From the NCBI GenBank assembly GCA_021404565.1, contig JAAWWF010000027.1, positions 124,001-188,000 of the forward strand: a stretch of DNA of 64,000 nucleotides. Direction: 5' to 3'. This document shows, in pieces, positions 1 through 64,000 of this stretch. The DNA is from Roseivirga sp. GTDB taxonomy: Bacteria; Bacteroidota; Bacteroidia; Cytophagales; Cyclobacteriaceae. How positions within the stretch are numbered: the stretch's first letter is position 1; every line of letters starts with the position of its first letter. The notes below the pieces were generated by a model. The model was not told the DNA's origin. It saw only the letters and a list, made by a program, of their open reading frames with translations, and made no database searches. Made by a program: the position numbers and the translations under genes.

Positions 1-21
1 GGCAAAAAATCTATCAACAAC

Positions 22-495
22 GTGAGAACTCCAATGATCACCCCGGAAGGGATGCAAAAACTAAAGGACGAAATCGATCATCTCTGGCGGGTAGAACGTC
101 CTGAGATTACGAGGAAAGTTTCATGGGCTGCGAGTTTGGGAGATCGGTCAGAAAATGCTGATTACCACTACAATAAGAAGCGACTTCGGGAAATAGATAA
201 ACGCATACATTACCTGCGAAAATGCGTTGATAACTTAAAAGTGATCCACTACCATCCACATCAGGAAGGAAAAGTAATGTTTGGTGCCTGGATCGAAATT
301 GAAAACAACAACGGCTTAAAAAAACGGCTTCGTATTGTAGGCTATGAAGAGCTCATTGGCATGAAAGATTACATCTCAATAGATTCCCCCATCGCCATGG
401 CCTTGCTTAAAAAAGAAGCCGGTGATGAGGTACTCGTACAAACACCAGCCGCCAGCATGACCTGGAAGATTCACAAAATAGAGTACGAAAAATAA
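22..495 (+). CDS. greB: Transcription elongation factor GreB
   Basis: GreA/GreB-family factor that enters the RNA polymerase secondary channel and stimulates cleavage of backtracked transcripts. The 157 residues cover the usual length of GreB: an N-terminal coiled coil with the family signature AASLGDRSENADY (around residues 36-48), followed by KKRLREID and the C-terminal FKBP-like domain ending in KDYISIDSPIAMALL and a WKIHKIEY tail. Resemblance to proteobacterial GreB is strong throughout. The start used is a GTG, giving MRTPMITPEG, which matches the N-terminus of E. coli GreB. The frame stays open to base 1 (GKKSINN precedes), so a longer N-terminus beginning outside the window is possible. 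It stands alone; the next gene is about 190 bp away. Confidence 0.93.
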   Translation: MRTPMITPEGMQKLKDEIDHLWRVERPEITRKVSWAASLGDRSENADYHYNKKRLREIDKRIHYLRKCVDNLKVIHYHPHQEGKVMFGAWIEIENNNGLKKRLRIVGYEELIGMKDYISIDSPIAMALLKKEAGDEVLVQTPAASMTWKIHKIEYEK

Positions 496-616
496 CCTCT
501 CCTCCTCCTTTGCACCAATGAGGTCAGACTCAAAGCATCCTGTACTCTTTCATTAGATTTAATCCAGTGTTATCGTAAGGCACTATTTCTGGTTATCAGC
601 CAAATTCGAAAAATAT

Positions 617-678
617 TACTACAAACTAGTATTAATTCAAATCTCTCCCTATATTGGCAATAGTACTACTTTATAGTA
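617..678. promoter_or_regulatory. Twin inverted-repeat operator upstream of the PadR gene
   Basis: Two copies of TACTA-N5-TAGTA, at 617-631 and 664-678, repeats starting 47 bp apart. The second ends 3 bp before the PadR start codon. A near-match to the Bacteroidota -7 element (TATATTGG, 650-657) lies between them, so bound protein would cover the promoter and the start region. PadR proteins bind dyads as dimers and usually repress their own operon, so autoregulation by the downstream gene is the obvious reading. The repeats are seen directly; the binding protein is inferred. Confidence 0.65.
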
Positions 679-681
679 ATA

Positions 682-1017
682 ATGCGTAAACAACTTCAAC
701 TTGGTGAATTCGAGGAGATCATACTACTAACGGTGGGCATTCTGGATGGTAACGCCTATGGCGTGTCGATCAGAGATGAAATCGAAAACAGGCTTGGCAG
801 ACAAGTAAGTGTAGGTGCCTTGCAAACTACTCTGAGAAGACTGGAAAAAAAGGGTTTTCTGGGGTCACAGCACGGTGAAAGTTCGGAATCCAGGCGGGGT
901 CGTCCTAAGCTGTTTTTCAGCTTGACACCTTTGGGTAAAAGGTCCCTGGAATATGTAAGAGGAACCAGAAATGACCTCTGGAATGCATTGCCACAGTCCA
1001 TCGTTAACCTTTCATAA
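682..1017 (+). CDS. PadR family transcriptional regulator
   Basis: Small winged-helix regulator of 111 residues, the usual size for short PadR proteins. The N-terminal LGEFEEIILLTVGILDGNAYG and the following NRLGRQVSVGALQTTLRRLEKKGFL correspond to the PadR helix 1 and the recognition helix, and SRRGRPKLFFSLTPLGK is the typical wing. It is followed after 2 bp by a very large permease gene, so the two are almost certainly co-transcribed and the permease is the probable regulatory target. A pair of identical dyads just upstream suggests autorepression. The inducing ligand cannot be guessed from sequence. Confidence 0.93.
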   Translation: MRKQLQLGEFEEIILLTVGILDGNAYGVSIRDEIENRLGRQVSVGALQTTLRRLEKKGFLGSQHGESSESRRGRPKLFFSLTPLGKRSLEYVRGTRNDLWNALPQSIVNLS

Positions 1018-1019
1018 AA

Positions 1020-3638
1020 ATGGGACCTTCCAAGCCTTCTAAATTCATACTTCGTTTCCTTAAGTGGTTCTGTAAAGCAAGCTATCATATAGATATTGAG
1101 GGCGACCTGCTGGAATATTACGATCGCAATGTTCAACGCCACGGAAAGAGTAAAGCAGACCTGCTGCTTACAAAAGAAATCTTATTGCTATTCAGACCAT
1201 CCATGATGAAAAATATAAGCTTTGGTTCTCGGCTTATTCACAACAGCCTCTTAAACAACTATTTCAAGGTGAGTTGGCGGAACATCATGCAGCAAAAGCT
1301 ATACAGCTTTTTTAATGTGGCGGGACTGGTCATAGGCATCACCTGTTTTATTCTAATCTCCATCTTTGTATCACATGAGCGGTCCTTTGATGGCTTTTAT
1401 GAAAATGTGGACAACATTTATCATGTCTATGAGCACTCTCCTGAAGATCTCTACCTCGGATCGGGTTACTATGCCGTAACACCAGCACAACTTGCCCCTA
1501 CCCTAATGGCTGACTACCCCGAAGTGGTACATGCCACCACAGTCGGTGAAACCCAGGCATTGCTTACCTACGGAATTGAAGATCGCTGGTATGAAAAGGG
1601 GCTGTTGACGGCCCCTACCTTCTTCAAACTATTCTCACACCCCGGGTTTGTTGAGGGTAATGGTCAAACTGCATTTCAACATCCACGGAGCATTATTTTG
1701 ACGGCATCTTTGGCCGAGAAGATTTTTCCAGATGGCGATGCACTGGGCAAGTCGTTGATCTATAAGGACAAGGCCCACCGCATTACAGGAGTTGTAAACG
1801 ACCCACCCAAAAACTCCACATTTCAATTTTCTTTCATTTCCAATCTTCAGGACGACCCCAGATACCTGAGTGAGTTCAAAAAAGATAAATGGGATGGGAG
1901 CAACTACTATACATTTTTCTCGATGCACCCATCTGCAGACCCTGATTTACTGCAGCAAAAGATGAGCGACCTCATCGATCGATACTGGACTAAAGACGTA
2001 CCTTTTGAGTTTGATTATCTACTACAGCCCTTTAGCGATATGCATTTGAATACGGCTATCAACAATGATTTTGATTTAAAGGGAAATCCACAGCAGATCT
2101 ATTTATTCATCATTGTATCTCTGCTCATTCTGATCTTGGCCGGAATTAATTATATCAACCTGTCCATTGCGCGATCGATGATACGATTCAAAGAAGTGGG
2201 TATACGAAAGTCCTTCGGAGCAGGGCGGAGACAGTTACTTTTTCAATTCTTGCTGGAATCAGAAATATTGGCTCTCCTGGCCTTTGGCATTTCTTTAGTG
2301 ATTACCTATTTCCTGCTTCCCTCCTTCGGAACCCTGCTCAACAGACAACTGGACTTTAATTTCTCCAACAACTTTAACCTGCTACTGACCTTGATTGGTG
2401 CTGTATTATTGCTTGGTTTTCTGACAGGCATCTATCCTGCCTTGGTGATTTCTTCTCCCTCCACCATCGACATCATCAAAGGAAAGTCTCACGATAAGAT
2501 CCGGGGCAAGGGCACACAAAAATGGTTGGTCATATTTCAGTACGCGGTTTCAATTGCCATGGTCATTTGCACATTGATTATAAATCAACAATTCAGGTTT
2601 ATCGGCAAGAAGGAGTTGGGCTTCGAAAAAGATCAGATTCTTACCCTCGAAGTATTAGACAATAAGATTATCAAAAACATTGACCTGATCAAAGAAGAAT
2701 GGCTGACCAACCCGGACGTGATCAAGGTGGGCACTTCACAAAACCTCCCACACGACATACGCTCATCAACACTTGTCAACGATGACAAAAATGGTGATCC
2801 AAATGATGACCTCTCGATCTCCAGATTGAGGGCGGACCGTGACTTTCTGGAAGTATTCGGTTTACAACTATTAGCCGGAAGGTCACTACCTCAAACCCCA
2901 CAAAAGGGTAAAAAACCCGAATGTCTCATCAATGAATCTGCAGCAAAGGCCCTGGGGCTGAGCCCCGATGAAGCCGTAGGGCAGATTTTGACGGATGATT
3001 CCCCGCCTCGTAATTATCGCACGATTATCGGAGTGGTGAAAGATTTTCACATGAATGACATGCATTTAAAGATCAGCCCTTTGTTAATTGAAACGAGGCG
3101 CTATTTTCAGTTCATCTCGGTCAAAGCACATGCTCAAAACATACCGGAACTGCTTGAATTCCTCGATGAATCATTAAAAAAGCACAGTGACTACCCTGTT
3201 AGTTTTCGGTTTATGGATGATCGAATCAATCAGCTTTATGAGAGTGAGCAGAAGAAAGCCAGGTTGTTCAGTGCTTTGAGCTTGTTAACGATCATCATTG
3301 CTTCCCTGGGATTATATGGACTTGCGGCTCTCAACGCACATCAAAAAGTCAAAGAGATCGGGATCCGAAATGTCCTTGGAGCTTCGATATCCCATATTCT
3401 GGTGCTGATATCCGGAAATTTCATAAAGTTGATTGTCGGAGGTTTTCTAATCGCCATACCGATTGCCTGGTTTTCAATGCAGGATTGGTTGGAAAATTAT
3501 GCCTATCGGGTCGACATTGATTGGGTTATATTTCTGGTAGTTGGCTTAGCCGCATTAACGATCGCACTGCTTACCGTTGGTGGTCAGTCTGTCAAAGCAG
3601 CCTTAGCCAACCCTGTGGATTGCCTGCGTGATGAATGA
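1020..3638 (+). CDS. FtsX/MacB-type ABC permease with N-terminal prefix domain
   Basis: Membrane protein of 872 residues. The first 70 or so residues (FILRFLKWFCKASYHIDIEGDLLEYYDRN) are a cytoplasmic prefix domain seen on permeases paired with PadR genes. Then come TM1 (about residues 90-115), a large periplasmic MacB_PCD domain, three TM helices with the FtsX motif around KEVGIRKSFGAGRRQL, a second periplasmic domain, and a final FtsX TM block with VKEIGIRNVLGAS. This is the four-plus-four duplicated architecture of orphan permeases. No ATP-binding subunit is nearby, so either it uses an ATPase encoded elsewhere or it does not act as a classical transporter. It is coupled to the PadR gene by a 2-bp gap. 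It is related to, but clearly distinct from, the three permeases at 47-58 kb. Confidence 0.9.
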   Translation: MGPSKPSKFILRFLKWFCKASYHIDIEGDLLEYYDRNVQRHGKSKADLLLTKEILLLFRPSMMKNISFGSRLIHNSLLNNYFKVSWRNIMQQKLYSFFNVAGLVIGITCFILISIFVSHERSFDGFYENVDNIYHVYEHSPEDLYLGSGYYAVTPAQLAPTLMADYPEVVHATTVGETQALLTYGIEDRWYEKGLLTAPTFFKLFSHPGFVEGNGQTAFQHPRSIILTASLAEKIFPDGDALGKSLIYKDKAHRITGVVNDPPKNSTFQFSFISNLQDDPRYLSEFKKDKWDGSNYYTFFSMHPSADPDLLQQKMSDLIDRYWTKDVPFEFDYLLQPFSDMHLNTAINNDFDLKGNPQQIYLFIIVSLLILILAGINYINLSIARSMIRFKEVGIRKSFGAGRRQLLFQFLLESEILALLAFGISLVITYFLLPSFGTLLNRQLDFNFSNNFNLLLTLIGAVLLLGFLTGIYPALVISSPSTIDIIKGKSHDKIRGKGTQKWLVIFQYAVSIAMVICTLIINQQFRFIGKKELGFEKDQILTLEVLDNKIIKNIDLIKEEWLTNPDVIKVGTSQNLPHDIRSSTLVNDDKNGDPNDDLSISRLRADRDFLEVFGLQLLAGRSLPQTPQKGKKPECLINESAAKALGLSPDEAVGQILTDDSPPRNYRTIIGVVKDFHMNDMHLKISPLLIETRRYFQFISVKAHAQNIPELLEFLDESLKKHSDYPVSFRFMDDRINQLYESEQKKARLFSALSLLTIIIASLGLYGLAALNAHQKVKEIGIRNVLGASISHILVLISGNFIKLIVGGFLIAIPIAWFSMQDWLENYAYRVDIDWVIFLVVGLAALTIALLTVGGQSVKAALANPVDCLRDE

Positions 3639-3989
3639 GTTTTGCAGCACTGTGACAAGTAGGGAATCCGGATCAATTCTTGACTCGGTTGGGCAAAATT
3701 GCCTATATTCATATCACATAAATGATTCATACTTTGAGAGTGATTCTGAAATTTATAGTAGCGTAATTTTTAGCCGGTAAACCCCAAGGCTAATAATTCT
3801 TTGTTCGGATATTCCTCCGAACACATTTTCCTTTAATCAACTTTTCGTGCGTTGCTTACCAACGTTGATGATGGTCTTTACGGCTTTTCAGCTTAGATAT
3901 TCATGTGCTTTAGCAAACAGATACCTGCTCTGAATCAGCCCGATTTGACCTGCTATCACATGCGAATCTTACATCAACAATAATTGTTT
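3639..3989. other. Gene-free stretch with two consecutive hairpins
   Basis: No credible coding frame. It holds two stem-loops in a row: TTAGCC (3770-3775) pairing with GGCTAA (3788-3793), and a perfect 8-bp stem TGTTCGGA (3802-3809) with TCCGAACA (3816-3823), followed by a T-rich run (CATTTTCCTTT). The second looks like a rho-independent terminator, but it lies about 165 bp beyond the permease stop codon, so it may end a long 3' UTR or a small separate transcript. Confidence 0.4.
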
Positions 3990-4511
3990 ATGAAAAATCA
4001 AGAAATCAAAAAGAACCCCGAGTTTTTAGAGTACGTCTTGAAACTGAATGGGGATATAGAACTCAATGAGGCACTACAATTAAGCCTGAACCAAATTAAC
4101 AAATTAGACATTGCTCAACTGAATAGAATTGGCCTGAAAACTTATGAAAAGGACAAGTGGACAGTTCATAAAATACTTCAGCACCTCATAGACTGGGAAA
4201 GGATCTGGTGTTTCAGAGCTATCATTTTCGCTCGTAATGAAGGGAGTATCCCTGATGCATACGACCAGGAGATCATGGGTGAAAATTCAAATGCGGATGA
4301 GCTGTCTATTGAACAATTGGTCAATGAGCTTCGGCTTGTACGCCAATCTTCTATAGTCATGTTTGAATCTTTTAATAAAAAGATACTTGAAACAAACTGT
4401 AGGTTTTTTGAATACGAAATGCCTCTCTTTACAATCGGGTTAACCATTACTGCCCATCAGATACATCACTTCAATGTAATTCAGGAAAGGTATTTGTCAT
4501 TGGATAATTAA
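3990..4511 (+). CDS. DinB family protein (DinB_2-like, putative metal-dependent)
   Basis: Four-helix-bundle protein of the DinB/YfiT superfamily, 173 residues. Seen are the helix-2 motif KWTVHKILQHLIDWERIW, carrying the first metal-binding histidine, and the C-terminal TAHQIHHFNVIQERYL, which supplies the HxxxH-type pair. Members bind a divalent metal and in some lineages act as thiol-dependent transferases; the reaction here is unknown. The ATG at 3990 (MKNQEIKK) is preferred to an in-frame TTG two codons upstream. It is a single-gene unit with a GC-rich hairpin after the stop. Acquisition by transfer is plausible but not shown. Confidence 0.85.
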   Translation: MKNQEIKKNPEFLEYVLKLNGDIELNEALQLSLNQINKLDIAQLNRIGLKTYEKDKWTVHKILQHLIDWERIWCFRAIIFARNEGSIPDAYDQEIMGENSNADELSIEQLVNELRLVRQSSIVMFESFNKKILETNCRFFEYEMPLFTIGLTITAHQIHHFNVIQERYLSLDN

Positions 4512-4539
4512 AAACAAAAGGTGAACCCAAAATTGGCTC

Positions 4540-4568
4540 CTCGCCCCTCCTTTACAACGAGGGGCGAG
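4540..4568 (+). terminator. GC-rich hairpin after the DinB-like gene
   Basis: Perfect 10-bp stem CTCGCCCCTC / GAGGGGCGAG with a 9-nt loop, about 30 bp after the stop codon. There is no clear U-tract, so it may be a weak intrinsic terminator or an mRNA-end stabilising stem. Confidence 0.55.
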
Positions 4569-4715
4569 ATTCAAAACTCTCTGATCTCTCCTTGAGTAAA
4601 TTCAATCTCCCATTTGAACCAAATCATAGGGCCGGATTGATATGGAATAGAGATTTTTTGGTTTTGGAGGGTAACCTTTTGATGTTTTTGGTATTAACCG
4701 ACAAAAGAGCCGGTT

Positions 4716-7214
4716 ATGTCTAAGGAAGTCTATCAAAAGCCACAGGACAAGGTCCAAAAGTCCTCCCATCCCCATACTCAAAAGCAAAGTGGTAATACAT
4801 CTGCTTTACAGTTTGAAGATAACCGTCCTGAGGCTGTTGCACAACGACAGTTGCAAGAGCTGGCAAATAACAGCCCTCAAGTTTCTCAGCTAAAAACTTT
4901 TCAGGACCAGGCTGATAATAGCCCACAGGTAAAGCAATCAGCTCAGCTGCAGGCAATGGCAAATAATTATACTACTCAGCAAAATCAACCTATCCAAAAG
5001 AAAGCCAGCTCGGAGAATGGCTTAAAGGAAAACAACACAGGCCTCCCTGATAATTTAAAGTCAGGAATTGAAAACCTATCTGGTTATTCCATGGATGATG
5101 TCAAGGTTCATTACAACTCCGATAAACCCGCTCAATTACAGGCGCACGCCTATGCTCAAGGAACCGACATTCATTTAGGTACTGGACAAGAAAAACATTT
5201 ACCTCATGAGGCCTGGCATGTGGTGCAGCAGAAGCAAGGAAGGGTAAAGCCTACCATGCAGATGAAGGGTAAGGTAAATGTAAATGATGATGTTGGATTA
5301 GAGAAAGAGGCAGATGTAATGGGTGTTAAATCAATGCTATCCAAAAATCAAATACCGAACAAACCAATTCAACAAGCGGTTCCAACCTCTGAGATAGCGC
5401 AGCGAGTAATAAAAATTCAAAGTACGGAGAAGGAGTATAGTGAGGAGGCCGGAAACCTAGGTGAGTTAGCTACAAAGCTGACCTACGACCCTGCTAAATA
5501 TGGATTGAGAGATGATTTCGTCACCAAGCTCAGCCAAGCGAATATCTCCATTGAAACTGTTCTTAAGCGATTGGATACACAAGGATTGACTTTTGAAAAC
5601 AAAAGAACCTTAGTTACAAGGTTAAAACAAGAATACCTCACCGCCTATAATCTCAATGAACAGAGTCGTACTTTAATTGATGACAATATTACACCCAACT
5701 ACCACCCTCTGGTCCATGATACTCCACAAGGATTTAGGAGCATCGCCAATTTGTTTGGTCAAAATGCCCCACCGATTCGGGAAATATTATTGGAAAGCAC
5801 AGATCAGGGCAGAGTAGCTATGGAGACATATAAACAAGGGAGAGAAAAGGGAGACAGTGATGCAATTTTAATGAAATCTATATTAGCAGCACTAGAAATA
5901 CACAGTTCAGGAGCAACACATGAAAATGATTATTCTGAACAAGAGTTGGAACTACAACAGATCGCAACGGCTCCATATGGTGAAGAAGTAAGAGATCAAT
6001 TATTAAATGATTATGGTCTAAACAAGTACGAAAGAAGGTCCATTGTAGCTTATTCATTTCCTCACAAAGGTGATATGCTTGTTGGAGGAAAATGGAATCA
6101 GTATTACATGGGCTATTCACCAAATAACTGGGGGGAAACCTATAAAGATGGGTGGGCGGCATTGTTAGGAGCATTCCAAAAGCTGCCTTCATTGGGTGAG
6201 CTCGGACTTAAAGCCACAGTATATAGGGCTAGTAGAAATGATACTGAGACGAGTGCCCTTGATAAACTAGCCCCGGGAACTGAAATAGAACACGGAAAGC
6301 AAGTCATGAATCAAGGACAAAATCACTTCACTTCAACCTCTCTTACCTACAGTGTTCATAATCATGCCTCACGAGTATCTGAAGCTGGCGGAATGATGGC
6401 ATTACACTCTACATCGGGAGTTTACATCAACCCATTTGGCGGGTTCGGCTTTTTAGATGGAGGTGAGGTTCTGATGCCACCTGGCGCCAGAACCACCTAT
6501 ACAGGGAAACGGCAAAGAGGTTACCGATCAGAGGATACTGAAGCTCCTATATACCATTTAGATGAACGAGTACCCGTCAAACCCTATAATGAAAGTGTTG
6601 ACGATTTTGAGTTTCAGAAACCAAAATCACCGCTTATCGAATCTGAAAATCGTCAAAAAGAAAAGGAATCCGCCTTAGAAAAAAGAATTGAAAAATTAGC
6701 AGCAATAAACACTCCCGCGATTCAAACACTTTTAAAACAGAAATCCATTACGCCTGACAATAATAATAGTCTACAATTCTTCTTTGTTTTTTCGAGCTTT
6801 GAAACAAAAGTAAGTCTTGAAAAAGAGCTACAGGAAGCTATTGAAAACTCTACAAAGACTGACTTAGTTAATAGAATCAATGCTCATAAACTTGTTTTTG
6901 GCAATGTGGTTTTCTTTGATATATACGAACCAATAATGGGCTACAGAGATGATCTGCTTGCTTTATTTGAACCCATTGAGAAATTACAAGCTGTTCTAGA
7001 TCTCTTAGAGGGACTCTTAGGGAATGAATTACAGCTTATCACAAAAATTGATAGTCTAGCTGGTAATGAAGAAAATCAAACAATTATTTCAGAAGAAGTT
7101 GGAATGACAGGAATACAATATGTGGGAGAAGTAAGACTTAGACAAATATTAATCCGAATTGTACTTCGTGATCCTCAAGATTCATTTTTGCAAAATGTAC
7201 TAAGGTTTAAATAA
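4716..7214 (+). CDS. DUF4157 (eCIS-core) protein with ADP-ribosyltransferase-like region
   Basis: 832-residue multidomain protein without a signal peptide. Residues 1-110 are a Gln/Asn-rich linker with repeats of the type QLQELANNSPQV / QLQAMANN. Residues about 110-200 are a DUF4157 (eCIS_core) domain with HEAWH at 164-168, an HExxH metal-binding pattern. Residues about 440-615 resemble a mono-ADP-ribosyltransferase: Arg504 in TVYRAS, the STS motif at 540-542 (HFTSTS) and Glu584 in GGEVLMPPGARTTY. The position two before the catalytic Glu, normally Glu or Gln, is Gly. A Glu/Lys-rich helical tail of about 200 residues follows. DUF4157 domains are common on cargo of extracellular contractile injection systems and other polymorphic toxins, so an exported NAD-dependent toxin is likely. 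No immunity or injection-system gene is adjacent. Confidence 0.78.
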   Translation: MSKEVYQKPQDKVQKSSHPHTQKQSGNTSALQFEDNRPEAVAQRQLQELANNSPQVSQLKTFQDQADNSPQVKQSAQLQAMANNYTTQQNQPIQKKASSENGLKENNTGLPDNLKSGIENLSGYSMDDVKVHYNSDKPAQLQAHAYAQGTDIHLGTGQEKHLPHEAWHVVQQKQGRVKPTMQMKGKVNVNDDVGLEKEADVMGVKSMLSKNQIPNKPIQQAVPTSEIAQRVIKIQSTEKEYSEEAGNLGELATKLTYDPAKYGLRDDFVTKLSQANISIETVLKRLDTQGLTFENKRTLVTRLKQEYLTAYNLNEQSRTLIDDNITPNYHPLVHDTPQGFRSIANLFGQNAPPIREILLESTDQGRVAMETYKQGREKGDSDAILMKSILAALEIHSSGATHENDYSEQELELQQIATAPYGEEVRDQLLNDYGLNKYERRSIVAYSFPHKGDMLVGGKWNQYYMGYSPNNWGETYKDGWAALLGAFQKLPSLGELGLKATVYRASRNDTETSALDKLAPGTEIEHGKQVMNQGQNHFTSTSLTYSVHNHASRVSEAGGMMALHSTSGVYINPFGGFGFLDGGEVLMPPGARTTYTGKRQRGYRSEDTEAPIYHLDERVPVKPYNESVDDFEFQKPKSPLIESENRQKEKESALEKRIEKLAAINTPAIQTLLKQKSITPDNNNSLQFFFVFSSFETKVSLEKELQEAIENSTKTDLVNRINAHKLVFGNVVFFDIYEPIMGYRDDLLALFEPIEKLQAVLDLLEGLLGNELQLITKIDSLAGNEENQTIISEEVGMTGIQYVGEVRLRQILIRIVLRDPQDSFLQNVLRFK

Positions 7215-7304
7215 CTTTTTGTTCAAAACCGAAATGGTTTAGATTGTTTGGTCTGGAGTAGATTATTGGCAGATTAGCCTATAATCGAATAGAGATTCAC
7301 ATAT

Positions 7305-7343
7305 CCAGGGAGTACCCCCTCCCTGGTGCTCACTTTTAGTGAG
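7305..7343. repeat. Two adjacent short stem-loops
   Basis: CCAGGGAG (7305-7312) pairs perfectly with CTCCCTGG (7319-7326) across a 6-nt loop. Two bases further on, CTCACT (7329-7334) pairs with AGTGAG (7338-7343) across TTT. They lie about 90 bp after the toxin-like gene. They could be terminators, processing sites or part of a small structured RNA; nothing decides between these. Confidence 0.4.
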
Positions 7344-7490
7344 TACCTCCATTAAGACTGCAATCATATGAAAGAGACCTTATTTTCAGCACTTTAATTG
7401 CCGGTTAACATAGATCTACATTGCCAATCAGTCAGGAGGTTGAACCTCTCCTGAGACCTCTCTATAGTTATAAAGGCAAAAAACAGAAAA

Positions 7491-7514
7491 GGCCCTGACG
7501 CCACTGTCAGGGCC
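7491..7514. terminator. Bidirectional rho-independent terminator
   Basis: Perfect 9-bp stem GGCCCTGAC / GTCAGGGCC with a 6-nt loop, flanked by AAA and TTT so that the stem extends to 12 bp. On the minus strand it is followed by TTTTCTGTTTTTTG. It separates the convergent toxin-like gene and the small minus-strand gene and can serve both. Confidence 0.85.
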
Positions 7515-7520
7515 TTTATC

Positions 7521-7541
7521 TTTACCATATGCTATGGTAAA
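7521..7541. terminator. AT-rich hairpin at the 3' side of the minus-strand gene
   Basis: TTTACCATA (7521-7529) and TATGGTAAA (7533-7541) form a perfect 9-bp stem with a 3-nt loop, about 20 bp past the stop codon of the minus-strand gene. It probably acts together with the stronger neighbouring terminator. Confidence 0.5.
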
Positions 7542-7560
7542 AAACTAAAGCATACCTTGG

Positions 7561-7962
7561 TTAAGAAATTGCAAAAGTCATGTCAAGATTACCCAGGTTC
7601 CAAACGGCTCCCACTTTGTCAGTTGTGCCAACTGGCAGATGAGGAGTGTAAGTATTGAAATCAAAGGCGAATTGCGTTGGACCACCCCAATTTAAACCAG
7701 TGTAAACCAATGCATAGTTACCCGCTGGCAGTGCAAAATCCTGTGCACCTGGAGTCAAAGGTCCATTTACGCCATTAAGGTTGATTGTGTCGCTTGCCGT
7801 GCTACCTGCAACGAGGTTGATTTGTACATCCACTTTGTTATTGTAGCCGCTTTGAATATCACAGATCTGAACAGATGAGTTCAAATTATCCATATTTACC
7901 GCATAGAGGGCTAATTGATTGTCGCATTCTGTGATGGTGATTGTGTTGTTTGATGTGCTCAT
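7561..7962 (-). CDS. Uncharacterised beta-rich protein, no signal peptide
   Basis: 133 residues that I do not recognise. The sequence is acidic, rich in Asn, Thr, Gly and Val, and reads as alternating short strands (TITITECDN, VDVQINLVAG, NYALVYTGL, FAFDFNTYTP), which suggests a small beta sandwich. There is no signal peptide, lipobox or membrane segment. Two cysteines occur in the N-terminal third. It is transcribed divergently from the operon at 8311, and two identical palindromic operators lie in the shared upstream region, so it is probably co-regulated with that operon by its response regulator. Convergent with the toxin-like gene, with a strong shared terminator between. Function unknown. 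Confidence 0.75.
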   Translation of the reverse strand: MSTSNNTITITECDNQLALYAVNMDNLNSSVQICDIQSGYNNKVDVQINLVAGSTASDTINLNGVNGPLTPGAQDFALPAGNYALVYTGLNWGGPTQFAFDFNTYTPHLPVGTTDKVGAVWNLGNLDMTFAIS

Positions 7963-8108
7963 TTTTTCTTGATTTAATATAATTACCTACTATTTTTAAC
8001 AGGGTTTCAGTATTCCCTGGTCTTATAAAAAGGTGTACACTGAGAAGACATGTCAAAGGTGGGGAGCTTGTGAAAAACTTCAGTAAGGCGAAAAGTGTAT
8101 AATACCGG

Positions 8109-8126
8109 ATACCCCGATTGGGGTAT
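8109..8126. promoter_or_regulatory. Palindromic operator, copy 1
   Basis: ATACCCC-GATT-GGGGTAT, an 18-bp site with perfect 7-bp arms, 147 bp before the start of the minus-strand gene. The second copy, 119 bp to the right, is identical including the central GATT. Read as TACCCCG-AT-TGGGGTA it has the 7-2-7 geometry of NarL/FixJ-family sites. Confidence 0.72.
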
Positions 8127-8227
8127 GTCAAATTTTGAGTAGAGACTGCCTCTGTTCTATGTTATATAAAGGATCGAACGATTACGTTATCTGTTTTTTC
8201 CAGATCGCAAACTGGGTAATTGTTGTT

Positions 8228-8245
8228 ATACCCCGATTGGGGTAT
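8228..8245. promoter_or_regulatory. Palindromic operator, copy 2, next to the -33 element
   Basis: Second identical copy of ATACCCC-GATT-GGGGTAT. Its last base is the first base of the -33 TTG of the promoter for the operon at 8311. With a start site near 8280 the dyad is centred close to -43, the position from which class II activators contact RNA polymerase. The candidate binding protein is the LuxR/NarL-type regulator encoded third in the same operon. Confidence 0.75.
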
Positions 8246-8274
8246 TGGTGAGGTCATTGTATCTAATAGATTTG
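8245..8274 (+). promoter_or_regulatory. Bacteroidota-type promoter of the 8311 operon
   Basis: TTG at 8245-8247 and TAGATTTG at 8267-8274 match the -33 TTG and -7 TAnnTTTG elements with a 19-bp spacer. The start site is expected around 8280, leaving a leader of about 30 nt before the ATG at 8311. Confidence 0.68.
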
Positions 8275-8310
8275 TAGCCAACAACCAGATAACTTAAATA
8301 ATCAAGAATC

Positions 8311-8853
8311 ATGGCACAACCATTTAAAATTCAAGTAAATTTTCAGGATTACTCAAACTACATTTTGGATAGCTCAAACAACGTTCAGAATGGAGATTTG
8401 ATTAATCTTTCACAGATCAGTTGCCTCAATATTCCCGATCAGGGAGAATTTGGCATTCATTCCACAGACTCGGGTGCTGAAATACAGGTTTGTATGAATG
8501 GACTTGAGACTATCACCAATAATGGCCAACTCGACCAGGTACTTCCTCTTTTTTACTTTCCAAATGTGGGCAGTTTTAGCTATCGTAGTGGTAATTGGTT
8601 TATCACTGAACTCTCATTCAGCATGTTTGAAGGAAAAACACCAGACCGAGAGTCTGTTTATGGCAGAGATATTGGAGTAAATTATAGCATACAGTCTGGA
8701 ATCACATCTGATAAAGAAGTTGATTTTCGTATTCACTTCGAAATTGAATTCCATGATATATTACCAGGTGGAGCTACAAACCTAAGGTCAAACCCTTGCT
8801 TTATCGACCCTAAGCTCAAAGTAAGTCAGCCACCTACACCTCCAGTAGCCTAA
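8311..8853 (+). CDS. Uncharacterised beta-rich protein, first gene of a two-component operon
   Basis: 180 residues that I do not recognise. There is no signal peptide or membrane helix. The sequence alternates strand-like segments (FKIQVNFQDYSNYI, AEIQVCMNGLETI, WFITELSFSMF, VDFRIHFEIEFHDIL) and ends in a Pro-rich tail (SQPPTPPVA). The stop codon is 11 bp before the GTG of a histidine kinase gene that overlaps its response regulator gene, so all three form one operon. The promoter carries a palindrome probably bound by that regulator. It may be the main output of the signalling pair, perhaps exported without a classical signal, given the DUF4157 protein next door. That is speculation. Confidence 0.78.
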   Translation: MAQPFKIQVNFQDYSNYILDSSNNVQNGDLINLSQISCLNIPDQGEFGIHSTDSGAEIQVCMNGLETITNNGQLDQVLPLFYFPNVGSFSYRSGNWFITELSFSMFEGKTPDRESVYGRDIGVNYSIQSGITSDKEVDFRIHFEIEFHDILPGGATNLRSNPCFIDPKLKVSQPPTPPVA

Positions 8854-8864
8854 TCAATCTGTCC

Positions 8865-10724
8865 GTGAAAGTTAAAACCGTTATTATCGCCTTTAGCTGC
8901 TTCCTGTTAGCGAATAAACTTACGGGTCAACGGTTGACCTACACGGACAGTTTAAAACACCTTTTAGAGACAGGTAAATATTCTCGTTCGGATCAGGAAT
9001 ATCTAAGCATTCTTTCACAGTTGGCCATATACTCTCCCACTCCGGAGGAAAATCTAAAATATGCCGACATTTTACTCGACATCAGTTTTTCAGCTGAATA
9101 CTCGGCTCTTTTTATTAAGGCCTACCAGGCAAAGGGAGTGGCACATCGAATGAAAGGCAACCTGGATGAGGCATTGAACAATCTTTTGGAAAGTGCTGAA
9201 TTGGCTTTAGATCATCAGGAGTTTGACTTACTGGCCGAAGCCTATCTGGAAATAGGCACCACCTATTCCACCAATGATGATCTGAAAAATGCACTGATCT
9301 ACGAAAACAAGGCCATCACACTATTCAGACGACTCAATAAGAAACAAGAGCTGGCGATCAACCTGCTCAACACAGGCTACTCCTATTATTCTATGAACCA
9401 GTATGACACTGCACTTCTTTACTATACTGAAGCTGGTCCAATTTTCGATTCGTTAAGGTTCACCATAGGCCAGGCCTATACCCTGGGCAACCAGGCACTT
9501 ATTTTTTGGAAAACTGGAAAAACGGAAGTTGCAGAAAGGGATCTGTTACAGGCGATCGACATGCTAATCCCATTAGGAGACCAGTACGGTATAGCCGATT
9601 ATCATAATCAACTGGGTAATCTCTATTTTGAGAGCAACAGACACACAAAAGCCATATATCACCTGAGGACAGGGCTTGATATTGCTTTGAAAGTGGATCT
9701 GAAAGAGCAAATAAGGGACGCCTCTCAGCTGATTTCCCAACTATACGCTGGTCAGCAGAATTATGACTCAGCTTATATCTATCATCAGCAATATGCCCTA
9801 TTCAAAGACAGCCTCGAAAACGCTGAACAAACCAGGGAAATGGCCGACCAGCGAACCACCTTTGAGGTCAATCTCAGAGAAAAGGAAATTGACACCCTTG
9901 AACAAGAAAAGAAACTGCAGCAAACCTATGTGATCATCACCATCACCCTTTTAGCACTATCTGTTGTGGCTATCCTTTATTTCCGCCAGCGATTCCACAA
10001 TACAAAACTGCTTACCATTGCTGAACGCAAAGAACATGATGATAAGATCAAAGACCTGTTGAAAAACCAGGAAACCAAAGCGCTACAGTCCATGGTTCAG
10101 GGCAAAGAGGAAGAACGAAGGCATTTGGCCAAAGAGCTGCATAATCATTTAGGGAGTCTTCTGGCCACAGTCAAAGTCAATCTCAATGGCCTGGAAAGCA
10201 AAGATGAAGCGAAGCAGGAAAAGATCATCGGGCTGGTGGACCAGGCCTGTCAGGATGTGCGTAATCTATCGCATGAGCTGCATATGGGTGTTTCAGAAAA
10301 CTTTGGATTAATTCCTGCTCTGAAAGAGCTAACCTCTCATCTGCAGCGATCCAATGATCTTCAGGTTCAGTTTTCGGCTTCTATTGACAATGTATTGATA
10401 GACTCACAAAGTGAGATTCTGATCTACCGTATCGTACAGGAGTTGGTGAGCAATGTGCTGAAGCATGCCCGGGCCACCAAGCTCACCATTTCGTTGACTG
10501 GCTTTGAAGAGGGTAATCTTGTCAACATCCTGGTAGAGGATAATGGAAAGGGATTTGAGCCGGAAAAACTTAATAAAGAGTCGAAAGGTATTGGGCTCGA
10601 CAGCCTGATGGAGATGATCCGGAAGCTCGATGGAGAAATTGAAATCGACAGTAGTTTTAAAAGCGGTACCACCGTCAGCGCAGACATACCTTTTGAAATT
10701 CCTAACTCTAGCATAGCACCATGA
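8865..10724 (+). CDS. TPR-containing sensor histidine kinase (HisKA_3 type)
   Basis: 619-residue membrane kinase. A signal peptide (residues 1-20, VIIAFSCFLLANKLTGQ) is followed by tetratricopeptide repeats (about 60-320; for example AYLEIGTTYSTNDDLKNALIYENKAI in part), a short coiled coil, one TM helix (about 354-373), a HisKA_3 dimerisation domain with His426 in KELHNHLG, and an HATPase_c domain with EDNGKGF and SKGIGLDSL boxes. The TPR region is therefore periplasmic and the likely sensor. The GTG at 8865 is the only start that keeps the signal peptide. The last codons overlap the regulator gene in an ATGA junction. It pairs with the NarL-type regulator that follows. Confidence 0.92.
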   Translation: MKVKTVIIAFSCFLLANKLTGQRLTYTDSLKHLLETGKYSRSDQEYLSILSQLAIYSPTPEENLKYADILLDISFSAEYSALFIKAYQAKGVAHRMKGNLDEALNNLLESAELALDHQEFDLLAEAYLEIGTTYSTNDDLKNALIYENKAITLFRRLNKKQELAINLLNTGYSYYSMNQYDTALLYYTEAGPIFDSLRFTIGQAYTLGNQALIFWKTGKTEVAERDLLQAIDMLIPLGDQYGIADYHNQLGNLYFESNRHTKAIYHLRTGLDIALKVDLKEQIRDASQLISQLYAGQQNYDSAYIYHQQYALFKDSLENAEQTREMADQRTTFEVNLREKEIDTLEQEKKLQQTYVIITITLLALSVVAILYFRQRFHNTKLLTIAERKEHDDKIKDLLKNQETKALQSMVQGKEEERRHLAKELHNHLGSLLATVKVNLNGLESKDEAKQEKIIGLVDQACQDVRNLSHELHMGVSENFGLIPALKELTSHLQRSNDLQVQFSASIDNVLIDSQSEILIYRIVQELVSNVLKHARATKLTISLTGFEEGNLVNILVEDNGKGFEPEKLNKESKGIGLDSLMEMIRKLDGEIEIDSSFKSGTTVSADIPFEIPNSSIAP

Positions 10725-11353
10725 TAAAAGTATTGATTGTAGACGACCATGACCTTTTTGCTGAAGGTGTGAAATCCATGTTCAAACCGGATGACGGCAT
10801 TACCGTAACTTGTCATACCACAAATGGCAATGAGGCACCTTCGATCCTGGAAGCAGAAGCAGTGGATGTCATCCTCATGGATATTGATATGCCCGTCTTA
10901 GATGGCATTGCTACGATGGACCTTCTGAAACGAAAGGGATATGATATACCAACGCTCATGCTCACCATGCATCAGTCTATGAGGCGAATCCGTGGAGCGC
11001 TGTCCAAAGGCGCCCAGGGTTATATTTTGAAGGATGCTTCAAAGTCTGAGTTAGTCGAAGCCATCCATAAAGTAAGCCAGCGCCAAAATTATTTTCATCC
11101 CAAGGTCAACGATATGGTCTTTGACTATTTTAAGGGCAAGACTGCCGCTAAAAACTCACTTCAGGAACTATCAGAACGGGAAATTGAAATTATCCAGTGC
11201 CTCTCTGAGGGGAAAAACACCAAGGCCATCTCCGAAGCACTTTTTATCAGCGAACATACGGTCAAGACCCACAGGCGCAATATCATGCAAAAGCTGAATG
11301 TCAACACTTCGGCAGAGCTCGTCAAACTGGCCATGGACCGGGAACTGATTTGA
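10721..11353 (+). CDS. NarL/FixJ-family response regulator
   Basis: 210 residues. Receiver domain at 1-120 with the acidic pair DD at 8-9, phospho-acceptor Asp54 in ILMDIDMP, a Thr/Ser switch residue in MLTMH and Lys in YILKDA. LuxR-type helix-turn-helix at about 147-205 (LSEREIEIIQCLSEG...ISEHTVKTHRRNIMQKLNV). Translationally coupled to its kinase through a 4-bp ATGA overlap. Two palindromes with 7-2-7 geometry, the classical binding arrangement of this family, sit in the control region of its own operon, so positive autoregulation is likely. A long hairpin follows the gene. Confidence 0.94.
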   Translation: MIKVLIVDDHDLFAEGVKSMFKPDDGITVTCHTTNGNEAPSILEAEAVDVILMDIDMPVLDGIATMDLLKRKGYDIPTLMLTMHQSMRRIRGALSKGAQGYILKDASKSELVEAIHKVSQRQNYFHPKVNDMVFDYFKGKTAAKNSLQELSEREIEIIQCLSEGKNTKAISEALFISEHTVKTHRRNIMQKLNVNTSAELVKLAMDRELI

Positions 11354-11372
11354 ACCTCTACCTCTAAGCACT

Positions 11373-11417
11373 CACCAGTTTGCCATACATGAAGCGTCCA
11401 TGTATAACAAACTGGTG
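11373..11417. terminator. Long imperfect hairpin between convergent genes
   Basis: Outer stem CACCAGTTTG (11373-11382) / CAAACTGGTG (11408-11417), a CC/AA internal loop, inner stem ATACATG (11385-11391) / CATGTAT (11399-11405), and a 7-nt loop. It lies 20 bp past the regulator stop codon. There is no strong U-tract, so efficiency as an intrinsic terminator is uncertain. Confidence 0.6.
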
Positions 11418-11480
11418 AATAAAGAATATTTGAGCAACACTACTTAATCTCATTTCAAAACAGCCCGATATTCAGTCATT

Positions 11481-12731
11481 TTAACTCCTCTCAAACCCAA
11501 AAACATTGGGTGCAAAAGTGGCATTGAGTCCCATTCCCGTTGCCGCAGCTTGCATGTCCTCCGGAATATTTCCGCAGAATAAGAATTCGCCCGGGTTTGC
11601 AATTGCCAACAGACTCTCGAAATGACCTGCGGCCGTAGTTCCCAAATGAAAGCCAACCGCACCGGCATCGGCAAATACATCTACGACAACTAAGGTTGAA
11701 GAACTGTCATCGAAATAGCACTGAACGTTCAGGGCACCCGGCTCATTTGCCTTCATTTGTGCAGTTACTTCATTGTAAATCGCCTTTAATTCTTCTGATT
11801 TTGCTTCTTTGGCAGTCCATTTATATACCACCATTACTCCTTGATTTTCCATTTTATTTTTTGATTTATGATTAGTCTTTCCTTCACTCATTGATCCGCC
11901 TTCGCGGGTAAAATGACTTCCCCGACTGGAATAGGTAGCCGGAAGTCCCATGAATTTCGAATATGTTCTGATCGTCCAGGATACCGGACCTCTGAAAAAA
12001 TAGTTTTCAGGAATCGCTACCTGATCAATTTCCTTCTTGTACTTAGCTGCCATCCCTTTGGTGAGGTGAAACTTCAAATCATCACTGGACTCGAAGGTTT
12101 CATGTATGATCAGCGCATTTTCTCCTATAACCTGGTATACCTCAAACCGCAGCATTCCTTCTTCTACATCATATACTTCAGTGCCTACACGCAGCCACCA
12201 TTGCTTTAGCTCTTCGATACTCTGTCCCTGTTTACAGGTCCATTTGGCCGTAACCTGAACAGCTTTAGAGGGGTCTGGTTGCTGGTAATCGTTTTTTACA
12301 AACCCATAACTGTACTCACCAAAAGTTCCGCTGACTCCCCTATTACTCAATGCTGTTCGGGTTTCATCCGAAACTTTCATTCCCCTTATCAAGTGAAACC
12401 CCGGTTTGGCTACCCTGTGAAGAGCTTCTGAATGCTCATTTGCCGTATGTGAAAAATAGGCTGCCAGTGCCTCCTCATTTTTGAAAATATGATGAACCAA
12501 CACAGCATCCTGACCAATCGCATGATTGATCTCTGTTGAAAGCATTCCCTCATGATCTCTTGCATCGCTGTGTATGTCTTCCCACTCTTGAAGCATTTCT
12601 TGGGAATCCACTGACTTTCTGAATATTCCGCCTTTGGTTTTAGGAATCCATTTGCCTGTTATACTTATTTCATCTCCTGTCTGAATAGGGGTTTTCATAA
12701 ATAAAGGCAGTTCTGGTGTTGACTCTTGCAT
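11481..12731 (-). CDS. Triple ABM-like (antibiotic biosynthesis monooxygenase fold) protein
   Basis: 416 residues made of three successive ferredoxin-like ABM-type units. Unit 1 (about 20-130) has SVDSQEMLQEWEDIH and NEEALAAYFSHTANEH; unit 2 (about 155-255) has QVTAKWTCKQGQSIEELKQWW and ESSDDLKFHLTKGMA; unit 3 (about 300-395) has VVYKWTAKEAKSEELKAIYNEV and ADAGAVGFHLGTTAAGHFESL. Each unit ends in a small strand before a Gly-rich stretch. ABM proteins are usually 95-110 residues and act as dimers, including quinol monooxygenases and heme-degrading enzymes; three in one chain is unusual. No signal peptide. Divergent from a GlxA-type regulator that probably controls it. Substrate unknown. Confidence 0.75.
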   Translation of the reverse strand: MQESTPELPLFMKTPIQTGDEISITGKWIPKTKGGIFRKSVDSQEMLQEWEDIHSDARDHEGMLSTEINHAIGQDAVLVHHIFKNEEALAAYFSHTANEHSEALHRVAKPGFHLIRGMKVSDETRTALSNRGVSGTFGEYSYGFVKNDYQQPDPSKAVQVTAKWTCKQGQSIEELKQWWLRVGTEVYDVEEGMLRFEVYQVIGENALIIHETFESSDDLKFHLTKGMAAKYKKEIDQVAIPENYFFRGPVSWTIRTYSKFMGLPATYSSRGSHFTREGGSMSEGKTNHKSKNKMENQGVMVVYKWTAKEAKSEELKAIYNEVTAQMKANEPGALNVQCYFDDSSSTLVVVDVFADAGAVGFHLGTTAAGHFESLLAIANPGEFLFCGNIPEDMQAAATGMGLNATFAPNVFGFERS

Positions 12732-12777
12732 AATGATTTTATTAAGTGGTTTGCTATTGATATCACAAATCTAATGG

Positions 12778-12808
12778 CGTTTTTACATACTCAACAGGTG
12801 TAAAAACG
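12778..12808. promoter_or_regulatory. Perfect inverted repeat in the ABM / GlxA divergent region
   Basis: CGTTTTTACA (12778-12787) and TGTAAAAACG (12799-12808), a perfect 10-bp inverted repeat with an 11-bp spacer, so arm centres are 21 bp, two helical turns, apart. It sits 13 bp upstream of the -33 element of the regulator gene and about 47 bp from the ABM gene start. It is a likely binding site for the adjacent AraC-type regulator or another dimer. Confidence 0.65.
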
Positions 12809-12821
12809 ACCTTATTCAGGG

Positions 12822-12852
12822 TTGTTTACGACACACACTTGAAGTACATTTG
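12822..12852 (+). promoter_or_regulatory. Bacteroidota-type promoter of the GlxA-like gene
   Basis: TTG at 12822-12824 and TACATTTG at 12845-12852 match the -33 and -7 elements with a 20-bp spacer. Transcription would start within a few bases of the ATG at 12859, implying a leaderless or nearly leaderless mRNA. The -7 element also lies within a 12-bp palindrome, GTACATTTGTAC (12844-12855). Confidence 0.65.
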
Positions 12853-12858
12853 TACATT

Positions 12859-13851
12859 ATGAAGCACATTAGTATTCTCATACCTCAAGGAAATAGCATT
12901 GTAGACACCGTAATTGCCCCCTACAACATGTTTAAAATGGCCAACTCTTACCATCAGCGTTTAAACAAGTTACCTGAGCCTTTATACTACATCGATCTGG
13001 TTGGCATCAATCATGACCCTGTCACCTATCAGGGATTATTTACCATAACTCCCACAGCCAGTATTGGATCTGTGCAGAAAACAGATTTGATCATTGTATC
13101 TCCCATTAGCGGAAACCTCGAAAACGGAATTGAAGACAACCGGGCATTTATAGACTGGATAAGGGAACAACGCATTGAGAATGGTTCAGAAATTGCCAGT
13201 CTATGTAAAGGCGCTTTTCTCCTGGCCGAAACCGGTCTGGTTAATGGTAAAAGCTGCGCCACTCACTGGACCGCCCATGACCTGTTTAAACAAAAATACC
13301 CTGAGGTAAACCTGATTCCGGAAAGCATCATCTGTGAAGACAACGGGATTTACTCCAGCGGTGGAGCCTATTCCATTCTGAATTTCACCTTGTATTTAAT
13401 CGAACGGAACTTTGGCAGAGAAACGGCTATCTGGACATCAAAAATCTCCGAGATCGAATTTGATCGAATGAGCCAAAATGAATTCATCATATTTAGCGGA
13501 CAAAAAGATCATTCGGATGATTCGATCAAATCGGCACAAGAATACATTGAAGACAACTATCAAAGCAAACTGAATATAGAGACGCTGGCCGAACAGGTTC
13601 ACCTCAATGCAAGAAGCTTTCTGAGAAGGTTTAAAAAAGCTACCTCCAACACTCCCCTGGAGTACATTCAACGCGTAAGAGTTGAGGCGGCCAAAAAGGA
13701 ACTCGAATCTACTACAAATACCATTATGGAAGTAATGTTTGGAGTGGGCTACAATGATGAAAAAGCTTTTAGAAATACCTTTAAAAAACATTCGGGTCTG
13801 TCGCCAAAAGAATATCAGATGAAGTACAACCGGGAAATGGCATACGCCTGA
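12859..13851 (+). CDS. GlxA family AraC-type regulator (DJ-1/PfpI + HTH_18)
   Basis: 330 residues. The N-terminal half is a DJ-1/PfpI-like domain, with the nucleophile-elbow region GSEIASLCKGAFLLAETGLVNG, Cys in SLCKG, and CATHWTAHDLF. The C-terminal half is an AraC double helix-turn-helix (IETLAEQVHLNARSFLRRFKKAT ... VMFGVGYNDEKAFRNTFKKHSGLSPKEY). Many GlxA proteins are activators sensing small metabolites. The ATG at 12859 is chosen over an in-frame TTG at 12850 because the promoter -7 element overlaps the TTG. Divergent from the triple-ABM gene across a perfect inverted repeat, which makes that gene its probable target. Confidence 0.92.
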   Translation: MKHISILIPQGNSIVDTVIAPYNMFKMANSYHQRLNKLPEPLYYIDLVGINHDPVTYQGLFTITPTASIGSVQKTDLIIVSPISGNLENGIEDNRAFIDWIREQRIENGSEIASLCKGAFLLAETGLVNGKSCATHWTAHDLFKQKYPEVNLIPESIICEDNGIYSSGGAYSILNFTLYLIERNFGRETAIWTSKISEIEFDRMSQNEFIIFSGQKDHSDDSIKSAQEYIEDNYQSKLNIETLAEQVHLNARSFLRRFKKATSNTPLEYIQRVRVEAAKKELESTTNTIMEVMFGVGYNDEKAFRNTFKKHSGLSPKEYQMKYNREMAYA

Positions 13852-13943
13852 TTTTAAGAAAGAAACCTAAGAGAGCAGGCTCTGAACTCCCGTCTCTGGT
13901 GCAAACGAATTGCCCAAACCCTGCGTTTGGTTAATACGATCTT

Positions 13944-14642
13944 ATGAAACACCTGTTTGTTGTATTACTTTCCACTCTCTCCCTGTCCCTCTTTGGGCAA
14001 GAGCTCACCAATGGGCTGATTATGCCGAATCCGAACGGGCCGTTCAAATCCTGTTGTGTTTACATACCAGCCTCAGGACTCACTGCTTATGACGTGCCGA
14101 ACGGAAAACAAATCGCGCAACTCCAACAAGGGACCTCTGACCATAATGGAGAGGTCTACAAGGCCCTTATCAAAATTGGGGAAGATCTAACAGAACTTGA
14201 CTACAGCAACCTGTATATGGTTGGATATGAGATTATGGCCCTGGTATATGTTGACAAACGAGGTGATTTTGTTAAAATCAATAATGGCTACTGGCTAAGC
14301 ATAAAAGAATTGCAATCGAAAGGCCTGATGCTTACAACATGGATGGACTACCTGATCAACAAAGAGGATGTATTAGGCTGGTATGCCAACAAGCCAGGTT
14401 TAAACCTAAGAACAGGAGCCTCCACCAATTCAGATATTATTGCTACACTCAAAGGAGACCTTTGGGAGATCACGCCAACCAGTGAAACGAAAGGGCTTTG
14501 GTGCAAGGTAACTGTAAAGGAGTATACAAAACACCCCTGTTCTGGCCAGGATTACCTCATAAAACGAACCTTAACGGGGTGGGTCAAACTGTTGTCGGAA
14601 AATCAAACACCGAATGTCTGGAACTATGGGAAAGGTTGTTAA
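13944..14642 (+). CDS. Secreted SH3-domain protein
   Basis: 232 residues beginning with a signal peptide (MKHLFVVLLSTLSLSLFGQ). A bacterial SH3 (SH3_3-like) unit is visible at about residues 150-215: WYANKPGLNLRTGASTNSDIIATLKGD followed by LWCKVTVKEY and GWVKLL, the standard NVRxGPS-type motif in variant form. The preceding 130 residues have no family I recognise but contain a CC pair and a second possible SH3-like strand set (VYIPASGLTAYDVPNGKQIAQLQQG). Such proteins often bind peptidoglycan or other surface polymers. It stands alone. Confidence 0.8.
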   Translation: MKHLFVVLLSTLSLSLFGQELTNGLIMPNPNGPFKSCCVYIPASGLTAYDVPNGKQIAQLQQGTSDHNGEVYKALIKIGEDLTELDYSNLYMVGYEIMALVYVDKRGDFVKINNGYWLSIKELQSKGLMLTTWMDYLINKEDVLGWYANKPGLNLRTGASTNSDIIATLKGDLWEITPTSETKGLWCKVTVKEYTKHPCSGQDYLIKRTLTGWVKLLSENQTPNVWNYGKGC

Positions 14643-14967
14643 AAAACATAACAAGAAATAAATAAATCAGGCGTCCGACTTCAACCTGAAAGTTCGTTGC
14701 CGATCCTCCTCACCTTTCGTCTTATAAGAAAAGAGGCTGCACCCCAATCTTTCTTTTCGCCCGTGTTGGTTTTCTTCACCAACACGCTATGATTGCCGCT
14801 AATCCTTCTTGCGTTACTCCTCCTCGTTGGCCAAAGGAGGCAATCCAGTTGACCTTCCTGACCAACCTTCACTTTAGAATATTTTGAATAATACCATTAG
14901 CTCCTGACATAAGGTTGTCACCTGCCGGGAATACGTTTGTGCCTGTTAATATTCAAAACAGCTAAAA
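14643..14967. other. Gene-free stretch
   Basis: No credible gene. The minus-strand frame at 14681-14872 is basic, of odd composition and matches no family I know. The stretch carries the hairpin repeat at 14762-14786. The start region of the following hydrolase gene shows no clear promoter match. Confidence 0.4.
14762..14786. repeat. Hairpin repeat related to the one at 33746
   Basis: CGTGTTGGT (14762-14770) pairs perfectly with ACCAACACG (14778-14786) around TTTCTTC. The hairpin at 33746-33770 has the same core on the opposite strand (GTTGGTGTTCTTCACCAAC when read on the minus strand). Two copies with nearly the same loop in one window suggest a dispersed REP-like family. Confidence 0.5.
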
Positions 14968-15933
14968 ATGACAAACGTAATGAACTCAATATCTAATCCA
15001 ACCGATTTTCCCAAGCCAACCCTTATTTCAATCAATGGCTTGGAGCTTGAAGTCTTTGAAGCAGGTCAACAAAATGTAGGAAAACCTATTGTACTCTGTC
15101 ATGGCTTTCCGGAGCATGCCTTTTCCTGGCGCCATCAGGTACCAGCTCTTGTAGAATCCGGCTTCCATGTCATCGTTCCAAACCAGAGAGGTTACGGTAA
15201 TTCATCCTGTCCGACTGAAGTTACGGAATACGACATTGGACAGCTGACGGGTGATTTAGTGGCCCTTCTCGATCACTACGGGTACGAAGATGCTGTCTTT
15301 GTCGGTCATGATTGGGGTGCAAATGTGGTGTGGCAACTGGCACTATTGCATCCAAACCGGGTGAACAAAATCATAAACCTAAGCTTGCCTTATCAAGAGC
15401 GAGGAGAAAAACCCTGGATCGAATTTATGGAAGAGGTATTTGGTGGAGACTTCTACTTTGTCCATTTCAATCGACAGCCGGGAGTCGCAGACGCTATATT
15501 AGATAAGAATGTATCCCAGTTTCTTCACAACATACACCGAAAGAATGAGCCCCTCAGAGCGCCTGAACCAGGCATGTTGATGATTAATCTGGCCAGGGCA
15601 GAAAAACCACTCGGAGAGCCCATAATGAGCGAAAGCGAGATGGCTGTTTTCGTTTCCGCTTTTGAATCATCGGGGTTCACAGGAAGTATCAACTGGTACA
15701 GAAACCTTGATCGCAACTGGCACCTGTTGGAGGACGTGAATCCAATCATACAACATCCCACACTGATGATTTATGGTGAACAGGATATGATTCCGAAGTC
15801 TGAAAGACTACCTGAGTTAGTGCCCAACGTGGATGTAGTCAGTCTGAATTGTGGTCATTGGATTCAGCAAGAAATGCCCGAAGAAACAAACCGTGTCATT
15901 TTAAATTGGCTGCAAGATCAGAATACCAAATAG
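14968..15933 (+). CDS. Alpha/beta hydrolase, epoxide-hydrolase-like
   Basis: 321-residue alpha/beta hydrolase. The oxyanion-hole motif HGFPEHAFSWRHQ, the nucleophile elbow GHDWGANVVWQLA (Asp nucleophile in HDW) and the closing GHWIQQEMPEETN (catalytic His) are those of soluble epoxide hydrolases and haloalkane dehalogenase relatives. SFSW and NQRGYGNSS are also typical of epoxide hydrolases. The expected cap-domain tyrosines could be in INWYRNLDRNW. No signal peptide. Monocistronic, followed by a stable hairpin. The in vivo epoxide or ester substrate cannot be deduced. Confidence 0.88.
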   Translation: MTNVMNSISNPTDFPKPTLISINGLELEVFEAGQQNVGKPIVLCHGFPEHAFSWRHQVPALVESGFHVIVPNQRGYGNSSCPTEVTEYDIGQLTGDLVALLDHYGYEDAVFVGHDWGANVVWQLALLHPNRVNKIINLSLPYQERGEKPWIEFMEEVFGGDFYFVHFNRQPGVADAILDKNVSQFLHNIHRKNEPLRAPEPGMLMINLARAEKPLGEPIMSESEMAVFVSAFESSGFTGSINWYRNLDRNWHLLEDVNPIIQHPTLMIYGEQDMIPKSERLPELVPNVDVVSLNCGHWIQQEMPEETNRVILNWLQDQNTK

Positions 15934-15958
15934 TTCTATATAAGCAATCCTTAATCAA

Positions 15959-15984
15959 GATAGTGGATCAACAGATCCGCTATC
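15959..15984 (+). terminator. Hairpin after the epoxide-hydrolase-like gene
   Basis: GATAGTGGATC (15959-15969) pairs with GATCCGCTATC (15974-15984): 11 bp with one G-U pair and an AACA loop, 25 bp past the stop. No U-tract follows. Confidence 0.5.
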
Positions 15985-16159
15985 CCTGCTCTCCCTCTGG
16001 TTTGCACCAAGGAGGCGTACCCGAATCATTAAATTTCTTTATGTAAATTAAACCTTAGAGGTACAGTTTTTGGCTTCTCCACTTGGGGTTGGACGGCTCT
16101 ATATCCTGTCCCTCCACAAACGCATGGACATCAAATAAGAACCATAAAAAAGAAGGTAG

Positions 16160-16531
16160 ATGAAAGTAACACCTGAGCATAATGAAAGAGTTGCCAAAAT
16201 AATTTTCGGTTCAGTCTACCCTCATTACTTGAGCAGGGTGGAGAAAAACGGAAGAACCAGGGAAGAGTTGGATCAGGTGCTGGAATGGCTGACCGGCTTT
16301 GACAGAACCACTTTACAAAAGCTAATTAAAGACAAAGTAACCATTGAAACATTCTTTGAGAAGGCAACCCTACATCCAAATGCTCACATGATTAAAGGGG
16401 TAATCTGTGGTTATAGAATAGAAGAAATTGACAATGAATTAACGCGCCAGGCCAGGTATATGGACAAGTTGGTAGATGAGCTCGCCAAGGGGCGTAAAAT
16501 GGAAAAGATTTTAAGAGTAGAGAAGAAATAA
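16160..16531 (+). CDS. DUF2200 family protein
   Basis: 123-residue cytoplasmic protein matching the DUF2200 family over its full length: TPEHNERVAKIIFGSVYPHYLSRVEKNGRTREELDQVLEWLTGFD, then FFEKATLHPNAHMIKGVICGYRIEEI and a Lys-rich tail. The family is widespread, small and of unknown function. It stands alone, with long non-coding flanks on both sides. An attC-like structure lies downstream (16799-16884). Confidence 0.9.
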   Translation: MKVTPEHNERVAKIIFGSVYPHYLSRVEKNGRTREELDQVLEWLTGFDRTTLQKLIKDKVTIETFFEKATLHPNAHMIKGVICGYRIEEIDNELTRQARYMDKLVDELAKGRKMEKILRVEKK

Positions 16532-17185
16532 AAGTTGTTATTAAGCCTCTACAAACAGCACCAACCTGCCAGCAGACAGATTTAAAACACCTGTACTTTT
16601 ACACTCACACGCTTTGTGTCTTGAATCAAAAAAGCATTTCGAATTAATTGGGAAATCTGGTCCGCACGGCAAGTACGAACCAGAGGACATTCAAAACCCA
16701 CAATGACATAAATGGCATTGCATCAATCTGTAAAGTTCGGAGTAGAGCTGTTTTTTGAACGCCTTCTACGTCCCTTTACATACAGGAGGGTGGCAAGCCC
16801 GATAACAGTCGAAATACAAGGTGGTTGGATTTGGTACGCGAAGGCCTTGCGGGCAAAAACCACGCTTGGATTTGGTGTTATCGGAAAGGGTTCCTGCCTG
16901 CCTTAGTACCTAAGTACGGCCGGCACGGTTTCGTCCTTTTTGGCCGCAAAAAGCGACAAAGGAGGTTTAAGAGACAAAGCCGTAAAGTCAGGCTTCAACA
17001 ATTAATCAATGAAATAGTAGCCCAACCATACAAACTCTGAAAGTGCGGCTCACTCTGCAATAGGTAGTTGAAAAAAATTCACAGTTCCCATTCAAAAGTC
17101 TTCATCTAAAATGTTGCTTTCTTTCATTTAATCCAGCCTCCTTTGAGGGCAAAAGATTAGGGATTCACTCAACGCAACACAAGAC
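16532..17185. other. Long stretch with no convincing gene
   Basis: 654 bp. Two overlapping plus-strand frames (16712-16906 and 16825-17040) have Arg/Lys/Trp-rich translations without family resemblance, and I do not accept them. At 16543-16703 a startless frame reads protein-like at its end (KKHFELIGKSGPHGKYEPED), possibly a gene remnant. A long imperfect hairpin occupies 16799-16884. No promoter match seen. Confidence 0.45.
16799..16884. repeat. attC-like imperfect hairpin
   Basis: Outer arms CCGATAACA (16799-16807) and TGTTATCGG (16876-16884) are perfect complements. Inside, AAATACAAGGTGGTT (16812-16826) pairs with 16858-16873 at 14 of 15 positions, with one unpaired extra G at 16864. Spacers of 4 and 2 nt and a 31-nt loop complete the fold. 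This layout (two paired boxes per arm, small spacers, an extrahelical base) is that of integron attC sites. The outer box contains AAC and GTT, but not the full RYYYAAC/GTTRRRY consensus. Confidence 0.4.
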
Positions 17186-18052
17186 ATGAAAGGCTTTTCT
17201 ATCATCATTATGGGAGTTTTATTGCTCCAGCTTTCGTCCTGCCGGTCTCATTCATCTTCAGAGCTAAGAAATGCCCTGACTTTTTATGCCTCCTTTGATA
17301 AGGGAACGACAGCAGACTTTGCTCTGGGAGGTCCTGACATCTATACTGCTCATGCTACCTATGTCAATTCAAGCAGAAACCTGGAAGGAATACAGGTGGG
17401 TATGAATAACACTGATCATAGCATTATTCAAGGGGAGGGTCAGTTTGGTAATGCCTTTCAATTTGGTGAGAAAAGTGACACCGTTCTTTTTTATAAGAGT
17501 AAAGACAACATCACCTACAATCCCCAAAACTGGTCGGGCACTATTTCGTTTTGGCTAAGGGTTGACCCCTCCACTGAGCTGACCGGGTATACAGACCCCA
17601 TACAAATCACAGATACCAACTTCAACGATGCATCCATCTGGGTAGATTTTACTGACAAAGCCCCAAAAGACTTCAGACTGGGGGTAATCGGTGATAAAGC
17701 CGCCTGGACCCTGGACACGCTGAATTCACCTGTAAAGGCTGTATTTGAAAAGAGACTTGTCAGCACTAAAGCGTCCTATTTTACAAAAGATAACTGGACT
17801 CATATTCTAATAACTTATGATGGTTTGGGCACTGTCAATAGCCGGGCCAACCTCTATCTGAATGGTAAAAAAGTGGGTTTAGTGAGCGGGATAGACGACC
17901 CTTTTACCTGGGAGCTGGAAAAGTCAAATATCTTCCTTGGATTGAACTTCAGTGGTTTGATGGACGAGCTGGCAATTTTCAACAAGCCATTAACTGACAA
18001 GGAAGCAATGGAGCTTTATCAGCTAAAAGGGGGGATCAAATCAATTCTGTGA
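17186..18052 (+). CDS. LamG-domain lipoprotein
   Basis: 288 residues with a lipoprotein signal (MKGFSIIIMGVLLLQLSSC; lipobox LSSC, Cys at residue 19). The mature part is a concanavalin-A-like LamG/Laminin_G_3 fold: ALTFYASFDKG, GNAFQFGEKSD, GTISFWLRVDP, NWTHILITYDG, ANLYLNGKKVG and FSGLMDELAIFNKPLTDKEAMELY in canonical order. The latter is the usual ending of bacterial LamG proteins. Probably carbohydrate or matrix binding at the cell surface; no catalytic domain is present. It resembles the N-terminal part of the protein at 19688. Confidence 0.88.
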   Translation: MKGFSIIIMGVLLLQLSSCRSHSSSELRNALTFYASFDKGTTADFALGGPDIYTAHATYVNSSRNLEGIQVGMNNTDHSIIQGEGQFGNAFQFGEKSDTVLFYKSKDNITYNPQNWSGTISFWLRVDPSTELTGYTDPIQITDTNFNDASIWVDFTDKAPKDFRLGVIGDKAAWTLDTLNSPVKAVFEKRLVSTKASYFTKDNWTHILITYDGLGTVNSRANLYLNGKKVGLVSGIDDPFTWELEKSNIFLGLNFSGLMDELAIFNKPLTDKEAMELYQLKGGIKSIL

Positions 18053-18195
18053 AGCTCAGGCCCTGGTTAGTGCTCACGTAAAAATCGGTGCATCCTTGCT
18101 ATTCCAGGTTTAAACCTAACCACAGCAGGTTGCCTTGAATGCTTACTGCTGTTAAATCCCCAAAGCCGCTTATCTTGTAGAAGATTATCAACACT

Positions 18196-18738
18196 ATGAA
18201 ATCCTCTACCATGAAAAGAACCTTGATTCTCACAGCCCTGCTGCTGCTTATAGCCACCGCGCCTCTTTCTTCCAACAATCTCAACCCAACTCCTGACAAC
18301 CAGCAAACGGACAAACGTATTCCCGAACTAGACCAGTATTGGACAAAACTATCGAAAACAGTAAGAGAAGGTGACTTTGAAGGCTACAGCTCACTTTATC
18401 ATAAGGATGCCGTGATTATATTTACAACAGGGAGCAACAAGGTATCGGTTGCAGTAGCAGAAGCTCTGGCCGGCTGGAAGCAAGGCTTTGCCAAAACCAA
18501 AGCCGGAGAACAAAAAGACAATGTAGAGTTTCGCTTCTCTCAGCGTATTGGCAATGCCAACACCGCCCACGAGACAGGCATCTTCCATTTCACTTCTGTA
18601 GACAACTCCGGCAAAACATTGACGGATATCCTCGTGCATTTTGAAATGCTTTTTGTGAAAAAAGACGGAGTCTGGCTCTCCACCATGGAATATCAAAAAT
18701 CCACTGCCACCCAAGCCGAATGGGAAGCTTTGAACTAG
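18196..18738 (+). CDS. Secreted NTF2-like (DUF4440/SnoaL-type) protein
   Basis: 180 residues with a signal peptide (MKRTLILTALLLLIATAPLSS; a second ATG at 18211 would also start it). The mature part fits the NTF2-like fold of DUF4440/SnoaL proteins: LDQYWTKLSKTVREGDFEGYSSLYHKDAVIIF, a middle strand RFSQRIGNANTAHETGIFHF and LVHFEMLFVKKDGVWLSTMEYQKS. No catalytic residues can be assigned. Typically a ligand-binding or isomerase-like periplasmic protein. Monocistronic. Confidence 0.82.
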   Translation: MKSSTMKRTLILTALLLLIATAPLSSNNLNPTPDNQQTDKRIPELDQYWTKLSKTVREGDFEGYSSLYHKDAVIIFTTGSNKVSVAVAEALAGWKQGFAKTKAGEQKDNVEFRFSQRIGNANTAHETGIFHFTSVDNSGKTLTDILVHFEMLFVKKDGVWLSTMEYQKSTATQAEWEALN

Positions 18739-18863
18739 TATGCACCTCTCCTGCCCTTTGCAACAAAAAAAAAGCAATTGGACTGACACCTGGGTTCATA
18801 GAGAAGAAAATGGCTCGCTGGAAGCCGCCCGGGACCACAGGTTTGAACAATAAAAAACACTGA

Positions 18864-19427
18864 ATGGATATTATTCAACGATTTGTAGATGTTGGTCTTG
18901 AGAAATACAGCTCACTGGCAACACCCGATTGGGATCCCATGTACATCGAAAAAGAGGAAATTCAGGATTCAAGATTTATTGATGCTGAAAAACCTAAAAA
19001 AGAAGGCTTGCTTGCCTGGAAACCGATTGAAAGTCTGATAACCGATGATGAGATACTGGAAGTAGAAAATGAATTGAAATACCCGCTTCCTGAGTCGTTT
19101 AAAGCCTACCTGAAGTACAAGAACTTCTATGAGCTGGATGTAATGTCAGAAGTTTTCTTATTTCGTCCCTTAATACCTGGTATATGGAAAAACAACATAC
19201 TTGATGCTACCTTCAACGGATATCCCAGAGAATTTATTTATGACAAGGGCCTCATCCCATTCGGTCGTTATTCCGATTGGGGATTGACTTGCTTTAACAC
19301 CAATAAGTCAGCTGGGGGTGCTGAATATGAGATAGTTATATGGGATCATGACGACCCTTATGAATCAGAATTCAGGGCAGAGAGCTTTGACAAGATGCTG
19401 AAGGCAATTCTGGATAATTATGAGTAG
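18864..19427 (+). CDS. SMI1/KNR4 (SUKH) family protein
   Basis: 187-residue cytoplasmic protein of the SUKH superfamily. The core is ITDDEILEVENELKYPLPESFKAYLKYKN, the hallmark helical start, followed by LIPFGRYSDWGLTCFNTN and EIVIWDHDDPYESEFRAESFDKMLKAILDNY. SUKH proteins frequently serve as immunity proteins against polymorphic toxins, but many stand-alone copies have no known partner. No toxin gene is adjacent; the DUF4157 protein is 12 kb away. An immunity role is therefore only a possibility. Confidence 0.88.
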   Translation: MDIIQRFVDVGLEKYSSLATPDWDPMYIEKEEIQDSRFIDAEKPKKEGLLAWKPIESLITDDEILEVENELKYPLPESFKAYLKYKNFYELDVMSEVFLFRPLIPGIWKNNILDATFNGYPREFIYDKGLIPFGRYSDWGLTCFNTNKSAGGAEYEIVIWDHDDPYESEFRAESFDKMLKAILDNYE

Positions 19428-19687
19428 AATAAAGATTGTGTGATCATCCTCAGCTGAGAAACAGCTCGCTGTTGATCTCCTTTCCCTAAAAATGAAATCG
19501 GCACATAACCATATATAGCTGATTAAAATATCTGTTACCCCTTGGTTCATTCAGTACCACTGACCTCCTTCATCCTTTTGCCAACAGCCAGGAACACCAT
19601 GTTACCCAACATTCTTCATTACTTTTAGATATAGAAATTGAAAGGGCTCACTAAAAGGTCGCCAGTTCTTATCATATAAATCAAAAA

Positions 19688-21502
19688 ATGAGAGTCTTAC
19701 ATATACTCATCACACTGTCTTTCTTCTCTCAGCTTGGGTGGTCACAGACCACAGCAATTCGCTCATTCAACTTCGATGGCACAATTGAAAGTGGAACACA
19801 CAAATTTGAGGGTGGAGATTTCAGTTTCTCCAATGGGCTTAAAGCCCGAGCCCTAAAGCTGAACCCTGAAAGTTTTAGTTCATTGAGTCTTGAAGGTATT
19901 TCCCTGAACAACAGTGAAGATTTCACCCTTCAATTTTGGGTTAAAACCACTTCTGACCAGCCCATGACATTCCTTTCACAAAAGAGCTTTGACAACAAGG
20001 GCATGTCCTCTCAGCTTAATGCCGGCTGGGCACTCTACACCTCCGGAGGCACTCTCGCCTGGAATGCCGGATCTGGTTCCAGAAGATTGACCTATGAAAG
20101 AGATAATGGTAGTAAAATGCCTGTCAATGATGGGGAATGGCATCAATTGGCCATGACCTACAGCAAGGCACTCCAGGAAGTCAGAATCTATTATGATGGC
20201 CATAACCAAGCCATTTACAAAGTTAAATTCGACTTTGCCAATGATCATCCCTTAAGGATTGGCACTCAACAAAGCGATTTCAACTATAAGCAGGAGATTC
20301 TTGATGAAATTCGTGAAGGGGCTGCTAAGCTTCAAACACTCGTAGATGCATTCAATCAAATCGGGGTTGAAAAATTACAGGACAGAGAGTTTATCTCGGT
20401 GGTCGTAGAGCCAAAAGACCTGCTGGAAGCAAAAATCAAAACGATTAATCCGGCACAGTCAGCATTGATTGATCGTCTTCGAAAAATCGACCTAAAATCC
20501 ATCAATGATATTCGAAATGAGCTATTGTCCAATCACTACACCGTTCATCAGGTGCGGGAGCTCACAGAGATCAAACCCATTCATAAAATTTACAGTCTGG
20601 AAGATGGTCGGGTAGTGATCAATACAGCAGCTGCCCGTGACTTCACAAAGCAGGTGCAGCTTTCTGCAGCAGATTTTGAGATTGACGAGCTGATGATATA
20701 CGATAGCCTACTTTCTGCGGAAGAAGTCTTTAAAGCTTTTAAGAAAGTCAAAAAAGCATCGGCATTTAAGCACAGGAAAAAACTCAAAGAGCTTACAGTT
20801 GGGGTCTGGAACATTTGGCATGGAGGGCTCCACTTCACAGAAGAAGAACATGGCTGGGATTCCAGAATGCGCATTGTGGAGATGATCCGTGAGCTTGATG
20901 TAGATATTTTGCTTATGCAGGAGACCTACTCTTCTGGCGACTATATAGCAGCAGAACTGGGTTATTATTTCGCCACTTCATCGGATTGGGACTACAGACA
21001 ACAGGGCTCTAACATCTCCGTACTCAGCAGATACCCAATCGAAAGCATTGAGGTACCTGATGGAGCGGAATTTATGAATGTAGCGGCACTCATCAAGCTG
21101 AGTAAAAGCCAGCAGATTTATGCCATGTCAAATTGGTATGGAATGAACCAGTTTCCTACTGTTTACGATTTTCATCAGGGAAGATTCAGCCAAAGTGATG
21201 AGATTCCTGTCTTCTTTGGAGGAGATTTTAATGCTGTACCCCATACAGATGGTGGCAATAGCCCTGCCTCTAAAAAACTGCTGGATAATGGATTTACAGA
21301 TGCCTACAGAAGCCTGCATCCCGATTTTGAAAACGACCCTGCCCATACTCATAATTCCGGAGTAAGGATTGACCAACTCTATTATAAAGGCCAGACCTTA
21401 CAAAACGCCTCAACAGAAGTTGTTTCAGATTGGCAGGGAGGCTTTCCCTCCGATCACTACCTGATTTTGTCCAGATTCAAACTCAAAACAGGTTCCAACT
21501 AG
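19688..21502 (+). CDS. Secreted LamG - endonuclease/exonuclease/phosphatase fusion
   Basis: 604 residues. A signal peptide (1-19, LITLSFFSQLGWSQ) and an N-terminal LamG domain (about 22-340: FTLQFWVKTTSDQ, GEWHQLAMTYSKALQEVRIYYDG, DFEIDELMIYDSLLSAEEVFKAF) with an inserted helical region (about 200-300) precede an EEP-superfamily phosphodiesterase (about 370-600). Its catalytic motifs are WNIWHGG, MQETYSS (Glu), FFGGDFNAVPH (Asp, Asn), HNSGVRIDQLYYKG and SDHYLILSRF (Asp-His). EEP enzymes hydrolyse phosphodiesters in nucleic acids, inositol phosphates or sphingomyelin. Export suggests an extracellular nuclease or phospholipase-like role. The long insert in the LamG domain is unusual. Confidence 0.87.
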   Translation: MRVLHILITLSFFSQLGWSQTTAIRSFNFDGTIESGTHKFEGGDFSFSNGLKARALKLNPESFSSLSLEGISLNNSEDFTLQFWVKTTSDQPMTFLSQKSFDNKGMSSQLNAGWALYTSGGTLAWNAGSGSRRLTYERDNGSKMPVNDGEWHQLAMTYSKALQEVRIYYDGHNQAIYKVKFDFANDHPLRIGTQQSDFNYKQEILDEIREGAAKLQTLVDAFNQIGVEKLQDREFISVVVEPKDLLEAKIKTINPAQSALIDRLRKIDLKSINDIRNELLSNHYTVHQVRELTEIKPIHKIYSLEDGRVVINTAAARDFTKQVQLSAADFEIDELMIYDSLLSAEEVFKAFKKVKKASAFKHRKKLKELTVGVWNIWHGGLHFTEEEHGWDSRMRIVEMIRELDVDILLMQETYSSGDYIAAELGYYFATSSDWDYRQQGSNISVLSRYPIESIEVPDGAEFMNVAALIKLSKSQQIYAMSNWYGMNQFPTVYDFHQGRFSQSDEIPVFFGGDFNAVPHTDGGNSPASKKLLDNGFTDAYRSLHPDFENDPAHTHNSGVRIDQLYYKGQTLQNASTEVVSDWQGGFPSDHYLILSRFKLKTGSN

Positions 21503-21688
21503 ACCAAGTTTTGAAATACACATCCTTGTACCCTGTAACAAATAGCTCATGGCCTCACAAACATTTATTTGAGTAACTTAAGCTGAAAGACGTTACTTAG
21601 GCTACCGACCTTTTGGCTACGCAGAGCAATACTCCGTGCTATGGCAAAGATCTGGTCAGGGCGTTGGCAGTAATACCGACAGAAAGGA

Positions 21689-22093
21689 ATGACATTTTAC
21701 AAAGACAAGCTCAGCAAGCTCAAGGTGGATCTTTACAAGAACCAGGCACAAATTGATGCTGTCATTGCGGTGCGCAGCTATATTGACTGTCACTACGAAA
21801 CGGATTTAAACCTGAACCTGCTTTCGCAAACTCATTGTATTTCCAAGTATCATCTCCTGCGGCTTTTCAAAAAGTACTACGGCCTCACCCCCCGGCAGTA
21901 CCTCATTGATAAACGTATGGAGAAATCTAAAGAGCATTTAAACAATGGTATGTCCGTTACAGAAGCTTGTTTTGCGGTTGGGTTTGAAAGTTTAGGTTCC
22001 TTTAGCAGTTTATTCAAAGTCAAAACAGGAAAATCGCCAAGTCAATATCAAAAAGAGCAACTTTCAAGAAGCATGCTGAAACCTGAATTCTGA
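21689..22093 (+). CDS. AraC family transcriptional regulator (DNA-binding domain only)
   Basis: 134 residues, essentially just the AraC/XylS double helix-turn-helix: AVRSYIDCHYETDLNLNLLSQTHCISKYHLLRLFKKYYGLTPRQY (first HTH and linker) and MSVTEACFAVGFESLGSFSSLFKVKTGKSPSQY (second HTH). No sensor domain. The stop codon is 31 bp before the VOC protein gene on the same strand, so they are probably one operon, as is common for AraC-VOC pairs. Confidence 0.93.
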   Translation: MTFYKDKLSKLKVDLYKNQAQIDAVIAVRSYIDCHYETDLNLNLLSQTHCISKYHLLRLFKKYYGLTPRQYLIDKRMEKSKEHLNNGMSVTEACFAVGFESLGSFSSLFKVKTGKSPSQYQKEQLSRSMLKPEF

Positions 22094-22124
22094 ATTTTGG
22101 GAAACGACATCAAAAACATCAGCA

Positions 22125-22520
22125 ATGAGGGTTACCATTATCAGCATCCCGGTGCGAGACCAGGAAAAAGCATTGAAATTCTACACAGAAAAGCTGGGTT
22201 TCATAAAAAAGAAAGACACTCCGTTGGGAGGAGGCAACAGATGGCTAACAGTGGTTTCAAAAGAAGCCCAGGACGGACCCGAACTACTGTTGGAACCAGC
22301 CCCTAATCATTTTGAGCCATCCAGGGTATATCAGGATGCTTTGATGGAAGCAGGCTTTCCCTATACCCAGTTTGATGTTGACAATGTACAACAGGAATAT
22401 GACCGTCTGATTGAATTGGAAGTGGAATTCAGCATGAAACCAACTGAGATGGGAGTCGTGAAAGTTGCCGTTTTTAATGACACCTGTGGCAATAACATCC
22501 AACTGGTAGAGCATCTATAA
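22125..22520 (+). CDS. VOC family protein (glyoxalase/bleomycin-resistance fold)
   Basis: 131 residues, a single vicinal-oxygen-chelate unit. It has the standard start ISIPVRDQEKALKFYTEKLGFIKKKD and ends with VAVFNDTCGNNIQLVEHL, where the Glu before His would be a metal ligand; the first ligand position (IPVRD) has no His. It probably follows the AraC gene in one transcript. Members include dioxygenases, isomerases and drug-binding proteins; the role here is unknown. Confidence 0.9.
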   Translation: MRVTIISIPVRDQEKALKFYTEKLGFIKKKDTPLGGGNRWLTVVSKEAQDGPELLLEPAPNHFEPSRVYQDALMEAGFPYTQFDVDNVQQEYDRLIELEVEFSMKPTEMGVVKVAVFNDTCGNNIQLVEHL

Positions 22521-22742
22521 AAGCTCCTGTTCCTGCCACCTATCTTTGTGTGGGTTCTCGGCTGGTCGCACTGGTTCAGTGCCATTGCATCTTCCCACTT
22601 ATAATCAAGCGGTAACCACCAGAGCATCCTAGCTTTTCTTTCTGTAAATTTGCTTCAGAGACATGACTTTCATTCCGCCTATCCCGGGCTGGACAGAAAG
22701 CACCCTGCTTCTCCAAAGGTATGACCAAAACATGATGAGCAA

Positions 22743-23798
22743 TTGAATTCAAGTGAACAGGCTTCAGGTAAAATAAAAAAGAAACGAAACAAAACGATCG
22801 CTAGAATAGCTCTGTTTCTGGGCACGGCAATCTCCTTGTTTTTTGTACCCTGGCTTTTAGTCAAGGCCTGGATACTTCCCTTACCCGATACGGTTCAGGA
22901 ACAACTGAATGAGGCTATAGGACACGGTTTTGACGGCATGCTAGTGTATGTGGACCAGGCCGGTCAGCCACCTCAGCATTTTGCTTCAGGATGGCATAAT
23001 CGCGAATCAGAAATACCGGCCAGGCCTATGGCGCTGTTTAAGATCGCCAGTATCGGTAAGCTGTATGATGCTGTGGCCGTAACTAAATTGGTAAATGACG
23101 GACGCCTTTCTCTCGAAAAAACCGTTGCCGACTATCTGCCCGAGCTATCAGGCCGTATTGAAAACGCTGATAAAATCACCCTCAGGCTGATGATACAGCA
23201 TAGAAGCGGTATTCCCAATTATACGGATGCTCCGGATTTTTGGGCAACCCCCACGGCCACCTATGAAGAGAGTCTCGCCCTGATTCTGGACAAACCAGCC
23301 AACTTTGCACCTGATAAGGACTATGAATATTGCAATACAAATTACCTCCTGCTCAATAAGATCATGGATGATGTATTGGGCTACGACAATTTTCAGTTCG
23401 TTCAGGAAGAAATCTTAAGGCCGCTAAATCTTAACAATACCTTCAGCTCCTTAAAAGAAGTGAATATGGATGATGTGATGAGCGGCTATCATGTAGGTCA
23501 CCCTTTTGATTTAAAGGCAGACGAATATGGTATGCTCGCCACGGCAGAAGATGTGGGCATTTTCCTCAGAGCTCTGAACGATGGATCAGTGTTCAAGCCG
23601 GGAGAAAAGGAAATTTATGCTACTGTTTACGAATATGAACACGGTGGTTGGGTGCCTGGTTACCAGAGTTTCGCAAATTATGACAAAGATCTGGATGCCG
23701 TTGTGATCGCCTTCTATAGCACCACTGACCCTAAACTGTACAACTGGAATCTGTCTGAAATCATAAACAACAGAATCTTTAAAATACTCAAAAGGTAA
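22743..23798 (+). CDS. Membrane-anchored class-C beta-lactamase-like serine hydrolase
   Basis: 351 residues. An N-terminal Lys/Arg-rich stretch and one TM helix (about 20-45) anchor a beta-lactamase/transpeptidase-like domain with S103-I-G-K106 (SxxK), Y196-C-N198 (YxN) and EHGGWVPGYQSFA as the third box. The start is a TTG, forced by an in-frame stop at 22722 and the lack of any other start before the TM helix. An ankyrin protein gene follows after 14 bp, and a TonB-type carboxypeptidase-regulatory-domain protein overlaps that one, so three genes appear linked. Physiological role may be as esterase, D-aminopeptidase or peptidoglycan hydrolase. Confidence 0.88.
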   Translation: MNSSEQASGKIKKKRNKTIARIALFLGTAISLFFVPWLLVKAWILPLPDTVQEQLNEAIGHGFDGMLVYVDQAGQPPQHFASGWHNRESEIPARPMALFKIASIGKLYDAVAVTKLVNDGRLSLEKTVADYLPELSGRIENADKITLRLMIQHRSGIPNYTDAPDFWATPTATYEESLALILDKPANFAPDKDYEYCNTNYLLLNKIMDDVLGYDNFQFVQEEILRPLNLNNTFSSLKEVNMDDVMSGYHVGHPFDLKADEYGMLATAEDVGIFLRALNDGSVFKPGEKEIYATVYEYEHGGWVPGYQSFANYDKDLDAVVIAFYSTTDPKLYNWNLSEIINNRIFKILKR

Positions 23799-23812
23799 AA
23801 AGGGTTATAACA

Positions 23813-24106
23813 ATGTCAGGAGGAGATTGGAAAACCATGTTTAAAGCCGTTCAGGACAATGATGTCGAACTGATCAGGTTCTATATCAGGGCGGGTATCG
23901 ACATTAACTATCAGCACCCGGAATACTTAGCGCTTCCCTTATCAGAGAGTATCCGCTACAACCATTTAGAAGCTGCCGAAGTATTGCTATTGAATGGTGC
24001 TGAATCGGATATTATAGAAGCGGAAAGTGGTATGACACCGACTGACCTTGCCATAAAAAAGAAAAACCAAAAGGCAATTGATCTACTGGATCGGTTTAAT
24101 AAATGA
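23813..24106 (+). CDS. Small ankyrin-repeat protein
   Basis: 97 residues comprising about three ankyrin repeats: MFKAVQDNDVELIRFYIRAGIDINYQ, LALPLSESIRYNHLEAAEVLLLNGAESD and GMTPTDLAIKKKNQKAIDLL. No signal peptide. It follows the serine hydrolase gene after 14 bp and overlaps the next gene by ATGA, so it is probably translated from the same message. Presumably a protein-protein interaction module. Confidence 0.88.
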   Translation: MSGGDWKTMFKAVQDNDVELIRFYIRAGIDINYQHPEYLALPLSESIRYNHLEAAEVLLLNGAESDIIEAESGMTPTDLAIKKKNQKAIDLLDRFNK

Positions 24107-25083
24107 TTCTCTTCAGAAAAAACCACTTGCTCCATCATCTGCCCGCAAGGTTAGCTCCAACCTTTTTGCCTAAGGGATCTGCTGATCATATAAAAACGCT
24201 ACTTACACTAACCCTTTTGCTCCTTTCAAACATTGGGTTTAGCCAATTAAAATCAGTGGTCATTGACCGTGAAACCAAAGAAAGAATCCCCTATGTAAAT
24301 ATCTGGGTAGAGAATGAAAACATTGGAACCACTTCGAACCTGAATGGGGAGTTTGAATTAGCAATTACGCAATCAAAAACGATCATCTTCTCTGCCATTG
24401 GTTTTGAAACAAGGAAAACCCTATCTGATTCAATCAAAAGTGTTGTTGAATTAAGCCCCATGACAACCGAATTAGGGGAGGTCACCATAAGGCCCAAAAA
24501 TCAAATCCAGACGCTCACCCTGGGCAAGGTAAAGAAATCGAAAATCAACAGCTATTTCCGTTCTGGTCCCATTCCATGGATTGCAGCAAGGTATTTTCCC
24601 TACGAGGAAACTTACGATAAAACCCCATTTTTAGAAAAGCTGAGATTTCTGACAAACAGCAACTTGCCGGATTCGAAATTCAACATCAGACTGTACGGGG
24701 TCAATAGCGATGGAGAACCGGAGGGTTACCTCTTCGATAAAAACATATTTGGCTTTGCGAAAAAGGGGAAAAAATTAACTGAGATTGATTTGTCAGGTTT
24801 TAATCTGCAGTTCCCTGAGGAAGGTTTTTTTGTAGCTATTGAATGGCTAATTGTTGATGACAACGAATACCGGTATACTTACACCCAAACGGGCTCAAGT
24901 AAAAAGTTAAGAGGGATTTCATATGAACCTGCCATAGGAACCATATCCACTGAAACTGGGGAAAACAGCTGGATTTTCGCTCAGGGTCATTGGGTAAAAC
25001 CCTGGAAGAATCGCCCTCCTGAAGCGAAGGGTAATAAGGGGGAATATAGTCTCTTAGCGATCGAGTTAACCCTGACAAACTAA
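24103..25083 (+). CDS. Carboxypeptidase-regulatory-like domain protein
   Basis: 326 residues. After a hydrophobic signal-like segment (HIKTLLTLTLLLLSNIGFSQ, about residues 29-48) comes a CarboxypepD_reg-like beta sandwich: VVIDRETKERIPYVNIWVENENIGTTSNLNGEFEL ... IIFSAIGFETRKT. The remaining 200 residues (PWIAARYFPYEETYDKTPFLEKLRF, DLSGFNLQFPEEGFFVAIEWL) are a beta-rich region common in secreted Bacteroidota proteins of this type. The ATG at 24103 overlaps the ankyrin stop. It leaves about 28 residues before the signal core, so an internal TTG near 24163 is an alternative start. Likely periplasmic or surface. Confidence 0.78.
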   Translation: MILFRKNHLLHHLPARLAPTFLPKGSADHIKTLLTLTLLLLSNIGFSQLKSVVIDRETKERIPYVNIWVENENIGTTSNLNGEFELAITQSKTIIFSAIGFETRKTLSDSIKSVVELSPMTTELGEVTIRPKNQIQTLTLGKVKKSKINSYFRSGPIPWIAARYFPYEETYDKTPFLEKLRFLTNSNLPDSKFNIRLYGVNSDGEPEGYLFDKNIFGFAKKGKKLTEIDLSGFNLQFPEEGFFVAIEWLIVDDNEYRYTYTQTGSSKKLRGISYEPAIGTISTETGENSWIFAQGHWVKPWKNRPPEAKGNKGEYSLLAIELTLTN

Positions 25084-25280
25084 CATTCTATTACTTTTTT
25101 CCATGGCAGGCCCCTGCCCAAAGCAGACAGGTTCTCTTACCTAAACCATTGCTTGCCCTCTCTTTCTCCCCCGCTTCTAGCAATCGTTGGCTACCAGAAG
25201 GTATAAGGCGAGGAAGTTTTATATCTTGAAACCAGGTAAACACGTAGGCAACACATCAGCACCTATCAAAACCGCTAACC

Positions 25281-26936
25281 ATGAAAAAGTATATACTGCT
25301 CATACTAGTCTGTTTCTTTTCCCTTCTAGTCAATGCTCAAATGAAAGAAAGCCAGAAAATAGACAGCCTGTTTAGCGAATGGGATCAGGCAGACGTACCG
25401 GGTTGTGCCCTGGGAGTTATCAAGGAGGGGCAACTCGTGTATGCAAGGGGCTATGGGTTGGCAAATATGGAATATGATATTCCAAACTCGGTTTCTACCG
25501 TCTTCAGGATCGGCTCAACCTCCAAGCAGTTTACAGCTGCCAGTATTGTCCTACTTGCAGAAAAGGGAAAATTGAACTTAGAAGATAACTTAAAAAGTAT
25601 CTTCCCCGATTTTCCGGCTTATGCTGAAGACATTACCATCAGGCACCTGCTTAATCATACCAGTGGGGTGAGAGATTATTTGCAGCTAGCCTACTTAAAA
25701 GGCTTAAGGAACGATGACTTCTATGTCGATGATGATATTATGAAGTGGTTGGTAAACCAGTCCGATCTGAACTTTGCCCCTGGCGAAGAGCATTTATACA
25801 GCAACTCAGGTTACTGGCTTTTAGGTCAGATCGTAGAAAAAGTATCTGGTAAGAACATGGCTGACTTTGCATCGAAGGAAATGTTTGAGCCTCTTGGTAT
25901 GAATGATACCCACTTTCATAATGACCATACACAAATCGTAAAAAACAGGGCATCTGGCTACGTTCCGGACAGTAACGGTTCTTATAAAATCAGCATGACC
26001 ACCTTAGATATGATCGGTGATGGCGGAATCTTTACCACGATCAACGACATAAAGAAATGGGATGACGCCTACTATAGCTCAACTATTTTAAGTAAGAAGT
26101 TTTGGGCAGAGATGACGCAACAAGGGGTACTTAACAATGGCGAAATAATTGATTACGCCTCTGGTTTAATGGTTGGCGAGTACAAAGGCTTAAAAACCAT
26201 TAGACATGGAGGTGCTTTTGTCGGTTTCAGGGCCGAATTATTAAGGTTTCCAGAGGAGAAGTTGTCGATCGCCATTTTCGCTAATAGAGGAGATGCAAAC
26301 CCTTCAGGCATGGCAGATCAGGTTGCTGATGTTCTATTGAAAAATAAACTGACTGAAGAGGTTAACAACACCGATAGCCAGGTGAAAGCTGATAAACCCG
26401 AACGGGAATTTGAAATGGGGCAGTTAGTCGGTGATTATGAGATACAACCCGGAGCTGTAGTCAGTCTCACTATCAAAGATGAATCATTGAATGTGCTTCA
26501 AACCTGGAATAAGTCGACCTACAACATTGTCAAAGTAAGTGGGAACACCTATCAGATTCCGGGAGAAGAAAGCATAAGTTTTACCTTCTCTGGCCTGAAA
26601 GATGGGTCAACCGAAACATTAACGGTTCTGCAGAGTGGTCGTGAAACCAAGGCTAAAAGAAGGAAAGAAATCGATACTTCCGCAATTGATTTAAACGACT
26701 ACACAGGTAGCTACTTCAGTAAGGAGCTGAATGTAAGCTATAACCTTATAATTGAAAACGGCACCTTAATGATGCAAATTGAAGACATGGCATCAGCTAT
26801 GGAATGCAGCTTAAGCGATATTGATCAATATGCCGTGGAAGTCGGGCTCGTGAGGTTTCAAAGAACCAATGGCAAGGTTACAGGCTTTGAACTTGACTCT
26901 GGCAGGGTGAAGAACTTGAAGTTTGACAAAAAATAG
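25281..26936 (+). CDS. Secreted serine hydrolase (class-C beta-lactamase family)
   Basis: 551 residues with a clear signal peptide (MKKYILLILVCFFSLLVNAQ). Catalytic domain at about 25-365 with S79-T-S-K82 (SxxK), Y173-S-N175 (YxN) and RHGGAFVGFRAEL (HxG). The C-terminal 180 residues are a lipocalin-like beta domain (VGDYEIQPGAVVSLTIKD ... YTGSYFSKELNVSYNLIIENGTLMMQ), often found on D-aminopeptidase/esterase EstB-like members. Monocistronic. It acts outside the cytoplasm, probably on peptides or esters; beta-lactamase activity is not implied. Confidence 0.92.
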   Translation: MKKYILLILVCFFSLLVNAQMKESQKIDSLFSEWDQADVPGCALGVIKEGQLVYARGYGLANMEYDIPNSVSTVFRIGSTSKQFTAASIVLLAEKGKLNLEDNLKSIFPDFPAYAEDITIRHLLNHTSGVRDYLQLAYLKGLRNDDFYVDDDIMKWLVNQSDLNFAPGEEHLYSNSGYWLLGQIVEKVSGKNMADFASKEMFEPLGMNDTHFHNDHTQIVKNRASGYVPDSNGSYKISMTTLDMIGDGGIFTTINDIKKWDDAYYSSTILSKKFWAEMTQQGVLNNGEIIDYASGLMVGEYKGLKTIRHGGAFVGFRAELLRFPEEKLSIAIFANRGDANPSGMADQVADVLLKNKLTEEVNNTDSQVKADKPEREFEMGQLVGDYEIQPGAVVSLTIKDESLNVLQTWNKSTYNIVKVSGNTYQIPGEESISFTFSGLKDGSTETLTVLQSGRETKAKRRKEIDTSAIDLNDYTGSYFSKELNVSYNLIIENGTLMMQIEDMASAMECSLSDIDQYAVEVGLVRFQRTNGKVTGFELDSGRVKNLKFDKK

Positions 26937-27054
26937 GGAGTGCCGGCAGAGGCTCTGCTACCCTTCGAACAATTAGAAAGACTGTGCCTAAACCAAGCAA
27001 GAGGCATAGCCAAACCATCGACAACGAGTGAATAATGACCTATAGAAGGTACAA

Positions 27055-27735
27055 ATGGTAACAAACTCAAATCTTCACTACTCAATCATAAAGGGCATAA
27101 TTGACAATGGCTTTGCTCCAGATATTGATGACCTGTCAAAAGCCCTGAAAGCGGATCAAAGCGAAATAGTCAAGGGACTCTATGACCTTCGGGAATATCA
27201 CGGTGTGGTTCTTCACCCGAATGAACCGAAGGTTTGGGTTATTCACCCATTTTCATTGGCTCCTACAAACTTTTACATGAAATCTGCAAAAGGGGAATGG
27301 TGGGGAAATTGCGCCTGGTGTTCCCTCGGTGTGGCTGCTCTACTCAAAGATGATGTGAAAATCACAACCACCATTGGAGCAGAAACCAAACAGATCGAAA
27401 TCAACATTATTGACGGAGAAATTAGGGAAAAGAATTACTTCGTACACTTTCCTATACCCATGAAAAATGCCTGGGACAATGTAATCTATACATGTAGTAA
27501 TATGCTGGTTTTTGAGAGTGAAGAGCAAATTGACCGCTGGACCACAAAACACAATATCAAAAAAGGCGATATTCAGCCAATTGATAAGATCTGGCAGTTT
27601 TCAAAGAAGTGGTACGGAAATCACCTGAACCCTGAATGGACCAAATGGACAATTGAAGAAGCAAAAGAAATGTTCGAAGAATTTGAGTTAAGTGACAGCA
27701 TTTGGAAATTGGATGATTCAGGCGAAAGGTTCTAA
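27055..27735 (+). CDS. Alkylmercury lyase (MerB)-like protein lacking the catalytic Asp
   Basis: 226 residues similar to organomercurial lyase: a helical N-terminal winged-helix part (IIDNGFAPDIDDLSKALKADQSEIVKGLYDLREYHGVVL), then HPFSLAP, GEWWGNCAWCSLGVAALL, and YTCSNMLVFESEEQIDRW. In MerB the catalytic set is Cys96, Asp99 and Cys159. Here the corresponding residues appear to be Cys89, Gly92 and Cys147, so both cysteines are present and the Asp is lost. Many such stand-alone homologues exist outside mer operons, and their function is unknown. No merA, merT or merR is near. It converges with the next gene, stops 7 bp apart. Confidence 0.8.
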   Translation: MVTNSNLHYSIIKGIIDNGFAPDIDDLSKALKADQSEIVKGLYDLREYHGVVLHPNEPKVWVIHPFSLAPTNFYMKSAKGEWWGNCAWCSLGVAALLKDDVKITTTIGAETKQIEINIIDGEIREKNYFVHFPIPMKNAWDNVIYTCSNMLVFESEEQIDRWTTKHNIKKGDIQPIDKIWQFSKKWYGNHLNPEWTKWTIEEAKEMFEEFELSDSIWKLDDSGERF

Positions 27736-27742
27736 AACAGGG

Positions 27743-28408
27743 TTAATCCCTTTTATCTGTTCTAAAGCTCTCAACTGTGCTCATTGCAGGCCAGTTTAAG
27801 GAACTAGCCGGATTGACTTTTTCTGAAGCCCGCACTATCAGATTGTGGAAAGTACCATTCAGTCGTTTTCTTATGCGGTTGAGGATAATGCCATTGAGGT
27901 TGATGATCATTTTTTGATCCTGATAAACGCCCAAATAGGTCACTTTCACATCCTCACCAGCTTTCTGCAATTTCCACTGTGCTGAATAAAAGTCGACAAG
28001 GTCATAATCTTCATCGCGGTCATAGGCTTTGATTTGAGTAGAGCTTGTATAAAATGTTTCGTCCTCATAACGTACATCCACTTTTACCCGGCCGGTTTTC
28101 TTAACAAAGAGCCAGGGAATGCTCACAAAAAAATCGAAGGTAAAGGAAGAGTCCATTTGATCTATCAGCAGCATTTTCGAGGTGCTTTCACCTTCCACCC
28201 AGTCGTAGCCATCTACATCCAGAATCAGGTTCATCACCTCATAAATACTCGAATTATTGATGGTAAAGGCCCCTCTGAGCGACTCATATCCATCACCGAG
28301 CGTGTCTAATTTGGTAATGGACACTCCTTCATCTACCCATGTCTTCTGGGCTAGCGCTGAATGGTAGCCGGTTGCGAATAACAGTACGGTCAGAAGTAGT
28401 CGTTTCAT
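27743..28408 (-). CDS. Secreted START/SRPBCC-like protein
   Basis: 221 residues from the ATG at 28408, which gives a good signal peptide (MKRLLLTVLLFATGYHSALAQ); an upstream in-frame ATG at 28486 would bury it behind 26 residues. The mature part reads like a START-domain relative: a helix-grip pattern with INNSSIYEVMNLILDVDGYDWVEGESTSKMLL, SFTFDFFVSIPWLFVKKTGRVKVDVRYED and a long C-terminal helix IRKRLNGTFHNLIVRASEKVN. Such proteins bind lipids in the periplasm. The assignment is by pattern only. Confidence 0.7.
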   Translation of the reverse strand: MKRLLLTVLLFATGYHSALAQKTWVDEGVSITKLDTLGDGYESLRGAFTINNSSIYEVMNLILDVDGYDWVEGESTSKMLLIDQMDSSFTFDFFVSIPWLFVKKTGRVKVDVRYEDETFYTSSTQIKAYDRDEDYDLVDFYSAQWKLQKAGEDVKVTYLGVYQDQKMIINLNGIILNRIRKRLNGTFHNLIVRASEKVNPASSLNWPAMSTVESFRTDKRD

Positions 28409-28589
28409 AAAGGCAGCAAAGTACTTCTCTGGCAGTTGATATACAGAAGTATCCGTGTTAATGTTTGTGAACTGTGATTTTCCCATCTCGTTTGCAAGAG
28501 TTTAAACGCTTTAGCAGCCACTACTCTCCCATTATTTCAATTGCATACCACCAGAGTTTTGATCATATTATGATCCATCCCTCCTTCCA

Positions 28590-29354
28590 ATGATTAAATT
28601 CTTCCGAAAAATCAGACAAGACCTACTGATTAAAAACAAAACGGGTACATACCTTAAATACGCAATTGGCGAAATCGTACTAGTGGTGATCGGGATTATG
28701 ATCGCCTTGTCAATAAACGATTGGAGCACTTATAACAAAGAGCGAAAACTAGAGCAAACCCTGTTAAGAAGTCTCAAGGCTGAATTTGAGAGAAATTTAA
28801 TCGAGCTAGAGCGAGATAATGAACTAAATATTGCTTCCCAAGCAGCAACATTAGAGTTTTTGCAAGAAGATCGGCTGACCTATAGCACTACAAAAACAGA
28901 CAGCCTTTGGGGCGTGGCCTTTAATTATGCCGTTTTTGATGCCAGAACAGGAACATTTGATGAAACCATAGCCTCAGGAAATTTAAGGTTGATACAAGAT
29001 GATAGCTTAAAGGCACTTTTAGGTCAATGGACTGGTGAGCTACATGACCTGAGGGATGACGTGATTAACAGACGTGAACACTTTGTTCATTCCATGTCTG
29101 TCATTTTCAGAAAATTCATTCCTATGCGAAACATAGATAGGTTCAACTATCGTGTGGATTATGATAGACCATTGGTGATAAAGCCAATGAAAATACCCAA
29201 ATCCAATTACACAGACTTTTATAATTCCTTAGAAGTTGACGGGGTCTTGTATGAAATGTACCTGAATCAATCTTTTGTAACCGTCAACGAAAAGTCGCTT
29301 ATATCATTCATAAAAGAGGTGATCAAATCCCTTGAGCAAAACATCAATAAATGA
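28590..29354 (+). CDS. DUF6090 family membrane protein (1 of 3)
   Basis: 254 residues. The N-terminus MIKFFRKIRQDLLIKNKTG, followed by YLKYAIGEIVLVVIGIMIALSINDW, is the DUF6090 signature: a basic amphipathic start and one TM helix at about 26-48. The rest is a soluble helical domain with a recurring SGNLRLIQDDSLKALLGQW element. Function unknown; the family is largely restricted to Bacteroidota and often tandem. Its stop overlaps the next copy (ATGA). Confidence 0.9.
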   Translation: MIKFFRKIRQDLLIKNKTGTYLKYAIGEIVLVVIGIMIALSINDWSTYNKERKLEQTLLRSLKAEFERNLIELERDNELNIASQAATLEFLQEDRLTYSTTKTDSLWGVAFNYAVFDARTGTFDETIASGNLRLIQDDSLKALLGQWTGELHDLRDDVINRREHFVHSMSVIFRKFIPMRNIDRFNYRVDYDRPLVIKPMKIPKSNYTDFYNSLEVDGVLYEMYLNQSFVTVNEKSLISFIKEVIKSLEQNINK

Positions 29355-30136
29355 TCAAACTTTTCCGAAAAATCAGACAAGACTTAATGATTAATTATAA
29401 GACGGGCACTTACCTTAAATACGCCATCAGTGAAGTCGTATTGGTCGTCATTGGCATTCTGATTGCGCTCGCCATCAATAATTGGAATGAGCACCGAAAA
29501 GACCGCATAAAAGAGCAGGTCATATTAAAACAACTCAAAGAAGATTATCAAGTAAATCTAAGTCAGTTGAAAGAAAAAATGACCACTCGCAAAATTATCA
29601 TCAATTCTGGCCTTGAGGTTTTAGCCGCCATTGACAACCCCGCTGGAGTGAATAGAGATAGCCTTATCATGCACATATCACTCATTGGTAATGATCCTAC
29701 ATTTGACCCGATTGAAAATGACGCAATCAGTTCTGGCAATTTAAGGTTGATTGCTAACGACAGTTTAAAACGCATACTATCTAATTGGTCTTCAGATATC
29801 GTGGCACTTACTGAAATAGAGGCCGTATGGTCTAAAAAAGTATCTGATCAATTAGAAACGCTTTTCTACAAAATGGGAATTGCCAGAGACGTCATCAACA
29901 GTTGGATGTCTGCTGATCACTTGTGGCTGTTAGATCATGATTCAAATATTGACAGGGCTCAAATCGGAAATTCAAAACATAAAATCCCTGTGAATGAGAT
30001 TGTTGACAACATGGAATTGGAAGGGTTAGTCGCTGATGCTATTTCTTACAGCACAGGTGCAAATGCCCAATCTGAAGCTATTCTCAATAGCATCAATGAA
30101 ATATTGAGTTTGATAGATAATGAGATTAAAGACTAG
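29351..30136 (+). CDS. DUF6090 family membrane protein (2 of 3)
   Basis: 261 residues, the closest paralogue of the preceding gene: same basic start MIKLFRKIRQDLMINYKTG, TM segment YLKYAISEVVLVVIGILIALAINNW, and the SSGNLRLIANDSLKRILSNW element at the same spacing. The C-terminal third has diverged. Translationally coupled to copy 1 by an ATGA overlap, so a recent tandem duplication is likely. Confidence 0.9.
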   Translation: MIKLFRKIRQDLMINYKTGTYLKYAISEVVLVVIGILIALAINNWNEHRKDRIKEQVILKQLKEDYQVNLSQLKEKMTTRKIIINSGLEVLAAIDNPAGVNRDSLIMHISLIGNDPTFDPIENDAISSGNLRLIANDSLKRILSNWSSDIVALTEIEAVWSKKVSDQLETLFYKMGIARDVINSWMSADHLWLLDHDSNIDRAQIGNSKHKIPVNEIVDNMELEGLVADAISYSTGANAQSEAILNSINEILSLIDNEIKD

Positions 30137-30188
30137 AAATGCAGGCTGAATTATGTTCAAGGCATTGCGCTGGATTGCTATTTAAACT

Positions 30189-30893
30189 ATGAAACGAATC
30201 CTTACCACCTTAAAATCAAAATGGCCGGAATACATACTTGAGATCCTGGTTATTACACTCGGTATTCTGGGGGCCTACATGCTCAACAATTGGAATGAAG
30301 AAAAAAAGAGCATTAAAAAAGGGCAGGAAATTCTTGTGGATGTAAGAGAAAACATTGAAGCCAATACCATTCAATTTCAAGCAGATATTGAGACCAATAG
30401 AAGCGTCATCAGGTCCATTGATATTGTACTGGACAATATCACCAATATCAAAGTATATAGTGACTCCATTGACAAACATTTGCGGTTCTCATCCTGGTGG
30501 GCAACTCCCAGGTGGAAATCTTCTGGCTATGAAGCACTGGTTGATCATGGCGTTGATATTATTCAATCAAAAGAACTGCGCAAATCCATCATTGACCTAT
30601 ATGAGATCACTTTGATAGAGATCGATGAGAACTCAAGGTTACAAGAAGGGAATTGGATTGCCATGTTACCCAACTGGCTTGAACTTATTTACAGAAGTCC
30701 CGATGACTTCAGGAGTGCTGATGAACACACCGCAAGACCATTCGATTATCAGGAAATTGTAGAGTCCAGAATGTTCAGAAGTATGTTAACTTTCCTACGT
30801 TCACAAAGATTAGCCGATATTCAATATAGAAACCTAGCCATTGAGGAGCATAATGCATTGATTCAACTTATCAACGGAGAACTTCAGAATTGA
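30189..30893 (+). CDS. DUF6090-like membrane protein (3 of 3)
   Basis: 234 residues, a more diverged relative: MKRILTTLKSKWPEYILEILVITLGILGAYMLNNWNEEKKS holds the basic start, TM helix and the NNWNE exit shared by the family. It is followed by a helical domain with the counterpart motif SSGYEALVDHGVDIIQSKELRKSIIDLY. It begins 52 bp after copy 2 and ends 4 bp before an AraC-type regulator gene, so all four genes probably form one transcription unit. Confidence 0.85.
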   Translation: MKRILTTLKSKWPEYILEILVITLGILGAYMLNNWNEEKKSIKKGQEILVDVRENIEANTIQFQADIETNRSVIRSIDIVLDNITNIKVYSDSIDKHLRFSSWWATPRWKSSGYEALVDHGVDIIQSKELRKSIIDLYEITLIEIDENSRLQEGNWIAMLPNWLELIYRSPDDFRSADEHTARPFDYQEIVESRMFRSMLTFLRSQRLADIQYRNLAIEEHNALIQLINGELQN

Positions 30894-30897
30894 CAAC

Positions 30898-31755
30898 ATG
30901 ACTCTACTCCTCGTTTGTAGAAGGGAAGCAGATACATCAAAATACCAGAATAACGAGTTGCTAACGATTGTTGAACATAGAGCCGAAGTATTTCCTGATT
31001 TGGTGGAGAGAATATGGATTGCAGAAACTACCGCAAAAGAGGTCACACTCATAGTACCTCCAAATCAGTATGTCAATCTAATCTTTCCACTTAACAACAC
31101 TGGGTATAAAAGAAATCAGACCTGGATAACTACACCGCAAATTGAGGGCGTCTCTTCAGCAAATACTATTTTGACGTATCCAAAAGGGACAAGACTTGTG
31201 GGAATTCGTTTTTTCGCATTCGGTTCATACCCATTTCTCAAAATTCAGGGAGAAAAAATTTTCAATAAGTCATTTGAGTTGGAAAACAAAAATAAGGTTT
31301 CAACATACTCAAACACTGACACTGACTCCGATTTATTTGAAAAGAGCCATCGTTTCCTACAAGGCCTGTTCTCGGAAACCTCCTATAAAGATGTTCTTCA
31401 AATCAAAGAGTTTTACAACCAGTTCAGATGGGGCAACGAGAATTGCTCTATTGAAGAATACTGTAAAGCAACAAAAACCAATTACTCAACCCTTAACCGC
31501 AACTTTATCAAAATAGCGGGCATTTCCACTAAGAAATTTGAGCGACTGATTAAGTTTAGAAAGTCCCTCTGTAATCTAATCGGTACCGATGATAGTCTCA
31601 CTTCAATAGCTTTGACTTCAGGCTATTTTGACCAGGCTCATTTCATTCGGGAATTCAAAAAATTCTCAAACCACACACCTTCAGGTTATCAATCACTCAT
31701 AAAACAGAGGGATGAGAAAGCTGAAATAATTAATTACAACTTCAGGTTATTCTAA
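30898..31755 (+). CDS. AraC family regulator with DUF6597-like N-terminal domain
   Basis: 285 residues. The N-terminal cupin-like half (ERIWIAETTAKEVTLIVPPNQYVNLIFPLNN ... YPKGTRLVGIRFFAFGSYPFLKI) resembles the DUF6597 sensor domain. The C-terminal half is a double HTH (CSIEEYCKATKTNYSTLNRNFIKIAGISTKKFERLIKFRKSL and SLTSIALTSGYFDQAHFIREFKKFSNHTPSGY). It starts 4 bp after the third DUF6090 gene and may regulate that cluster. Confidence 0.88.
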   Translation: MTLLLVCRREADTSKYQNNELLTIVEHRAEVFPDLVERIWIAETTAKEVTLIVPPNQYVNLIFPLNNTGYKRNQTWITTPQIEGVSSANTILTYPKGTRLVGIRFFAFGSYPFLKIQGEKIFNKSFELENKNKVSTYSNTDTDSDLFEKSHRFLQGLFSETSYKDVLQIKEFYNQFRWGNENCSIEEYCKATKTNYSTLNRNFIKIAGISTKKFERLIKFRKSLCNLIGTDDSLTSIALTSGYFDQAHFIREFKKFSNHTPSGYQSLIKQRDEKAEIINYNFRLF

Positions 31756-31825
31756 ACCTGCTCAAAATATACAATTCATTAGTCCTTATGGTTACTTCTT
31801 TTGTACTCAACACTTAACTGAGTAG

Positions 31826-32821
31826 ATGGAAATAAGGATAGGAATTATCGGTTATGGCTCCTGGGTGAAGGACGCCTACATCCCGGCTTTGCAAAATGAC
31901 AAAAGAGCGAAAATCATAGGCATATCGGCCAGAAGTGAGGCCACCATCAAACTAATTAAAACGGATTTTGGAAACAGTGTCGATATCTACCAGGGCTATG
32001 AAGATTTATTAGCCTCAACAAAAATAGACGCTGTCATGATTGCCGTTCCGGATTTCGTACATGCTGAAGCTATCACAGCAGCATTGGCCTCTGGCAAAGC
32101 GGTGTTTTATGAACCTCCCATTGCCCATATAAGAACATTGCTTCCCAAAATAATCGAAGAATTACTGGCTGCTCCGCAAATCACCCATGCAGATCTGGAA
32201 CTCGCCCTGGTACCAGCTGTCAAAGAAGCCTCTGAATTGATAAAAGGACAAGCCATTGGCAATGTACAAACCGCCAGTATTCGCTTACAGTCCAATTGGG
32301 GGCCTGACCCAGATCAGGATATCAATAACATAGGCAGACTTTCCGTTTGGTACACGCATGTGCTGAATGTATTGCTGAGCTCAAGGCCGAAACGTGTCTT
32401 AATCATGGATGGCTATGGCACACCGGGACGCAGACAAAGTCAGAGCACAGGATTTTTCGATTATAACGGAATATGGGGAGAACTCAGGGTAAATATTGAC
32501 AGTGCAGAGGATTTGACAATTAATATTGAGGTCGTTGGGAATAGCGGAGAGATCCAGATTGATGTTTTAACCGGAGAATTAAAGGTTAGAACTAAAAACG
32601 AGCGTAAATGGAAGGTGAAGCTGTTGCCTGCCATTCAACCATATGCCGATTGGCCGGGAATGCATGAGTCAATCTCTTCTTTCTTAGATGCTGTTGAAAG
32701 TGGCATACCGAGCTTTGCAAACGCTGAGGTGGTAGCCAACTTACACTTAATCGGGCTGGCTTCTGAAGATTCAAAAGAAACAGGTACCTGGGCGAAGGTT
32801 AATGAAGTAAGTCAGCTATAA
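31826..32821 (+). CDS. Gfo/Idh/MocA family oxidoreductase-like protein
   Basis: 331 residues. An N-terminal Rossmann fold (RIGIIGYGSWVKDAYIPALQNDKRAKIIGISARS, then DAVMIAVPDFVHAEAITAALASGKAVFYEPPIAH) precedes a GFO_IDH_MocA_C-like domain (TASIRLQSNWGPDPDQD ... EVVGNSGEIQID). In active members the loop reads EKP with a catalytic Lys; here it is EPP, so the usual lysine is missing and catalysis by the standard mechanism is doubtful. No signal peptide. Neighbours give no pathway. Confidence 0.85.
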   Translation: MEIRIGIIGYGSWVKDAYIPALQNDKRAKIIGISARSEATIKLIKTDFGNSVDIYQGYEDLLASTKIDAVMIAVPDFVHAEAITAALASGKAVFYEPPIAHIRTLLPKIIEELLAAPQITHADLELALVPAVKEASELIKGQAIGNVQTASIRLQSNWGPDPDQDINNIGRLSVWYTHVLNVLLSSRPKRVLIMDGYGTPGRRQSQSTGFFDYNGIWGELRVNIDSAEDLTINIEVVGNSGEIQIDVLTGELKVRTKNERKWKVKLLPAIQPYADWPGMHESISSFLDAVESGIPSFANAEVVANLHLIGLASEDSKETGTWAKVNEVSQL

Positions 32822-32886
32822 ACATTCCCATCCCTCCTTTTCTTATGCGTAAGTTCAATACTCACATATACTTTAAAAGCAACTAA

Positions 32887-33609
32887 TTATTCCGCGTTCC
32901 TCAATGTATAAGTTGCTATACCTTCGGCATTTTGTAGTGGATTTCCACTTTGATCTTCGTTCCGATCAACTAGTTGAGCATGATAATCAAATCCATATAA
33001 TCCCTCAACTTCTAGATGAGTTCGTTCTCCGCCCTGCAGTGAGGACTGCCCCCAGAGATTAGGAGGTTTCTGAGCCTTAAACCATGTGTCCAGCAGAACT
33101 TGTCTCCTTAAATCACTTGATTTATAAAGAGAGTCCCAAATTGTAACAGCTATCGGAAGCAAGTTCATACCTATATTTTTTGAACCTGGAAACGCATTAC
33201 TTCTACCCACTCCAACAAAAAGTATAACATAGGAAGCTTCGTCCCGGTATTCAATGGTTTGTTCAGACAGAAACATAAATGCACCTCCGGAACCTTTCTC
33301 AATCCCCAGGCTATAAGTAGCAAAGTCCAAATCACCTTTTGCAGATATCATTTGATCTGAAAACGCAATAGGTGTGGCTGATTCATCGGAAGCAACCAAT
33401 CCTTCATTAGTGTGTCCCTCCAGAATAAGTTCGCTACCATGCCATAGGTGGTAGTTTTTAGCATGAAAGTCAAAACCTGTATAGTTGTGAACATTCACAA
33501 CGGCTGATGTCCATTGCGCCTGAACATGATCCTCTATAAAGGACTCTAAAAATTGTGCGATTTCTTTTGCCTGATTGATACCTTCTAATACTGCTCCTGG
33601 GTTTGGCAT
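32887..33609 (-). CDS. Uncharacterised signal-less protein, possibly actinoporin-like
   Basis: 240 residues from the ATG at 33609 (MPNPGAVLEGINQ), preferred to a GTG 8 codons upstream. No signal peptide. The sequence begins with an amphipathic helix (GAVLEGINQAKEIAQFLESFIEDHV) followed by beta strands: SAVVNVHNYTGFDFHAKNYHLWHGSELILEGH, then FATYSLGIEKGSGGAFMFLSEQTIEYRDEASYVILFVGVGRS. An N-terminal amphipathic helix followed by this strand order recalls actinoporin-like or fungal-lectin-like folds, but the match is by eye and weak. Function unknown. Confidence 0.6.
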   Translation of the reverse strand: MPNPGAVLEGINQAKEIAQFLESFIEDHVQAQWTSAVVNVHNYTGFDFHAKNYHLWHGSELILEGHTNEGLVASDESATPIAFSDQMISAKGDLDFATYSLGIEKGSGGAFMFLSEQTIEYRDEASYVILFVGVGRSNAFPGSKNIGMNLLPIAVTIWDSLYKSSDLRRQVLLDTWFKAQKPPNLWGQSSLQGGERTHLEVEGLYGFDYHAQLVDRNEDQSGNPLQNAEGIATYTLRNAE

Positions 33610-33745
33610 AACTGTGTATTTAATGGTGAACACATAAAAATCAGGTGAAAGAATAATAAGATACGAATTTTTAGGATAAGAATAAAGGTTTCTATTTTTA
33701 AGGATAAGTGACTTATAATCTATTCATGTATGATTATACAAAGCC

Positions 33746-33770
33746 GTTGTTGGTGAAGAACACCAACAAC
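33746..33770 (-). terminator. Hairpin after the LytTR regulator gene
   Basis: GTTGTTGGTG (33746-33755) and CACCAACAAC (33761-33770) form a perfect 10-bp stem with an AAGAA loop, 10 bp past the stop codon of the minus-strand regulator gene. Likely terminator; its core recurs at 14762-14786. Confidence 0.65.
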
Positions 33771-33779
33771 TGTTAAGCG

Positions 33780-34475
33780 CTAAAACCACTTCGCTTTAAT
33801 GTCCTTGTACCTGGTTCTTCCAATGGGGATCTGTACCCCATTCTTAAGCGCTGCCATATACTTGCTACCAGAGGCCACTATGATCTCCTTCACTGCCGAC
33901 ATGCGTACCAGGTAAGACTTGTGTACACGCTCAAAAGCATTGGACAAAAGCTGCTCCAGCTTTTCAAGTGATTTATCGTGCAGCTCTTTGGTGCCATCGG
34001 CCAAAAAGAGCTCGGTATAAGCACCCGCGCCTTTGCCATAGAGTACATCTTCAACAGGTATGAGATGAATGCGATGTCTTGTTTTCACCGCCAGGTACTT
34101 GACCTCCTTTTCTGCACGTTCTTTAGAGACAATCCTATCAAATGCCTGTGTCAAGCGGTCTTGATTGAAGGGTTTGGGCACAAAATCCAGCACCCCATAT
34201 TCAAAAGCAGTAATGGCCTGATCTTTGTAAGCCGAAACCACAATGGTATGAAATGACCCGGAAACTGCGGCTTTAAGCAGGTCGAAACCATCCTCACCAT
34301 TCAGGTTTAAATCCAACAGCACGACATCCAACGAATGCGATTCAATAAAAGCCAGGGCTTCCTCCAAAGTATTGATATGCGTAAGTGACTGTAGGTCTTT
34401 TCCGAAAATATCACGGGTCATGCGCTCTATGCGCTTAGCCACTCTCGACTCATCTTCAACAATCAGAATATTCAT
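33780..34475 (-). CDS. LytTR-type response regulator
   Basis: 231 residues from the ATG at 34475 (MNILIVEDESRVAKR); a longer frame start at 34544 would overlap the kinase gene. Receiver domain with Asp55 in VVLLDLNLNG and a conserved Lys in DFVPKPFNQ. LytTR DNA-binding domain at about 130-231 (VKTRHRIHLIPVEDVLYGKGAGAYTELFL ... FERVHKSYLVRMSAVKEI). It starts 5 bp after the kinase stop, so the two are co-translated. Its targets may include the direct-repeat sites at 36222 and 49411. Confidence 0.93.
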   Translation of the reverse strand: MNILIVEDESRVAKRIERMTRDIFGKDLQSLTHINTLEEALAFIESHSLDVVLLDLNLNGEDGFDLLKAAVSGSFHTIVVSAYKDQAITAFEYGVLDFVPKPFNQDRLTQAFDRIVSKERAEKEVKYLAVKTRHRIHLIPVEDVLYGKGAGAYTELFLADGTKELHDKSLEKLEQLLSNAFERVHKSYLVRMSAVKEIIVASGSKYMAALKNGVQIPIGRTRYKDIKAKWF

Positions 34476-34480
34476 GTGCT

Positions 34481-36163
34481 TCAGTGATATATTTTGATAA
34501 CATTCTTCCAGCCATGTTCCGTAGATTCCGAATCCAGACTCCACTTAGATTGATAGCTTTCCGTAAGCCGGGCCTTTATGTATTTGAGGCCTGTACCCTC
34601 TTCCCTACTCTTTCCTTGACGAACCCCTAAGGCAAAAGTTAAAAAGGTATAGCTCCTATACTCATCATTCGACTCATGGACCAACTTGAACCTGATGCTA
34701 TTATCGTCCAAAGGCAAGCTGTGCGTAATGCCGTTTTCCAATAATGTATGAAAAATAGCCGGTGGTACTTTTTGCTCCAGATCAATGCCCTCTTCTTCCC
34801 AGAAATAACTGATTTCCTTTCGGTATTCCATGATCTCGAGGTGAGACTTGCAAAGTTCTATTTCCTGAGTGATGGGGATCATGGTTTGGTCCTCAATCTG
34901 GTTGAAAAGATCAAACTCTTTGGCCAGAGCCTCTATAAACATTACACCCTTTTTTGGTGCTTCTTCTACCCAATCCACCAGGGAGGTGAGTGTATTTAGA
35001 AGAAAGTGTGGTTGGATATTCTTTTTTACCAACTCCAGTTTAAGGCGAGTCGATTGAACCAAAGAGTTTTCATAAGCCAGCCGTTGTTCTTTGATTCTGA
35101 GTGAGTGCACATAAAACATTCCCAGAAGAATAAGACTAATCCCTGCATACAAGCTTACCATAAAAGAGGTAGCAAGGCCAATCAATACCGCTGAAGGCAA
35201 AGTCAACAATACCAGGCGGGCACCTTTCATTTTTTTATAAACTCCAAATACTACGATACCGAGGGAAAAAACGGACATGGCAAAACTCATATCCCGTGTT
35301 ATAATGAAAGTATTATCGCTTTTAAAAGAGTACAACAAAAGCAGCACCCCCGTGTAAACAACTAGTAAAACTTTCTGCCTTGGATAGGGAAACTGTTTCG
35401 AAAAATAGAGTGGAACTAAGAATGAAACGGAGAGCATCACCATCTCAAGCGCATTCAGGCGCGTGTGGTGTACCTTGTAGTGGATGGGTGCATAGGATAT
35501 AAAGAATTCCAACAGGTTATGTACAAACAGAAGAAAGCAGATAATGCTGAAAATCAGGGTTGTGTATTCCTTTTTGTTGCTTAGAAACAGGAAAAGAAAG
35601 TAAATCGAGGCAAGCAACAGAGCACCTGCAAAGATGTGCATAAAAGAGGTTCTAATTGGGCCTTTCGTGAGTAGGTTGTCATAGTAGTTGAGCTCTATAC
35701 CGAATACACCCACATGATCGGGGAAGTAGTAAAGACTAGAACGTATCGCTATCACATGCTCCCCTTTTCCTGCTAGGTGAGATGGAATACCAAAGGCCTT
35801 CCACATTTTGCCTTCAGGGCCGAGTTCCAGCTCCCTACCCGGGTTTCCGTTTTTGCCAATTAAAACACCATCCCAAAAAACCTCATATTCTCCATAAACA
35901 TGAGGTATCACACCAAAGGGACGCAATGACTCTGGGGTATCGAGAATTTCAACCTTTGTTCTGGACCAGTAGACCCTGCCATCTGTTAATTCTATTCTCC
36001 TTTCCCAGTCATGTTCGTCCAGGTCCTGGGCAGACCACCCTGGCTCATCTCCCAGCTTCATCACGCTTTTTCCTTGCTTGTAAGCAATACGATCTTCAGC
36101 ACAAGCACTAGCCAGCACCAGAATGCATAAGAGTGATAGAAAGGGTATGAATTTATGATTCAT
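34481..36163 (-). CDS. LytS-type sensor histidine kinase with 7TMR-like membrane domain
   Basis: 560 residues with a lipoprotein-like N-terminus (LCILVLASAC). An extracytoplasmic jelly-roll-like region (about 25-170, resembling 7TMR-DISMED2/sialate-esterase-like domains) is followed by seven or so TM helices (about 175-370), then a His_kinase domain with the phospho-acceptor motif KKNIQPHFLLNTLTSL and a degenerate ATPase region (IFHTLLENGITHSL, EEGTGLKYIKARL). Partner of the LytTR regulator. Divergent from the esterase gene at 36324, with a direct-repeat site in between. Confidence 0.88.
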   Translation of the reverse strand: MNHKFIPFLSLLCILVLASACAEDRIAYKQGKSVMKLGDEPGWSAQDLDEHDWERRIELTDGRVYWSRTKVEILDTPESLRPFGVIPHVYGEYEVFWDGVLIGKNGNPGRELELGPEGKMWKAFGIPSHLAGKGEHVIAIRSSLYYFPDHVGVFGIELNYYDNLLTKGPIRTSFMHIFAGALLLASIYFLFLFLSNKKEYTTLIFSIICFLLFVHNLLEFFISYAPIHYKVHHTRLNALEMVMLSVSFLVPLYFSKQFPYPRQKVLLVVYTGVLLLLYSFKSDNTFIITRDMSFAMSVFSLGIVVFGVYKKMKGARLVLLTLPSAVLIGLATSFMVSLYAGISLILLGMFYVHSLRIKEQRLAYENSLVQSTRLKLELVKKNIQPHFLLNTLTSLVDWVEEAPKKGVMFIEALAKEFDLFNQIEDQTMIPITQEIELCKSHLEIMEYRKEISYFWEEEGIDLEQKVPPAIFHTLLENGITHSLPLDDNSIRFKLVHESNDEYRSYTFLTFALGVRQGKSREEGTGLKYIKARLTESYQSKWSLDSESTEHGWKNVIKIYH

Positions 36164-36221
36164 TCAAGTCTGAATTACTGATGCAAACTAAGCATTTGAA
36201 AATGACTTTTTAACACAGATC

Positions 36222-36250
36222 AGAGCAGTTCATTCATGCATAGAGCAGTT
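36222..36250. promoter_or_regulatory. Direct-repeat site, copy 1 (candidate LytTR site)
   Basis: AGAGCAGTT at 36222-36230 and again at 36242-36250, exactly 20 bp apart, followed by GACAA. The same arrangement recurs at 49411-49439, where the flanking bases are also largely conserved. GCAGTTCAT and GCAGTTGAC fit most of the imperfect 9-bp direct repeat bound by LytTR regulators (core GTT). The site lies between the divergent kinase and esterase genes. Confidence 0.6.
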
Positions 36251-36323
36251 GACAAAGTAAACGATGACTATTTAAAACATACAGAGAGCTTTAGAGTAAA
36301 ACCTTCAAAAAACCCAACCAACC

Positions 36324-37517
36324 ATGAATCCTTTTTTAACAGAGTCTTGGAAAGAAGCAGACAAAAACATCAAGGGACTTAAGCTCCTGATGATGTTGTT
36401 TGTAGCCAATTTGATTTCGATAAACACTGTCTTTGCCCAGGGAAATAAAGACCTTCAGTTGTCGCACGGTGAACCAGTAATGACCATAGGCGAAATATCT
36501 TCACTTCAGTCGACAGTGTTGAACAAAACCGTTCCACTATCAATCCACCTACCTGTCAACTACGATAATTCCAGAAATACCTATCCCGTGCTGTATATGT
36601 TGGGTTCAGATTACCGCGCTCGGTTCGCCATGTTGGCTTCTACACTAGACTACATGGGCGAGGGACAAATTCCTGAGATGATACTTATTGGTATAGATTT
36701 ACCTGAAGGAAATCGCATTTTGTTGCCAACACGGGCAGATCAAGACACGAGCATTCCAGATGGTTACATTGAGTTCTTTGAGACTGAGTTGATGCCACAC
36801 GTTGATGGCAAATACCGAACCGCTCCCTATAATGCGCTTTATGGTGGTTCTAACAGTGGATTTTTCACAGTCTACACACTGCTCAACAACCCCGCTCTGT
36901 TTAATGCCTACTTCGCAAGTAGCCCATCCCTGATGCATATACCGGAAGTGCTTCAACAAAAAATAGAATCAGGTCCGTTAAAAACAGTTACAGAAAACAG
37001 ATTTCTACACATCATCTACAGCGATGATGAGGGATTAACGAATCACGTTTCTGAATTCTCTCGTGGTTTAGCGGACCATAAACCAGCCGGTTTTACCTAT
37101 AAAGTGGATGAACTGAAGAATCAAGGTCATGTACCAGCGATGGATTTTACACTGTTTCTTCTGGCCTTATATCCTGACTTCAATCCCTTCAATCCTGGTG
37201 AAAACCTGGAACCTTTAGATAAAGTGACAGAACATTTCGATAGGTTATCAAAACGATATGGGTATGAAATCAAGACACCCATATCGGTCCTGTTTAACCA
37301 TGGTTTTCACACGATACTGAGTAAGGATTTAAATGCCGCAGAAGCAATCTTTCAATATTCCATAGAAACGTATCCTGAGGGGAAGGAATCTTATCTAGGA
37401 ATGGGTCTTGTACGCAGAGCTCAAGGTCAGCTTGAAAGTGCTAAGGTCATGATCGAAAAAGCACTGGCAATTGATCCAGAATACTCACTGGCTCAAAGGT
37501 GGCTAAACAGACTCTAG
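36324..37517 (+). CDS. Secreted esterase (Fes/PF00756 type) with C-terminal TPR
   Basis: 397 residues. The signal segment LLMMLFVANLISINTVFAQ is preceded by about 22 residues, so Met23 or Met24 may be the true start. Alpha/beta hydrolase of the enterochelin-esterase/S-formylglutathione-hydrolase-like family: NTYPVLYMLGSDYRARFA, ELMPHVDGKYRT, nucleophile elbow YGGSNSGFFTVY and a late NQGHVPAMD carrying the likely His. Residues about 335-397 form one or two TPR motifs (AAEAIFQYSIETYPEGKESYLGMGLVRRAQGQLESAKVMIEKALAIDPEY). Its enzymatic part resembles that of the PD40 fusion at 52979. A direct-repeat regulatory site lies upstream. Confidence 0.87.
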   Translation: MNPFLTESWKEADKNIKGLKLLMMLFVANLISINTVFAQGNKDLQLSHGEPVMTIGEISSLQSTVLNKTVPLSIHLPVNYDNSRNTYPVLYMLGSDYRARFAMLASTLDYMGEGQIPEMILIGIDLPEGNRILLPTRADQDTSIPDGYIEFFETELMPHVDGKYRTAPYNALYGGSNSGFFTVYTLLNNPALFNAYFASSPSLMHIPEVLQQKIESGPLKTVTENRFLHIIYSDDEGLTNHVSEFSRGLADHKPAGFTYKVDELKNQGHVPAMDFTLFLLALYPDFNPFNPGENLEPLDKVTEHFDRLSKRYGYEIKTPISVLFNHGFHTILSKDLNAAEAIFQYSIETYPEGKESYLGMGLVRRAQGQLESAKVMIEKALAIDPEYSLAQRWLNRL

Positions 37518-37628
37518 AAATGGAATCTGGCTTGACGCATCAAAGATGACTAAAGATCAATCTGAAGCATAAACCGATCTGAGCTAAACGGTTCCATAAC
37601 AACCTCTGAAAGCACAAATACTAAACAC

Positions 37629-39701
37629 GTGAAAATCAAAATTTTATTGACGTTGATATGCGCTTTGGCGCTCAATACTGCCTTGGCACAACAGAGAAAT
37701 GGCCAGGCACCAGCCGCCAAAGGAAATGAAGACACACTCTCATTTGGAGACATTCCTGAGCTTAAAGAGGCCTATATCTCTACATCACCAGGTGAACGAA
37801 ATGATGGTATCCTGGTGGGCAAATTAGGCATCGATGGTGGTAATAAAGCGATGATTCTTAAGCTGGCACAGGAAATGGCGGAGGGCAAACATGGTAACTT
37901 CGACAGCTATCTTATTGCCCATAAAGGCAAGCTCATCTTTGAATCCTACTACAGGCGGGGCCGTATTAACCTGCCACATCCGCAGGCTTCAGCTACCAAG
38001 ACTTACACCAGCATGGCATTGGGCCGCGCCATCCAATTGGGTTACCTCACTATGGCTGATCTGAACAAACCGTTGACCAGTTTTCTGAAAGAGCTGGACC
38101 ACACAAAGTTTGTGGCCGGAACTGAAAAAATCACACTGCATCAAGCATTGACGATGCGTTCAGGTATCCAATTAAGTGCAGAGCAGAGAGAGGAGATAGA
38201 GAAAAACCCGGCAATTGTAAAAGGTCAAAAACACCTTCAGGCTTTCCTTGAAAATAGTCAACCCATAACAGATGCATCTCAGCAGTTTGCCTATAAAGAT
38301 GACCCAAGGTTGGTGATGCAAGTGATTGAAGCAGTGGTTCCGGGTACGGCTAAAGATTTTATCAAGAGAGAGCTTCTTGACAAAATGGACATTACTAACT
38401 ATGAATGGTTGACTGAGATAAACGGGCTACCACGATCTGGAAGTGGCACAAGCCTGACATCGCGCGACATGCTTAAATGGGGCCTCCTGATCATCAACAA
38501 TGGCAAATGGAAGGGTGAACAGCTGGTTCCGGCTGATTTTGTAGAAAAGGCTACCAGCAAAATTGTGAACCAAAGTGAAGAGTATGATGATCCCGGAAAA
38601 GGTGTATCAGGAACCGCATACGGCTATTTCACCTGGCAAACCGATTTTTCCGCGGGCGATAAAAGCTATCTCGCTAAATCGGCTCGGGGTGGTAGTGGAC
38701 AAAACATTTATATAATCGAAGCGCTTGATCTGGTGGTGGTGACCACTACCCATCGTCCGGTTGATAGCTCAGTATCAGTGACAGCAGAAAGAGTGCTGCC
38801 CGCTTTTATTGAAAATGCTATTCCAACCAAGAGTGCAAAAAGTGATAGCCCAGGTGAAGTCCCCCCTCTTGAAGATCGCTATCTCGGTCAAAAGCCTCCG
38901 GGATTAATTCCGGAAGTTTTTGCTCCTGGTCTTATTTCAATAAATGGAAGATATGAACATGGTATTTCGTTTTCTCCTGCTATGGATGAAGTATATTTTT
39001 CTGCTAATGTCGCAGACGTAGATCCAAGTATATATTTCTCAAAACTCGAGGGTAAAAAATGGACAATCCCCAAAAAAGCAAACTTCACAAAAGGCAAAAA
39101 AGTTGGAGAAATGCATCCGTTTGTGAGTCCTGATGGTGATAAAATTTATTTTACAGCTCATGACGCATTTACATTGCCCCAACATAAAGAATCAGTTAAG
39201 GCCTGGTATGTAAACCGTCTTGAGGATTCCTGGAGTAGCGCATCGCAACTTGATTCCCCCGTAAATGATGACTTCGTTTTTTATGCTAATCAAGCAACAA
39301 ACGGTGATCTTTTTTATACCAATGTGTCAAAACGAAAAATGTACTTTGCGCCTAATAAAAAAGGCAAATTTCCCCAGGTACAAGAAGTTGATATTGAATT
39401 TGGTTTTCACGGCTTTATCGCCCCATCTCAAGATTATTTAGTAGTCAATGCTCGAATCAAAGAAGATGCGCAAAGAAAGGACAGCGAAATCTATGTCTAT
39501 TTTAAAAAGAAAGACGGAACCTGGTCAAAACCAATCAACCTTGGAAAGGAAGTAAATTCCAATTTTCCTGAAACATGCCCCAGCATTACTCCAGATGGCA
39601 AATACCTGTTCTTTGGTAGATACAACGAAGAAGGAGGCTTATCAAACTTCTATTGGGTAAGCACAGAAGTTATTGAGCGAGTAAAACCAGCAGATTTATG
39701 A
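37629..39701 (+). CDS. Serine hydrolase fused to a PPG-type PD40 propeller
   Basis: 690 residues starting with a GTG; signal peptide 1-20 (LLTLICALALNTALAQ). Residues about 45-395 are a class-C beta-lactamase-like domain with S121-A-T-K124 (SxxK), Y222-K-D224 in the YxN position and ARGGSGQNIYI as third box. Residues 414-690 are a PD40/WD40-like propeller opening with the family signature YLGQKPPG (418-425), then FAPGLISINGRYEHGISFSP, HPFVSPDGDKIYF and ITPDGKYLFFGRYNE. The propeller is closest to that in the esterase fusion at 52979. It probably acts in the periplasm or at the surface. First of a run of six plus-strand genes. Confidence 0.9.
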   Translation: MKIKILLTLICALALNTALAQQRNGQAPAAKGNEDTLSFGDIPELKEAYISTSPGERNDGILVGKLGIDGGNKAMILKLAQEMAEGKHGNFDSYLIAHKGKLIFESYYRRGRINLPHPQASATKTYTSMALGRAIQLGYLTMADLNKPLTSFLKELDHTKFVAGTEKITLHQALTMRSGIQLSAEQREEIEKNPAIVKGQKHLQAFLENSQPITDASQQFAYKDDPRLVMQVIEAVVPGTAKDFIKRELLDKMDITNYEWLTEINGLPRSGSGTSLTSRDMLKWGLLIINNGKWKGEQLVPADFVEKATSKIVNQSEEYDDPGKGVSGTAYGYFTWQTDFSAGDKSYLAKSARGGSGQNIYIIEALDLVVVTTTHRPVDSSVSVTAERVLPAFIENAIPTKSAKSDSPGEVPPLEDRYLGQKPPGLIPEVFAPGLISINGRYEHGISFSPAMDEVYFSANVADVDPSIYFSKLEGKKWTIPKKANFTKGKKVGEMHPFVSPDGDKIYFTAHDAFTLPQHKESVKAWYVNRLEDSWSSASQLDSPVNDDFVFYANQATNGDLFYTNVSKRKMYFAPNKKGKFPQVQEVDIEFGFHGFIAPSQDYLVVNARIKEDAQRKDSEIYVYFKKKDGTWSKPINLGKEVNSNFPETCPSITPDGKYLFFGRYNEEGGLSNFYWVSTEVIERVKPADL

Positions 39702-39758
39702 TTGTAATGTCCTATCGCAAATCATTAAAACTCATGTTGTCAAACCATTAAAAACATA

Positions 39759-40625
39759 ATGAGAGTAAAAAAAGCCAATATTCTTTTGATGCTTGCAGGG
39801 GTCTTGTTCATCAATGCCTGCAATCCTGAAAAACAGACTGCGATAGATAGTCACCCATCAACTGCGAAAGATCTGTATTTTGGACAAAGACCACCAGGTT
39901 CAAGTCCTGAAGATTTGAAGCCAGATGCCTTTTTCTCAGAAGGCTGGGAACTTGGGGCAGAATTCATTCCGGGAATGAACGAGTTTTATTTCACCACCTC
40001 TGGCAGCTCACCTTTCAGTCCCACCGTTGTCGTCTTTCGCGAGGAAAATCGTAGCTGGAAGCAATACAAATTCAACGCTACGGGTAATGATACGCTATAC
40101 TCAAAAGACAAATACATTCAGCGAACCGATTCTGGTTGGTCAGCCATAAAAAGCCTTGGTGCACCTTTTGATACTATTCCCATTATGCGCCTTACGGCTT
40201 CATCAAATGGAACCCTGGTGTTTGATGAATTCACAAGAGATGGAAATGGTGTTCTTCGATATTCACGATTGGTAAATGGCAAGCGCGAAGCACCAAAACC
40301 CCTTAGTAAAGAGGTAAATACCGGTAAATGGAATGCTCACCCCTTCATAGCTCCAGATGAGTCTTACATTATTTGGGATGGTGAAAGAGAAGACGGATAT
40401 GGCGATGGTGATATGTACATCAGCTTTCGACAGGAAGACGGTTCATGGGGTTCCGCTATAAACTTTGGGGATCAAATAAACACAGATGGTGAGGACGGTG
40501 GAGGGTACGTGACGCCAGATGGAAAATACCTTACCTATTGCCCCCGTTGTATCCCGCCTTATGACAGAAAGTGGGTGGATGCCAAAATCATTGAAGATTT
40601 AAGAACCCAAAATCAAGAAAAATGA
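39759..40625 (+). CDS. PPG-type PD40 lipoprotein
   Basis: 288 residues with a lipoprotein signal (LLMLAGVLFINAC, Cys at residue 21). The mature protein is a PD40-type propeller: YFGQRPPGSSPEDLKPD (signature), AEFIPGMNEFYFTT, HPFIAPDESYIIWDGEREDGYGDGDMYISF, YVTPDGKYLTYCPRC and the ending WVDAKIIEDLRTQ. The C-terminal WVDAxIIExLR element is shared with nearly all members of the local family. It overlaps the next gene by ATGA. Confidence 0.88.
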   Translation: MRVKKANILLMLAGVLFINACNPEKQTAIDSHPSTAKDLYFGQRPPGSSPEDLKPDAFFSEGWELGAEFIPGMNEFYFTTSGSSPFSPTVVVFREENRSWKQYKFNATGNDTLYSKDKYIQRTDSGWSAIKSLGAPFDTIPIMRLTASSNGTLVFDEFTRDGNGVLRYSRLVNGKREAPKPLSKEVNTGKWNAHPFIAPDESYIIWDGEREDGYGDGDMYISFRQEDGSWGSAINFGDQINTDGEDGGGYVTPDGKYLTYCPRCIPPYDRKWVDAKIIEDLRTQNQEK

Positions 40626-41476
40626 AAACCGCGGCATTATTAATCTTCGCGTGTATCATCTCGATTCACACTGTCCTCGCGCAAGGGACTCATGTGAATA
40701 ATCTTGATTTTCCAGCATTAGAAAATCGCTATCTAGGCCAAAAACCACCGGGATTAACACCTAAACCCTTTGCTCCGGGAATTGTCGCCTCAGAAGAATA
40801 TGTAGTGGCAGGCGGCAACTTCAGCCCAGATATGAAGGAATTCTATTTCAGCAGACAGGGTGGCGAATATAAAGAAGCGGTCCGGTTTGTGATGCACTAC
40901 GAAAATGGTGCGTGGAGTAAACCGATTGCGCTGTCAATTGATAACGACCACTATGTAGAGCGATTCAATCCCGGTTGGTCAGAGATGAAAAGTCTGGAAC
41001 ATTTCAAAAACATCAATGTCCATGGCTTGTCAGTATCTGCCAAAGGCACTTACTACACTGATCATTATACCAACGAGGGTGATAGCCCCCTTCGAATTTC
41101 GCGACTGATCAATGGCCAACGTGAAGCCCCAAAGCCAGCCGACAAGGTCATTAACACCGGAAAATGGGTAGCCCACCCCTTTATAGCTCCTGATGAATCC
41201 TACTTGTTGTGGGATGTAGAGAGAGATGGTGACTATGGTGCCGATATCTACATCAGTTTTCGACAACCAGATGGTAAATGGGGAAAGGCCATCAACATGG
41301 GCGACACCATAAACACCGGACTCTACGACCAGTGGCCCCGAGTGACACCCGATGGCAAGTATTTATTCTTCTGGAAAGGAGATGAAAAGATGAGAGCAGA
41401 TGGCAGTAACTACCTGGTTGGAAGCCCCTATTGGGTAGATGCTCAGATCATAGAAACATTCAGAAACAACCAATAA
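40622..41476 (+). CDS. PPG-type PD40 secreted protein
   Basis: 284 residues with a type I signal peptide (LLIFACIISIHTVLAQ). Signature YLGQKPPGLTPKPFAPGIV, then GNFSPDMKEFYFSR, HPFIAPDESYLLWDVERDGDYGADIYISF, RVTPDGKYLFFWK and YWVDAQIIETFR. It follows the lipoprotein gene with overlapping codons, so they are co-translated. No catalytic residues; likely a binding or scaffold propeller. Confidence 0.88.
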   Translation: MKTAALLIFACIISIHTVLAQGTHVNNLDFPALENRYLGQKPPGLTPKPFAPGIVASEEYVVAGGNFSPDMKEFYFSRQGGEYKEAVRFVMHYENGAWSKPIALSIDNDHYVERFNPGWSEMKSLEHFKNINVHGLSVSAKGTYYTDHYTNEGDSPLRISRLINGQREAPKPADKVINTGKWVAHPFIAPDESYLLWDVERDGDYGADIYISFRQPDGKWGKAINMGDTINTGLYDQWPRVTPDGKYLFFWKGDEKMRADGSNYLVGSPYWVDAQIIETFRNNQ

Positions 41477-41528
41477 CTCACCTAATAAACAGTCTCAAAC
41501 AGACAAGCATTCTTAACCAATCAAAAAT

Positions 41529-42161
41529 ATGAGCGACCAAAAAGCGATTCTGACCCTCATTCTTTTAATGCTAACAAGCAGCATTTTTGCGCAGCAAAGC
41601 GGTAATACCACTCAACCCATGGTCATCAACCCTACCAGTAAAGCAGGCCTTCTCGATGGCAGTTGTGGCAACGATGAATGGGACGCAGCAACAAAAATAG
41701 ACATGCCGGGTCAGGCCGCCATTTACTTTATGCACGATGAAGATTATTTCTACTTCTGTGCCTCAGGTAAAGAAGAAGACTATACGGTCATAGACCTGTT
41801 TATAGAAAACGGAGCAACGCAACAGTTGCACAAATTTCATCTCTCAGCTCAAATGGGAGAAGCCATACTTACAGACAATGAATGGAAACCTGCATCCGGT
41901 AAATGGGATTTAAAGGATTATGCCGGGTTCTGGGTGCCATTTTCCGGACTTGAGGATGACGAAAAGAGATCGGGCCCAATATTCGAAACCGGGACACATC
42001 GTCAGTTGCAGATAGCACGCAAAAAATTCCCAGGTAATACCTGGAACATCTTGGTTGGCCTGGGAGCAGTCAGACATGAAGGTGAGGGACAACTTTTCTA
42101 CCCAAAAAACGGAAAAGGTGACGATAAGTCAACCTGGGCTCAGTTTTCATTCTCTAAGTAA
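41529..42161 (+). CDS. Secreted CBM9/DOMON-like protein
   Basis: 210 residues with a signal peptide (LILLMLTSSIFAQ). The mature part looks like the DOMON/CBM9-like beta sandwich: LLDGSCGNDEWDAATKIDMPGQAAIYFMHDEDYFYFCASG, FIENGATQQLHKFHLSAQMGEAIL and RQLQIARKKFPGNTWNILVGLGAV. Such domains bind sugars or heme. It is the one member of this run without the PPG signature, lying between PD40 genes in the same orientation, so it is probably part of the same unit. Confidence 0.72.
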   Translation: MSDQKAILTLILLMLTSSIFAQQSGNTTQPMVINPTSKAGLLDGSCGNDEWDAATKIDMPGQAAIYFMHDEDYFYFCASGKEEDYTVIDLFIENGATQQLHKFHLSAQMGEAILTDNEWKPASGKWDLKDYAGFWVPFSGLEDDEKRSGPIFETGTHRQLQIARKKFPGNTWNILVGLGAVRHEGEGQLFYPKNGKGDDKSTWAQFSFSK

Positions 42162-42184
42162 GCAGCAATACAAGAATGCTAAGC

Positions 42185-43921
42185 ATGAAAAAAGCACATA
42201 TCATTCTGTGGTTTGCAGGTGCAGTATTTCTAACGGCTTGTAATGCTAAAATACAGAGCGCCAATAACCATGATTTCCCACCTCTGGAAGACCGATATTT
42301 TGGAGAAGAGCCTCCAGGCTTAGTGCCTGAACTGTTCGACCCCAAAATGGTCTCTCCCGAAGGACTTTTTGAAGGGGGTATGTTTTCTCAAAACATGAAG
42401 GAATTCTATTTCACCAGGAAAAATGGGGAGTATGAAAAACGCACATTTTTTGTGATTCGATATGAAAATAACAGCTGGGGTCAGGAATCTGAGACCGATA
42501 TAAAATGGCCGAGATTCTCTGAGGATGGCAAAACAATGTATATTGGAAAGGACTATAGAGAACGCACAGACAGGGGTTGGTCAGAACCCATAAGTCAAGG
42601 AGAATTCCTGAAAGACCAGGCACATGGTTGGTCTATCACATCTAAAGGCACTTATTATTATGCCGTTTACAAAAAGGAAGACAAGAACATAAACGGCTCT
42701 CTTTATTATTGTCCATTTGCAGATGGCAAGTATGAAAACCCAGTAAGGTTGAATGCCGATATTAATACAGGAGAATACATAGCTCACCCCTTTATTGCGC
42801 CAGATGAATCTTATTTAATTTGGGATGTCAGACGAGAAGGTGGATATGGGCAAGCAGATCTCTATATCAGCTTTAAGCAAAATGATACAGAGAATTCTTG
42901 GTCTCCTCCCGTGAATATGGGGCAAGCGATTAATAGTGAAATGCAAGAAAGCTCGCCCATGGTGACACAAGATGGGAAATACTTATTTTTTACCAGAGGA
43001 GAATGGGTAGAAAAGGAAGATGGAAGCACTTATTATGTGGGTAAAAGACATTGGGTTGATGCTAAGGTTATTGAAACACTCCGACCTGATCCGAACTTGC
43101 AAAATACAGGAGTCACCTCCTACCCTATTGCTTATGGGTCAAATGGTATTTGCCTCACCAATAAAGACGGCACCTCAACCATAAGACTAACCGCGGGTCA
43201 GCATGGCTACCCTGCCTGGTCTCCCAACGGCAAGCGTTTAGCATTCTATGGCTATTACGATGGAGGCAAGACCTGGTCTATTCATACCATGAACAGCGAT
43301 GGTTCTAATAGAAAGCGCCTGACCCATGTAAAGAACAAATGGGACAATATGCCTGTCTGGTCGCCCGATGGGTCTAAGATCATTTTTGGAAGAGACTACA
43401 GAGATGCTTCAGGGGCCTGGCACTATGAACTCTGGAAGATGAATGCCGATGGCAGCGAGCAGACTCAAATCAAATCACTCAGTGGCGGTGGTCCTTCTTT
43501 TATGCCCGATGGCCGACTGCTTTACCATTCAGAACACAAAAACAAAGAGAGCGAGATAAGCATAGCTGATTTAAATGGTGAGAACATCATTCACCTCACC
43601 GATAATGAAGCAGAAGAGTGGGATCCGAAAATCTCGCCCGATGGCAAGCAAATCACTTTTATGTCTAAGCGAGATGGAAATCGTGAAATCTATGTAATGA
43701 ATGTGGATGGTTCTAACCAAACACGCTTAACGTACAATGATGGTTCTGATGGAGGGCCAACCTGGTCTCCTGATGGTACTCAAATCGTATTTCATTCCGA
43801 AACAGAAAGGGACGGAGAAACTGAAAACAGTACCTACATCATGAATAAAGATGGCTCTTCGCTAAGAAAAATGGTCCATAATAGCTGGCAACCTTCATGG
43901 TTTAAAAAAGGGCCAAAATAG
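42185..43921 (+). CDS. PPG-type PD40 lipoprotein with extra TolB-like propeller
   Basis: 578 residues from the ATG at 42185 (MKKAHIILWFAGAVFLTAC; lipobox LTAC); an ATG three codons earlier is also possible. Residues about 25-300 are a typical local PD40 unit (YFGEEPPGLVPELFDPKMVSPEGLFEGGMFS ... YWVDAKVIETLR-type ending). Residues about 305-578 add a second propeller of TolB-like PD40 repeats: PAWSPNGKRLAFYGYYDG, PVWSPDGSKIIFGRDY, PKISPDGKQITFMSKRDGNREIYVMNVDGSNQ and PTWSPDGTQIVFHSE. The only family member here with two propellers. Confidence 0.9.
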   Translation: MKKAHIILWFAGAVFLTACNAKIQSANNHDFPPLEDRYFGEEPPGLVPELFDPKMVSPEGLFEGGMFSQNMKEFYFTRKNGEYEKRTFFVIRYENNSWGQESETDIKWPRFSEDGKTMYIGKDYRERTDRGWSEPISQGEFLKDQAHGWSITSKGTYYYAVYKKEDKNINGSLYYCPFADGKYENPVRLNADINTGEYIAHPFIAPDESYLIWDVRREGGYGQADLYISFKQNDTENSWSPPVNMGQAINSEMQESSPMVTQDGKYLFFTRGEWVEKEDGSTYYVGKRHWVDAKVIETLRPDPNLQNTGVTSYPIAYGSNGICLTNKDGTSTIRLTAGQHGYPAWSPNGKRLAFYGYYDGGKTWSIHTMNSDGSNRKRLTHVKNKWDNMPVWSPDGSKIIFGRDYRDASGAWHYELWKMNADGSEQTQIKSLSGGGPSFMPDGRLLYHSEHKNKESEISIADLNGENIIHLTDNEAEEWDPKISPDGKQITFMSKRDGNREIYVMNVDGSNQTRLTYNDGSDGGPTWSPDGTQIVFHSETERDGETENSTYIMNKDGSSLRKMVHNSWQPSWFKKGPK

Positions 43922-44037
43922 TGGTAGAGACGAAGACTTCTAGCATTCAGAACCCAATGGCGCAAATCAAATAAAACGCCTCATTTATACTTCAATAAAC
44001 AAGGCAAGCATTGCCTCCGAAATACAAACCTAAGCTC

Positions 44038-44940
44038 ATGAACAAGATACATTTCCCCCTGTTGCTCGCAGCAACACTACTTATAAATGCTTGCAGTAAT
44101 AAGTCTCAGACAGCAGACAATTCGCATGCTCAAGCCTTACAAAACCTGTATTTCGGAGAAGAACCACCCGGCTTAGTCCCCAAGTTGTTTGACCCTAAAA
44201 CTGTCTCTCCCGAAGGGCTCTTTGAAGGGGGGGCGTTTTCGCCAGATTTGAAGGAGTACTACTTTACCAGAATGGACCAGAACTACGAAAAACGCTCATT
44301 TTTCGTGATTTACAACGAAAACGGCATCTGGGGAAACGAATCAGAGACCGATATAAGATGGCCTCACTTTTCAGAAGATGGTACGATGATGTATGGTGGG
44401 AAGTGGTATCGGGAACGAACCGAAAATGGTTGGTCAGAGCTAAAAAATCAGGGCGAATTCCTGAAAGACCAGGCACACGGCATTTCGCGTTCATCTAAGG
44501 GAACCTATTTTTTGGGTGCTTATAGAAAAGAAGACAATGGACCCAGCTCCTTAAGTTATTCGCGATTCATAAACGGCAAATATGAAAACCCCGTTAAAAT
44601 GAGCGAAGAGATAAATACGGGAAAATGGATTGCCCACCCTTTCATTGCTTCAGATGAATCCTATCTAATGTGGGATGCTGAAAGAGAAGAAGGACATGGC
44701 GATAACGACTGTTATATCAGTTTCAGGCAGAGAGATGGTTCATGGGGAGCAGCCATAAACCTGGGAGCCCAAATAAACACATCATCAAATGAAAGCTCCC
44801 CAAGGGTGACGCTTGATGGTAAATACCTCTTCTTTTCAAGGGGAGACTGGAAGAGCAGAGAAGATGGAAGTACCTACTGGGTTGGGAAGACGTACTGGGT
44901 TGATGTTCAGATTATTGAAAATCTGAGGCCAAAAAATTGA
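44038..44940 (+). CDS. PPG-type PD40 lipoprotein
   Basis: 300 residues from the ATG at 44038 (MNKIHFPLLLAATLLINAC); the TTG at 44011 is rejected because it would extend the signal peptide. It is a close paralogue of the first propeller of the preceding protein: YFGEEPPGLVPKLFDPKTVSPEGLFEGGAFSPDLKEYYFTR, FFVIYNENGIWGNESETDIRWPHFSEDG, and WVDVQIIENLRPKN at the end. Recent duplication is likely. It is convergent with the LytTR regulator gene that follows. Confidence 0.9.
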   Translation: MNKIHFPLLLAATLLINACSNKSQTADNSHAQALQNLYFGEEPPGLVPKLFDPKTVSPEGLFEGGAFSPDLKEYYFTRMDQNYEKRSFFVIYNENGIWGNESETDIRWPHFSEDGTMMYGGKWYRERTENGWSELKNQGEFLKDQAHGISRSSKGTYFLGAYRKEDNGPSSLSYSRFINGKYENPVKMSEEINTGKWIAHPFIASDESYLMWDAEREEGHGDNDCYISFRQRDGSWGAAINLGAQINTSSNESSPRVTLDGKYLFFSRGDWKSREDGSTYWVGKTYWVDVQIIENLRPKN

Positions 44941-44977
44941 GTGAACCCCTACAAATCGCTTGACTAAGTGAGTGACA

Positions 44978-45682
44978 TCAATTCTTAATGGCGTCAACTG
45001 CTTCTCGATAAGAGGCCCCAATTGGAATTTCCACATCACCAGACAGTACAATGTCCTTAGTAGTGAGGTACGCTATTTTTTCTGTATTCACTATATAAGA
45101 ACGATGCACCCGCAGAAAAGTAGAAGGTAGTTTTTGAAGGAAAGTGCTGATTTTCCCTTTTGTAATGATGCTATTATCTGCGGTGTGAATTCTGATATAG
45201 TCCTTAATGCTATCAACATACAGCATATCATCAAAGCCTACCCTCATCATTTTTTTATTGGCATTTACATAGAGGTGATCAGATACTCTGTCCAGCTCTG
45301 ATGAAAGCGGTGAACTGGGTGCAGGCGTATTCAACCCCTTAAATTTGTTAATAGCCTTGTAAAAACGAATAAAGGATATGGGCTTCAGTAAATAATCAAT
45401 GATATCTAATTCATAGCCTTCTAAAGCGTATTCTCTATGCGCAGTTGTCAATATGACTTTGGGTTGTATGGCAGTGTTTTTGATAAAATCAATGCCCGTA
45501 ACCACTGGCATTTGAATATCTAAAAACAACAGGTCGACAGTAGCATTTTGAAGAAAATCTCCTGCAGCAATGGGGTTGTCAAATGTAGCCACAAGTTCAA
45601 GGCCGGGTACTTCCGCTATGTGTTTTTCAATTACCTTAATGGCAAATGGTTCATCATCCACAACCATACACTTTATTCCCAT
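44978..45682 (-). CDS. LytTR-type response regulator
   Basis: 234 residues. Receiver domain with DDE at 9-11, Asp55 in LLFLDIQMP and Lys in DYLLKPISF. LytTR domain at about 135-234 (LYVNANKKMMRVGFDDMLYVDSIKDYIRIHT ... FLRVHRSYIVNTEKIAYL). One base separates its start from the kinase stop at 45684, so the pair is translationally coupled. It lies in the middle of the PD40/permease cluster, and these are probable targets. Confidence 0.94.
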   Translation of the reverse strand: MGIKCMVVDDEPFAIKVIEKHIAEVPGLELVATFDNPIAAGDFLQNATVDLLFLDIQMPVVTGIDFIKNTAIQPKVILTTAHREYALEGYELDIIDYLLKPISFIRFYKAINKFKGLNTPAPSSPLSSELDRVSDHLYVNANKKMMRVGFDDMLYVDSIKDYIRIHTADNSIITKGKISTFLQKLPSTFLRVHRSYIVNTEKIAYLTTKDIVLSGDVEIPIGASYREAVDAIKN

Positions 45683-45683
45683 A

Positions 45684-46760
45684 TTACTTCAGATTTATAC
45701 TTAGTGACACCTCAAATTCGTGGTCTGTTTTGGTACTTTTCAGATCATAATTGCTCTTATAATTTAGCTCTAATTGCCTTTGCGAATTGGAAAATCCTAT
45801 CCCGGTATGGGTTTCATTTTCAGTATCATGCTTTTTGTTAGGCGGCAGCGTATTGACCACTTTGAAGTAAAGCCGGTCTTCACTTGTCGTTAATTCAATT
45901 TGAATTGATGTATTATTCAAGGTAGTACTCGCACCGTGTTTAAATGCATTCTCAACAAAGGATATAAGTATCAAAGGGGCAATCATGACATTAGGCGAAT
46001 GAAGTTTGTGAGTGAAATTTAAGGTCAACTTATTGCCATAACGTAGCGATTCCAAATCGATATAGTCTTGAATAAGGGCAATTTCTTTTTTTACCGGCAC
46101 TTCATCGTCTTTGCACTGGTAGAGCATATAATCCAGCATACCAGACAGCTTCAAAACCACTTCAGAAGCCATTTCAGATCGCTCTAATGTCAGATAATAC
46201 AGGTTGTTTAGTGTATTGAACAAGAAATGCGGATTGGTCTGTGCTTTTAAAAACTTCAACTCAGTGTTCGCTTTTTCTTTTTGTAAGACCTCCAATTGGT
46301 GACGTTCTTCAAAACGATCCTTAAAGGCCTTTGTCATAAACATTAAGAAGACATATACATAGACCGCTGGAAAATAGGATACTGCCAGGTGAAACGGATC
46401 TTCTAGGACAGATATTAGACTTTCGGGGGCGAAATATTTAGGAAGTAAAAATTTAGGCAGGTACATGCTCCATACCTTAGAGATGACTAAAAACACATAG
46501 ACTGACACTATAAATGACAAGCCAAACTGAAAATACTTCCTTTTAAAAAGAAGCTTTGGCACCTGGTAATAAACCAGAAAATAGCTCGCTAACAATTGCG
46601 CAGGCAAATAGCCTAAGCGACTCACCACAGTCTTTTCAAGACTACCATCATTCAATATTGCGAGCAGTGGTAAAATGATAAAGAGGGTCAACCAAAACAA
46701 GACATGTGAAACAACTCTGTTTTGAATAACCCAGTCAATCAGGTTTTTTCTTTTGACCAT
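45684..46760 (-). CDS. LytS/YehU-type sensor histidine kinase
   Basis: 358 residues. Four predicted TM helices in the first 160 residues (VVSHVLFWLTLFIILPLLAIL; LGYLPAQLLASYFLVYYQVP; GLSFIVSVYVFLVISKVW; AVSYFPAVYVYVFLMFM), a short coiled coil, then a His_kinase domain with KAQTNPHFLFNTLNNLYYLTL (phospho-acceptor His), an N-box-like LILISFVENAFKHGAS and a G-box-like GIGFSNSQRQLEL. No extracytoplasmic domain, as usual for this class. Divergent from the permease gene at 47014. Confidence 0.93.
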   Translation of the reverse strand: MVKRKNLIDWVIQNRVVSHVLFWLTLFIILPLLAILNDGSLEKTVVSRLGYLPAQLLASYFLVYYQVPKLLFKRKYFQFGLSFIVSVYVFLVISKVWSMYLPKFLLPKYFAPESLISVLEDPFHLAVSYFPAVYVYVFLMFMTKAFKDRFEERHQLEVLQKEKANTELKFLKAQTNPHFLFNTLNNLYYLTLERSEMASEVVLKLSGMLDYMLYQCKDDEVPVKKEIALIQDYIDLESLRYGNKLTLNFTHKLHSPNVMIAPLILISFVENAFKHGASTTLNNTSIQIELTTSEDRLYFKVVNTLPPNKKHDTENETHTGIGFSNSQRQLELNYKSNYDLKSTKTDHEFEVSLSINLK

Positions 46761-47013
46761 AAACCATGAAGATATAAAACATGGGCCGGGTATTTCCTTA
46801 AAAAAGACGAATCACAATTATCGACTGCCCAAACGGGTTTTACTACGGAATTATGCGATTCTCAGTCGTTTATAGGTTTAACTACCCCCCATATATCCAG
46901 TTCGTCTCTTTTACCATTTCCCATTGATTCTATTTCTTAGGTTAGGCTTGTTTTGAACCTCTGCTATTGAATAAAAATTTCAGTCAAGTCAAAAATCAAA
47001 AAGAACAACACCT

Positions 47014-49410
47014 ATGCTTAAGAATTATATTAAAGTTGCCTTTCGCAATCTACTAAGGCAACCTGGCTACACTGCACTCAATATTATGGGGCTAACGGTG
47101 GGCATTGCCTCAAGCCTCATCATACTGCTCTACATTTTTCATGAAACAAGCTTTGACAAACATCATGCTAAGGGAGACCACATTTATAGACTCTCCACTG
47201 CTTTTACAGAGCCTGACAACTCGTTTAGATGGTCTAGCATGACGCCCAGGGCCGCATTTACCATCAAGAATGAAAACCCGGAAGTAGTACAGGCTGCTCG
47301 CCTAAGGAGGGCTTTAGGAGGCCTGAACGGCAGCCGTTTTGAGTACAATCAGGTAGAGTATTTTCAGGAAAACGTATATGCTGCAGATTCCACAGTTTTC
47401 GAACTCTTTGATTATGAATTCCTGGTGGGCAATCCTGAAACGGCATTGGATGAACCTAACGCCATCGTTATCAATCAGTCCATGGCCAGGAAGATTTTCA
47501 AAGACGAAAACCCCATGGGTCAAATCCTTAAAAACGTGGGGAATCAGGAGGCTACCTTCCAGGTAACAGGAGTGTTCAAAGACATGCCCAGGACTAGCCA
47601 CTTGATGGCAGAAGCCCTCGTATCCTGGGAAACCATCTTCCCTGATGAAGAACCTGGTTGGGGTGGATGGGGCGTCTATTCCTACGTTATGGTCAATGAA
47701 GGAGTAACTGCCGAATCTTTACAGGTAAAGCTTGATTCAACGGTATCCAAATACATAGCACCAATTTTTGATCCACTTAACATTAAGATCAAAATGGTGC
47801 CAATTCTACTACAAGACATACACCTGAAATCAGATTTTGAAAATGAACCAGTGCCCGCAGGTAATATTCAGTACGTTCAGATTTTTTCGGCTATCGCCAT
47901 TTTTCTGGTCCTCATTGCCAGTATAAATTACATGAACCTTGCTACCGCACGATCTGCAAAGCGTGCCATGGAAGTAGGAGTAAGAAAAGTAATGGGTGCA
48001 CAAAGAGGTGGCCTGATTGGCCAGTTTTTGACCGAATCCATACTGATTACATTGATCTCTTTGGCACTGAGTATTTTGCTCATTCTGCTCGTGGTTCCGG
48101 CAATCAACAACATGGTGGGCACCAACCTGAATATCGAGGGACTGCTGGACCTCAATGTCATTCTGGCCGTCTCGGGCATTATATTCATCACCGGATTTAT
48201 TGGCGGCTGCTACCCTGCTTTCTTCTTGTCTTCTTTCCAGCCGGCTGCTGTGCTTAAAGGCGGAGGCGGTAGATCAGGAGGCAAGCTATTGAGGAAGGTA
48301 TTGGTAACCCTACAGTTTTCTATTTCCATTTTTATGCTCATTGGTACATTGGTCATTTATGCCCAGATGCAATTTGTAAGGAGTAAGGACCTGGGGTTTG
48401 ATAAGGAGCAGATCATGCGCGTTGAATTCAGGAGCAGAGCCAACATGGAGAAATGGCAGGTGCTAAAGCATGAATTGACTCAAAATGCAAATATCGGCAG
48501 TATCGGATCAGCAAGTACTGCACCTGGCGATGGCTATCCCAAAAATGTTTTCCCAATAGAAACAGAAGCCGGGCCTATGGATAACACAGGTCTGGATAAT
48601 TATCGGGTAGACTATGATTACTTCGCCACTTTGGGAATTGAGGTGGTACAGGGCAGGAATTTCTCACTGGATTATGCCTCGGATACTTCTCTGGCGGTTA
48701 TGGTCAATGAGGCCATGGTGCGTAGAATGAATTGGACTGATCCCATTGGTAAAAAAGTGAACATCGCCCGTGCCGACTCGTTGCCTTCCGCCCATGTAGT
48801 AGGTGTGGTTAAGGACTTCCATCAACGATCGCTCTACGACCCCATCACTGCCCTTTTGTTCAGGCCCAGTCAGGTCAATCGTTCAGCTATTGTTAAAATC
48901 ACCGGAGATGTTACCACCACTGTAGACTTTATTGAGGCTGCCTGGCAGAGAACTTTTCCTAATACGGCCTTTGAATATACATTTCTGGATGAGCAGTTTA
49001 TGGAGAACTATGATGAGGATCAAATCCGTGGCCAGCTTTTCCTTGGTTTTTCAGGAATGACCATCCTGATCGCCTGCCTGGGTTTGTTGGGCCTGGCATC
49101 ATACACGGCTGAGCAGCGCTCCAAGGAAATCAGTATCAGGAAAGTGTTGGGTGCCAATACACAGGGTTTGATGAACCTGCTGATCAGAGACTTTGTGATC
49201 CTTATTCTGATAGCAGCGGTACCTGCTTGTGTCCTGGGCTATGTATCCATGTTGGGCTGGCTGGAGAGTTTCCAGTTCCATATCACCCCGGGCTTTACCA
49301 TCTTTTCCACCGTACTGGTGGGTACCATTATGGTGACGGTGCTTACCACGGGTTATCATGCCCGTAAGGCGGCTACGGCAAATCCAGCACAGAAACTGAG
49401 GAGTGAGTAA
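47014..49410 (+). CDS. FtsX/MacB-type permease (cluster copy 1)
   Basis: 798 residues: TM1 at about 20-42 (YTALNIMGLTVGIASSLIILLYIFHETSF), MacB_PCD periplasmic domain, three FtsX TM helices around MEVGVRKVMGAQRGGLIGQFLTESI, second PCD, and a last FtsX block with SKEISIRKVLGANTQG. It ends in HARKAATANPAQKLRSE, a C-terminus shared with the two other cluster copies. This is the duplicated orphan architecture, with no ATPase or adaptor gene nearby. Divergent from the LytTR kinase operon; a direct-repeat site follows its stop codon. Confidence 0.92.
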   Translation: MLKNYIKVAFRNLLRQPGYTALNIMGLTVGIASSLIILLYIFHETSFDKHHAKGDHIYRLSTAFTEPDNSFRWSSMTPRAAFTIKNENPEVVQAARLRRALGGLNGSRFEYNQVEYFQENVYAADSTVFELFDYEFLVGNPETALDEPNAIVINQSMARKIFKDENPMGQILKNVGNQEATFQVTGVFKDMPRTSHLMAEALVSWETIFPDEEPGWGGWGVYSYVMVNEGVTAESLQVKLDSTVSKYIAPIFDPLNIKIKMVPILLQDIHLKSDFENEPVPAGNIQYVQIFSAIAIFLVLIASINYMNLATARSAKRAMEVGVRKVMGAQRGGLIGQFLTESILITLISLALSILLILLVVPAINNMVGTNLNIEGLLDLNVILAVSGIIFITGFIGGCYPAFFLSSFQPAAVLKGGGGRSGGKLLRKVLVTLQFSISIFMLIGTLVIYAQMQFVRSKDLGFDKEQIMRVEFRSRANMEKWQVLKHELTQNANIGSIGSASTAPGDGYPKNVFPIETEAGPMDNTGLDNYRVDYDYFATLGIEVVQGRNFSLDYASDTSLAVMVNEAMVRRMNWTDPIGKKVNIARADSLPSAHVVGVVKDFHQRSLYDPITALLFRPSQVNRSAIVKITGDVTTTVDFIEAAWQRTFPNTAFEYTFLDEQFMENYDEDQIRGQLFLGFSGMTILIACLGLLGLASYTAEQRSKEISIRKVLGANTQGLMNLLIRDFVILILIAAVPACVLGYVSMLGWLESFQFHITPGFTIFSTVLVGTIMVTVLTTGYHARKAATANPAQKLRSE

Positions 49411-49439
49411 GGAGCAGTTCGTGCACTCATAGAGCAGTT
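49411..49439. promoter_or_regulatory. Direct-repeat site, copy 2 (candidate LytTR site)
   Basis: GGAGCAGTT at 49411-49419 and AGAGCAGTT at 49431-49439, again 20 bp apart and again followed by GACAA. It shares a block of about 33 bp with the site at 36222 at most positions. It lies directly after the first cluster permease gene and 154 bp upstream of the second, so it probably controls copy 2 and downstream genes. Confidence 0.6.
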
Positions 49440-49592
49440 GACAAGTTAAAGAGTGCATTATAACCTGTCTGACGTAAACTTGACTACTAACCTTCGAAAA
49501 CTCACCAGCTAGCAATGACCAAACAGTCGAGTGCATTAAGCAGGTAAAGTCTGAAAAAAAATCAGCAATCGACTAATCAAAAAAACACACTC

Positions 49593-51983
49593 ATGCTCAA
49601 AAGCTATATAAAAGTCGCATACCGAAACCTGCTGAGGCAGCCTGTCTATACCGCCCTCAACATCATTGGTCTTACGGTGGGTATTGCCTCCAGCCTGATC
49701 ATTCTGCTGTATATTTTTCACGAAACGAGTTTCGACAAGCATCATTCAAAAGCTGACAGGGTTTATCGACTATCTACTGAGTTTCACGATTCGGATGGCG
49801 TCACCAAATGGTCAAATATGACCATGCGGGCGGCCTTCACTGTAAAAAATGAAAATCCAGAAGTGATTCAGGCAACCAGGTTGCAAAGCATCGATTTTCA
49901 ACGCCCAACACGGTTTGAGTTCAATCAAGTCGATTACTATCAGGAGAATGTCTATGCTGCGGATTCAACGATATTCCAAGTTTTTGACTACGAGTTTATA
50001 GCTGGCAACCCCACGACAGCTTTGGAAGCACCAAATTCGATTGTCATCAATGAGTCGATGGCCAGGAAGATTTTCAAAGATGAAAATCCAATGGGTCAAA
50101 CCATCAAAAGTGATCGTAATCAAGGCATGACACTGCAAGTGACAGGTGTCTATAAGGATGTACCTAAGGCATCCCACCTGATCGCTGATGCTTTAATTTC
50201 CTGGAAAACGATCTTTCCTGAAGATGACCCATGGGGAGCGTGGGGTGTGTTTTCCTATGTTTTAGTGCAAGAAGGAGTTTCACAAGAAGCCTTACAAACC
50301 AAGCTTGATTCAACCACTGCTAAACACTTAGATCCGGTTACTGAACGGTTTAATGTAAAGGTCAAAATGGCAGCACTACCTTTAGAAAGTATCCATTTGA
50401 CATCAGATTTCGAACATGAACCAGAGCCGCTTGGCAGCATTCAATATGTTCAAATCTTCACGGCCATAGCTATTTTCCTGATCCTTATTGCCAGTATCAA
50501 CTATATGAATTTGGCCACGGCTCGTTCTGTCAAACGATCTATGGAGGTGGGTTTAAGAAAAGTAATGGGTGCTAAGAGAGGTGGTCTGATCGCTCAATTT
50601 TTAACTGAATCCATTCTGATTACGCTTATTTCGCTAATGCTAAGTCTTCTGATTATCATAATTGTTGTTCCAGGAATAAACGACCTTGTGGGTACTCATT
50701 TAGCAATTGAAGGGTTGCTTCACCCTAATGTAATACTCACGGTTATCGGTATCGTCATTATCACAGGCTTTATTGGTGGTTGCTATCCAGCCTTCTTTTT
50801 GTCTTCTTTTAAGCCTGCAGCCGTGCTGAAAGGTGTAGGCGGCAAGTCTGGTAGTAAGCTTTTGAGGAAGGTTTTGGTAACGCTACAGTTTTCCATTTCC
50901 ATATTCATGCTCATAGGCACCTTTGTCATTTATTCCCAAATGCAATTTATCAGGAACAAAGACCTGGGTTTTGACAAAGAGCAGTTGATGCTCATCAATT
51001 TCAGAAGTAGCGAAGACCGGGAGAAATGGCCTGTCCTTAGAAATGAATTGGTTCAAAACATCAATATTGCTGGTGCTGCTTCATCGAGCTCGACACCAGG
51101 AGATGGCCATCCCACCAACTCATTGCTGATTGAGACTGAAGAAGGGACGATGGAAAACCGAGGCATATTCAATTATAGGGTCGATTACGATTACTTTTCT
51201 GCTCTTGGGGTTGAGGTAGTAGAAGGAAGAAACTTCTCATGGGACTTTCCGACAGACTCTTCTCAAGCTGTTATGGTAAATGAAGCCATGGTGCGAAGAA
51301 TGAACTGGACCAACCCAATTGGTAAAAAGGTTCGTCTGTCTCGCAACGATTCGGTGCCTCCTGCCCTGGTCGTAGGTGTGGTAAAAGACTTTCATCAGCA
51401 ATCACTCTACGAACCCATCACTCCTTTAATGTTCCGCCCCAATCGTGTCAATGGATTCGCCCTGGTTAAAATCACGGGAGACGTTAATGCTGGCATTGAC
51501 TTCGTTGAAGCAGCATGGGAGAGTATTTTCCCAACCACAGCATTTGATTTTGGCTTCATTGATCAGCAGTTCATGGAACACTATGAGGCTGACCAGGTCC
51601 GTGGCCAGTTATTTTTAGGCTTTTCTGGCATGACCATCTTAATAGCATGCCTGGGACTATTAGGCCTGGCCTCATACACTGCAGAACAACGAGCAAAAGA
51701 GATCAGCATTAGAAAAGTGTTAGGAGCCAATACGCAAGGTTTGATCAATCTCCTGATTAAAGACTTCGTGCTGCTCATTCTGATCGCGGCTGTACCCGCA
51801 TCGGCTATGGGTTATTTCTCTATGATGGATTGGCTGGAAAGTTTCCAGTTTCATATCACTCCGGGTATTACAATATTTTTAACCGTACTCATAGGAACCT
51901 TGGCCCTAACAGTACTCACTACAGGTTATCATGCGCGGAAGGCTGCCACAGCCAACCCGGCACAAAACCTAAGAAGTGAATAA
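49593..51983 (+). CDS. FtsX/MacB-type permease (cluster copy 2)
   Basis: 796 residues, colinear with copy 1: MLKSYIKVAYRNLLRQPVY start, TM1, FtsX motifs MEVGLRKVMGAKRGGLIAQFLTESI and AKEISIRKVLGANTQGLINLL, and a HARKAATANPAQNLRSE end. Differences cluster in the two periplasmic domains, as expected if these contact different partners. A PPG-PD40 gene starts 76 bp after the stop on the same strand. Confidence 0.92.
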   Translation: MLKSYIKVAYRNLLRQPVYTALNIIGLTVGIASSLIILLYIFHETSFDKHHSKADRVYRLSTEFHDSDGVTKWSNMTMRAAFTVKNENPEVIQATRLQSIDFQRPTRFEFNQVDYYQENVYAADSTIFQVFDYEFIAGNPTTALEAPNSIVINESMARKIFKDENPMGQTIKSDRNQGMTLQVTGVYKDVPKASHLIADALISWKTIFPEDDPWGAWGVFSYVLVQEGVSQEALQTKLDSTTAKHLDPVTERFNVKVKMAALPLESIHLTSDFEHEPEPLGSIQYVQIFTAIAIFLILIASINYMNLATARSVKRSMEVGLRKVMGAKRGGLIAQFLTESILITLISLMLSLLIIIIVVPGINDLVGTHLAIEGLLHPNVILTVIGIVIITGFIGGCYPAFFLSSFKPAAVLKGVGGKSGSKLLRKVLVTLQFSISIFMLIGTFVIYSQMQFIRNKDLGFDKEQLMLINFRSSEDREKWPVLRNELVQNINIAGAASSSSTPGDGHPTNSLLIETEEGTMENRGIFNYRVDYDYFSALGVEVVEGRNFSWDFPTDSSQAVMVNEAMVRRMNWTNPIGKKVRLSRNDSVPPALVVGVVKDFHQQSLYEPITPLMFRPNRVNGFALVKITGDVNAGIDFVEAAWESIFPTTAFDFGFIDQQFMEHYEADQVRGQLFLGFSGMTILIACLGLLGLASYTAEQRAKEISIRKVLGANTQGLINLLIKDFVLLILIAAVPASAMGYFSMMDWLESFQFHITPGITIFLTVLIGTLALTVLTTGYHARKAATANPAQNLRSE

Positions 51984-52058
51984 AGCATTGGCTTAATACG
52001 CAAAACTCAGACACTCAAAATTTATAGAGACGCAATTGCTTCTCCTCAATAGATAACA

Positions 52059-52916
52059 ATGAAAACAACATCAATCCTAATACTCACCTGCTTGCTATCT
52101 CTCAATTCAGTCTTTGCACAAGAAACTGTAGAACCAGGTGTATATGACCCCAACCTAACGGGCCTCTATCTAGGCCAAAAACCTCCGGGTTTAACAGCTG
52201 AAGTCTTTGCCCCCGGCATTGTTTCTACAAGGCTTTATGAACTCTTCAGCGCATTTACCCCTGATATGAAGGAGTTCTACTTTGTCAGGTATGATGAAGA
52301 GGACAAGCCTTTTATGATCGTCTATCAATACAAAAGTAACCGCTGGCAAAAGTCTGTAACAGGGCCCAGAGTGGGCGAACCGTTTATTACCCCCGATGGC
52401 AAAACCATGCACCTCGGCAGGCGATACATGGAGCGTACTGAAAGCGGCTGGTCAGAAGTAAAAAGTCTTGCAGCACCCTATAAGGACTTTCGCATCATGC
52501 GCCTGACCACTTCATCAAAAGGCACCTACTTTTTCGACACAGCAGGAGAAGAACCTATTCGGTATTTCCATATGGAAAATGGAAAACCAGGAGAGCCAAA
52601 GACACTGGATATTGACCTTGGAAAGCATAATGCGCATCCCTGGATTGCCCCGGATGAATCTTACCTGATCTGGGATGACCAAAGAGAAAGCGGTCATGGT
52701 GGCGCTGATATTTATATCACTTACAAGCAAAAGGATGGTTCCTGGGGCCCCTCTATCAACCTGGGCGACAAGATCAATTCCGAAAGATCGGACTCCTATC
52801 CTACTGTGACCCCTGATGGCAAATACCTTCTCTTCAACAGAAGTATAGATGAGAACAATGTAGATATCTACTGGGTGGATGCAGGATTTATTGAAGAACT
52901 CAGACCGAAGAACTAA
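52059..52916 (+). CDS. PPG-type PD40 secreted protein
   Basis: 285 residues with a signal peptide (ILILTCLLSLNSVFAQ). Signature YLGQKPPGLTAEVFAPGIVS, then AFTPDMKEFYFVRYDEED, HPWIAPDESYLIWDDQRESGHGGADIYITYKQKDGSW, TVTPDGKYLLFNRSIDENNVDIYWVDAGFIEELRPKN. Middle repeat GRRYMERTESGWSEVKSLAAPYKDFRIMRLT is shared with the protein at 54746. Lies between a permease gene and the esterase-PD40 fusion. Confidence 0.89.
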   Translation: MKTTSILILTCLLSLNSVFAQETVEPGVYDPNLTGLYLGQKPPGLTAEVFAPGIVSTRLYELFSAFTPDMKEFYFVRYDEEDKPFMIVYQYKSNRWQKSVTGPRVGEPFITPDGKTMHLGRRYMERTESGWSEVKSLAAPYKDFRIMRLTTSSKGTYFFDTAGEEPIRYFHMENGKPGEPKTLDIDLGKHNAHPWIAPDESYLIWDDQRESGHGGADIYITYKQKDGSWGPSINLGDKINSERSDSYPTVTPDGKYLLFNRSIDENNVDIYWVDAGFIEELRPKN

Positions 52917-52978
52917 GTATTAAACTGGGTTTATGTAATAGAAAGTCTATTGCATTACCCAGGTTAAAACCAACCAAT

Positions 52979-54658
52979 ATGAAGAAAGCAAAAACACTAC
53001 TGATATTGACACTTTGCCTGTCTCTAAACACCGTTTTCGCCCAGAAAAGCACTTCCTTTACTTTAGACCAGGTGCAGGTGATTCCTATTAAGGACAACCA
53101 GAATGACCGGAACTATGAGCTTTATATTGAGCTCCCCGAAGGCTACGCTGAAAACCCAGACAAACGGTACCCGGTGCTCTATTATACCGATGCCAAATGG
53201 CATTTGGAGGTTTTGGCTGTCAGCCAGGAATACATTATGACCGATTTGATCCTGGTGGGTATTTCCTGGCAAAAAGATATAAATGAAGCGCTGGTTGAAG
53301 AACATGGAGAGCACGTAAGCAGGTTTCGTGATTACTCGGTTGTTCCCTTAAGCGACCCTGAACGCCAGACCAAATATCAATTAGGACAGGCAGGTAATCA
53401 TCTGGCATTTATACGCGAAGATGTCTTTGCATTCGTAGAGAAAAATTACCGGACTATCCCTGAGAATCGCACCTATTTCGGGTATTCAGCAGGTGGTGTG
53501 TTTGGCTGTTACACGCTGCTTTCACTACCCAATACTTTCAAAAACTACATTCTGGGAAGCCCTGCGCTCAGGGGTGACATCCCCTACCTCACTGAGTTAG
53601 CTGCTACCACAAAAAATCAAAACCTGAATGCCAATGTCTTTATCTCTCATGGCACTGAAGAGGAAGAAGCGAGTGGCTATGTCGAACAGTTCATCACTTT
53701 ACTGAAAGGACGTAATGATCAGAGCTTGTCTATAACCCATCCGGTACTTGAAGGCAGCCATCAAACTGCTTTTCCTTTGACTGGAGTGCACAGTGTCACC
53801 TGGTTATCAAACTTAACAGAAGATGGTGAATTTCCAGTCTTGAAAGGTCCTTACTTAGGGCAAAAACCACCAGGCTTAACTCCTGAAATTTTTGCACCTG
53901 GTATTGTTTCGATCAATGGAAGGTTTGAGGGTGGTATTTCATTTTCTCCCGATTTCGATGAAATGTACTTTGGAGCCAGTAATGAAGATGAAGAAACACA
54001 TATTTATTTTTCAAAGCTCCGGAACAATCAATGGACTCCCATAAAAAGAGCAAATTTCACGAACGGGAGGAAAAAGGAAGAAATGCATCCATTCGTTAGC
54101 CCTGACGGTAAAAGGATTTATTTCACAGCTCTGGACTCTGCTTTTATGGATGAAAAAATCTGGTATGTAAATAGATTGGAGGGTTCCTGGAGTGAGGCCA
54201 TTCTACTTGAGTCACCTATCAATGACGACCTGGTGTTTTATCCTAATCAGGCAAGAAACGGAGATCTCTATTATTTCAATTTGTCACAATTCAAAATGTA
54301 TGCTGCTCTCAACAGTGACGGAGTGTTTCCCGAAACAAGAGAAATGGAAATTGAATTTGGTCACCACGGTTTCATTTCTCCATCGCAGGATTATTTGTTA
54401 GTGACTGATCGAAACAAAGAGGATGAAAGTAGAAAAGACAACGATATTTATGTCTACTTCAAAAATCAAGGCGGTACATGGTCGAAGCCCATTAACCTCG
54501 GAAATACAATCAATACTAATTTCAATGAAAAGAGCCCGAGTATCACTCCAGATGGTAAATATCTATTTTTTGGCAGAGACGAAAGGGACATAGAGCCTGG
54601 CCTATCAAATATCTACTGGGTGGATGCACAGATTATCGAAACCCTTAGGCCTAAATAG
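52979..54658 (+). CDS. Esterase (Fes/PF00756 type) fused to a PPG-type PD40 propeller
   Basis: 559 residues with a signal peptide (1-22). Residues 25-285 are an alpha/beta hydrolase: YPVLYYTDAKWHLEV, nucleophile Ser170 in YFGYSAGGVFG and probable catalytic His261 in EGSHQTAFP. Residues 290-559 are a PD40 propeller opening with PYLGQKPPGLTPEIFAPGIVSINGRFEGGISFSPDFDEMYF and ending SNIYWVDAQIIETLRPK. The propeller is most similar to that fused to the beta-lactamase-like domain at 37629, so the same propeller subtype has been joined to two unrelated hydrolases. A compact terminator follows. Confidence 0.92.
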   Translation: MKKAKTLLILTLCLSLNTVFAQKSTSFTLDQVQVIPIKDNQNDRNYELYIELPEGYAENPDKRYPVLYYTDAKWHLEVLAVSQEYIMTDLILVGISWQKDINEALVEEHGEHVSRFRDYSVVPLSDPERQTKYQLGQAGNHLAFIREDVFAFVEKNYRTIPENRTYFGYSAGGVFGCYTLLSLPNTFKNYILGSPALRGDIPYLTELAATTKNQNLNANVFISHGTEEEEASGYVEQFITLLKGRNDQSLSITHPVLEGSHQTAFPLTGVHSVTWLSNLTEDGEFPVLKGPYLGQKPPGLTPEIFAPGIVSINGRFEGGISFSPDFDEMYFGASNEDEETHIYFSKLRNNQWTPIKRANFTNGRKKEEMHPFVSPDGKRIYFTALDSAFMDEKIWYVNRLEGSWSEAILLESPINDDLVFYPNQARNGDLYYFNLSQFKMYAALNSDGVFPETREMEIEFGHHGFISPSQDYLLVTDRNKEDESRKDNDIYVYFKNQGGTWSKPINLGNTINTNFNEKSPSITPDGKYLFFGRDERDIEPGLSNIYWVDAQIIETLRPK

Positions 54659-54672
54659 GGCGGAGCGTATAG

Positions 54673-54694
54673 AAAAGGTCTAGTAGACCTTTTT
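54673..54694 (+). terminator. Rho-independent terminator
   Basis: AAAAGGTCT (54673-54681), loop AGT, AGACCTTTT (54685-54693) and one more T: a 9-bp stem whose 3' arm ends in the U-tract. It lies 15 bp after the esterase-PD40 stop codon. Confidence 0.75.
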
Positions 54695-54745
54695 AGTGAA
54701 CGAGCCAGCTGGCGGGTTGGAATTGTAAACACAAATTGGTAAACA

Positions 54746-55627
54746 ATGAAAACAAGGCTATTATTAATACTGACAATTGCTTTATCTCTTAACAGTACGC
54801 ATGCGCAAGAAAATCAGAAAAGTGCTTTCAGTTTTCCAACCATAGAGGGACCATACATGGGGCAACAGCCTCCCGGTTTGGTGGCAGAACCATTTGCTCC
54901 GGGAATCATCTCCAAGGCAGGCTGGGAGATAGAAGGTGTTTTTGCTCCCGGAATGGATGAATTTTACTTCACCACGCGCAGTGGCAAAGGTAAGCCTATC
55001 ACCGTCATTGGCTTCCGCAGGCAAAACAACGCCTGGAAGAAATACATTGAATTCAAACGCACGGGGGAAATATCGTTCTCACCTGATGGTTCACGCATGT
55101 ACATGGCGAAAGGCTATAAAGACCGCATTGGTGATGGCTGGTCAAAACGCAAAAGCCTTGGCCCACTGTTTGATCGCAAAGACTGGGGCATCATGCGCCT
55201 ATCGGCCTCTGCTCAAGGCACCTATGTTTTTGATGATTATAAAAACGATGACGTAATCCGCATATCAAGGCTAATAGACGGCAAGCGTCAAGCTCCGGAA
55301 GAAATGGGGCCAGTAGTAAACACAGGAGAATGGACGGCACATCCCTTTATTGCTCCGGATGAAAGCTACCTCATCTGGGACAGTGAGCGAGAAGGTGGCT
55401 ACGGAGAGTCTGATCTTTACATTAGTTTCAAACAGAGCGATGGAGCATGGGGTACCGCAATCAATATGGGCGATAAAGTCAATTCTGACAAATGGGAAGC
55501 CTTTGTAAGTGTTACCTCTGACGGTAAATACATACTCTTCAACAGGGCAATAGATGACGATTATGATAATGTCGACATCTACTGGGTGGATGCCAAAATT
55601 ATTGAGGATCTCAGGTCTAAGCAGTAA
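54746..55627 (+). CDS. PPG-type PD40 secreted protein
   Basis: 293 residues with a signal peptide (LLLILTIALSLNSTHAQ). Signature YMGQQPPGLVAEPFAPGIISKAGWEIEGVFAPGMDEFYFTT, then FSPDGSRMYMAKGYKDRIGDGWSKRKSLG, HPFIAPDESYLIWDSEREGGYGESDLYISFKQSDGAW and DIYWVDAKIIEDLRSKQ. Preceded by a terminator, so it probably has its own promoter. Confidence 0.89.
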   Translation: MKTRLLLILTIALSLNSTHAQENQKSAFSFPTIEGPYMGQQPPGLVAEPFAPGIISKAGWEIEGVFAPGMDEFYFTTRSGKGKPITVIGFRRQNNAWKKYIEFKRTGEISFSPDGSRMYMAKGYKDRIGDGWSKRKSLGPLFDRKDWGIMRLSASAQGTYVFDDYKNDDVIRISRLIDGKRQAPEEMGPVVNTGEWTAHPFIAPDESYLIWDSEREGGYGESDLYISFKQSDGAWGTAINMGDKVNSDKWEAFVSVTSDGKYILFNRAIDDDYDNVDIYWVDAKIIEDLRSKQ

Positions 55628-55781
55628 ACCATATAGCAAGTGCACAACCCAGACAGAGGTTTATTTTGAATCGCTTTCATAGCAGATGATTTAATTACAT
55701 GATAGGTTATCATATCTTTACTCAACCGGTGCTGGAACAATTTCATGTTTCGAATCGTCAAAGAACAAAACAATAACTCGC

Positions 55782-58172
55782 ATGCTTAAAAATTATATAA
55801 AGGTTGCTTTCCGAAGTCTGCTAAGACAACCTGGCTACACAGCCCTCAATATTATTGGACTTACGGTTGGTATTGCCTCTAGTTTAATAATCCTGCTATA
55901 TATTTTTCATGAAACGAGTTTTGATAAACAGCATTCCAAGGGGGATCGGATCTATCGCCTTTCAACGGAAATAACTGAGCCCGACAATTCATTTAAGTGG
56001 GCTAATATGACGAGCCGGGCAGCATTTACAGTTAAAAACGAAAACCCTGAGGTAGTACAAGCCACTCGAATGCAAGGCATTAGTCCTCAAGGTGGAAGGC
56101 GGTTTGATTATAATCAGGTTGATTACTTCCAGGAAAACGTCTATGCCGCTGACTCAACGATTTTCGAGTTGTTTGATTATGAATTTGTAGCCGGTGATCC
56201 TAAAACTGCATTGGAAGCGCCTAATTCGATAGTCATCAATCAGTCCATGGCAACAAAGATCTTTAAAAATGAAAATCCCATTGGTCAAACCATTCGAAGC
56301 GGTGGAAACAGGGAAATGTCCTTGCAAGTTACAGGCGTATATAAAGACATGCCTAAGACTTCTCACCTGATAGCTGAGGCTTTGGTATCCTGGAAGACGA
56401 TCTTTCCAGGCGAAGATACGGGCTGGGGAGGCTGGGGAGTCTTCTCCTATGTTTTAGTGAATGACGGTGTCACGAAAGAAGCCTTACAAGTGAAGCTTGA
56501 TTCGACTGTTGCCAAATACATAGACCCGATCTTTGAGCCGATTAATATCAAGGTCAAAATGATCCCGGTCCCTTTAAAAAGTATCCATTTGACTTCAGAC
56601 TTTGAATATGAACCAGTGCCAGCCGGCAATATTCAATATGTTCAAATCTTCACTGCAATAGCCATTTTCCTCATCATTATTGCGAGTATCAACTATATGA
56701 ACCTGGCAACAGCACGATCTGTCAAGCGGTCTATGGAAGTGGGCTTAAGAAAAGTAATGGGTGCCCAAAGAAGCGGTTTAATAGGTCAGTTTTTAACTGA
56801 ATCAATTCTAATTACGCTGATATCGCTGATCTTAAGCATACTTGTCATGATGGCTGTTGTTCCAGGAATAAACAGCATTGTGGGTACTAGTTTGGCTATC
56901 GAGGGATTACTTCATACCAATGTCATATTAGCGGTCATCGGTATCGTGTTTATCACAGGCTTTATGGGTGGTTGCTATCCTGCTTTCTTTTTGTCTTCTT
57001 TTCAGCCAGCGGCTGTGCTCAAAGGCGGAGGAAAATCTGGCAACAAATTATTAAGGAAGGTCCTGGTGACACTACAGTTTTCCATTTCCATCTTCATGCT
57101 CATTGGTACTTTGGTTATTTATGCTCAAATGCAATTTGTCAGGAACAAGGATTTAGGTTTTGACAAAGAGCAGATGATGCAAATCGACTTTAGAAGTAGA
57201 GCAGATGTGGAGAAATGGAATATCCTTAAAAATGAATTGGTTCAAAATGCCAATATCGGTGGGACCGGATCATCAAGTACGACTCCTGGAAATGATTATG
57301 GAAAAAACGTATTCTCAATCGAGACTGAAGAAGGCCCCATGGACCCCCGTGGATTAGACAACTATAGGGTTGACTATGATTTCTTTCCTACCCTGGGTAT
57401 TGAGGTGGTTCAGGGAAGAAACTTCTCATTGGATTATGCTTCTGATTCTTCTCAGGCTGTAATGGTAAATGAAGCCATGGTGCGAAGAATGAATTGGACA
57501 AACCCAATCGGTAAAAAGATTAATCTGACTGGAAATGACTCTTTACCTCCTGCCCTGGTCGTGGGTGTGGTTAAGGATTTCCATCAACAATCACTTTACG
57601 ACCCAATCACCGCCCTGATGTTTATCCCAAGCCGTATCAATGGTTCCGCCATTGTTAAAATCACCGGAGACATCAACTCTACTATTGACTATATTCAAGA
57701 GGCATGGGAAAGAACCTACCCTACCACAGCATTTGAGTATGTGTTTATTGATGAGCAATTCATGGAGAACTACGAGGCTGATCAAATCCGTGGCCAATTA
57801 TTCTTAGGTTTTTCCGGCATGACCATCTTGATCGCTTGTTTGGGATTATTAGGTTTGGCTTCCTACACTGCAGAGCAGCGCTCAAAGGAAATCAGCATTA
57901 GAAAAGTGCTTGGCGCTAATACACAAGGTCTGATTAACCTGCTCATTAAAGACTTTGTCATTCTCATCGTCATTGCTGCCATACCAGCCTCGGTATTAGG
58001 TTATTTTTCCATGATGGGTTGGCTGGAAAATTTCCAATTCCACATCACTCCGGGTTTTACCATATTTGCAACCGTACTGGTAGGTACTGTTATGGTAACG
58101 GTGCTCACTACGGGTTATCATGCCCGTAAAGCTGCCACCGCTAACCCAGCCCAGAAGCTGAGGAGTGAATAA
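55782..58172 (+). CDS. FtsX/MacB-type permease (cluster copy 3)
   Basis: 796 residues, colinear with copies 1 and 2: MLKNYIKVAFRSLLRQPGYTALNIIGLTVGIASS, MEVGLRKVMGAQRSGLIGQFLTESI, SKEISIRKVLGANTQGLINLLIKD, HARKAATANPAQKLRSE. The soluble domains mix features seen in copy 1 and copy 2, suggesting tandem duplication with later exchange. It is the last gene of the cluster; a MITE-like element follows. Confidence 0.92.
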   Translation: MLKNYIKVAFRSLLRQPGYTALNIIGLTVGIASSLIILLYIFHETSFDKQHSKGDRIYRLSTEITEPDNSFKWANMTSRAAFTVKNENPEVVQATRMQGISPQGGRRFDYNQVDYFQENVYAADSTIFELFDYEFVAGDPKTALEAPNSIVINQSMATKIFKNENPIGQTIRSGGNREMSLQVTGVYKDMPKTSHLIAEALVSWKTIFPGEDTGWGGWGVFSYVLVNDGVTKEALQVKLDSTVAKYIDPIFEPINIKVKMIPVPLKSIHLTSDFEYEPVPAGNIQYVQIFTAIAIFLIIIASINYMNLATARSVKRSMEVGLRKVMGAQRSGLIGQFLTESILITLISLILSILVMMAVVPGINSIVGTSLAIEGLLHTNVILAVIGIVFITGFMGGCYPAFFLSSFQPAAVLKGGGKSGNKLLRKVLVTLQFSISIFMLIGTLVIYAQMQFVRNKDLGFDKEQMMQIDFRSRADVEKWNILKNELVQNANIGGTGSSSTTPGNDYGKNVFSIETEEGPMDPRGLDNYRVDYDFFPTLGIEVVQGRNFSLDYASDSSQAVMVNEAMVRRMNWTNPIGKKINLTGNDSLPPALVVGVVKDFHQQSLYDPITALMFIPSRINGSAIVKITGDINSTIDYIQEAWERTYPTTAFEYVFIDEQFMENYEADQIRGQLFLGFSGMTILIACLGLLGLASYTAEQRSKEISIRKVLGANTQGLINLLIKDFVILIVIAAIPASVLGYFSMMGWLENFQFHITPGFTIFATVLVGTVMVTVLTTGYHARKAATANPAQKLRSE

Positions 58173-58198
58173 GGAGCACAATAAATGAAAGCCAAAAG

Positions 58199-58329
58199 GA
58201 GGATGTCTTAAAAGTCATAAAACCAGTCATTCTGAATTAATTTCAGAATCTCTTCTAACTGATCCTCAATCACTTACAGATACTGAAACGAGTTCAGTAT
58301 GACCGAAAGTTTACTTTTGAGACATCCTC
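58199..58329. mobile_element. MITE-like element with terminal inverted repeats
   Basis: GAGGATGTCTTAAAAGT (58199-58215) and ACTTTTGAGACATCCTC (58313-58329) are inverted repeats matching at 16 of 17 positions. Inside lie two stems: ATTCTGAA/TTCAGAAT (58229-58249) and ATACTGAA/TTCAGTAT (58280-58300). At 131 bp without coding capacity it looks like a miniature or REP/BIME-type element. A third partial copy of the end (GAGGATGTCC) occurs at 58368-58377. The remaining sequence to 58584 is AT-rich with no gene. Confidence 0.65.
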
Positions 58330-58584
58330 TACCAATTATCCCTTCCAATGGAAAGGCTTTCTATTAAGAGGATGTCCAAATCATTGTAGCAATAGCCCGA
58401 AAGAATAAGCTTTAGCAATAGAGACTCATTCAGAAAACTAATCAACAGAATACATTGTTTGATATACACAGATTTTTATGTAAATTATTACATTTTTTAA
58501 CAAATCAAATCGCACTCAGCGTATATCATTATGACTTTTTTTACTTTTCGCATAACTCCACTGAGGATATGTAAAGCATTTTTC

Positions 58585-60345
58585 ATGCATATCAAACGGC
58601 TAATGACAGCCACTGTGGCTTTTGTCATTATTCTCAGCCTCAATTGTTCTCCAAAAATCTCTGATTCCATTGACAACGAATTATCTCGTGAAACTCATGT
58701 GGCCTTTGCAGGAGGTGGATGGAGGGCACACACCGGCCATTCTGCCTGGATAATGTCCTTATTGCAAGCCAACAACAATCCAGGCGGTTGCTCCCTTACC
58801 AGCCCCACTGGTAACGCTACCTGCCTCCAGTCAGCATTTAAAAATATTAAGACCATTTCGTCCAATTCGGGAGGCAGTTGGTTCAGCACCATGTTGATGT
58901 ACGATGCCGGTTTTGTTAATCAAATTACAAATCAAAATGCCATTTCGAATTGGGGGTCAACTGTCAGCGGTACCTATCAAGGATGGCTCGGCAGACAGAA
59001 AAATGCCTTTGCAGGATTTACTGACTGTAGTAAGAAAAAAGGTAACGCTTATCTGGAATGTGTCATCAAAGATTACTTTAGTGGTTCTTCTTTAGATCCT
59101 TACCCGAATTGGAACTTGGTGGTTCAGAATCTAGTGTACAAAGGCTACCAATGGCAATCTTATGGTAAATTAAATGACCGTAATCATCTCAACTGGGCCA
59201 AAGACAAAACTTTATTAATGGCCGGTACCTGGCTCACGAATTCCGTATTACTTAATGACCAGGACAACGAAACCTATTACCAGGTCTGTGCCCCCGGCAA
59301 CACGGTCGTGCTGAACGGAGAAAATGGTGGAAGCTGTATAACACAAGGGGGAGCTACTGAATTATTACCAGATATATTGCCAGTTACGTTTACCAGTCTG
59401 GCAGAAACCGGACCTACCCGGCAAAAACCATCATTTATTGGTACCACATCCAGCACCTATCCCATGGGATACTCAGGAACTCCCAAAAAAGATCCACAAA
59501 CCGCGACCAATTCGCTTGTCACAGGAGCCAATCAAACCGACTATGTACCAGTGATATCAGCTGCCACAGCCTCCAGCGCAGCCACTGGATACTCAACGAG
59601 TTATAATGTAATGAAGAGTAAATGTGATACTTGGGACTGCGTATATCATGCCCAGGAATTGTCAGTAGCTTTTAGCATCCCAAACGGAACTACCCAGGTA
59701 AATCATATAGACAATATCACCATTAATCAAATGAGTCTAAAAACGCTACGTGATAACAGACTGCTTAGAGTAGCTGATGGAGGGGTCATTGACAATTCAG
59801 GCATCATACAACTGATTGGCTACCTGCAATTGAACAGCAAGGGTAATGGATTTAACATTGTTGCATTTGATGAGGTGCAGAGCAATGACTCAAGACCGGT
59901 AGATCGATCAAAATATCCAAGTTCGGATATATCATATTTATTTAATGACTCCCCCACCGGAAAATACTGTGAAGATGGTTGGTGTGTTCAATTACCAAAA
60001 CTTAAAATTTTGGAACTGCCCCCTGCTGTAAATCCTATTGCACATTATACCTGGACTGTTGTAACACCGGATGGTCAGCCAACTTCAGATAAGCTGGATT
60101 ATTACATCTACACAGTCAAAACTGTATCAAATTCAACATTCAATATTGCAGGTGGTAGTACGGGAACTTTACACGTCTTTTCATCTCAATTTGGAACTGC
60201 AACCACTGCACCTGATAATCAGGGTGCTTTTGCCAGTTATGAAAGTATGATCAAGAATTTTGGTCCCACTTTGCAAAAGATGCCAGACAATGGCACATCA
60301 CCGCTCTCCGGGCTGGAAATCCTAAAACAAGCTTTCGGGCTGTAA
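58585..60345 (+). CDS. cPLA2-like (lysophospholipase-type) lipoprotein
   Basis: 586 residues from the ATG at 58585, which gives a lipoprotein signal (MHIKRLMTATVAFVIILSLNC); an earlier ATG at 58531 would add 18 residues. Hallmarks of the cytosolic phospholipase A2 / patatin-like fold are visible: oxyanion hole GGGWRA (43-48), nucleophile Ser95 in SSNSGGSWFS and catalytic Asp398 in RVADGGVIDNSGI. Eukaryotic cPLA2 has GGGxRA, GxSGS and a similar Asp loop. Ten or more cysteines suggest an oxidising compartment. Likely a surface or periplasmic (lyso)phospholipase. Monocistronic, with a strong terminator. Confidence 0.82.
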   Translation: MHIKRLMTATVAFVIILSLNCSPKISDSIDNELSRETHVAFAGGGWRAHTGHSAWIMSLLQANNNPGGCSLTSPTGNATCLQSAFKNIKTISSNSGGSWFSTMLMYDAGFVNQITNQNAISNWGSTVSGTYQGWLGRQKNAFAGFTDCSKKKGNAYLECVIKDYFSGSSLDPYPNWNLVVQNLVYKGYQWQSYGKLNDRNHLNWAKDKTLLMAGTWLTNSVLLNDQDNETYYQVCAPGNTVVLNGENGGSCITQGGATELLPDILPVTFTSLAETGPTRQKPSFIGTTSSTYPMGYSGTPKKDPQTATNSLVTGANQTDYVPVISAATASSAATGYSTSYNVMKSKCDTWDCVYHAQELSVAFSIPNGTTQVNHIDNITINQMSLKTLRDNRLLRVADGGVIDNSGIIQLIGYLQLNSKGNGFNIVAFDEVQSNDSRPVDRSKYPSSDISYLFNDSPTGKYCEDGWCVQLPKLKILELPPAVNPIAHYTWTVVTPDGQPTSDKLDYYIYTVKTVSNSTFNIAGGSTGTLHVFSSQFGTATTAPDNQGAFASYESMIKNFGPTLQKMPDNGTSPLSGLEILKQAFGL

Positions 60346-60372
60346 AAAGATTGCTCATATATCTATCAGAAG

Positions 60373-60399
60373 ACCTACCGGAAAAGGGTAGGTTTTTTT
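60373..60399 (+). terminator. Rho-independent terminator
   Basis: ACCTACC (60373-60379), loop GGAAAAG, GGTAGGT (60387-60393), then a run of seven Ts ending at 60399. It terminates the cPLA2-like gene. Confidence 0.88.
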
Positions 60400-60452
60400 G
60401 TGCAAAACTGACTCTTAGGGAAAGAGTCTTTCCGGGGTCCAAACTGATAATA

Positions 60453-62222
60453 CTAGCGATTCAGGATCAACCGGCCCGTTTTCATGAGTCCTCTGTCATC
60501 GGCAGCGACCTTGTAAAGGTAAACACCGCTGTTGACCCTGGTTCCCAGAACATTCGTACCGTCCCAATAGAAACCAGGCTGATTATCATGGAACTCAAGC
60601 ACATCCAAGACCTTCACTCTGTCACCGTCAGCTGAGTAGATTTCAAGCCTTAAGCCCTGACTAAGGCCGGCTTTTACAGGAATAAAGGTTCTGGTAGAAA
60701 ATGGATTTGGAAAGCTATGCGCAATTAATGGTTCAGTTCCTTCAGTACTTGTCACCACAGGCCTTTTAAGACCCGTATTGGTAATATTTTGGTCCTCAGT
60801 CACTGTAAAGTACTTGTTCACGGGCAGGTTGGTATAAGACTCCTGTATGCCCGAAGGCCATTTGATGATCATTTCATCAATTACCTCTGTTGTGCCAAAA
60901 CCGAAGTGCAAAACCAGGCTGTTTTGAGAAGCATAGCCCGTGGCACCCGTAATCTGATCCATTTGTATTTTATCACCTGTTCTGACCGTAATCGTGGTAC
61001 CAATAGCAGAAGTATTACTGACCGTCCCTACCGCCTTGACCAAAATGGAGTTATTCTCTTCAAGGTTATTGACATACAGTCGGTTTCTGGCAGTACGCCC
61101 CCAGTTGGCCACGATAAGATCCACAAAGCCATCATTGTTGACATCTGCCGATGCGGTACCAAAAGAAGCATATGGACTTTCGATATTAGAGTTGCTGCTT
61201 ACATGCAGAAACGAGCTTCCATCGTCATCATTTCGATAAAGCATATTGGGTCTTGATGAGATAAACTGATGATTTGCCAGGTAGATATCCTGATCACCGT
61301 CATTGTCAAAATCAAACCAGAAGGTACCCCAGCCCATTCCGGCATCATCCACATCAAAATCTCCACCCTTGTCGGTAAAGGTGCCGTCTCCATTGTTCTC
61401 AAACAGAAAGTTCACCCCGAAATTGGTCACGTAAATATCATAGTCGCCATCGTGATCCATATCTCCGAAGTCAACTCCCATGCAGGAACAATGAAAGTCA
61501 AGGCCTGAGCCTACTGAAATGTCCTGAAATTTTCCTTCACCCACATTTTCAAAGAGTGCATTGGTTTCTCCATCATTCAATACATACAGGTCCTGATCGC
61601 CATCTCCATCCATATCAAAAAAAATAGTCCCCATGGCCGGGCCGGTATTCAAGGCCCCCGACTCCTGCGTTACATCCTCAAAAGTATTGTCTCCTTTGTT
61701 TTTGTACAGCACATTTTCTGTATTGAAATTGTGCACATAAATATCCAACAGGCCATCATTGTCTACGTCCGCAAACTGCACAGACCTGGGATCAAAGGGA
61801 TCACCTACCCCGGCTGATATCGTGATATCTTCAAAGGTCAGATCCCCCTTGTTCAGGTAAAGTGTATTCGAAGCATCAGTGTTGCCCACATACAAATCCA
61901 GAAACCCATCGTTATTGATATCTCCCCAGGTGGCAGCCGTAGTTACACTCATGCTGTTGACCCCGGCCGATGCCGCGATTTCCTCGAAAACGAGGTCTCC
62001 TTTATTCAAATACAATTTGTTGGGGACGCCAGCTTCTCTCACGGCAATGTATACATCCTCGAGGCCATCGTTATTGAAATCACCAAAAGAAATTCCATGA
62101 TTGCTACCCAGATCAAAGATTCCCGAATGGGCAGATTTGTCGTCAAAACCTGTCTGAGCATGTAAGCCACTTATTGCTGAGAAAAGTAGTAATCCTCCAA
62201 TAACAATCCTCATCCTCTTCAT
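60453..62222 (-). CDS. FG-GAP/VCBS - ASPIC/UnbV protein with T9SS sorting tail
   Basis: 589 residues from the ATG at 62222 (MKRMRIVIGGLLLFSAISGLHAQ signal peptide); a frame start at 62273 is rejected. About seven FG-GAP/VCBS repeats with calcium-binding DxDxDG-type loops (GDFNNDGLEDVYIA, GDINNDGFLDLYVGN, ADVDNDGLLDIYVHN, FDMDGDGDQDLYVLN, FDFDNDGDQDIYLAN, ADVNNDGFVDLIVAN). Then an ASPIC/UnbV domain (VGTTITVRTGDKIQMDQITGATGYASQNSLVLHFGFG) and a type A T9SS C-terminal domain (HSFPNPFSTRTFIPVKAGL ... SGVYLYKVAADDRGLMKTGRLILNR). Exported by the type IX system and displayed or released. Confidence 0.93.
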   Translation of the reverse strand: MKRMRIVIGGLLLFSAISGLHAQTGFDDKSAHSGIFDLGSNHGISFGDFNNDGLEDVYIAVREAGVPNKLYLNKGDLVFEEIAASAGVNSMSVTTAATWGDINNDGFLDLYVGNTDASNTLYLNKGDLTFEDITISAGVGDPFDPRSVQFADVDNDGLLDIYVHNFNTENVLYKNKGDNTFEDVTQESGALNTGPAMGTIFFDMDGDGDQDLYVLNDGETNALFENVGEGKFQDISVGSGLDFHCSCMGVDFGDMDHDGDYDIYVTNFGVNFLFENNGDGTFTDKGGDFDVDDAGMGWGTFWFDFDNDGDQDIYLANHQFISSRPNMLYRNDDDGSSFLHVSSNSNIESPYASFGTASADVNNDGFVDLIVANWGRTARNRLYVNNLEENNSILVKAVGTVSNTSAIGTTITVRTGDKIQMDQITGATGYASQNSLVLHFGFGTTEVIDEMIIKWPSGIQESYTNLPVNKYFTVTEDQNITNTGLKRPVVTSTEGTEPLIAHSFPNPFSTRTFIPVKAGLSQGLRLEIYSADGDRVKVLDVLEFHDNQPGFYWDGTNVLGTRVNSGVYLYKVAADDRGLMKTGRLILNR

Positions 62223-62596
62223 AGATTTAAAGATAACATAGATGTATTCGGTTGAGCAGTCAAAGGCCCACAAAAAGGCTCAAAATGCCATTTTGATGAA
62301 ATATTGTAGTATTGGTTGATGGGCTTTTTGTCGCCCCCCACTCCTCTTTTGCCGCATGCAGATTAAAACCGAGGCACTCCAGGCTTTCTTCACTCCCCGC
62401 TGAGGCTTAGCCGATAAAATCACCTCTTGCTCCCAAAAGGTCAAACTTTACTATTTTGAAATTCTTTCAGCAGTACAAACGAATTACAAAACCTTGGCGA
62501 CTACTCGTCATGCTTTACTGATTGCAGATTGAACTTGGCAGGAGTATCGAAATCCGGGAATTTGATTATCTTCATACAAATCATTCGAAAACCGTC
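62223..62596. other. Intergenic stretch between divergent genes
   Basis: Nothing convincing. The plus-strand frame of the next gene stays open from a TTG at 62522, but this part (RSIEIREFDYLHTNHSK) does not look conserved. No clear promoter match. Confidence 0.3.
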
Positions 62597-62914
62597 ATGA
62601 TTGTAACTGTACGCAATACTACTCCAGACCCTAAAGACCTGATTCAGACATTGCGAGAGGGGTTGTCTCATCGCTTTTCGTATAAAATCGCTGGCTCGGG
62701 CCAGGAAAGAAAAGTAGTTGTGCGATATGGTTGGCTCACAGCAGCCAGAATCAGTTTGTTCCGAAATCAAATGAGCGTGGAAAGTCCATCTCGTACAAAC
62801 ATTTTCTTTTCCTCAGTTTTCATGTTACTCATCTCCACTCCTATGCCATTAAGACCTCTCAGGGCAAAAATTCAGGATCAACTTACAGCCCTGCTCAAAC
62901 GGAAGTACAGCTAA
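62597..62914 (+). CDS. Small uncharacterised protein
   Basis: 105 residues from the ATG at 62597 (MIVTVRNTTPDPKDLIQTLREGLSHRF). The centre, FSYKIAGSGQERKVVVRYGWLTAARISLFRNQMSVES, has the feel of a small alpha-beta domain, and the end, LRAKIQDQLTALLKRKYS, is a basic helix as in cytoplasmic proteins anchored by a hydrophobic middle (IFFSSVFMLLISTPMP). The hydrophobic segment is short and broken by prolines, so a frameshift in this part is possible. I do not recognise the family. Confidence 0.5.
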   Translation: MIVTVRNTTPDPKDLIQTLREGLSHRFSYKIAGSGQERKVVVRYGWLTAARISLFRNQMSVESPSRTNIFFSSVFMLLISTPMPLRPLRAKIQDQLTALLKRKYS

Positions 62915-63160
62915 GAACCAGTACCCGGGTCATTGGCAAAGGCTTGGAAACTTGACCATTACCTGGCTATTTCATACCTGCCCTTTAGAAGATCTCTTGA
63001 ACTTGATTAAGAATTGAAACGAATCTACTCTGCTCCTTCTCGAACTCTTTATACCCCAGACTAGTTATTTTTATGTATCGGTAGCATATTAGTTACCAGT
63101 TAGTGCTCCCTCTCCTCAATTGTGAAAGGAAGTAACCAAACGTATAAAAGAGACAATCTT

Positions 63161-64000
63161 ATGGCATTTGATATTGATATGATTAAGGGGGTATATGAAA
63201 GAATGCCCGCCCGGGTAGACGCAGCCAGAAAACTGGTCGGTAAGCCCCTGACACTAGCAGAAAAAATTCTCTATTCCCACCTATGGGATGGCAACCCTCA
63301 GGAGGTGTATGAACGAGCCAAATCTTACGTGGATTTTGACCCGGACCGGGTGGCCATGCAGGATGCCACAGCCCAAATGGCCCTGCTACAATTTATGCAG
63401 GCGGGAAAAGACAAAGCGGCTGTTCCCTCAACCGTTCATTGCGATCACCTGATCCTAGCCAAAGAAGGCTCTGTAAAAGACCTTAGAAACTCTCTTACCG
63501 CATCAGGAGAGGTTTTCAATTTTCTTGAATCGGTATCCAATAAATACGGTATTGGCTTCTGGAAACCAGGGGCAGGTATCATCCACCAGGTCGTATTGGA
63601 AAACTATGCTTTCCCTGGCGGAATGATGATTGGTACCGATTCGCATACGGTAAATGCCGGTGGTTTGGGTATGGTAGCCATTGGTGTAGGAGGCGCTGAT
63701 GCTGTAGATGTTATGGCAGGCATGCCCTGGGAGCTTAAATTCCCCAAGCTAATCGGTGTAAAACTGACAGGTGAAATGAATGGCTGGACCGCTGCGAAAG
63801 ATGTAATCCTGAAGGTGGCCGGTATTCTCACCGTAAAAGGAGGTACTGGAGCGATAGTTGAATACTTTGGCCCCGGAGCACAGTCTCTTTCCGCTACCGG
63901 TAAGGGTACCATTTGTAATATGGGAGCGGAAATTGGCGCCACCACTTCCACTTTTGGTTATGACGATGCCATGGAACGTTACCTCCGCGCTACTGATAGA
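63161..64000 (+). CDS. Aconitate hydratase, 5' part (runs off the window)
   Basis: The first 280 codons of an aconitase, continuing beyond base 64000. The translation starts [24 protein letters not shown] and contains [51 protein letters not shown] and a Cys-containing [21 protein letters not shown], which carries an iron-sulfur cluster ligand in this family. It catalyses citrate to isocitrate interconversion in the TCA cycle. The N-terminus resembles mitochondrial-type/AcnA-like enzymes of Bacteroidota, where such proteins are about 750 residues. The ATG at 63161 fits the usual N-terminus. No closely linked upstream gene. Confidence 0.95.

Follow-up and report, generated by a model that had tools for sequence, protein, structure and literature searches.

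A LytTR-associated cluster of PPG propellers, serine hydrolases, and ATPase-less permeases in Roseivirga

Introduction

Do the exported propellers, hydrolases, and permeases that lie side by side on a Roseivirga contig form one functional set, or are they chance neighbors in a large genome? The question is raised by a cluster at positions 36324–58172 of the window, by which we mean the whole 64,000-nucleotide stretch of DNA that was analyzed. A sequence-only reading had proposed a joint function under LytTR control, with permeases as partners of a propeller family recognizable by its PPG signature. Our literature search found no published description of such a propeller–hydrolase–permease system.

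Results

The cluster encodes eight exported PPG propellers, three MacB/FtsX permeases, two esterase domains, and one β-lactamase-like domain, as the sequence-only reading had listed (Table 1). A six-frame translation of the window contains eight copies of the PPG motif, each in a different open reading frame (ORF), and all eight ORFs also carry the WV-x4-IE C terminus. An alignment of these eight propellers has 35 invariant columns, and Pfam detects PD40 in all of them. When the 8.57-Mb genome was searched with a profile, the eight strongest propeller matches (359–450 bits) all fell in the cluster, and the next scored 212. The TolB model TIGR02800 gives the 42176–43921 protein 135.2 bits, below its cut-off of 343.15.

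The permeases had been described as lacking an ATPase, and indeed none of the 15 ORFs scanned with Pfam between 36324 and 58172 is an ABC ATPase. Two LytTR pairs had been placed in this range: HK1/RR1 (44978–46760) does lie inside it, but HK2/RR2 (33780–36163), which is the more telling of the two, lies just upstream. Pfam finds His_kinase and LytTR domains in both pairs, with REC and LytTR in RR1 and RR2 above cut-offs. The ORF at 41529–42161 and the operator-like sites described below had been overlooked.

Table 1. Features of the cluster and its flanking regulators (window positions)
Feature	Position	Strand	Basis or remark
RR2, REC + LytTR response regulator, HK2 partner	33780..34544	-	PF00072, PF04397
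HK2, lipobox-like N terminus, periplasmic domain, 7TM, His_kinase	34481..36163	-	PF06580 45.9 bits
Putative RR2 operator 1, GAGCAGTTCA 36223-36232 / GAGCAGTTGA 36243-36252, period 20 bp	36219..36258	+	HK2/EST1 gap, points at EST1
EST1, exported esterase-like alpha/beta hydrolase, TPR-like tail	36324..37517	+	PF00756 56.2 bits
β-Lactamase-like serine hydrolase fused to PPG propeller	37629..39701	+	PF00144 58.5, PD40 46.1 bits
PPG propeller, lipobox-like INAC	39759..40625	+	Pfam, alignment
PPG propeller	40622..41476	+	Pfam, alignment
Exported protein without family match	41529..42161	+	Roseivirga PPG propellers carry a related fused domain
PPG propeller + TolB-like propeller, lipobox-like LTAC	42176..43921	+	PD40 132.4 bits
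PPG propeller, lipobox-like INAC	44011..44940	+	Pfam, alignment
RR1, REC + LytTR	44978..45682	-	PF04397 70.2 bits
HK1, histidine kinase of PF06580 kind	45684..46760	-	86.9 bits
Inverted pair of AGACGAA boxes, candidate RR1 site	46801..46911		Between HK1 and perm1
perm1, MacB_PCD/FtsX permease without ATPase	47014..49410	+	Pfam
Putative RR2 operator 2, GAGCAGTTCG 49412-49421 / GAGCAGTTGA 49432-49441	49408..49447	+	perm1/perm2 gap
perm2, MacB_PCD/FtsX permease	49593..51983	+	Pfam
PPG propeller	52059..52916	+	Pfam, alignment
Esterase fused to PPG propeller	52979..54658	+	PF00756 44.2, PD40 50.7 bits
PPG propeller	54746..55627	+	Pfam, alignment
perm3, MacB_PCD/FtsX permease	55782..58172	+	Pfam

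Among solved structures, EST1 best matches the IroE-like 3gff (1.5e-12), and TPR models score below their cut-offs on its tail. The esterase at 52979–54658 carries GYSAG at residue 168 and best matches 2qm0, annotated 'BES' (2.1e-11), while the β-lactamase-like protein at 37629–39701 carries SATK at 121. The 41529–42161 protein, which at a guess has a carbohydrate-binding look, matched neither Pfam nor the PDB at E 1; two Roseivirga genomes encode PPG propellers with a fused domain that is 67–70% identical to it. Two Roseivirga genomes also keep much of the gene content of the cluster in a changed order.

The components are common in this genome, with at least 150 matches to MacB_PCD (150 of 418 candidates scored), at least 114 to PD40 (150 of 346 candidates scored), and 109 to LytTR. 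Because of these high base rates, proximity or presence alone is weak evidence. Promoter-like sites between 39500 and 58600 were no more frequent than in shuffled sequence (34 versus 37.7; terminator-like sites, 24 versus 17.8), so operon limits were taken from strand, gaps, and operator positions.

To compare neighborhoods, we used 79 PPG loci, drawn from 507 relatives by taking the 80 most similar to the first row of the alignment. Elsewhere in Bacteroidota, PPG propellers have more LytTR neighbors than expected, as had been predicted: 31 LytTR genes occur in 868 kb of 48 loci where about 6.2 are expected, with phylum taken as stated in the records (L103 has none), loci counted with a model built from regulators of the loci, and genome densities with the Pfam model (counts of at least 82 in two genomes). 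By contrast, only 8 of 37 loci around other PD40 propellers of the same genome have such a neighbor (9.0 expected for all 39 entries, two of which are the cluster itself); this comparison used 49 of the at least 114 PD40 positions, at least one per locus as read by eye. None of 28 PPG loci from gammaproteobacteria and other phyla has a LytTR neighbor.

Permease enrichment beside PPG propellers, which had likewise been predicted, does not hold generally. In 24 full 20-kb propeller loci from hand-picked Bacteroidota genomes, a set that takes in all eleven genomes in which HK2 had already been seen at the locus, we counted 2 permease genes against 2.39 expected; in the 48 Bacteroidota loci, counted independently of that pick, permeases occur at 4. 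We therefore rejected the permease as a general partner of the propeller. What does hold is a narrower association: perm1–perm3 belong to a dedicated subfamily that is clustered in three genomes, the present one and two of Roseivirga. At 64% identity or more, three of the four copies in the own genome and all three in Roseivirga E12 lie inside the cluster, with perm3 89% identical to its E12 copy and perm1 91.5% identical to that in the Roseivirga OFTM338 cluster. Orphan permeases resembling perm3 are numerous, with at least 128 in each of two genomes and 99 in a third.

For the HK2 survey, 50 of the 79 loci were chosen, leaving out mostly other phyla and short contigs, and yielded 48 loci in 47 genomes. 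Strong HK2 orthologs are present in 17 of these 47 propeller genomes, and in 14 of the 17 corresponding loci HK2 has a PPG propeller no more than 7 kb away; L139, L140 (a 13-kb contig), and L141 (an 8-kb contig) have none nearby. RR2 is 72.9–76.2% identical to its counterparts in L041, L069, L072, and L137. In 29 of the 47 genomes there was no HK2 match at E 1e-40, and G389 and G509 have both a propeller and an HK2 relative, the latter weak and located elsewhere. HK2 is uncommon outside this set: in overlapping samples in which the best 7 or best 3 candidates per genome were scored, matches appeared in 4 of 193 other genomes of the order and 3 of 394 of the class, all at 43% identity or less, and no PPG propeller occurred in any of the nine regions fetched around them. 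The kinase itself scores 25.9 bits on PF07695 (cut-off 29), and its periplasmic domain matched no PDB or Pfam family.

LytTR regulators bind sites with the consensus [TA][AC][CA]GTTN[AG][TG]. Scanned with this consensus, 18 regions gave one forward and one reverse match, so we instead looked for a repeat box through shared words. This revealed a direct repeat, GAGCAGTTCA-N10-GAGCAGTTGA, shared by the HK2 upstream regions of the window and of all 17 strong-ortholog loci (in the L043 training site, box 1 has diverged). In shape, it resembles a LytTR operator. A first matrix scored putative operator 1, a member of its training set, at 52.4 bits and putative operator 2, not in training, at 33.2, with the next best site in the window at 3.7. 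An independent matrix made without the window and Roseivirga sites (27 distinct sites, picked by score) gave 44.8 and 31.5 bits, the next site scoring 3.6 and the maximum over 40 dinucleotide shuffles being 16.7. At up to one mismatch, the pattern matches these two window sites and no others in the own genome, and putative operator 2 occupies the same place in Roseivirga OFTM338.

The pattern also tracks the kinase across genomes, occurring in 17 of 18 strong-HK2 genomes versus 2 of 58 others (Fisher p 8e-14; here as in all counts, genomes are treated as independent, uncorrected for relatedness). All 17 matches that adjoin HK2 point away from it. A further 11 matches are found in HK2 genomes: seven lie directly upstream of cluster-type genes (perm2 twice, EST1, the β-lactamase-propeller gene, and a propeller gene three times), two adjoin propeller genes, and two adjoin unrelated genes, the latter being the only such cases among 28 matches. 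In the 18 HK2 loci, the first gene beyond the operator encodes a relative of the TolB-like half of the 42176–43921 protein in seven and a TonB-receptor-like protein in four.

Strong HK1 orthologs adjoin PPG propellers in L159, L160, and L196. The AGACGAA boxes, which make up a candidate RR1 site, are 88–89 bp apart in the window and at HK1 of L160/L073 and L196; L159 has the pair with one mismatch, as judged by eye. Five matches to the pair occur in 2.56 Mb, one of them unrelated (L086). Among 19 regions upstream of HK1-type kinases of other genomes, direct repeats were found in two, and a direct-repeat site for these kinases was therefore rejected. Words around ATCAATGACGAA are common to five or six of these 19 regions.

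Discussion

The proposal of joint function and LytTR control was borne out in part, in that the operator-like site precedes both plus-strand gene runs and tracks HK2/RR2 across genomes. Joint control is supported by the proximity of propellers to HK2 in most strong-ortholog loci, the shared repeat, and its tracking of strong-HK2 genomes, and the cluster is very probably one jointly controlled regulon. As a whole, it is probably best explained as a LytTR-controlled regulon of propellers, hydrolases, and permeases. The membrane kinase HK2, which has a periplasmic domain and whose N terminus is lipobox-like, would phosphorylate RR2, whose LytTR domain is predicted to bind the direct repeat of 20-bp period and activate two gene runs, one that begins with EST1 and ends with the 44011 propeller, the other running from perm2 through perm3. 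The exported products are serine hydrolases (the esterases and a β-lactamase-like enzyme), several propellers, three of which begin with a lipobox-like motif, and permeases whose periplasmic domains are of the MacB type. The propellers may act as binding or gating modules, single or fused to enzymes, and HK1/RR1, divergent from perm1, may be a second regulator within the set. What the products do is a more tentative matter: they might form an induced periplasmic system that processes an ester- or amide-linked outside compound, most likely by recognizing it, cleaving it, and handling the product at the envelope. A more elaborate, chemosensory version seems to us distinctly unlikely: sets of paralogous propellers in the envelope would serve as a modular layer recognizing a single class of external esters or amides and would supply propeller-tethered serine hydrolases, while the ATPase-less FtsX permeases would report the outcome mechanically to the LytTR kinases, with feedback through one dedicated operator.

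One rival is that chance alone brought these genes together, orphan permeases, PD40 proteins, and LytTR pairs being plentiful in a genome of this size. Those base rates and the near-expected number of permeases at the 24 other propeller loci fit this idea, but it accounts poorly for an operator-like site common to the gene runs and HK2 loci, for gene content retained yet reordered in two Roseivirga genomes, and for a LytTR excess at PPG loci that the other PD40 loci of this genome do not show; we regard it as very improbable. Equally remote is a role in envelope maintenance of the PorE/OmpA-PD40 kind, in type IX secretion or outer-membrane integrity. Five propellers scanned do score on the T9SS_PorE and CHU_0125_OmpA models, at 22–60.9 bits against cut-offs of 600 and 620, but Pfam detects an OmpA domain in none of the eight propellers, the fusions are to hydrolases instead, and the family is patchy, with strong matches in 3 of 394 other genomes of the class.

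Scavenging of a nutrient or iron chelate by siderophore-esterase-like enzymes, with TonB-type uptake in some relatives, is possible. The IroE-like and 'BES' structures found for the esterases would suit it, as would the TonB-receptor-like first targets noted above; on the other hand, PF00756 is a broad family, and none of the 15 ORFs in 36324–58172 encodes a TonB receptor. Somewhat less probable is an antimicrobial or envelope-stress response like that of BceAB, with permeases that detect or transport a peptide or lipid and hydrolases that render it inactive. Such a response agrees with the placement of perm2 and perm3 in one gene run with the esterase and propellers (gaps of 62–154 bp), with the 139 bits of perm1 on a darobactin exporter permease model (below its cut-off of 700), and with β-lactamase-like neighbors at 11 of 48 Bacteroidota PPG loci. 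It is at odds with the missing ATPase, with the scarcity of permeases at those loci, and with PADLOC anti-phage defense models, which matched none of the 10 proteins tested.

The LytTR-controlled regulon that we favor matters in several respects. The operator-like site links a few of some hundred-plus orphan permeases, along with propellers and hydrolases, to one LytTR system, which makes a testable regulon, and the inducer of HK2, once found, should lead to the substrate. The repeat is also a concrete candidate for a LytTR recognition sequence in Bacteroidota, for which our search, reaching few subscription journals, found no paper.

Among known systems, BceAB-type detoxification modules place an FtsX permease with an outside domain beside a two-component system and encode the ABC ATPase of that permease alongside it. 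The present cluster shares the permease and the two-component system but has no ATPase, and hydrolases and propellers are added. Like the MacB-type orphan permeases of the ADOP family (TIGR03434, PF12704 + PF02687), perm1–perm3 combine MacB_PCD and FtsX in about 800 residues in a cluster without an ATPase, yet perm1, the one scanned, scores 309.3 bits against the TIGR03434 cut-off of 622.3, and here the subfamily is tied to the cluster. For HAAS-PadR signaling proteins, it has been proposed that an FtsX-like membrane part with an outside MacB/PCD domain serves signaling rather than plain transport (PMC11237479). The same two parts occur here, whereas Pfam found no HAAS domain in perm1–perm3, and the regulator is LytTR, not PadR. 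PD40 blades are shared with PorE, OmpA, TolB, and isopeptidases, and the 52979 protein likewise pairs a propeller with an α/β hydrolase; however, the propeller is N-terminal to the enzyme in the isopeptidases described (PMC11878206) and C-terminal here, and the PPG start and WVDA end set the present family apart. The SilA LytTR element consists of 10-bp direct repeats with an 11-bp spacer (PMC2766830). In the Roseivirga cluster, the spacer is 10 bp, and the targets would be exported propellers, hydrolases, and permeases, with no peptide signal gene noted; both nonetheless have a LytTR regulator and two 10-bp direct repeats, about two helical turns from start to start, with a GTT core (PMC2766830).

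Gene content and genomic background

The most plausible reading of the cluster at 36324–58172 is a LytTR regulon. Except for one regulator pair, all of its ORFs lie on the plus strand and encode exported proteins or permeases. Because MacB_PCD, PD40, and LytTR matches abound in the 8.57-Mb host genome (at least 150, at least 114, and 109, respectively), the gene mix alone could be chance. A profile of the PPG propellers, which carry PPG near the N terminus, finds its eight top matches in this genome (359 to 450 bits) all within the cluster, the next scoring 212. The genome compares with 4.1 to 4.2 Mb in three sampled congeners.

Features of the cluster and the adjoining regulator pair
Feature	Position	Strand	Remark
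RR2 and HK2 (LytTR response regulator and histidine kinase)	33780–36163, just upstream of cluster	−	HK2: lipobox-like start
EST1 (exported esterase-like protein)	from 36324, first in cluster	+	
Beta-lactamase-like enzyme with C-terminal PPG propeller	second, after EST1	+	
Propeller	39759	+	lipobox-like start
Propeller	40622	+	
Exported protein	41529	+	no family match
PPG propeller joined to TolB-like propeller	42176	+	lipobox-like start
Propeller	44011	+	lipobox-like start
RR1/HK1 (second LytTR pair)	between propeller 44011 and perm1	−	
perm1, then perm2 (ATPase-less permeases)	between RR1/HK1 and propeller 52059	+	
Propeller	52059	+	
Esterase-propeller	52979	+	
Propeller	54746	+	
perm3 (ATPase-less permease)	last in cluster, to 58172	+	

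Directly after the cluster, 58531–60345 encodes a 604-aa protein without a Pfam match. At 28590–30893 lie three tandem ORFs (234–261 aa), by eye the first two sharing the start IKxFRKIRQDL and the third more distant; a similar-looking ORF follows the operator-linked propeller in another genome (L200, 7398–8183).

A direct repeat upstream of HK2 and cluster genes

Of 47 genomes reached via propeller loci, 17 have a strong HK2 ortholog (>600 bits, 52–66% identity), and an eighteenth has a match at 46%. In 14 of the 17 strong-ortholog loci, HK2 and a PPG-family propeller are no more than 7 kb apart; weaker relatives (≤46%; eleven regions in nine genomes) have no PPG propeller nearby. In the order and class samples, the window holds the sole strong HK2. 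The cysteine of the lipobox-like start is kept in the 18 strong HK2 sequences of alignment A3 (read by eye).

A direct repeat with a 20-bp period, GAGCAGTTCA-N10-GAGCAGTTGA, recurs within 200 bp upstream of HK2 in the window and in the 17 ortholog loci; box 1 is diverged in one locus (L043). A matrix from these HK2-side repeats identified a second window site at 49408–49447, in the perm1/perm2 gap (33.2 bits; next best 3.7). Rebuilt from 15 sites with the window and Roseivirga left out, it scored the two sites at 44.8 and 31.5 bits (next 3.6; maximum of 40 dinucleotide shuffles, 16.7). Across 76 genomes, the pattern with up to one mismatch was present in 17 of 18 strong-HK2 genomes (28 matches) and 2 of 58 others (one each), the reversed pattern giving 5 matches in all 76. 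The matrix recovered a site in the missed HK2 genome (G577), itself a training member. Both pattern sites in the host genome lie in the cluster region.

All 17 HK2-side matches are directed away from HK2. The first gene past the HK2-side sites (n = 18) encodes a TolB-like propeller (7), a serine hydrolase (4; two were checked for PF00144, and the remaining two are 66–73% identical to these), a TonB-receptor-like protein (4), a PPG propeller, EST1, or a 41529-like protein (1 each). Seven of the 11 other matches sit directly upstream of perm2 (twice), EST1, the beta-lactamase-propeller, or propellers (three). Of the remaining four, one is followed by a glyoxalase-like gene and then a propeller, another stands before an alpha/beta hydrolase located behind three propellers, and two (G609 C1, G619 C12) show no cluster-gene relative within 10 kb. 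Where HK2 lacks an adjoining propeller (G574), a second site on another contig lies upstream of a PPG propeller. Two weaker HK2 relatives (L142:8958, L128:8955) have a diverged repeat upstream (27.7 and 16.6 bits), which looks as if each branch had kept its own version.

Neighborhoods of PPG propellers

We compared 79 loci from other genomes, 48 of which we assigned to Bacteroidota. The sequence-only reading had tied the propellers to LytTR genes and FtsX permeases; the LytTR association was borne out in the Bacteroidota loci (31 genes in 868 kb, 6.2 expected; at least one in 23 of 48), but permeases show no general excess. The expectation derives from 24 of the genomes (787 in 109.6 Mb), whose loci alone contain 24 LytTR genes (3.44 expected), or 13 without RR2 orthologs. 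PD40 loci elsewhere in the host genome, a control, show no excess (8/37; 9.0 expected for all 39). A LytTR gene occurs in one of three alphaproteobacterial PPG loci and in none of 28 gammaproteobacterial and other-phylum ones. PPG propellers above 300 bits appear in 3 of 394 other class genomes sampled, and a LytTR pair adjoins cluster genes in three of five loci fetched from these. In more distant loci (L089, L092, L098, L103, L105, L108, L116), PPG propellers follow ankyrin-looking repeats or stand in long series, such as the eight in L103, and no LytTR gene was seen.

Permeases and HK1/RR1

Among the matches listed when eight genomes were searched with perm3, the subfamily (≥64%) has four members in the host genome, namely the three cluster permeases and a copy on C77. 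Roseivirga E12 contributes three, each inside its cluster; Roseivirga OFTM338 has three cluster copies, of which one is truncated by a contig end, together with a copy on C64 and a partial one at another contig end. The relatives that rank next reach at most 44%. No propeller was seen in the roughly 10 kb around the copies on C77 and C64. E12 keeps HK2/RR2, EST1, beta-lactamase-propeller, propellers, HK1/RR1, and three permeases in a different order. HK1/RR1 orthologs also occur in E12, OFTM338, and Leptobacterium, and the HK1 divergent gap contains an inverted AGACGAA pair, 88–89 bp apart, in three of the four cases, the window among them.

Possible role and comparison with known systems

Elsewhere, PPG propellers are fused to beta-lactamase-like, esterase-like, 41529-like, TolB-like, ankyrin-like, and metallo-beta-lactamase-like partners (29 fusions listed; the ankyrin-like and metallo-beta-lactamase-like ones named by eye). 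Hydrolysis of an external compound links these observations and is therefore, with low confidence, our choice of role. PMC11878206 describes isopeptidases with a PD40 propeller N-terminal to the enzyme and proline exopeptidases whose active site is gated by a propeller. A reporting role for perm1–perm3 is thinkable by analogy, because orphan FtsX proteins with MacB/PCD domains are proposed as signaling parts of another system (PMC11237479). Term searches, not all aimed at the gene set and mostly without subscription journals, found no published description of it. In PMC2766830, LytTR regulators are described with 9-bp repeats and a 12-bp spacer, and SilA with 10-bp repeats and an 11-bp spacer; the putative operator is similar in repeat length and gap.
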